DNA of 25,966 nt from a virus (IMGVR_UViG_3300025313_000396:1-25966); one strand, 5' to 3'. Counted from the first letter of the stretch, positions 1 to 25,966 are shown. The notes: generated from the sequence alone by a model not told the origin. Numbers and translations are program-made.

Positions 1-109
1 AGCAAGTAGGCTTAGTTGATAGGTTGATAGTGATAGCGAACTTATTGGCTCAGTTATTTGGGTTCATTCTCGCAATATACGGGCGTGTAACTGCAAAACA
101 TGCCATTGG
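1..109 (+). repeat. Inverted repeat, copy A (exact copy of holin segment)
   Basis: Bases 1-109 are identical, base for base, to the reverse complement of 13628-13736 inside the holin gene. Identity ends after CCATTGG at 109. Whether it continues to the left of base 1 cannot be seen. Confidence 0.97.
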
Positions 110-434
110 AAATCCGTTAGATAACAGGAAATCTAATCTTAGAATTTGCACGAATTCAGAAAATATAAAATCTGGCTTATTAAACAATAAAATTTCTACA
201 AGGAAATTAGCGCAACAATTAAGGAATGATTATAAAATACCAATAAGGAGAAACACTTATGGTCACAAGGGTGTCTCTTGGAATACAAGAGACAGAAGAT
301 GGAAAGTCCAAGTATGTCATAATAAAAACATTTTCTATGTAGGATATTTTATTAATATTGATGAAGAAATTACTGCATACAATGAAGCATCAAAGCAAAT
401 AAAGGGGGGGGATAATGCAAGTGCCGCCGATTAA
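3..434 (+). pseudogene. Chimeric ORF: holin C-terminus copy fused to HNH-AP2 endonuclease fragment
   Basis: This is the only plausible plus-strand coding stretch. The frame is open to the left edge; a TTG at 24 is the first possible start inside the window. Codons up to about base 109 reproduce the holin C-terminus (VGLVDRL to HAIG). The frame then switches at once into the second half of an HNH homing endonuclease: GNPLDNRKSNLRICT is the conserved end of the HNH motif, and YGHKGVSW, then FYVGYF with TAYNEASKQ, form an AP2-type DNA-binding domain. The N-terminal half of the nuclease and the first HNH histidine region are missing, so it cannot be a complete enzyme. Its C-terminus passes through a run of eight G and ends in an unusual NASAAD tail, so a frameshift there is possible. 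It is either a rearrangement remnant or an assembly/amplification chimera. Confidence 0.7.
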
Positions 435-452
435 GACGGCACCCGTTCTTTT
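421..452 (+). terminator. Possible Rho-independent terminator (or bidirectional hairpin)
   Basis: GTGCCG (421-426) can pair with CGGCAC (437-442), giving a 6-bp G+C-rich stem that contains the stop codon of the HNH fragment in its loop. A T-rich stretch, GTTCTTTT, follows at 445-452 on the plus strand. On the minus strand the stem is flanked by ACTTGCATTA, which is poorer in T, so it fits a plus-strand terminator better. It lies between the convergent HNH fragment and the leftmost late gene and could serve both. Confidence 0.35.
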
Positions 453-472
453 CCTACACGTGGCAGGTAAGT

Positions 473-547
473 CTAACGACCTTTCTTAACAGGCTTCTTA
501 GCTTTTACTACAGGCTTTACAACCTTCTTTGCTTTCTTAGCAGCCAT
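473..547 (-). CDS. 24-residue lysine-rich basic peptide
   Basis: A short ORF of 24 codons with an excellent ribosome binding site: GGAGGG six bases before the ATG at 547, directly after the stop of the BppU-like gene. The product starts MAAKKAKK and ends KKPVKKGR. It is almost wholly Lys, Ala, Val and Pro, with nine or ten lysines and no acidic residue, like the tails of bacterial histone H1-like proteins. It would bind nucleic acid or another polyanion nonspecifically; that is inference from composition only. It is the last gene of the leftward operon in this window, just before the 421-452 hairpin. It is too short for family assignment, and the call rests on the RBS, position and non-random composition. 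Confidence 0.6.
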   Translation of the reverse strand: MAAKKAKKVVKPVVKAKKPVKKGR

Positions 548-557
548 ATACCCTCCT

Positions 558-1106
558 TTATATTGCGTCAACATCATCAGTTACGATGATAACCAGCTTA
601 TTGCTTGGTTCCTTTGGTATCGTATATTTCCCACCGGAATTAGGTGTAATCTCGAACTCTGCAAGATACTGTCCAGACGTATTAGTGTCAGTGCTTGACC
701 ACCTGTATTCCACTTCACCACCATTTGCGTTAGTTATGTTTGCTGTCTGACGATTAATCTTTAATGTACTACCACCAACAATCTTCATGCTGAATACTAC
801 GGTTGTTCCAGACAGGTTCATGACTTCCTGAACTGAAGTACCTATAGGGAATGTCTGGCTGAGACTGCCACCAGACCACAGACAATTAGTGAATGTAGTC
901 GGGCTTTTACCGGAATATGTTACCGTAACATAATCAGATATTCTAAGAGAACCGCTTGTCGCAAAGTCAGATGTGCTATTTACGGTAAGTGTGGCATCAT
1001 CATACACAGCTTGCGAATAAAGCGATGTATCGCCATCACCGGCTATAACTATCTTGCAATATGGTTGAAGGTCATTCCTTTTTATGTAGAACTTTTCAGT
1101 CGCCAT
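558..1106 (-). CDS. BppU-like baseplate/tail-fibre attachment protein
   Basis: A 182-residue protein whose ends resemble the N-terminal domain of siphophage baseplate upper proteins (BppU): FYIKRNDLQPYCKIVI near residues 6-21, VVFSMKI at 103-109, and EVEYRWSSTDTN...YLAEFEI at about 131-153. A separate beta unit at about residues 37-95 (LTVNSTSDF, SGSLRI, VTVTYSGKSPTTF, FPIGTSVQEV) appears to be inserted between the first strand and the rest. Similar short units occur in many phage tail proteins. BppU domains normally anchor receptor-binding proteins to the tail tip. No signal peptide is present, so it should assemble in the cytoplasm. ATG at 1106 overlaps the stop of the preceding gene as TAATG, implying translational coupling. 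Family assignment is by eye. Confidence 0.6.
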   Translation of the reverse strand: MATEKFYIKRNDLQPYCKIVIAGDGDTSLYSQAVYDDATLTVNSTSDFATSGSLRISDYVTVTYSGKSPTTFTNCLWSGGSLSQTFPIGTSVQEVMNLSGTTVVFSMKIVGGSTLKINRQTANITNANGGEVEYRWSSTDTNTSGQYLAEFEITPNSGGKYTIPKEPSNKLVIIVTDDVDAI

Positions 1107-2434
1107 TAGTGTATCGTCCTTTTCTTGTCACCACGTTTAAACAATAATCTCGCATCTTTCCACATAAATATCTTCTTAACTACATCCCTTAAGGTAGCTG
1201 CTTCACCAGTCCAATCAAGCCTTACAGTCAATTCCATACTGTGTTTTTGGATATAATCTAACAAGACATTCCCATTATTCCCTGTGCCAGACAATATTTC
1301 TGAGGCTATTATACCATCAGACAATAATATATTGGCAAATTCTATTGGCAATATGGCATCTGAGTTAATAGCCACAGCACCAGTCCAATCAAGCGGGATG
1401 ATTATGTCATTGCCAGCAACCTCAAGTATGGCTACACGTACAATACTATCACTGTTGATACCTTGCAGTGATGTCATGTTTACTGTGCCATTCAATGAAA
1501 CACTATTTAGATATTCGGCAACAGGTGAGCCATCTGAATATAATATAGTTATGTTTTCATATTGAGTAGCACCAGCTACATTTAATGTGCTAAGATTCTC
1601 TAATTGCCATGCGACATCCTTGTTTAATCCTGTCAGACTACTGAATGTAATAGCAGCATCTGAAGGCGGCACATTCAACAAGTAGCCATATCTTAACGCA
1701 GCGTCACTATTTAGATACATTAAGTAATCTAATGGGATTATACCATCAGATGTCACTAAGATGCCGCCAGTCCAGTCTACGTTCGTTGATCCATCAGCAC
1801 TTACGCCTAAGAGATATTCAATAATAGGAGATATATTGCTGTCTATGCTTGATAGGTATTCTGATATTGGTGTAGAATCTTTAGTGAGACTCGATAAATA
1901 ATCAAAATTATATGTACCATCCTTAACAAGATATGCTATGTAATCTAATGGCAATATACCATCAGATTCGACCAAAAGCCCGCCCATCCAATCTATAGGT
2001 AGAACAATGTCAGACGGTGCGGTATTAGTTAAATATTCATATATCGGAATGTTGTCTCGATAAATGGTAGCCAGTCTTTCAGCGTTAGCAAGTAAATCAG
2101 AGATAAGTAATTGCCTTGATGTAAATCTTAAGATAGCATCACTGCCAATTCCAAGAAGATAGTCATATGGAATCATGCCGTCTTTACTTATTAATGCTAT
2201 GTTTTCTACGGAGAATAGATTGTCTTTAGCTATTCCCCATAGATATTCTACTGATACGCCACCATCTTTATTCAGTGAACCAATAAAGTTTAGCGGTATC
2301 TGCTTATCAGACGTTATACTAGCCCTATAAGTTAATATTGAAACAACATCTTTATTTATACTCCCACGGTAGTTAAATGACATCCCTAAATCAGAGAATA
2401 CCTCTTCTTCACCGCCAAGTATAATATAGCTCAA
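1106..2434 (-). CDS. Protein of about 26 degenerate 14-residue repeats (phage fibre-region repeat protein)
   Basis: A 442-residue protein with no catalytic motif. Residues 17 to about 386 are a tandem array with a 14-residue period, loosely xIPLDYLxxLxSDG: a hydrophobic strand with Asp/Glu-aromatic at its centre, then a polar turn ending (S/K)DG. Clear units include ILPLDYIAYLVKDG and IIPLDYLMYLNSDA; a few units are 16 residues, with a DWTGG or DWMGG core. The final 40 residues depart from the pattern and are basic (KKIFMWKDARLLFKRGDKK). I recall similar PLEWLxxLxxD-type repeat proteins in the fibre regions of other phages, but no function. A beta-solenoid or fibrous spacer is the natural guess. 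The start is TTG at 2434, chosen because AGGGG lies five bases upstream and overlaps the end of the previous gene. No signal peptide is present. Confidence 0.75.
   Translation of the reverse strand: MSYIILGGEEEVFSDLGMSFNYRGSINKDVVSILTYRASITSDKQIPLNFIGSLNKDGGVSVEYLWGIAKDNLFSVENIALISKDGMIPYDYLLGIGSDAILRFTSRQLLISDLLANAERLATIYRDNIPIYEYLTNTAPSDIVLPIDWMGGLLVESDGILPLDYIAYLVKDGTYNFDYLSSLTKDSTPISEYLSSIDSNISPIIEYLLGVSADGSTNVDWTGGILVTSDGIIPLDYLMYLNSDAALRYGYLLNVPPSDAAITFSSLTGLNKDVAWQLENLSTLNVAGATQYENITILYSDGSPVAEYLNSVSLNGTVNMTSLQGINSDSIVRVAILEVAGNDIIIPLDWTGAVAINSDAILPIEFANILLSDGIIASEILSGTGNNGNVLLDYIQKHSMELTVRLDWTGEAATLRDVVKKIFMWKDARLLFKRGDKKRTIH
1277..2386 (-). repeat. Array of degenerate 14-codon protein repeats
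   Basis: This is the coding segment for residues 17-386 of the repeat protein. The period is 14 codons, with occasional 15-16 codon units and one longer interruption near residues 100-127. Conservation is at the protein level (P, D/E-Y/W, L, DG); units differ considerably in DNA sequence. This indicates an old, diversified array rather than recent slippage. Confidence 0.75.
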
Positions 2435-2443
2435 TCAATCCCC

Positions 2444-3202
2444 TTAGACAGACGAACCTTGAGTTCTAAGTGTATAAGATGTCTTGTTTGCCGCATCGCC
2501 AGCAGTTAAAGATAGTTTGAGCCAAACACCCTGCTGTGCGCCAGATGTTAGATTCTGACTGTTAGCAACATTCTTAGTTGTATTATCAAATGCAGATACA
2601 CCAGATGCAGGCACTGTAAGCCTATTAGTGCTTGTACCAGAATCATTGAGTGTCGTGGCTAATGCAAATGTAATCTTGCCTGATGGGTCAGCCTGTTCTG
2701 CGACTACAGCATTAGTCAGCGTCAACGTACCATTCGTATTCCTAACAAATACCTTCTCGTAGTAATCCTTATTAGAGCCACCAGAAGGTTCAGCAGCAGC
2801 ATTGTAGAACGGAACCCTTACCTGAGTAAACCCTGACTCTAATGTGCTCCATACGGTGCCACCAGAACTGTTCCTGACAGATATTGTACCTGTACACGTG
2901 GCCGACAATACAACCTTCAATATCCTTTCAAATGTTGTTGCACCCATTGATACCGCAGTAGTACCATTTAATGTCACGGCAGATGTGGTGATAAGTTCAC
3001 CAGCAGCATTTCTGCCAGTAACCGTAACTGTCTGTGTCGTATCGCCAGAAGCACTTGATACAGCTTCAAGTGTAGAATTACCTGTCATCTGCGTAAACTC
3101 TATCTTAATTGCTGTGTTGATAGCACCACCCTGTGTGCCAGAATCCGTGTCTTGGTGATTCGTTGCCCCATAATACCTGAGCTCTGAAGCTAAAATAGCC
3201 AT
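2444..3202 (-). CDS. Putative virion structural protein (tail/fibre region)
   Basis: A 252-residue protein rich in Thr, Ser, Ala and Gly with an alternating beta pattern and no signal peptide, TM segment or catalytic motif. Its start, MAILASELRYYG followed by a TDSGTQGG loop, resembles a family often found beside tail-fibre genes that begins SELKLY with a short GG-containing turn. I recognise this only by analogy. Two repetitive beta stretches follow (about 45-110 and 150-250). ATG at 3202 has a very strong AGGAGGAGG ribosome binding site, and a start-associated hairpin (3222-3236) lies immediately upstream. Strong initiation signals suggest a highly expressed protein, consistent with a structural role. 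Confidence 0.55.
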   Translation of the reverse strand: MAILASELRYYGATNHQDTDSGTQGGAINTAIKIEFTQMTGNSTLEAVSSASGDTTQTVTVTGRNAAGELITTSAVTLNGTTAVSMGATTFERILKVVLSATCTGTISVRNSSGGTVWSTLESGFTQVRVPFYNAAAEPSGGSNKDYYEKVFVRNTNGTLTLTNAVVAEQADPSGKITFALATTLNDSGTSTNRLTVPASGVSAFDNTTKNVANSQNLTSGAQQGVWLKLSLTAGDAANKTSYTLRTQGSSV

Positions 3203-3221
3203 TTCTTACCTCCTCCTTTTT

Positions 3222-3236
3222 GTCCGCTCAGCGGAC
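3222..3236 (-). promoter_or_regulatory. Start-associated hairpin, copy 1
   Basis: GTCCGCTCAGCGGAC is a near-perfect palindrome (six pairs around a 3-nt loop). On the minus strand it reads AAAT, hairpin, then AAAAA and the AGGAGG of the gene starting at 3202; 19 bases separate hairpin and ATG. Related copies are at 14611-14625 and 22456-22470. Confidence 0.7.
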
Positions 3237-3238
3237 AT

Positions 3239-3790
3239 TTAAAATCTTATTAAGTAAAATGCATCTCCGTTAGACGGTGCAGTCGGGAGTGCGTTAATGG
3301 TAATTACCTTACCTGTAGAATACCCAGTAACCTTTTTAGGCCCACATCCGGCAGCCACACCGGTGATTGGCAACAAGAAACTATCTTTATAGAAATCCAA
3401 CGTAGACGACGATAGGTTAGTGGTAAATGACGTAGTTGTTGGTGCACCATCATTAATCATCCCATAAATACCATTTAACGTAAAGTGAGTAACAACTTTG
3501 CCAACAGCAGGGTCTTGGCTGTCTACTTCTATGGTATATTGACCCAATATAGGTAAGTTACTAATCCCTATAATTATTTCATAGTCACCGCCAATATTAC
3601 TTCTTTCAACTTTACGCCAGTCCGTATTCTCTACGAGTGTGACATTTGTTCCCACCGTATCAGTTATCTTAAGTAATGGTGTTAATCCACCCAATCCAAC
3701 GCCGCCTGCATCCAGAAAGCATCTATATACAACAGAAACTTCGTTAATTGTTACATCTTTAGTAATTGTGGGCTTAGATATTGTGCTCAC
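3239..3790 (-). CDS. Tail-fibre-like protein with Ig-like N-terminus and shared C-terminal beta module
   Basis: A 183-residue protein in two parts. Residues 10-105 look like an Ig/BppU-type beta sandwich (TINEVSVVYRCFLD; DYEIIIGISNLPILGQYTIEVD). Residues 117-183 form a compact module, TTTSFTTNLSS...FYKDSFLLPITG...KVTGYS...INALPTAPSNGDAFYLI. It is common at the ends of phage tail-fibre proteins and also appears, diverged, in two neighbours (6075-7826 and 4469-5125). No signal peptide. The start is GTG at 3790, chosen because it overlaps the previous stop as GTGA and has GGAGG six bases upstream. Likely a fibre or baseplate component; the exact partner is unknown. Confidence 0.6.
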   Translation of the reverse strand: MSTISKPTITKDVTINEVSVVYRCFLDAGGVGLGGLTPLLKITDTVGTNVTLVENTDWRKVERSNIGGDYEIIIGISNLPILGQYTIEVDSQDPAVGKVVTHFTLNGIYGMINDGAPTTTSFTTNLSSSTLDFYKDSFLLPITGVAAGCGPKKVTGYSTGKVITINALPTAPSNGDAFYLIRF

Positions 3791-4428
3791 ATCATCCCTC
3801 CTGCGTTAAGCATATCGCAATCATATATAGGCATAGATATCCCAGTTTTACTTGGTAGATAATTACTGTCTAACAAGGTGATCCTTGCAGATAGTCCCTG
3901 CATCATAAATCCAATATTACCATGTAATGTAACATTGTCATTAGATACACTGGCTACCTCTATATCGTCTATGTAAAACTTGATTCTCTCACCAACGCCG
4001 CTTATCTTTAATTTGTAATACTGGCTAGCTGAAAAACCGGAGACCGTTCCATTACTTAATGTTGAAGGTTCGCCGCTTGAATATCTTACCAAATACCATG
4101 CCCCATCACCACGGATACCCCCCTCATACCAATTGCCAGTTACCTTATCGCCACGGAATATTGCCCTTATAGTATCTGTGGTAGTAGCTGCGCCAGTCTT
4201 TCCAGTTACTTCAACATAGTAGTCAGAGCTTAACAATGTTTCCAAGCCTATTACCCTAAAATAGCTATTAAATTCTAGTCTAACTTCATCTGTAGCTGCA
4301 TCTACGATAAACCGTGTAACATCAAAATCAGCAGTTACTTCAGTGTCGTAACCAATACCGCTATCAGACGTATGGCTTTCCAACGGCGTATCAGAAGTCT
4401 TGGTAAATGTATCGTACTTAATTGACAT
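3787..4428 (-). CDS. Concanavalin/LamG-like lectin-fold phage protein
   Basis: A 213-residue protein with the layout of a concanavalin-like jelly roll. RLEFNSYFRVIG near residues 50-61 is followed by a YYVEV strand, WYLVRYSSGE, and the diagnostic YYKLKISGVGERIKFYIDDIEVASV at about 135-160, where a strand-turn-strand precedes a FYIDD or FYNDV motif. The last part of the 976-residue exported protein (7830-10760) has the equivalent YKFKIKKVGSTAYLFYND pattern. Such domains often bind glycans on tail fibres; binding here is inference. No signal peptide. The ribosome binding site just upstream of ATG 4428 is weak (GGGG about 12 bases away), and a 13-codon micro-ORF ends inside its first codons, so translation may depend on coupling. 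Confidence 0.6.
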   Translation of the reverse strand: MSIKYDTFTKTSDTPLESHTSDSGIGYDTEVTADFDVTRFIVDAATDEVRLEFNSYFRVIGLETLLSSDYYVEVTGKTGAATTTDTIRAIFRGDKVTGNWYEGGIRGDGAWYLVRYSSGEPSTLSNGTVSGFSASQYYKLKISGVGERIKFYIDDIEVASVSNDNVTLHGNIGFMMQGLSARITLLDSNYLPSKTGISMPIYDCDMLNAGGMM

Positions 4429-4459
4429 TCTTATTCAACCCCGAAACCATCTTCTTCAT
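4418..4459 (-). CDS. 13-codon micro-ORF coupling two genes
   Basis: MKKMVSGLNKNVN, started by ATG at 4459 with AAGGAGA seven bases upstream, which overlaps the stop codon of the preceding gene. Its TAA falls within codons 3-4 of the next gene (start 4428). The downstream gene's own ribosome binding site is weak, so the micro-ORF may deliver ribosomes to it by termination-reinitiation. A functional peptide is unlikely. Confidence 0.4.
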   Translation of the reverse strand: MKKMVSGLNKNVN

Positions 4460-4468
4460 AAAGTCTCC

Positions 4469-5125
4469 TTACCTCACTGTATCTATGTAAATATCACACA
4501 CATCATTAGCCGATAAAGCTGATGCAAACAAACCATTCAACGTAATCGTATCTGTAGATGGATTAAAACTTATAACTTTAAGAATTATTGCCCTGTTATC
4601 TACGGCTGTAGCATTCGGGCAGTTAACTATTCCACCGACATAATCCTTGTTGCTTGCCTCAGATAACCCTGTACTTGTTATGGTCGAAGTAGTCGCAGAA
4701 CTTACGGTAATTGATTTCAAAAGACCAACTTGGCTCATGGTTGCGCCTACCGCCTTAAACCCCTTCGGAGCCATTGCAATCAAGCCTAAGTGGTCTCCTT
4801 CTCCTTCAACCCATCCCATACACTCATCCTCAACAGCATTCGTGATCGCATCATTAGTACAAATGTAATAGTATCCGCCAACCGATGCCTCTATCGTATC
4901 CCCTGTTTCGTCAACTGTTGTTGTTGTAGAAGGACTCCCGCAGTTAGTTTTAATGACAAGATTAGAAAATGGTGTCACTATATCAAGACCTGTAGAAATA
5001 CCGTTGCCAAACTCGTCAAATATGCCTATTAAAAAACAGTTTGTTGTGCCGAGTTTCTTATCCAGCGCCTGAGCGGTGTAAGGCATAATACAAAGTAATA
5101 ATGCTATGACTATTTTACGTTTCAT
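4469..5125 (-). CDS. Exported phage protein with shared C-terminal beta module
   Basis: A 218-residue protein with a clear Sec signal peptide: MKRK, hydrophobic IVIALLLCIMPY, and TAQA with probable cleavage after residue 20. The mature part is cysteine-containing (C30, C62, C89, C102, C169, C210), fitting an oxidising periplasm. Residues 141-214 (TSTGLSEASNKDYV...DTITLNGLFASALSANDVCDIYI) match the outline of the fibre module seen at the end of 3239-3790. ATG at 5125 overlaps the previous stop as ATGA with GGAGG upstream. The last codons GTG AGG TAA carry the Shine-Dalgarno sequence for the following micro-ORF. The role is unknown; an exported relative of fibre proteins is what can be seen. 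Confidence 0.6.
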   Translation of the reverse strand: MKRKIVIALLLCIMPYTAQALDKKLGTTNCFLIGIFDEFGNGISTGLDIVTPFSNLVIKTNCGSPSTTTTVDETGDTIEASVGGYYYICTNDAITNAVEDECMGWVEGEGDHLGLIAMAPKGFKAVGATMSQVGLLKSITVSSATTSTITSTGLSEASNKDYVGGIVNCPNATAVDNRAIILKVISFNPSTDTITLNGLFASALSANDVCDIYIDTVR

Positions 5126-5550
5126 TGAAAACCTCCGTTAAATCCGCCTGTAGATTTATTCCTGTTCTTCCAATTAAAATGAATACTACTACCGTCAGAA
5201 CAATTATTAATATCACCTGACGCAATCAGTTTACTAACTTCATTGGAATATGCACTTTCGTTGGCAAACACATCGTATGCCGTAGCCGCAAAGTAATATG
5301 TAATGCCTGCCGTTAATCCTGTAACAATATGACAAAGCGTATACCCAACATTAACAGGAGAGCCGTAGACGCCAGTCGCAGTCCCTTGATATATATTGAA
5401 TCCTGCAAGGTCAGTAAGCGGAGTATCGTCAGTGCTTGTCGTTGGTGCATCCCATCTGAGAGATACACTTTCGGCTAATACAGGATTATCGAACATTAAC
5501 ATGCCCACGCAGATAATAACCGCCTGCCAAATCTTTTTGCTGACCTGCAT
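5122..5550 (-). CDS. Exported fibronectin type III domain protein
   Basis: A 142-residue protein. The first 26 residues are a signal peptide (MQVSKK, hydrophobic core, NPVLA) with cleavage expected before ESVSL. Residues about 28-110 are one FN3 domain: SLRWDAP, a GFNIYQGTATGVY strand pair, and LTAGITYYFAATAYDVFANESAYSNEV, the classic LxxxxxYYFxVxAxD pattern. A short Asn/Gly-rich tail follows with two Cys (C79 and C117 could pair). FN3 modules mediate surface or protein contacts in phage tails and secreted adhesins. ATG at 5550 has AGGGGA seven bases upstream. The gene begins inside the last 55 bases of the sigma-like gene, so the two are translationally linked. Confidence 0.65.
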   Translation of the reverse strand: MQVSKKIWQAVIICVGMLMFDNPVLAESVSLRWDAPTTSTDDTPLTDLAGFNIYQGTATGVYGSPVNVGYTLCHIVTGLTAGITYYFAATAYDVFANESAYSNEVSKLIASGDINNCSDGSSIHFNWKNRNKSTGGFNGGFQ

Positions 5551-6023
5551 ATATTTCCCCTATCTGAATTTATTATTTCTGCAAGCTCTTTAAAACTATA
5601 TCCAACATATAATAAAATTATAATACTAAGTATCCTTGTTAAATCCTTAAACGTAGACCCCCTGTATCCTTTCATCCTTGCCACCTGCCATATGTCCATG
5701 AATAAAATTCTTTCTTGTATAGAATAATCAAGATCAGACCTTATGTCTCGCTCGTTTATCGAAGTTTCCAAGTACCCTGTCTTACTCGTATGGTATCTTT
5801 TTCTTAAATATTTTATCATTCCCTGAAAAGCATACTTTGGAATACGAGACTTAAATGTATTGTTATCAACGATTGCGTTTCTATATTCACACAGGATATT
5901 CAGGTAAGCCTCCTGCATCAAATCTTCTTTGTTGTGGCTGTTATTTTCAGAAAACCGTCTATTGTAAATGTAAATTACAGCCCGTTCTGAATATTCCATC
6001 AATTCTATTTCTGATAGCTTCAT
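5496..6023 (-). CDS. Sigma-70-like transcription factor (region 2 + region 4)
   Basis: A 175-residue protein with the two signatures of a small sigma factor. Residues 34-76 resemble region 2: DLMQEAYLNILCEY (region 2.2-like helix for core RNA polymerase), then FKSRIPKYAFQGMIKYLRKR (region 2.3/2.4-like). Residues 136-170 resemble the region 4 helix-turn-helix: LLYVGYSFKELAEI, NSDRGNICRSAKRFGRRLL. An acidic linker (SINERDIRSDLDYSIQERI) separates them, as in ECF/SigF-like factors. If functional it would direct host RNA polymerase to particular promoters, as phage late sigma factors do. It sits between exported-protein genes, an unusual place for a regulator. ATG at 6023 has GGAAGG upstream, overlapped by the stop of a 21-codon micro-ORF. 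It could instead be a non-sigma DNA-binding protein of similar fold. Confidence 0.6.
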   Translation of the reverse strand: MKLSEIELMEYSERAVIYIYNRRFSENNSHNKEDLMQEAYLNILCEYRNAIVDNNTFKSRIPKYAFQGMIKYLRKRYHTSKTGYLETSINERDIRSDLDYSIQERILFMDIWQVARMKGYRGSTFKDLTRILSIIILLYVGYSFKELAEIINSDRGNICRSAKRFGRRLLSAWAC

Positions 6024-6024
6024 A

Positions 6025-6090
6025 CTACCTTCCTTTTATAAATCCCTTCTGTACTGTATCTATCCAGTCCTCTGCTACCTTATATAGCAT
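6025..6090 (-). CDS. 21-codon micro-ORF bridging fibre and sigma-like genes
   Basis: MLYKVAEDWIDTVQKGFIKGR, starting at ATG 6090 within the last codons of the fibre gene (another frame). Its TAG (6025-6027) lies inside the ribosome binding site of the sigma-like gene, two bases from its ATG. The full use of the 51-base gap suggests a real coupling ORF, but its own Shine-Dalgarno (GAGCGG) is weak. Confidence 0.4.
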   Translation of the reverse strand: MLYKVAEDWIDTVQKGFIKGR

Positions 6091-7826
6091 GTTCCGCTCA
6101 ATGCCCCTGTAAATGGATTACCCGGTTCAACCGTTATAGTATCTGCCGTATTGTTGTCAGTTGCCGCTATAAATCTTTCCTGTTTACCGCAGCGTAATGT
6201 CTGTTTCTTGAATTGGTTATCAACAGTAATTATGGTTGTCTCCGTAATCACCAGCGGACTTGCCGGTGTCGCTGCCCCTGAGCTTACTGTGACCGCTATG
6301 CAGCCCTCGCAGTAACCTGTGCCGTCATAGGCTGCCTCAAGTGCATCTGCTGCTACCGTGTCGCCTGATATCTGGGCCATGTTTGCATTAACCACATTTG
6401 TAACTGACCCTACATTGGCAATATTAGCGCCCGAAGTATGACTGTCTACTGAATCCATGCTGCGCCAATCACTGCCTTTTACCTCACCTTGATTATTATA
6501 AATTAGGTATGTGACAGTACCAGAAGGAGTATATGTCCAATTAGGACTAATTTGAGCAATCTTAGTGGAACCATCATAATCCCAAATGTATCTTAATTGA
6601 CCAACCCCGGAAGACCCACCCGTAATCAGTAGTAGTTTTCCACTATAGACATCAAAGGCTGATGATTCTCCTGCGGCTAATGTAATACTGGAGGATGTCG
6701 CTGTTTGTGCTGTACCAGTGCTTGCTACCAGATAAGCGTCTACACTGGTCTGACTTGCCCTTGAACTTATGGTGGCATCAAGATTAGAGGCTGTAAGTCC
6801 AGTCACGCTCCCCGCCGAGCCAGATAGGTTGCCTTGAATGTCTGCTACTATATCATTTGTACCAGACGATCCTACTATCGTAAGCCCGTTTCCAGAAACT
6901 CCACCTTGTATCACAGAACCTGCCCCAGTACCATTCCCCGTTGCCGATATAGCAGGCTGATTCACCGTTGATCTTGCCACGACAAGGCCATCACTCATGG
7001 TTGTAGTGCCAGTGACGGTTAATGCTCCCAATGTTGTTGTACCGGAATTACTGCCGGAGATTAGTAAACCCCCTGCCGCACCCGCAGTGGCTGATGGCAG
7101 GAAATCAGTTTTGGTCTTAATCCCATCAATCTCATCATCTTTATCCGTAACTACTGCCGAACCCATGATATAGTTTGTGGGGAGTTTATCGTCTATGGCC
7201 TTGATCCTCTCGTTTACACTATCAGCGGTCGGTGATGCTGGTATGGCAGTATTTAACGCTGTATCCACTTCAGCGTTAACATCTGCCGCTGATAAGTCGT
7301 TAAAACCAGTTACACCAGTACCCTTTGCCAGAGCTATATTTGTTCCTGCTGTCAAGACCCTTGCAGCAGTACCCCAGACCTTGTCTGCTCCGGCTTGGGT
7401 GATGCCGACATCGTTTGTTATGTTTGTTACTGTAGGTACTGTGCCACTAACCGTATTACTATCTACCTCTGCTTCAATTTGCAAAGCTAAAGTAATTGAC
7501 AGACCTGTCTCTGGACATATCGCCCTTATCATATAACTCTTCCCTTTTTCAGCCCATGAGTCAAGAAGAAGTGCCTCTGAATAGAATCCATCCGTATTAC
7601 TGCTGTCGAGTAATGCCATAGTGCCGGATACTACAGGAGTCGCTGTTTCATCCTCATATACCCTGTATGTAATAGCGGAACCGCAATCTACTGCGCCTGA
7701 TGAGCCGTTATTTTGAACATAGAATGTGCATGTATCGCCTACCTTCCACGAACCGTTCTCACAGGTTGCATAGGCTTGTGAGGCTATCGCAAGAATAATA
7801 AATATTGTTAAGATAAGTTTTCTCAT
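6075..7826 (-). CDS. Exported tail-fibre-like protein
   Basis: About 583 residues. An N-terminal signal peptide (MRKLILTIFIILAIASQAYA, cleaved before TCENG) is followed by a Cys-bearing beta domain to about residue 118. From about 120 to 330 come repeat-rich segments typical of phage fibres: DVNAEVDTALNTAIP then SVNERIKAIDDKLP, GALTVTGTTTMSDGLVV (T4 gp12-like beta unit), and GNLSGSAGSVTGLTASNLDATISSR. Residues about 375-442 hold the shared beta module (SSSITLAAGESSAFDVY...LRYIWDYDGS...VTYLIYN), and the last 55 residues may be a second, shorter copy. Start ATG 7826 rather than the upstream TTG, since GAGGT lies five bases before it. It probably forms a trimeric fibre, but the Sec signal is unusual for a virion protein assembled in the cytoplasm. 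Confidence 0.65.
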   Translation of the reverse strand: MRKLILTIFIILAIASQAYATCENGSWKVGDTCTFYVQNNGSSGAVDCGSAITYRVYEDETATPVVSGTMALLDSSNTDGFYSEALLLDSWAEKGKSYMIRAICPETGLSITLALQIEAEVDSNTVSGTVPTVTNITNDVGITQAGADKVWGTAARVLTAGTNIALAKGTGVTGFNDLSAADVNAEVDTALNTAIPASPTADSVNERIKAIDDKLPTNYIMGSAVVTDKDDEIDGIKTKTDFLPSATAGAAGGLLISGSNSGTTTLGALTVTGTTTMSDGLVVARSTVNQPAISATGNGTGAGSVIQGGVSGNGLTIVGSSGTNDIVADIQGNLSGSAGSVTGLTASNLDATISSRASQTSVDAYLVASTGTAQTATSSSITLAAGESSAFDVYSGKLLLITGGSSGVGQLRYIWDYDGSTKIAQISPNWTYTPSGTVTYLIYNNQGEVKGSDWRSMDSVDSHTSGANIANVGSVTNVVNANMAQISGDTVAADALEAAYDGTGYCEGCIAVTVSSGAATPASPLVITETTIITVDNQFKKQTLRCGKQERFIAATDNNTADTITVEPGNPFTGALSGTCYIR

Positions 7827-7829
7827 CAA

Positions 7830-10760
7830 TTACCTCACGTATGTTGACATCAGAAAATCAAAATAATCCACTTCCATACCTTTTACTCCACTTGCTGTTG
7901 CATATGCCATGAAAAACGGTTGTCCTTGTCCGCTCGTTGGCACATAAGTTGTTCTGGTATCTACAAGAACGTCATTATAGAAAAGATATGCAGTGCTTCC
8001 AACTTTTTTTATCTTAAACTTATACCAACTACCCGAAGAGTATGCCACAGATGTTTCTGTATCCGTAGTACCGCTGGCAGTATGGCTATAGAATCTCCAA
8101 TATGAACCACCAGCCGCATTATAGACATACAAAGTGTTTGCTGAACCTGTAATTGTAAATCCGGCATAATACTGAACACCTGTAGATGTTGTCGTCGGAT
8201 TAATGATGAATGTCCCTTCAAAATTATTAGCATAATCAAGTAATCCCTCTGTTGCGGTGCAGGATTTCCAGCAAATCTTTACGTTGTCATTCGTAGTTGC
8301 TCCTGTTACAAGCCGTATACTGCCGGGCCGTGATGTGCCTTGATCTGTTACAGATGAATTAGTTTGAGTCATACTCCAATTTAACTTGCCTATTGACCCT
8401 GATGTGATTGTCCCGGACAGGAAATCATCATATTCATATATTGTATTTACATGCCTTGAGTTTGATATGCTTCCAACATCATTAGGAAGGAATACATTTA
8501 CCGTATTGCCACTATATGTCCATAGATAACAATCATTAACTGTTGAAGTATCCCAACAATTAGAATTTTGATCTACATATAGCCCATATAAACCGTTTTT
8601 TATTTCTATATCAGAACTACTGCCTGCCTGTAAATTTGTTCTCAGAGATGAAGCATTATTTATCCTGACAGTTGATGATGTGCATGTACCGGATGTGCTG
8701 GTAAACGTATTTGGATAAGTCATGTTAAGTTGAGAATTGCCGGATATAACCAAACCATTCGATTTACCATAACAATCCGCACGGTTATACTGGAATTTAT
8801 AAGTATTAAAATTCTGCTCGAAATCAAATTGTGAATAAGTGTTGTTTTTTGCTAAATTTACTGAGATACCCCCTGTCACTCCAGTACCATTTGAGCTTGA
8901 CGAGAAATAAGATGCTAAACCAGCATTACCATTTGTAGAGAATACGTTTCCATAGACAGTGTCAAGAGTAGATTCATATATAAATCTATTGTCACCGAGA
9001 TTATTATAGAATCGTGATTTGACTGTTTTATATATTCTTGATGTTTCAACTTCTAATCCGTAACAACCATCATCAACTGTAACTGCTGAAATTTCCTCAA
9101 TACTGGAGTTATCAATCCATAAACCATATAGGTAATTATTGGAAATTCTTATTCTGCGTAATATAATCCCCTCACTATTTTTAATATGCAGCCCATATCC
9201 ACCTATACTACTGGTTAATGATGCGACCCTGTTTGATTTTCCGTGTATCTTAGGTATATCATCATCACTATATATTTTATATTCAACTACTGTCGGCGTA
9301 ACATCATCTTGCCATTTTGTTACCATACTCAATCCTGTATCTGATGATTGACAGTTACTTGCAGAGAATGGGCATTCAATGCGATACCAGTTGCGATAAT
9401 CAAAACCAGTTGCGGATACATACCCTACACCAGCACCATCACTTGTAATTTCTAATAAATTCTCATTGTATGTATTGGATAGAGATGCTGCGAGATTAAA
9501 AAGGCTTCGAGTATCTTTAGGAAAGTTAGCGGTATTAGATCCGCCGGAGGTCCCAGATATCCTTGCTGTTCCAGTACAATAGACGGGACTGCCTGAACAC
9601 GTTGAAAAATTATTTACAGTAGGGTCAATGATTCCATCTATAGTTATGAAGCTCAGTGATGCAGGATGATAACCATTGATAATAGGTGATTCAGGATATA
9701 CACCAGATGCAATATGTATCGTTGTTGACCCATCATAAAATTGAGGTATCTTATTAATAGCCCCCTGAACCGTTCTGCATGGGGTGGATGTTGATGTACA
9801 GTTATTGGAATCACTACTACTGGGAATTTGGTCAACAGACTGTAAGGCAATAGAACCTGTCCCATCATTCATGTGCCATACTGCTTTTAAATTTGTTTCT
9901 GTCCCCGCTAACGCTGACCCTGAATCGCCATTATATCTCTGAGCTATTGTCGGAGTTGTTGAACCGGATAAGGCAATACTCCAAATTGCTACTTCATCAA
10001 TGCGGCCAGCAAACGTAGTCGCTCCGGCATTACCAGAACCGCCTATTTTCATTGGCACGGATGAAACTACGGCATTGTAGGTAACAGTATCTGTCCCGAC
10101 TGCCGTTGCATTGCTGACATAACATTTCAGATCATCGGTAGCACTATCATAAGTCATTGCTACCCAATACCATGTATCCGTGCTTAATGTTCCTCCAGTG
10201 CATAAATTAGTTGTAAGATCTGTGCCATCAACTATTATGCCCTCTAATGCAGAACCGTTTAACCGTAAGGCATAACTGCCCTTACCGGCTACTAAGTCAT
10301 ATTTCTCAACAATGCTATGTACACCTGTAGTAGATGTCGGATATATCCATGCCTCAATTGTAAATGCTGCCGTAGGATCAATATCCACCATGTGCCTTAC
10401 GGACACATAATCGTTTGTACCATCAAGCGTAAGGGCGTACGCCCCTAATTTTGCCGAGGCTGTCCATGTCGCTGATGCAAGGTCTGAGTTCAATATTTCT
10501 GCGGGCGAGTTGTGTCCTGCGACATAATAATCTGCGGCAGGAGTTATAAACGATCCTACGTTGATGGTTCCCGCACTACCTGATGAGCTACATGATATAT
10601 TATTACCAGTACAATCCAGTGACGTAACAGTACCTTGAGTTGAACCTTCGTCTTTCAAGATCGTTGCGTCACCGCCACTTGGTATGGTCGCTGCGTTTAC
10701 GGGGAAACTTATTATTAATATAAGTAGTATTGCTATAAACCAATTACGCATATAACCCAT
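7830..10760 (-). CDS. Large exported LamG / beta-helix / lectin-fold protein (adhesin or spike-like)
   Basis: 976 residues from ATG 10760, chosen over the longer frame because GGAGGG lies five bases upstream. MGYMRNWF plus a hydrophobic core ending SFPVNA is a signal peptide of about 23 residues. Domains: LamG/concanavalin fold at about 100-270 (LTLDGTNDYVSV, FTIEAWIYPTS, WYWVAMTYDSATDDLKCYV, GRIDEVAIWSIAL); parallel beta-helix at about 320-730 (TPCRTVQGAINKI, TIHIASGVYPES, then GLHIKNSEGIILRRIRISN and GLWIDNSSIEEIS rungs); and a C-terminal lectin-like domain at about 775-976 (YEYDDFLSG, WYKFKIKKVG, LFYNDVLVDTR). Beta-helices of this type occur in depolymerising tailspikes and polysaccharide lyases; I see no identifiable catalytic set. 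The architecture suits binding or degrading surface glycans. Export is predicted from the signal, not shown. Confidence 0.7.
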   Translation of the reverse strand: MGYMRNWFIAILLILIISFPVNAATIPSGGDATILKDEGSTQGTVTSLDCTGNNISCSSSGSAGTINVGSFITPAADYYVAGHNSPAEILNSDLASATWTASAKLGAYALTLDGTNDYVSVRHMVDIDPTAAFTIEAWIYPTSTTGVHSIVEKYDLVAGKGSYALRLNGSALEGIIVDGTDLTTNLCTGGTLSTDTWYWVAMTYDSATDDLKCYVSNATAVGTDTVTYNAVVSSVPMKIGGSGNAGATTFAGRIDEVAIWSIALSGSTTPTIAQRYNGDSGSALAGTETNLKAVWHMNDGTGSIALQSVDQIPSSSDSNNCTSTSTPCRTVQGAINKIPQFYDGSTTIHIASGVYPESPIINGYHPASLSFITIDGIIDPTVNNFSTCSGSPVYCTGTARISGTSGGSNTANFPKDTRSLFNLAASLSNTYNENLLEITSDGAGVGYVSATGFDYRNWYRIECPFSASNCQSSDTGLSMVTKWQDDVTPTVVEYKIYSDDDIPKIHGKSNRVASLTSSIGGYGLHIKNSEGIILRRIRISNNYLYGLWIDNSSIEEISAVTVDDGCYGLEVETSRIYKTVKSRFYNNLGDNRFIYESTLDTVYGNVFSTNGNAGLASYFSSSSNGTGVTGGISVNLAKNNTYSQFDFEQNFNTYKFQYNRADCYGKSNGLVISGNSQLNMTYPNTFTSTSGTCTSSTVRINNASSLRTNLQAGSSSDIEIKNGLYGLYVDQNSNCWDTSTVNDCYLWTYSGNTVNVFLPNDVGSISNSRHVNTIYEYDDFLSGTITSGSIGKLNWSMTQTNSSVTDQGTSRPGSIRLVTGATTNDNVKICWKSCTATEGLLDYANNFEGTFIINPTTTSTGVQYYAGFTITGSANTLYVYNAAGGSYWRFYSHTASGTTDTETSVAYSSGSWYKFKIKKVGSTAYLFYNDVLVDTRTTYVPTSGQGQPFFMAYATASGVKGMEVDYFDFLMSTYVR

Positions 10761-10818
10761 CAATCCCTCCAAATTAATTGGACTCTGGGCTATATGCCTC
10801 TGGTCTTACATAAAACTA

Positions 10819-10950
10819 TTACTTCTTGAGATATTGTGATTCTAATTCCTTAACCCTATCTATTAACTTATCTATTTGCTCAAATATTAGTATAACAGTT
10901 ATTATTCCTACCGCCATTAGAAATACTATGGCTACTCCTGTTTCCGACAT
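10819..10950 (-). CDS. 43-residue membrane protein with one TM helix
   Basis: MSETGVAIVFLMAVGIITVILIF is an N-terminal transmembrane helix (residues 5-23), followed by a charged amphipathic segment, EQIDKLIDRVKELESQYLKK, with coiled-coil spacing. ATG 10950 has GGAGG six bases upstream and lies inside the end of the Com-like gene (19-base overlap). As the last gene of the lysis cassette it could be a spanin-like or antiholin-like component, or a small holin; no family is recognised. Length, topology and RBS make it a credible gene. Confidence 0.6.
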   Translation of the reverse strand: MSETGVAIVFLMAVGIITVILIFEQIDKLIDRVKELESQYLKK

Positions 10951-11102
10951 TCTACACCTCCTGTGTTCTGGGTTAATTTACCTCTGACATCTTCAGATAG
11001 TTCAATAATATGTAATCGCTTACAACGACGACAAAATAGTTCAACTCCGTCATCTGTTAACCTTGCTATCATATTACCACACTCACAGCGTATATCACTC
11101 AA
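10932..11102 (-). CDS. Com-like zinc-finger protein
   Basis: A 56-residue protein, MSDIRCECGN...ELFCRRCKRLHIIEL, with C6-x-C8 and C24-x2-C27. This is the pattern of phage Mu Com, a zinc-finger protein that activates translation of the mom DNA-modification gene by binding its mRNA. The IRCxCG, about 15 residues, FCxRCKRxxxI layout matches well. No mom-like gene is visible in the window, so the RNA target, if any, is unknown. The start is TTG at 11102: AGGAGG lies six bases upstream and the codon overlaps the preceding TGA. Distal residues 35-56 are unlike Com and overlap the next gene. Assignment is by motif and length. Confidence 0.6.
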   Translation of the reverse strand: MSDIRCECGNMIARLTDDGVELFCRRCKRLHIIELSEDVRGKLTQNTGGVECRKQE

Positions 11103-11251
11103 TTCATCCCTCCTGTCGCAATCCTCAACACAGATACCATCTGCCTCATCATCTCATCCTGCCCCTTGCCGACCCATAGGGAGCCAATTATAAAGCCTGC
11201 AATGAGACCGGCAATTAAGCCTTGAACGTGCTTGTTAAGTAGTAAAATCAT
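11099..11251 (-). CDS. 50-residue single-TM lysis-cassette protein
   Basis: MILLLNKHVQGLIAGLIAGFIIGSLWVG gives one glycine-rich transmembrane helix at about residues 8-27, followed by a methionine-rich cytoplasmic or periplasmic tail (QDEMMRQMVSVLRIATGG). ATG 11251 overlaps the endolysin stop as ATGA. The next gene's AGGAGG lies within its final codons. Position directly after an endolysin suggests a role in lysis (i-spanin-like, pinholin-like), but no lipobox or spanin motif is visible. Confidence 0.55.
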   Translation of the reverse strand: MILLLNKHVQGLIAGLIAGFIIGSLWVGKGQDEMMRQMVSVLRIATGGMN

Positions 11252-11655
11252 GGCAGTAAGTAGAAATACTCTCCTTTGCTGACTTCACGCCAGAGTTGCG
11301 CAACATCCCTACTATCAAGATGCCAGCCTCCCCTGAAATCCTTGTACTTCCAGTCAGGGTATACGCCGATACCAGCAAAGCCTGAGATCCGGATATACTC
11401 CCATTGCTGCCTGATATTCATGTCAGAGCAGATAATAATATCAACAGCCTTACCCTTGTAATGATATGAACCTGAAGAGTGTCCCTGTGAATCGTAGCCA
11501 GCAGTGATGATAATCGGGCAGGCTACCCAGCCTCTGAGAGAGTCAAGCCTGTGGACAGTCTCCATATCCATGTCCTTACCGAGATTAATTTTGTGCCTGT
11601 CGTCAAACTCCTCGGCCTTGAACCATTTAATATTTTCCCACGTTAACATTGACAT
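11248..11655 (-). CDS. Peptidase M15 family endolysin (D-Ala-D-Ala carboxypeptidase-like)
   Basis: A 135-residue protein of the M15 (M15_3-like) zinc peptidase family, which cleaves peptidoglycan peptide cross-links or stems. Visible family marks: EF near residue 17, ITAGYDSQGHSSGSYH, the zinc motif H65-x6-D72 in SYHYKGKAVDI, and the third ligand H112 in GGWHLD. Length is typical of a single catalytic domain with no wall-binding module, as in phages of Gram-negative hosts. No signal peptide, so it needs a holin for access; a holin-like gene lies upstream at 13618-13905. Start taken at ATG 11655 (ATG 11649 is also possible). An HNH-AP2 gene has been inserted immediately upstream, and its leader repeats the MLTWE start of this protein. 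Confidence 0.85.
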   Translation of the reverse strand: MSMLTWENIKWFKAEEFDDRHKINLGKDMDMETVHRLDSLRGWVACPIIITAGYDSQGHSSGSYHYKGKAVDIIICSDMNIRQQWEYIRISGFAGIGVYPDWKYKDFRGGWHLDSRDVAQLWREVSKGEYFYLLP

Positions 11656-11687
11656 TTGAAATCCTTACCTTGCATTATTTTTATATA

Positions 11688-12203
11688 TTATGTTATTTCA
11701 TTTAAATAACAATAATCACCAAAAAGTTTTTTTGCCTGTTTATTATATGCTTTAGCAGCTTCAATTTCAGTTTTAAACCAACCGATATATTCTCTTTTTC
11801 CATTTAAGTGAATTTCAGCCGTCCACAAAGAACCGTTTTTTTGGAACCAAACTCCTTTATATTTTGAAGACGTAATACTTTTACATTTTTTACTATTCAT
11901 CATACTTTGGGAACACGATACAAGCCTTAAATTGTCCATTCGATTATCTAACCCATCATGGTTAATATGATCTACGAACATATCTTTATTTGAGGGTAAT
12001 CCCATTATCAATCTGTGCATAGATATAGTTCTGCCAATACCTTTTTTATCTATATAACTATGTTGAGCATAATTTGTGTGGCATCGTTTACTTATCCACC
12101 ATTTATATTTAGCAATAATAGGATAATCTTTCTTATCAATAACTGCATTGTAATCTTGTGTTAATGGTATATATCTTACTGGTAAAAGATTAATTGTAAT
12201 CAT
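11688..12203 (-). CDS. HNH homing endonuclease with AP2 domain
   Basis: 171 residues from ATG 12203 (AGAGGGGAA directly upstream; family members begin just before IPLT). The order is typical: an N-terminal IPLTQ...AVIDKKDY...YKWW segment, ISMHRLIMG, the HNH core DHINHDGLDNRMDNLRL, then an AP2 DNA-binding domain (SSKYKGVWFQKNG, LWTAEI, EYIGWFKTEIEAAKAYNKQAKKLFG). These are free-standing mobile genes that nick or cut at conserved phage sites and spread by repair. It interrupts the lysis cassette between a conserved small phage gene and the endolysin, with AT-rich flanks after its stop (about 11656-11687). The longer frame from 12254 reads through a remnant of the endolysin start. Confidence 0.85.
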   Translation of the reverse strand: MITINLLPVRYIPLTQDYNAVIDKKDYPIIAKYKWWISKRCHTNYAQHSYIDKKGIGRTISMHRLIMGLPSNKDMFVDHINHDGLDNRMDNLRLVSCSQSMMNSKKCKSITSSKYKGVWFQKNGSLWTAEIHLNGKREYIGWFKTEIEAAKAYNKQAKKLFGDYCYLNEIT

Positions 12204-12253
12204 TTCCCCTCTTTCCCAAGTAAGCATATCTGATCCCGTTATCCCTCCTGACA
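12204..12253 (-). other. Possible remnant of the original endolysin start upstream of the HNH gene
   Basis: In frame with the HNH gene, this segment has an AGGAGG sequence and an ATG (12227) that encodes MLTWE, the same five residues that begin the real endolysin (residues 3-7). The two stretches differ at three synonymous positions, so the DNA copies are diverged although the peptide is identical. Confidence 0.45.
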
Positions 12254-12517
12254 TTAAAGTATATTCCAGAACTCCTGATTAACAACCCTCGTAAACTCAG
12301 GGTCAATATGTTTTAACTCCTGCATGGATGGCCCTGCGCATGATCTGCAACAATAGCCGCCACATCTCTTTGTTGTCTTAGCTAACGACCCCATAACATC
12401 CGGCCTTAGCCAATAGTCAGGGGATGGGTCATGTTGTCTGACTGTAAACATACGTTCCCGTACTCTGTTTCTTATCTTCACTTCCCGCATGAACCGCCTG
12501 TATCCTCTATCCTTCAT
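12254..12517 (-). CDS. Small cysteine-rich phage protein
   Basis: An 87-residue basic protein: an Arg-rich N-terminal half (MKDRGYRRFMREVKIRNRVRER) and a CGGYCCRSC cluster at about residues 52-60. I recall a widespread group of short phage proteins with a basic N-terminus and a C-x-C-x2-C motif followed by NPR or a similar turn; this resembles it loosely. Metal binding is plausible, function unknown. ATG 12517 overlaps the previous stop as ATGA. Confidence 0.55.
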   Translation of the reverse strand: MKDRGYRRFMREVKIRNRVRERMFTVRQHDPSPDYWLRPDVMGSLAKTTKRCGGYCCRSCAGPSMQELKHIDPEFTRVVNQEFWNIL

Positions 12518-12702
12518 TTTGTCGTTAATACATCCCCATTTTTGACAGACAAACCAAGTTGATGTTCACCTATTAATATCTTCGCCTCGTTGAGAAATTT
12601 AATAGCATCATCTATTTTACCTATATTGTTAAACCTGCAATCTGTAACTCCGGCATCTCTGATTCTATCCTGTGCAAGCTCTATCCATTCGATTGCTGTC
12701 AT
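12514..12702 (-). CDS. Small hypothetical protein
   Basis: A 62-residue protein with helical N-terminal part (MTAIEWIELAQDRIRD) and IDDAIKFLNEAKILIGEH; no signal, TM or Cys pair. It overlaps its neighbours as TAATG (start 12702) and ATGA (end), so it belongs to the co-translated string. I do not recognise it. Confidence 0.55.
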   Translation of the reverse strand: MTAIEWIELAQDRIRDAGVTDCRFNNIGKIDDAIKFLNEAKILIGEHQLGLSVKNGDVLTTK

Positions 12703-12899
12703 TAACTCAATCCTGTATTACAATAAGGGCAGTATCTCATTGTTATGACCATATGCTTTATCGCTGTTTTGTGGTCGAGGATAAACAATTCCATATACAT
12801 CATATAATCTATCCACTCATGACATGTGCATCTCTTAAGATATTCCTTGTTTAAGATACCTTTAGTAATAATATTGTCTAAATGTTTATCAACCGTCAC
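12702..12899 (-). CDS. Small zinc-ribbon-like protein
   Basis: A 65-residue protein with CTCHEW in its first half and YCPYC six residues before its end. The C-x-C(H) ... C-x2-C pairs could form one zinc site. The longest frame starts at 12938, but GTG at 12899 is preferred: it overlaps the previous stop as GTGA and has GGGTGGGA upstream. Function unknown. Confidence 0.55.
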   Translation of the reverse strand: MTVDKHLDNIITKGILNKEYLKRCTCHEWIDYMMYMELFILDHKTAIKHMVITMRYCPYCNTGLS

Positions 12900-13132
12900 G
12901 ACATCCCACCCCGTCCGTCCATCCATACCTTCGCCCATTGTTCTAACTTACCTATGTGCTTTTCCATTGTGCTTAGTTGGATGGTTGTTATGATCTCCTT
13001 GTCAATCTCTTTCGGTAAATAATCAATCACATCATTCTGCGCCATCAAGTCGGAATCAGCAGAAGTGCCTGTGCGTCCTTCAAACCTGTGAGTAAGGCAG
13101 ATAAAACCGGTATTACATCCACAATTAATCAT
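12896..13132 (-). CDS. Small Cys-motif hypothetical protein
   Basis: A 78-residue protein beginning MINCGCNTGFICLTHRFEGR, i.e. C-x-C-x5-C-x2-H, a possible metal site, followed by an acidic helical region (YLPKEIDKEII; MEKHIGKLEQWAKVW). Start ATG 13132 chosen because it overlaps the previous TAA and has AAGGA just upstream; the longer frame to 13147 begins at TTG with no better site. Function unknown. Confidence 0.5.
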   Translation of the reverse strand: MINCGCNTGFICLTHRFEGRTGTSADSDLMAQNDVIDYLPKEIDKEIITTIQLSTMEKHIGKLEQWAKVWMDGRGGMS

Positions 13133-13385
13133 TATCCTTAATTTCAACTCCCATTAAATTAGCCCTGACAAACATCTCAACAATCTCATCACCTGTTTTG
13201 TTCATTGTTTTTGCCATATAATGTAATTTCTCCACTTCTTCAGCGGTAAGATAAATTCTACATAAACCTTCACCCTTTTTGGTGTCTCTATCATAGAAGT
13301 AACCGACTATAGTTCCGATATGGTTCCCATCCATCTTAACATTCACATCATGTTCTATATCATCCTCTGTTATTTCAGTCCTCAT
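13125..13385 (-). CDS. Small hypothetical protein
   Basis: An 86-residue acidic protein, MRTEITEDDIEHDVNV..., with YLTAEEVEKLHYMAKTMNKTGDEIVEMFVRAN as a helical C-terminal part. No signal, TM or metal motif. Start ATG 13385 gives an ATGA overlap with the upstream gene; an upstream GTG at 13397 is possible. I do not recognise it. Confidence 0.5.
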   Translation of the reverse strand: MRTEITEDDIEHDVNVKMDGNHIGTIVGYFYDRDTKKGEGLCRIYLTAEEVEKLHYMAKTMNKTGDEIVEMFVRANLMGVEIKDND

Positions 13386-13618
13386 AAATGTTTCCACCCT
13401 ATCTTCAGTAAAGCGCCTAAAGCCAGTAACCCAAGTACACCCAGTACGATTGCTTTAATAATCGTATGCCAAATAGTTTTTGACATATCATCACTCCACT
13501 TCATCCACTTATCTATAAATTTGTGATGTTCGTAGTGGAGTTCCCTTTCAACCCAAAATGGAGCAAGTTTTTCATCTATGGCTTCAATGACGGCGGACTT
13601 GAGTTCTTCCTTTGTCAC
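13382..13618 (-). CDS. Small membrane protein, possible second holin/antiholin
   Basis: A 78-residue protein with a soluble helical N-terminus (KEELKSAVIEAIDEKLAPFWVERELHYEHHKFIDKWMKW) and a C-terminal TM helix, IIKAIVLGVLGLLALGALL, ending in WKHL. The FWVEREXHYxxHxF stretch resembles short proteins often encoded beside phage holins. GTG at 13618 overlaps the holin stop (TAGTG), suggesting coupled expression. A C-tail-anchored partner of the holin is plausible; not proven. Confidence 0.6.
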   Translation of the reverse strand: MTKEELKSAVIEAIDEKLAPFWVERELHYEHHKFIDKWMKWSDDMSKTIWHTIIKAIVLGVLGLLALGALLKIGWKHL

Positions 13619-13905
13619 TATTTACTACCAATGGCATGTTTTGCAGTTACACGCCCGTATATTGCGAGAATGAACCCAAATAACTGAGCCAATAAGTTCG
13701 CTATCACTATCAACCTATCAACTAAGCCTACTTGCTCAATATCGGAAATACTCACAACTCCTGTCATCTGTAACCCTGTAGCTATTATCGCAATCAAGAG
13801 ACCCCACAGGGTCTTACTTAACCACCATTGTTTTGTATTCATAAACCGACTCCTCCCTATATACTTGACGATTTGCGAGACTAACCATGCGTCAAAATTT
13901 GTCAT
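13618..13905 (-). CDS. Two-TM holin
   Basis: A 95-residue protein with two hydrophobic helices (about 33-51, LWGLLIAIIATGLQMTGVV; 66-84, IVIANLLAQLFGFILAIYG) joined by a short acidic loop (SISDIEQ). The SKTLWGLLIA and LAIYGRVTA marks are typical of a common phage holin type, which permeabilises the inner membrane at a set time so the endolysin can reach peptidoglycan. Two starts are possible. ATG 13905 overlaps the previous stop (ATGA). ATG 13842 (MNTKQWWLSKT) has GGGAGGAG nine bases upstream, giving a 74-residue form. Part of the gene is exactly duplicated in inverse orientation at bases 1-109. Confidence 0.8.
   Translation of the reverse strand: MTNFDAWLVSQIVKYIGRSRFMNTKQWWLSKTLWGLLIAIIATGLQMTGVVSISDIEQVGLVDRLIVIANLLAQLFGFILAIYGRVTAKHAIGSK
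13628..13736 (-). repeat. Inverted repeat, copy B (within holin gene)
   Basis: This is the partner of bases 1-109, in opposite orientation and 109/109 identical. It covers the second transmembrane segment of the holin up to the last few codons. Because it sits in an intact gene in its expected context, this copy is probably the original one. Confidence 0.95.
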
Positions 13906-14093
13906 TCATAACTCTTAACGAAACTCACAGGATTGCCTGCAAGTTCTTCCAGTTTCTCCATCGCTTCCACTAAGTTATCGAATACGAATGATGCTGTCGT
14001 ATAGAACCGTTCTTGTTTGACCCATTCGTACTGCTTAATTAACCAACCGTTGTCGCAAGGCATCAGGTTGAAATAATAATCTTGTGGATTCAT
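13902..14093 (-). CDS. Small hypothetical protein
   Basis: A 63-residue protein, MNPQDYYFNLMPCDNGWLI..., mixed alpha/beta, ending in a helix (NLVEAMEKLEELAGN). GAGGT lies four bases before ATG 14093, and its end overlaps the holin start as ATGA. Not recognised. Confidence 0.55.
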   Translation of the reverse strand: MNPQDYYFNLMPCDNGWLIKQYEWVKQERFYTTASFVFDNLVEAMEKLEELAGNPVSFVKSYE

Positions 14094-14174
14094 GTGACCT
14101 CATATACTCCCCCCCCGCCCATCTTACTTGACGCATCTCCGTAAGACACTCCTTTCTGACAGACGGGGGAACTG
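14094..14174 (-). other. Structured, G-rich spacer
   Basis: Read on the minus strand, CCCCCGTCT at its beginning can pair with AGATGGGCGGGGG near its end. An inner TCTTAC/GTAAGA stem also forms, and the spacer includes a run of eight G (14109-14116). No convincing gene is present. It may be an mRNA structure ahead of the lysis cassette. Confidence 0.35.
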
Positions 14175-14591
14175 TTATCTTATTACCTGTATCAATGTCA
14201 GATAAACCGACATATCCCCTTCAAACTTGCCTTCATGGGTCAGGGTGTTCATATCTACAAGACCTGAAACGCCAATGGAAGTATTGAGGGAATTTAAAAG
14301 CCACACACCGCCAAACCTTTTGGCTACTTCAGAGATGTTTATACCAGCTCCAATGCCTACATAGTCGGAAACATCAGATACATCCATAGGCTTTGCATAA
14401 ACGCCCCTGATACCCACAGTGTCCAGTATTGACATAACATCAACACCGCCGCCAAAGGCAAGACCCTTGCCGAATATGTAATGAGTATCGCCGCCAAGAT
14501 TAAATGTCTCCATCTGAAATGTGTCTGCGGCCATTGCAGATACTGACATTACCAATACTGCGAATAGTGCTACGATAAGGTTTTTAAACAT
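14175..14591 (-). CDS. Exported beta-rich protein of unknown function
   Basis: A 138-residue protein with an evident signal peptide (MFKNLIVALFAVLVMSVSAMA, cleaved before ADTF). The mature 117 residues alternate hydrophobic and polar positions with many Gly (YIFGKGLAFGGGVDV, YVGIGAGINISEVA, TSIGVSGLVDM, GDMSVYLTLIQVIR), which could suit a small outer-membrane barrel or a beta sandwich; no aromatic C-terminal residue is present. AAGGAGG precedes ATG 14591, and a start-associated hairpin lies 19 bases upstream. It is placed between the tail-tip genes and the lysis cassette. A surface-modifying or superinfection-related role is only speculation. Confidence 0.6.
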   Translation of the reverse strand: MFKNLIVALFAVLVMSVSAMAADTFQMETFNLGGDTHYIFGKGLAFGGGVDVMSILDTVGIRGVYAKPMDVSDVSDYVGIGAGINISEVAKRFGGVWLLNSLNTSIGVSGLVDMNTLTHEGKFEGDMSVYLTLIQVIR

Positions 14592-14610
14592 TTAATGCCT
14601 CCTTGATTTT

Positions 14611-14625
14611 GTCCACCGAGTGGAC
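14611..14625 (-). promoter_or_regulatory. Start-associated hairpin, copy 2
   Basis: GTCCACCGAGTGGAC: six pairs around a 3-nt loop. Relative to copy 1, the C:G pair next to the loop changes at both sides (GC..GC to AC..GT), keeping the stem. On the minus strand it is flanked by AAAT and AAAAT and lies 19 bases before ATG 14591. Confidence 0.7.
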
Positions 14626-14688
14626 ATTTATACACCTATAATCAGACATTTGTTCACTAATTTACATAACATGTTGATTACGCTGATT

Positions 14689-14880
14689 TTATTGACATTT
14701 ATTGATTAGCGTCACTTCAGTTTGAAGCATTGCCAATATTCTCCTTGCTTCTGATATTGCACCAAGAATCTCTGCATAGCCCATCTCTACCTGCTTTCTC
14801 TGTGTGTCAAGTTGCTGGATTCTTTCTTCAAGTTGTTCTGTAAGACTTTTTGGTTTTATTTCTGGTGTATCTTCTGTAAT
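14689..14880 (-). CDS. 63-residue coiled-coil protein with apparent ATT start
   Basis: This fills the gap after the tip gene. AAGGAGG is followed by seven bases and then a frame beginning ATT ACA GAA: (M)TEDTPEIKPKSLTEQLEER..., ending LINKCQ. After a charged start the protein is a long amphipathic helix (SLTEQLEERIQQLD, QVEMGYAEILGAISEARRI) with heptad spacing. No ATG, GTG or TTG lies at a sensible distance from the strong Shine-Dalgarno, so the start is either ATT, rare but known for infC, or an ATG spoiled by a base error. Function unknown; a small tail-tip or lysis accessory factor is possible. Confidence 0.6.
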   Translation of the reverse strand: MTEDTPEIKPKSLTEQLEERIQQLDTQRKQVEMGYAEILGAISEARRILAMLQTEVTLINKCQ

Positions 14881-14955
14881 TTTAAATCCTCCTTGTTATT
14901 GATTTATTTGCATTTTATTATAATCCAACATGAAGATGAGATATATGTTTTCTCC

Positions 14956-17900
14956 TTATGGCACTATTGCAAAGAAATTGAAATCACGGTCATATCTTGT
15001 ACCTGTATAACTTACAATATTAGCAACAAATGACCCTGCAACAACAGATGTAGCTGCATATATTTCGGTAAGATATTCGCCAGTTAGCAAAATAACGGGG
15101 ACAGAAGCAAGTGCATTATCAAATGTTATTGTATAGTTTCCAGCACTGTTCCTATAGGCTGAAAACCCTATCCCCCTGAGTATTGTACAAGCACCATTAG
15201 TGCTACGACTTTGAACTGTCCCGAAAACGCCGTAAGCTATTTGACGATAAGTAGTACCATCTAGTATACTTCTGCCCCAGTAGTCAGTAGATCCCATTCT
15301 AACATCTATTGTACCGCCAGATGCTTCTACACCAATTGATGTACCTCCTGCACTAGACGCATAAAATCGCCCACCAGTGCCCATAGTATTTGGCCTAATA
15401 TTGACTACCTGTCCCCATACTCCATGTGTCTCCTTGGTGGATGTTGTTCTATTAGTAGCATTAACATAGGAATGCATTCCTTGATAGCTACCAGGATCAT
15501 CGTTCGGGATACGACTCAAGTCAAAAAAGGACCAGTCTGATCCAGATTCGTCTCCAATACTTGCTACAGGGATTGTATTGCTTACTAATACATCAAACCA
15601 CCGTGCTTCTTTAGTGTCAAATGACAATTCAATCCTGTCATTACCCGATGCCGCCGTCCGTATCGTATTCCCTGTGATTATTCCACCGGCAGTAATATTG
15701 TCTGCATCTAAGTTAATAACACTGATAACGCTAGCATCTATTATTCCAGCAGTAATGAAATCGGCATTAATTAATATTGTCTGTAAATAACCTCCACTTA
15801 CTATCGTACTTCCTAATTTGGATAATTCAACAACATCTTCTAAAGCCATACCGCCCAGAATAGGTTGGTCGGTGATATCGCTATTCCATGTTGCACCTAC
15901 TGTAGCATTGTCAGCAGGCTTGTTAGTGCCACCTACATTTTCCCAATTATTACTTGTAAGCGGCATAAATCTTACATTTTTAAGTTGACTATTAGGGGTA
16001 TAAAAAGATGAATCAAAATAAAATTTAAGGTTGGCAACTACGCTGGTCGTTGCTATAACAGCACCATTTTTATACCATCTAATAGTGCTTCCATCATACG
16101 ATACTGCTAAAATATCATTAGTTAAATATAAACCAATTGGACCGCCGTCAGTTCCCGATATATACCTACGCAATGTACCATCATTGACACAATACATAGC
16201 ATAATCAATGCTTGAATAACTACTATCAGTTATTGGGTCACTATTTAATCCAAACATTATATTAGCAGTATTTTGATTAGGGACAGCAATCACATATGCG
16301 CCATATGTATAACTTTCCGCACTATAGCAATCTGAATCCCAATCAAAAACTCCACCAACTTTTGTAATAATTTTATCACTAGTCACTATACAGTTTGCTC
16401 TAGCAATAAGCGTAGCATCTGGTGTGGGTGTATCAGATAAATTATCATATCCAGACCCACCAGTTATTGTCATTGACCCTTTAATTTCAAGGGATGAACC
16501 ATTCCATTCAAGATAATTATCAATATCACCCAATTCAAACTTAATCTTATCTGCATCATTATAATCAAACCCATAAATGAATCCAGCGGTATTGTCAGCA
16601 AAGTCAGTTTTACCACCCCTTACCACACAATCACCAGCGCCAGTCCTTACCAATGTTATTATCTTTGCATCTATACTTCCAGACGTTAATTTACCAACAG
16701 ATAAATTAGTTATATGTGCATCCTGAACAGCAAGTAACTGTATATAAGCAGACCCTATTACTTCATTAGCTATGGCGTTCCAAGCTAAATCGTGTGCTCC
16801 GCCTACATTTGTAGCTATAATAAATTGACCATCCATCAAAGGTAATGGCGAAACCGAATCACTGTCTGTAGGATTTTTAGCAATAGAAATATAAGATGAA
16901 TTATAAGAGCCATCTTGTTGCAATATTCCCGTCCCATCCCAATAAACGTATTTATGTGTCGTTAGTGATGTCTGCCCCCCCGCAATATTATATTTTTTAC
17001 CATCATAATAAAGTTGATGATTAATCCATGAAATATGGCCAGCGGATGGAGAATTATTTGTCCAAGAATCGCCTTCTAAAATAGGTATCTTCGTGAATAT
17101 CTTAGATGATGTTATTGCAAAGTCATTTATGTCTGTTGATTGGATATTAAGTCCTTGAGAAATCCCCTGAACAGTCAAGCTCTGATTGCCCTCACCAAAC
17201 GTGTCTACGGCTTTAATATAATAATTATACTGAACGCCTTCACTTCCATAATGCCCGTAACTTGGATGTGCTACAAAGGCAACCTTAACGGTATCAACAT
17301 AAACATTATAGCCAATTAAGTCCGTATCTGTTACTGCTGTCCACGATAAGTAGACGAATTCCATAAAGTTAGAAGCATTAAGTCCTGCCGGTGCTGATGG
17401 GGCAGAATTGGAACCGGATGTATTTTGTGCACTTTCCTGATTAAGTAAGTCTATGGCTTTAACTGTGAAATATAATAATCTAATTGGCGTTCCACCATTA
17501 TCCGACTTATTGCTTTCATATGTATAATTATAATTCGGGTCTTGTGTACTCTCATTCCTCAATAGAACTGTCCTATTGCTATCAGAATAAACAAATACCT
17601 TATATTCTTTTAAGTCATTGTCATATAGCGGTGTCCAGCTAAGTCTACAATCCTTGCCTGTAAAATCAACGGTAATAGCACCTAAACTTGGGGCTGTATT
17701 ACTCATAGCCTGTGAACCAGCCGTAGCTGAATAATTCCCTGATGTATCGCGTGCCTTTATGTAAAATGTATACGATGCTTGAGTAGGATTTTGTAAGGTG
17801 AACTTATCGCCAAGACCTTGATAAATAAGATTGGAATCAACAGTTCCCCAATTGGCATTATTGAGCCGTATCTCATAAAAACTTATATCTCTATCGGCTA

Positions 17901-20900
17901 TTGGCGTCCATGTAAGAACCACCGTATTCCCAAATGTAGCTCCTGAAAACGACACATTAGATGGCAATGAAACCTTGCCCTGTATAGTAATATCTGCCTT
18001 GCTTGCATCTACTATAGACTGAGCTATACCATATAAGCTAACCGATACAATAGCTACCTTGTAGGTCAATTTACTTAAATTCTCTATAATAAAACTACTT
18101 CTAGCTTCACCCTTATACTCCCAAAAGGCTCCTGCACTGTCAGATAGGTATATTTTAGCCCTATCATATTCTGAGGCGTTCTGTGTTGAATTCATAAATG
18201 GGACTGCATCGCCTGTAGATGAAATAGTATTTAATAGCACTTGGTCAGCAGGTATAGGTATGTTGACCTGACGTTTTTCTTGACCAAGTGTAGTCCCAAC
18301 ATAAACCCCCGCATGAGTTACATTCATCGGGAATTGCGGTACAGTAATTGTCATTTCGCTTGTGGAGCCAGTCGTAACTATGGAAACATAATCAGAGGCT
18401 AATGTTTCACCACCTTCACCTATCCATGTATATTTACAATAATATGTTCCCGCGGGTATAGACCCACCAGTTTCAGTTACAGTTACTATAGGTAAAATAG
18501 AAGGGTTATCAACAATTGTTGGCGGGTTCCAAGATATAAGAATCGTATTAATCTTGGTACCGTCACCAGGGTCTATAGTTAATTCTTTAAGTGTTAAATC
18601 AGTGACAGAATCGGGTATTTGCAAGGGGTTTTTAAGGCTCGAATACTTTATTACCTCTACAGCATCACCAGTATCTGAATATATTGAAGCGTTGTCCTCT
18701 ATGGCAGTTATTTGCCTTTCCTGAATACCATCCCTATTTATTGACAGAATCCTATATGGCTTTGTAACGCTGCCTGACTCCCCGAAGGTATATATACCAT
18801 CAACGGGAGGAACAGAAGTGAAATTTGAGGTCATTACGAGCGAATACGGGGGTATGCTATTGGTATTATGAACTGTTCTTTCTTCTATCGTATCATCGGT
18901 TAACATTACCCTGACTTTATAGGTCTTTCCAGTATCTATACTTATTGGTGTATCTATGGTAATTGAATTTATAGTTGATGCCTTAATCCTACCTGACGCA
19001 AGTCCGTATGCAAGGACATCGTGAGAGAAATCTATTACATCTCCTGCCTCGCAAGCTATAGCATCAAGTCCAGCCTTAAATTGTATACTCTCTTTAATGT
19101 ATTTAGATTGATTTAAGAAGAACCTACCCATCCTAACAGCCTGAGAACGTCTCGTGATACCTATTAAATTGAATGTCTGAGCACGCTCCATTCCGCCAAG
19201 TGGCACATCGTAAATCATCACTTCACTTAATCGAGCATTTGCATCATTTCTATCAGGGTAGGTTATCTTGGCCACATTAAATCTATCTGTAGCAGAAGTG
19301 TAGTTTATTGAAAGGGAATTCTCTATAATATTCCCCATAGTAAATAACTGAACAGAATTTTCTGCTTTATTAATCTTTATCTTAAACTGATTCTCTGCCC
19401 ATACAGCAAATCCCCTGAACGTAGACAGGATTCTTTCTATAACATTACGTGCATCATCCTGTGAATCTATAACTATGTCTAATTGGAATCTCTTTTCGGT
19501 TCCACCTTGACCATTATCTACCTTGGTATCACAATATTTAGCCAATAGCCTTAAGTCTGTATCGTTTAAGGTAGATTGAAAATAAGATTTTAAGCCGTAA
19601 TGGTCATTATTTATCAGGTCTCTTAGGCACCAGATTGGGTTATCTGTCCATTGAGATACAAACAATGAAGCATCCGTACATACAGTTCCGGCAGCATTGC
19701 CATTCCATTCAGCATCTAACACGTAATTAGACCCATTCCAATAAGTTAAATAATATGGTACGGTCACACTACTTATTGTCAATTTAGGGACTTCAACTAA
19801 TTTGCCTTCAATTTCAAATAAAGCATTTGGGATTGTACCCGACGATTGCTCATTAGCTTGAATCCTTAAATAGGCCATAGCTGTATTTGGATAATTATGT
19901 GATTCAGATACATATTCCTGTAGTCCAACCCACCATACATCACCAAATGTTGCCACGCTATCTGGATTTGCTGAAGTCTTCACAACCTTGACTTCGTATT
20001 GACCTTCAGCTACATCTAATCTTATAGATTGCTTGAATGGATTGTTGTTTTTAATCTTTATTGTCTTGGTCTTAGGAATCCATGTGCTGTCACCAACTTT
20101 CCTATAACTAACTGTCAAATCTACCTGCCATGTAGAAAATTTGCCATCGGTTATTTGATATAATCCACCGGGAAATGACAATACTAATATCAGTGCATTA
20201 ATGTCTTGATTTTGCGTTGTAACTACTAATGGAGATGAATCATTAGATATGGCATTATAGGCTACGGCATTTTGCGTAACAACATTATCAAATATAGGAT
20301 TAGCTACTTGATAATTTGAGCCTAGGGTATAATCAAATACATAATAATCGTGCCCGTAATTATTAAGAGGATTATTATTTAATCTAATCTTTCCTTGGTC
20401 TATTGATTTTATTTCACCCTCAGATAATGCAAATGTCAAATATTGGACATCTTTATGCCCAACAACATTTTCTGTATCTTGTGAATTCTCATGGGCTGAA
20501 TAGATGATATCATAATGCTGTGCTACCTTAATTACATCTATTGAACCTTGCGTAAAACCACCTTGCGGAATAATCGCCTCTATCTTTATATCGTATTGCT
20601 TATTATATAAATTCCTTTCAGGATTAATTATTGTCACTTCACTTTTTCGTGAATAAGTGAATTTATCCCCGGCTACAATCCAGCTTGGGCCTCCAGTTAC
20701 CTTGTAAGATATTTTATAATAAACAGAGTATTGAGTTCCCCATTCATCGGGTAGGACGAAGTAATATGACTTTAATTTGATTTTAATGCCACGTGATACG
20801 TTGTCAGTTCTTATAATATTTTCGTAATTGTTCCACGGTTCATCTATTTTAGATGGAGTTATTACCTCCCACTTTGTGGCGTAGATATTAACCGTGTCAG

Positions 20901-21228
20901 TCCAAGCATTGATTATATTGCCACCAACCGTTACCCGGCCATAACACAATGGGACTGGTAGAGATACATCAGAAACAGTCTGCGGACCATCCCATGAATA
21001 GGTAGGTGAACCAGCCAATGCACTATCGCCGATAGCGCCAAATGCCTTCTTAAAGGCTTTCATGGCTTGTCTTTGCTGGTATTTACCTTCCTGAAAACCA
21101 GTGATAGCTGAACCAGCTAGTACAGCGAGCATCCCTAATTTACCTAGTGCAAAGGCACCAAATCCAGAAGCAACAGCTGCAATAGTTAATATCGTAGACG
21201 CCCAACCCCAGCCACTCTTTTTAGCCAT
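14956..21228 (-). CDS. Tail tip / host-specificity protein (J-like) with FN3 domains
   Basis: 2090 residues. The first 45 are small and hydrophobic (ILTIAAVASGFGAFALGKLGMLAVLAGSA), as in many TipJ-type proteins. LPVPLCYGRVTVGGNI at about 90 and LSEGEIKSIDQGKIRLNN near 270 are tip-attachment marks. Beta domains reach about 870, then FN3-like domains at about 870-1370 (PSNVSFSGATFGNTVVLTWTP, GKDCRLSWTPL, EFVYLSWTAVTDTDLIGYNVYV). Next comes a central-fibre stretch (IDAKIITLVRTGAGD...WNGSSLEIKGS, about 1500-1600), a lectin-like insert (about 1600-1760, IGLYLTNDILAVSYDG, IRWYKNGAV), NKPADNATVGATWN, and a C-terminal fibre region ending NFFAIVP. It caps the tail and contacts the receptor. ATG 21228 overlaps the NlpC/P60 gene by 8 bases. 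Confidence 0.85.
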   Translation of the reverse strand: MAKKSGWGWASTILTIAAVASGFGAFALGKLGMLAVLAGSAITGFQEGKYQQRQAMKAFKKAFGAIGDSALAGSPTYSWDGPQTVSDVSLPVPLCYGRVTVGGNIINAWTDTVNIYATKWEVITPSKIDEPWNNYENIIRTDNVSRGIKIKLKSYYFVLPDEWGTQYSVYYKISYKVTGGPSWIVAGDKFTYSRKSEVTIINPERNLYNKQYDIKIEAIIPQGGFTQGSIDVIKVAQHYDIIYSAHENSQDTENVVGHKDVQYLTFALSEGEIKSIDQGKIRLNNNPLNNYGHDYYVFDYTLGSNYQVANPIFDNVVTQNAVAYNAISNDSSPLVVTTQNQDINALILVLSFPGGLYQITDGKFSTWQVDLTVSYRKVGDSTWIPKTKTIKIKNNNPFKQSIRLDVAEGQYEVKVVKTSANPDSVATFGDVWWVGLQEYVSESHNYPNTAMAYLRIQANEQSSGTIPNALFEIEGKLVEVPKLTISSVTVPYYLTYWNGSNYVLDAEWNGNAAGTVCTDASLFVSQWTDNPIWCLRDLINNDHYGLKSYFQSTLNDTDLRLLAKYCDTKVDNGQGGTEKRFQLDIVIDSQDDARNVIERILSTFRGFAVWAENQFKIKINKAENSVQLFTMGNIIENSLSINYTSATDRFNVAKITYPDRNDANARLSEVMIYDVPLGGMERAQTFNLIGITRRSQAVRMGRFFLNQSKYIKESIQFKAGLDAIACEAGDVIDFSHDVLAYGLASGRIKASTINSITIDTPISIDTGKTYKVRVMLTDDTIEERTVHNTNSIPPYSLVMTSNFTSVPPVDGIYTFGESGSVTKPYRILSINRDGIQERQITAIEDNASIYSDTGDAVEVIKYSSLKNPLQIPDSVTDLTLKELTIDPGDGTKINTILISWNPPTIVDNPSILPIVTVTETGGSIPAGTYYCKYTWIGEGGETLASDYVSIVTTGSTSEMTITVPQFPMNVTHAGVYVGTTLGQEKRQVNIPIPADQVLLNTISSTGDAVPFMNSTQNASEYDRAKIYLSDSAGAFWEYKGEARSSFIIENLSKLTYKVAIVSVSLYGIAQSIVDASKADITIQGKVSLPSNVSFSGATFGNTVVLTWTPIADRDISFYEIRLNNANWGTVDSNLIYQGLGDKFTLQNPTQASYTFYIKARDTSGNYSATAGSQAMSNTAPSLGAITVDFTGKDCRLSWTPLYDNDLKEYKVFVYSDSNRTVLLRNESTQDPNYNYTYESNKSDNGGTPIRLLYFTVKAIDLLNQESAQNTSGSNSAPSAPAGLNASNFMEFVYLSWTAVTDTDLIGYNVYVDTVKVAFVAHPSYGHYGSEGVQYNYYIKAVDTFGEGNQSLTVQGISQGLNIQSTDINDFAITSSKIFTKIPILEGDSWTNNSPSAGHISWINHQLYYDGKKYNIAGGQTSLTTHKYVYWDGTGILQQDGSYNSSYISIAKNPTDSDSVSPLPLMDGQFIIATNVGGAHDLAWNAIANEVIGSAYIQLLAVQDAHITNLSVGKLTSGSIDAKIITLVRTGAGDCVVRGGKTDFADNTAGFIYGFDYNDADKIKFELGDIDNYLEWNGSSLEIKGSMTITGGSGYDNLSDTPTPDATLIARANCIVTSDKIITKVGGVFDWDSDCYSAESYTYGAYVIAVPNQNTANIMFGLNSDPITDSSYSSIDYAMYCVNDGTLRRYISGTDGGPIGLYLTNDILAVSYDGSTIRWYKNGAVIATTSVVANLKFYFDSSFYTPNSQLKNVRFMPLTSNNWENVGGTNKPADNATVGATWNSDITDQPILGGMALEDVVELSKLGSTIVSGGYLQTILINADFITAGIIDASVISVINLDADNITAGGIITGNTIRTAASGNDRIELSFDTKEARWFDVLVSNTIPVASIGDESGSDWSFFDLSRIPNDDPGSYQGMHSYVNATNRTTSTKETHGVWGQVVNIRPNTMGTGGRFYASSAGGTSIGVEASGGTIDVRMGSTDYWGRSILDGTTYRQIAYGVFGTVQSRSTNGACTILRGIGFSAYRNSAGNYTITFDNALASVPVILLTGEYLTEIYAATSVVAGSFVANIVSYTGTRYDRDFNFFAIVP

Positions 21229-21604
21229 GTCTTAAAACACCTCGATATCTTCGCTCTAGATACTTATTGTTATATTTTGAAATAATTACGCCGGTTGTGT
21301 CCAAAAAATGGAATATCTCGTTGTTGCCGATATATAACCCTACGTGGTCTATACCCTGACCATGAAAGTCATATAGGAGTATGTCGTTTAATTCGGGTTC
21401 TTTATTTGTAATTGTCCATTCAGTAAGGAATCGGCAATTACCCATGTCGGGAAATGGTATATATTTGACATTGCATACAAACCTTAGTAGGCTTATGCAA
21501 TCAAAATCTTTTCTGCCTATCAAGCTATAAATAATATCTGCCCCCGATACCAACACCTGGGAATGCCCCCCAACGCACTCTATTGTTATGATTCTCGCAT
21601 CCAT
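21221..21604 (-). CDS. NlpC/P60-type tail-tip peptidase (K-like)
   Basis: Up to 127 residues. Catalytic Cys is C36 in KDFDCISLLRF, and the histidine is H87 in GQGIDHVGLYIGNNEIFHF, preceded by NDILLYDF, the standard papain-like NlpC/P60 order Cys, then xDxxLxxxxxxxxHVGxYxG. Tail-associated members hydrolyse peptidoglycan peptides during DNA injection. It lies between the L-like and J-like genes exactly as in lambda (K) and gene transfer agents. The start is uncertain: ATG 21604 gives an 80-base overlap with the L-like gene and has no clear ribosome binding site. A start nearer the L-like stop (for example TTG just after it) would leave only about 12 residues before Cys36. Confidence 0.75.
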   Translation of the reverse strand: MDARIITIECVGGHSQVLVSGADIIYSLIGRKDFDCISLLRFVCNVKYIPFPDMGNCRFLTEWTITNKEPELNDILLYDFHGQGIDHVGLYIGNNEIFHFLDTTGVIISKYNNKYLERRYRGVLRHG

Positions 21605-22445
21605 TAGAACTAGATAATGTTAAATCACACGTAGTCAGGCTACCTCCACCCGTTACCGTCTTAGCCCAAAGCCTTTTAAGTGCAGTCTTCCCTTCATATT
21701 TACACAATGCTATCCACGGTTCATGAACGCCCCATTCTGTGCTATGTCTTAACTCTAATTGTGACTTAGATAGCAATGTTGTACTGCCCTGCACATAGAC
21801 TATGTAAATAGGGTCTCCGATAAACTGAGCGTTGCCAGACGTTATGTTTACATTTTGCAAAAGAATGGGGTCGTATATTGTCACTCCCCCCCAAGCTACA
21901 TAATCAGCAGAAGGACTATTTGCCGTAAACACTACATCAGCATATCCCGTGGCAAACCCACACTGAATTGATTTAAACCTGAATTGACATACGCCTTTAG
22001 AATATGTCCTCTTGGGGATTATTACATCAGCCCTACTCAGGATATTTACTAATGTGAATACGGCAGCTTCTTGTGTTACAGAGATATTAGATATGTAAAA
22101 AGTATCCCCTACGTAAGCATTTGAATCGCCTAAATTGTTAGCGAATACCTCCAACATGTCCACACGAACGTCAATTAATTCTTCACCTTGAATAATAGCG
22201 ATTATGTCTCTATTGGCAGAGCCTATCGTAATTGATACGGAAGCTATTTCACCCTTAGAGTTCTCCGAGATTGGTGAACTGGATATCGGGACTGCTACAT
22301 ATGTTTGGCCACCGAAAACCACGTTCTCGCTATACTCGGCATAATATAAAGATGTGGCAGTATATATTTTGAATAGCCTAATAACTTGGGCCGATTCAAG
22401 TTTGTTCTTCTCTGTCCTGTAATTAGTAACTAAGTTTCGTGACAT
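21525..22445 (-). CDS. Minor tail protein L-like (DUF2163 / tail-tip cysteine protein)
   Basis: 306 residues. FKIYTATSLYYAEYSENVVFGGQTYVAVPIS (25-55) and SVSITIGSANRDIIAII are features of L/DUF2163-type tip proteins: an anchor domain that recites the analyte slot, then beta domains. C153 and C162 (CQFRFKSIQC) pair in the sequence with C273 and C283 (TTCDLTLSSSNGCENHNN). A further C248 is present, and RWGAFPGVG follows, matching the GFPG end of the family. In lambda gpL four C-terminal cysteines bind a 4Fe-4S cluster. A 50-70 residue beta insert (170-230) separates the pairs here. ATG 22445 lies 10 bases after a start-associated hairpin. The ribosome binding site is weak (no clear GGAGG). Confidence 0.75.
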   Translation of the reverse strand: MSRNLVTNYRTEKNKLESAQVIRLFKIYTATSLYYAEYSENVVFGGQTYVAVPISSSPISENSKGEIASVSITIGSANRDIIAIIQGEELIDVRVDMLEVFANNLGDSNAYVGDTFYISNISVTQEAAVFTLVNILSRADVIIPKRTYSKGVCQFRFKSIQCGFATGYADVVFTANSPSADYVAWGGVTIYDPILLQNVNITSGNAQFIGDPIYIVYVQGSTTLLSKSQLELRHSTEWGVHEPWIALCKYEGKTALKRLWAKTVTGGGSLTTCDLTLSSSNGCENHNNRVRWGAFPGVGIGGRYYL

Positions 22446-22455
22446 AATTTATTTT

Positions 22456-22470
22456 GTCCACTGAGTGGAC
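22456..22470 (-). promoter_or_regulatory. Start-associated hairpin, copy 3
   Basis: GTCCACTGAGTGGAC, six pairs around a 3-nt loop (seven with a one-base centre). Minus-strand flanks AAAAT and AAAAT match the other copies. It lies 10 bases before ATG 22445 and directly after the stop of the DUF2460-like gene. Confidence 0.7.
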
Positions 22471-22473
22471 ATT

Positions 22474-23070
22474 TTACCTTTCGTCAAAATCAAGTCCCGA
22501 CTTAAATAATATCGGCAATATATTGTCTTGATTTAATGAATCATTAGCAAAATATACCTCGAACGCTATATTTACAAATGTCCCTACTGGATAAGACGTA
22601 TTGGTCCCAGCAACCCTTGTAACTGTCAGGACATTAGAAGTTATGCTGTCTATCCTAAACACGTCACCATTAGTTCCGTCCATATCATCACTCGAAATAT
22701 GGATTAAATTTCCCCTCTGCCCAACCACCGATGACAGCCTCGATGCTATGGTTGCCGAAGACACCAATGTTATATCCCCACTTGAAAATGGGGCTGTGTG
22801 GGCTACAGATAGCTTAAACTCACGCTTCCAAGAAGGCAGATAGAATGACTGTGCCCTACCTTGTCTTGCATTAAAGAAATCCATTATGTCGTCAGCAGCA
22901 TTCGTCGCTACTTCCCTTGAAAAGGTAAGTTTCCATTTGCCGTATCTGCGTGACCACTTTGGCCTTCTCTGGCTTGCATGGTTTTCATATTTGCTAACTA
23001 TAGTGTTCCACTCTTCTGTATTGTTCCATTCTTCGTGAAACTGTGGTGGCCATTTGAATAACTCTGCCAT
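22474..23070 (-). CDS. DUF2460-like / M-like minor tail protein
   Basis: 198 residues. KWSRRYGKWKLTFSREV (38-54) followed by DDIMDFFNARQGRAQSFYLPSWKREF (60-85) is the hallmark of tail-tip distal proteins in which a helix precedes an (A/N)RxGRxxxFxxxDW-like strand. The C-terminal half is beta (DITLVSSATIASRL, NLIHISSDDM, VLTVTRVAGTNTSYPVGTFVNIA). This protein forms part of the distal ring between tape measure and L. ATG 23070 has GAGGT five bases upstream, which is also the penultimate codons and stop of the tape-measure gene. Identification rests on motif and position in the tail-tip order. Confidence 0.7.
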   Translation of the reverse strand: MAELFKWPPQFHEEWNNTEEWNTIVSKYENHASQRRPKWSRRYGKWKLTFSREVATNAADDIMDFFNARQGRAQSFYLPSWKREFKLSVAHTAPFSSGDITLVSSATIASRLSSVVGQRGNLIHISSDDMDGTNGDVFRIDSITSNVLTVTRVAGTNTSYPVGTFVNIAFEVYFANDSLNQDNILPILFKSGLDFDER

Positions 23071-23072
23071 TT

Positions 23073-25966
23073 CTACCTCACCAATGTAATTGTCTGATAG
23101 GTCTGCCCACGTTTGGCAACATCATACGAAATTATGTTCACAACATCGTCAGGGCTAAGAGATGGAATGCTTGATGGGTCTACAACATTTATTATCCTTA
23201 TCTCTCTTCCCGGAACTTCACCTGTCCTATTCATATGGTCTAACCTGCCTACCCCAATACTGTTTACGGCACGCGGGTTAAGTATATACTCTGAACGTAA
23301 AGCTTTAATCAATACTTCGTTCTGGTTCAGTCCGCCATTATGGAAGCTCTTTACTAAGTCATCTATATAACCACCTTCATGAAAACTCGTCTTCAGGGGT
23401 ATTGTGCCTGTATTTAATCCACCACCTGTAGCATTAGCTTGCGCCCATCCAGTTGATGTGCCACCGCCAAATAGCCCACCAAGACTGCTAAATATCCCAG
23501 CCACAGCCTTTTGTGCCATCATCTGAACAGCCGCATCTATCATTGCACGCCAGAACTTCTCCCATAGAGATGATATGGTAATAAGGGAATCTTTCATGTT
23601 CTTTTCAAATTGCTTCTGCGCACTATTAACGTCCTTATGGTATTGGTCATCTAACTTCTGTAAGTCTTCGTAATACTTATTATATGTAGTTTTGCCATTA
23701 GCTAAATTATCTTCTAACTCCTGCCTACTTTCGTCATACTTCTCTTTCATGTTGGTAAAATCTTCATCTCTTTGGCTTCTGAGTTCCTTAATGGTATCGG
23801 CATTCTGATAAATCATACCTTTGCCAAATTCTGCAAATGCAGATTGAACTTGGTCTACTAAGACCTTGCCCATTGTATAGCCGAAAGATTCAACAGCTTC
23901 CTTAGCTGAGGCTATATATTCCTCAATGGCCTCCCAAAATGTCTTTTGTTTGTTCTTTGAGAATTCTATCTTACCATTCACTAAATCAAGTTGATTTATT
24001 AAGGAATCATAACTTTTCTTTAATGCTTCTCTTTTAGTCACGTCAATAGCGGTCGGGTCAGCTTTAGAAATCAATTCAAGCACACCGACAATCTGCTTTT
24101 CAAGTAACATACGTTGAAGAGCTAACTTCTGCAATTCCTTCTCACGGGTAGTTAATCTAACAGATTGGTCAATTTCTTGTTCTCTCCTAGCTATATATTG
24201 TGTCGAAGATTCTATCCTTAAATCATTTAATCGTTCAGCTTGGGCAAATTCTTCTTTAGTTAATTCTTTTTTCTTTTCACCCAGTTGCAGCTCAATCGCC
24301 ACACGTTTTTTATCTAAATCCTGCAATTCTTTTATCTCACGCCTATTAGGTAACAACTCTTGCTTAGCAATTATGTCAGCCCAGTCAATTTCTAATTTAG
24401 TTATTTCAGCCTGCACTTTGGCTGACCTTTCAAGATTCTGCGTAAGTATTTCTTGGTCTATGGCTGACTTCTTTATTGTGGCATAATAATCCATAGCCGC
24501 ATCAGCTTCCCTAACCTTAGCATCAGCCTTAGATAATTCCAGTTCCTTTATTTTAATGCCTATCTTCTTCTCTTCTTCTTCTAACCCCCTCATAGTAGCT
24601 GGGTCAGTGCCTAAAACCATATCCTTAGTAACTATAGATAACTTGGCTTCCTGCTCATCTATCTGTGCTTGTATGGCTGATGTTTCCCTTAAGGCTTCAT
24701 TCTTTTTAATCAATGCTGCGTATTCGGCGTCAAGTGCATCCATAGTTCTTTTGTGTTTTCTTACTTCTTCAGAATCAACCTTTTCTTCTCTAGAAATCTT
24801 TGCCTTTTCACGAGCTATGTAATACCTAGCCAATTTCTGCATATCAGCATCTTGGTCTTTAAGCATCTCCTCATCTAAAGTCTTTAGATAGCTAATTATT
24901 TTCTGTCCTTCCCCAGACATATCAGACTCAAACCTTTTGATTAAATCGTCATAATCAATTGGCGTTTTACGCATAGCTTCGAGCCAACGGGTATCTGTCG
25001 TAGGGCCACCTTCATGACCTTTCAATAATCCATCCTTAGATAGTGGAGAGGCTTGCTTACCCAACCTATCAAGCGCACGGTAAGCGAACGGGTCTATGGC
25101 TAAACTCTCATCAGGAGGCTTACCGAATTTAGACATCTGTTGCTGCAACATAAACCCAGCTAAAGCTCGTCCGGCAGGCCCGGCCAATTCACGTATTTGA
25201 GCCTTCTGTGCTATTTTTTCTTTTTCCTTCATTAATTCTATCTCTCGCTGTAAAACAGCATTCTTTAATTCTATTGCTGTCTTATCTGCAAGATTAGCTT
25301 CTGCCAACTGATTATTTAATGTAATCTGAGATTGCAATTCCTTTCTTTTGTCAGCATAACCTTCAAGTTCCTTCTTAGAGTTTTCGGCAGCCTTTGTCTG
25401 CTCTTCTGACATGGAAGACCATGCGTATGACAATAATTGCAATCCTGATATTAGCATTGCAATAACCGATACAATTTTCATCCACGGGGCTATAGCGATC
25501 GCCCTATTGAACAACGTCACAGTAACGGTTGCACCACCGATAGCCTTTGATAAATATATAAACCCAGCAGCTAATATCCCTATACGAACGATTACACCCT
25601 GGAGATCTTCAAATAAAAAGCCTATACCCTTTATTATAGTGTGAACTGTTTGGCTGAATCTAGCTAATCCCTGCTCTGTCCCACCACCTAATATCTTAGT
25701 TACTGTGGATTCTAATATATTAGAGAGATTCCTTAATGACATCTCAGCTGAACCCGTTACCTCAGCAAACTGAGCCGTCAATATATTCTGTGTGCGTATA
25801 GCTACAACTAAGTCTAATATGCTATCCTTGGCATTCATCATAGCAGCTGTACCTGATGCAGCCCTTAAATTAAGACCTGCGAACATATCATGTGTCGTAA
25901 TCCCTGCCTTATTCAATACAAGCAATATATCAACAAGGCTATGATACGCAGGATTTAGGGAATCCA
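23073..25966 (-). CDS. Tail tape measure protein (N-terminus beyond window)
   Basis: At least 964 residues. The frame stays open from the first TTG at 25925 to the right edge, so the true start lies outside. LLVLNKAGITTHDMFAGLNLR and SLRNLSNILESTVTKILGG match the conserved TP901-type core. A hydrophobic region (about 109-170 from TTG 25925) is followed by a very long coiled coil rich in Lys, Glu and Gln (about 175-740). The C-terminus has SLGGLFGGG, two FHxGG repeats and NEVLIKALRSEYILNPRAVNSIG, the usual tape-measure ending. It sets tail length and is delivered into the cell. At about 0.15 nm per residue, the visible part implies a tail of 140 nm or more. It ends GTG AGG TAG, which supplies the next gene's Shine-Dalgarno. 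Confidence 0.88.
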   Translation of the reverse strand, partial: DSLNPAYHSLVDILLVLNKAGITTHDMFAGLNLRAASGTAAMMNAKDSILDLVVAIRTQNILTAQFAEVTGSAEMSLRNLSNILESTVTKILGGGTEQGLARFSQTVHTIIKGIGFLFEDLQGVIVRIGILAAGFIYLSKAIGGATVTVTLFNRAIAIAPWMKIVSVIAMLISGLQLLSYAWSSMSEEQTKAAENSKKELEGYADKRKELQSQITLNNQLAEANLADKTAIELKNAVLQREIELMKEKEKIAQKAQIRELAGPAGRALAGFMLQQQMSKFGKPPDESLAIDPFAYRALDRLGKQASPLSKDGLLKGHEGGPTTDTRWLEAMRKTPIDYDDLIKRFESDMSGEGQKIISYLKTLDEEMLKDQDADMQKLARYYIAREKAKISREEKVDSEEVRKHKRTMDALDAEYAALIKKNEALRETSAIQAQIDEQEAKLSIVTKDMVLGTDPATMRGLEEEEKKIGIKIKELELSKADAKVREADAAMDYYATIKKSAIDQEILTQNLERSAKVQAEITKLEIDWADIIAKQELLPNRREIKELQDLDKKRVAIELQLGEKKKELTKEEFAQAERLNDLRIESSTQYIARREQEIDQSVRLTTREKELQKLALQRMLLEKQIVGVLELISKADPTAIDVTKREALKKSYDSLINQLDLVNGKIEFSKNKQKTFWEAIEEYIASAKEAVESFGYTMGKVLVDQVQSAFAEFGKGMIYQNADTIKELRSQRDEDFTNMKEKYDESRQELEDNLANGKTTYNKYYEDLQKLDDQYHKDVNSAQKQFEKNMKDSLITISSLWEKFWRAMIDAAVQMMAQKAVAGIFSSLGGLFGGGTSTGWAQANATGGGLNTGTIPLKTSFHEGGYIDDLVKSFHNGGLNQNEVLIKALRSEYILNPRAVNSIGVGRLDHMNRTGEVPGREIRIINVVDPSSIPSLSPDDVVNIISYDVAKRGQTYQTITLVR

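Follow-up and report, generated by a model that had tools for sequence, protein, structure and literature searches.

A start-associated palindromic element repeated in the late region of a siphovirus-like phage

Recovered from an environmental metagenome, the stretch of DNA analysed here (25,966 nt, referred to below as the window) represents the late region of a tailed, siphovirus-like phage. It carries three copies of a 23-base palindromic element, each positioned shortly upstream of an ATG start codon. The element is a real repeated signal and is probably an expression-control element. The best explanation, to be held tentatively, is a sense-strand RNA hairpin predicted to insulate the ribosome-binding site of the following gene within the late operon. 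An earlier note on this DNA had described the three copies as start-associated hairpins; its observation was confirmed, and its interpretation is supported in part.

Sequence and repetition of the element

An exact-pattern scan of the window with AAATGTCC[G/A]C-NNN-G[C/T]GGACAAAA returned three matches, all on the coding (minus) strand. The three 15-mers that the earlier note had presented as one element in one orientation were all found at their coordinates, with strand and flanks as described, and the distances it gave from the element to the downstream ATG (19, 19 and 10 nt for copies 1, 2 and 3, preceding ORFs 2444-3202, 14175-14591 and 21525-22445, respectively) are correct. The copies are as follows:

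Copy 1, 3218-3240, minus strand: AAAT-GTCCGC-TGA-GCGGAC-AAAA (read 3240-3218, AAATGTCCGCTGAGCGGACAAAA), with its 17-bp dyad at 3221-3237; it fills the gap that separates the TAA stop of ORF 3239-3790 from the GGAGGAGG belonging to ORF 2444-3202.
Copy 2, 14607-14629, minus strand: AAAT-GTCCAC-TCG-GTGGAC-AAAA (read 14629-14607, AAATGTCCACTCGGTGGACAAAA); located upstream of the AAGGAGG and ATG of ORF 14175-14591, 60 nt past a likely ATT-initiated ORF, 14880-14689.
Copy 3, 22452-22474, minus strand: AAAT-GTCCAC-TCA-GTGGAC-AAAA (read 22474-22452, AAATGTCCACTCAGTGGACAAAA); it fills the gap that separates the TAA stop of ORF 22474-23070 from the ATG that opens ORF 21525-22445.

In copies 1 and 3, the TAA stop codon of the upstream gene coincides with or overlaps the start of the element. 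Twenty of the 23 columns are identical across the three copies, variation being confined to one stem pair and the loop, and outside the 23-nt block nothing is conserved except the letters of the ribosome-binding site and start. The full palindrome extends over 17 bp, TGTCC[G/A]CT-N-[A/G]G[C/T]GGACA (TGTCCRCTNAGYGGACA), its symmetry running into the loop with a single exception, a T·G in copy 2.

Against a weight matrix the three copies score 27-29 bits, while the next-best site in the window, the copies' own reverse complements aside, reaches 5.6 bits and the top site over ten Markov-shuffled windows 7.1 bits. The whole window holds no fourth copy, nor any degenerate copy above the shuffled background, and the further copies in the genome that the earlier note had envisaged are absent from these 26 kb. 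That note had also proposed a comparison of palindrome frequency with shuffled sequence, and the repeated palindrome does exceed the shuffles: at least three similar palindromes with 6-base arms are present in the real window and in one of 20 shuffles. Perfect 7-bp inverted repeats as a class (24, against a shuffle mean of 19.6) show no excess. It is the repetition of the palindrome, and not the abundance of palindromes, that is non-random. Two separately assembled contigs of the same phage, from other metagenome samples, also contain the element: copy 2 recurs in L008 (99.98% identity, 5.65 kb) and copy 3 in L005 (98.2% identity, 6.7 kb), all differences between L005 and the window falling within 21,000-22,000 and none near the element. 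Given the shuffle scores and these independent contigs, the repeat is neither a chance occurrence nor an assembly error.

Genomic setting

All long genes of the phage lie on the minus strand. In that direction, a 950-aa ORF is followed by a gene with a weak DUF2460 match, the tail protein L/hub, an NlpC/P60 protein, the central tail fibre J, a cluster of short genes including that of an exported protein, an HNH/AP2 endonuclease, a peptidase M15-type endolysin, and finally large lectin-like and fibre-region genes. The genes adjoining the three copies are:

2444-3202, minus strand, downstream of copy 1: 252 aa, no PHROGs or Pfam family.
3239-3790, minus strand, upstream of copy 1: a 183-aa product without a known family; the stop codon of the gene overlaps the element.
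14175-14591, minus strand, downstream of copy 2: a 138-aa exported protein carrying a signal peptide.
21525-22445, minus strand, downstream of copy 3: 306 aa, Phage_tail_L/tail hub family.
22474-23070, minus strand, upstream of copy 3: a tail-tip gene whose 198-aa product matches DUF2460 weakly; the stop codon of the gene overlaps the element.

Copy 1 is situated in the gene run beyond the tail-tip and lysis genes, and copy 3 between the DUF2460 gene and the tail protein L/hub gene, both of which are tail-tip genes. With copy 3 lying amid the tail-tip genes, the copies are not markers of module borders; the suggestion that the three genes open three modules was thus too strong, being at best a loose description and failing for copy 3.

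Three further features of the window were recorded. A probable gene of 63 codons at 14689-14880 (minus strand), with an AAGGAGG and ATT as its only start (ITEDTPEIKPKSLTEQLEERIQQL...), is overlooked by ORF calling with ATG, GTG and TTG starts. A 175-aa ORF of the late region, 5496-6023 (minus strand), gave a weak match to a phage sigma factor (phrog_1740, E 2.9e-05) and no match in a Pfam search, and is possibly, judging by this similarity, a late-gene transcription factor. Lastly, bases 1-109 are a perfect inverted copy of 13628-13736, where ORF 13618-13905 ends, and are joined to sequence for the C-terminal portion of an HNH/AP2 endonuclease (window 1-434); bases 1-131, junction included, recur at the end of contig L008 (5542-5672), and the junction may be a real variant (an endonuclease insertion allele) or an assembly junction common to both contigs.

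Relatives of the phage and its genes

The earlier note had looked to relatives with the same genes for the presence of the element, an expectation that was not borne out. Nineteen viral contigs encode homologues of gene 2444-3202 (39-55% identity); their leaders are ordinary and the palindrome is absent from them, and the element is likewise absent from L165 and L166, relatives of the same phage region with 83-91% nucleotide identity over shared genes. In a third relative, L129 (~81-92% identity), the sequence stops short of every element. No diverged relative reached via the three genes beside the copies and two more genes keeps the element. As it is missing before them, the homologous genes of the relatives do not need it.

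The neighbourhood of copy 2 is mosaic. The first 69 nt (23 codons) of gene 14175-14591 are common to L165 and L166 at 94% identity (window 14524-14592; L165 1025-1093; L166 1972-2040), whereas neither the DNA ahead of the gene nor the mature protein is related, a pattern that has the appearance of a signal-peptide or cassette swap. Such a mosaic, in which the element is absent from L165 and L166 alike, together with its absence from other viruses' homologues of gene 2444-3202, is what would be seen if the copies were scars left near gene starts by earlier exchange or duplication, i.e., a linker or a small mobile palindrome that plays no part in expression today. This origin is nonetheless unlikely: 20 of the 23 element letters have been kept while all flank similarity has been lost, which suggests selection; the homology with L165 and L166 breaks at the ATG rather than at the element; and neither a transposase nor a terminal duplication is seen.

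Predicted fold and base-pair change

The element is predicted to fold as a 7-bp stem with a 3-nt loop, with bare-hairpin energies of -8.3, -6.8 and -6.8 kcal/mol for copies 1, 2 and 3, and leaders of ~60 nt are predicted to be modestly more stable than their shuffles (z = -1.9, -1.9 and -3.0). For copies 1 and 2 the Shine-Dalgarno sequence is predicted to be single-stranded, 4-8 nt downstream of the stem; copy 3 has a 10-nt gap without a Shine-Dalgarno sequence. A translational switch in which the hairpin hides the Shine-Dalgarno sequence, one of the roles raised in the earlier note, is not predicted, as the site is outside the stem and is left free. A search of Rfam with the window returned no family above the gathering score.

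Intrinsic termination on the gene strand was rejected, the stem there being followed by AAAA with the T-run absent. A terminator acting on the antisense strand, which would stop transcription running against the late operon, is very improbable: each stem has ATTT(T) after it when read on the plus strand, and a terminator scan lists copy 3 as terminator-like, likewise a copy in the unrelated phage L168, but the T-run comprises only 3-4 bases, the scan misses copies 1 and 2, and an opposing promoter or gene is not evident.

The stem pair that is G-C in copy 1 and A-T in copies 2 and 3 has changed on both sides and still pairs, as had been claimed. The conclusion drawn from it, namely conservation of the fold and not of the letters, is not supported: most letters are identical and a single pair covaries in three copies. 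If two G and four A half-sites are spread randomly over three copies, the arms match in 1 of 5 cases, and the pair change is for this reason weak evidence; moreover, templated correction of quasi-palindromes keeps arms matched without selection. Homologues of the genes around the copies yielded no diverged orthologous copies of the element. With conserved letters and one two-sided pair, RNA pairing, a DNA dyad and templated palindrome repair are not separable. Within the triloop, the T-N-A/G symmetry is unneeded by an RNA hairpin, and this loop symmetry suggests a better fit to a DNA dyad bound by a dimeric protein.

Possible roles as a leader hairpin or a DNA-binding site

Several features of position point towards RNA. 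The sense orientation and the asymmetric A-rich flanks are the same in all three copies, copies 1 and 2 have 19 nt between GGAC and ATG where L168 has 18 nt, and a promoter scan around copies 1 to 3 gave no promoter-like excess. Orientation, flanks, distance from the ribosome-binding site, position after a stop codon and the lack of a promoter excess together favour a leader hairpin. Under this explanation, the element would be transcribed as a sense-strand hairpin, in the gap between stop codon and ribosome-binding site, on a long late-gene transcript; it would shield the following ribosome-binding site from the coding RNA ahead of it, and/or mark a processed or protected 5' end, and the three cistrons would thereby be expressed partly independently of their neighbours.

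The same leaders can be read as an upstream mini-ORF, ATG TCC RCT NNN YGG ACA AAA ... TAA, whose translating ribosomes would melt the hairpin and re-initiate at the gene. In each of the three copies it shares the frame of the gene start that follows, ending 3, 0 and 3 nt before that ATG, and the element itself begins on the stop codon of the preceding gene in copies 1 and 3. Little credence can be given to this possibility, as codons 3 to 5 vary in amino acid (A/T, E/R/Q, R/W) such that no peptide is conserved, TAA is frequent in A-rich leaders and would be in frame three times by chance in about 1 of 27 cases, and the ATG is absent from the copies in L168 and in a second unrelated phage, L173.

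The principal alternative to the leader hairpin, possible and close behind it, is a dispersed DNA site, composed of the 17-bp dyad with its central base, to which a dimeric regulator encoded by phage or host would bind. Such a site would act by blocking elongation in the late operon, in the manner of a stoperator or roadblock, or by shutting nearby promoters. Apart from the exception in copy 2, the symmetry of the dyad (TGTCCRCT-N-AGYGGACA) reaches the central base, and the copies occupy short gene gaps in one direction, as do the stoperators of phage L5 (PMC9283540). Outside the window phage the 17-bp dyad was found in five viral contigs. The unrelated 18-kb phage contig L173 has three copies, in as many consecutive gaps between genes. 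A single dyad occurs in L168, between a TTGAAA-17-TATAAT promoter, 18 bp upstream, and the AAGGAG of a ParB_N-family gene (leader GTCCACTCAGTGGAC-AAAATAAGGAG), its distance from stem to ATG being like that of copies 1 and 2. In L167 the match lies within coding sequence. In gene gaps of the GC-rich phage contig L171 (37-76 and 8200-8239), two-box palindromes, TGTCCGCTCAGTAGNCA-gccggc-TGTCCGCTCAGCGGACA, have a centre spacing of 23 bp and resemble tandem operators, and their position in gaps is likewise in keeping with a DNA site. At a contig end, L170 has 17-bp palindromic units (TGCCCACTGAGTGGACA) arrayed in tandem (4563-4637). Against a DNA site, the 26-kb window shows neither a regulator gene nor an operator-promoter pair, the sole transcription-factor-like ORF being 5496-6023 with its weak sigma-like match; an operator is not expected at a fixed distance from a ribosome-binding site; only three sites are present; and the word shared with other phages may be a coincidence.

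The same word in other genomes

When the variable pair was left free, TGTCCNCTNAGNGGACA was found in viruses outside the window phage in ~10 contigs with the middle position paired and in eight with it unpaired. Repetition within a contig was seen in three of the five R-Y contigs, in none of the eight unpaired contigs, and partially in one of the other paired contigs, these being few contigs with the L170 tandem array among them. The near-confinement of repetition to the R-Y version is suggestive of a reused word, or may be coincidental. It is unlikely, though conceivable, that TGTCCRCTNAGYGGACA serves many phages as a common control word, set in gene gaps by unrelated phages (the window phage, L173, L168 and perhaps L171) because a conserved host factor recognises it, either in DNA or in the nascent leader.

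In a collection of bacterial genomes, at least 120 stretches match the 23-mer pattern, nearly all of them in Oscillospiraceae/Clostridia. The match there is the middle hairpin of a longer dispersed multi-hairpin repeat, GGGAGATTCCCCTGTTAGGGG-AAATGTCCGCAAAGCGGACAAAA-GGGT..., and two contigs of the viral collection (L004 and L006) are this same repeat. It is a widespread family with many copies per genome (GGGAGATTCCCCTGTTAGGGGAAATGTCCGCNNNGCGGACAAAAGGGT...; L009-L128), and five loci tested gave no Rfam match. Only 2 of 123 copies lie within 60 nt of a downstream start. These matches were rejected as host or related copies of the phage element, having a longer repeat and other surroundings, and four matches outside this repeat (L054, L070, L082 and L125) look like chance. 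Like the phage element, the bacterial repeat holds the exact degenerate 23-mer including its flanks, AAATGTCCGC-NNN-GCGGACAAAA; unlike it, the repeat is a longer, multi-hairpin structure, with a CCCC..GGGG hairpin directly before, and is not start-associated. It is a different element with a common core.

Significance and comparison with known phage repeats

Late phage operons are usually regarded as being read through as a single unit. A repeated signal before chosen late genes would offer a means of setting their dose separately or of silencing them in a prophage, and should unrelated phages use one word via a host factor, this would hint at an unrecognised host control of phage late genes. 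A literature search for intergenic palindromes or intercistronic hairpins in phages found nothing.

Cluster K mycobacteriophages, cited as a precedent in the earlier note, provide a fair analogy, although the element does not belong with their repeats. The start-associated sequences (SAS) of this cluster are 13-bp and asymmetric (GGGATAGGAGCCC), with 11-19 copies at translation starts in the non-structural half only, and the accompanying ESAS are 17-bp imperfect repeats with a spacer of 4-13 bp (PMC3203893). Short dispersed repeats, mostly in one direction and at translation starts, are common to both systems, and the ESAS are likewise inverted repeats; the window instead has one perfect short palindrome in three symmetric copies, without a 13-bp partner, and in the structural/late half, where copy 3 is among tail-tip genes. 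The stoperators of Cluster A phages (L5, TipsytheTRex) are 13-bp asymmetric sites, more than 20 per genome, for a known monomeric repressor (PMC9283540). They resemble the element in being dispersed over short gene gaps with an orientation that follows transcription (three of three copies here), and they differ from its symmetric 17-bp dyad, present in three copies and with no known protein; no immunity repressor gene is seen in the 26-kb window. Oriented, mostly intergenic phage repeats are also represented by the 22-bp repeats of T1 and Stevie (16-20 copies, asymmetric; PMC4319613) and by the 26-bp repeats of Mordin (8 copies; PMC4611695), of which the latter precede translation starts, their sequences being unrelated to the element. 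By sequence or copy number, the element is outside all of these systems. It is ordinary in kind, resembling known phage gene-start repeats, and so far constitutes a further oriented, start-associated phage repeat comparable to those of Cluster K, T1-like and Felix O1-like phages.
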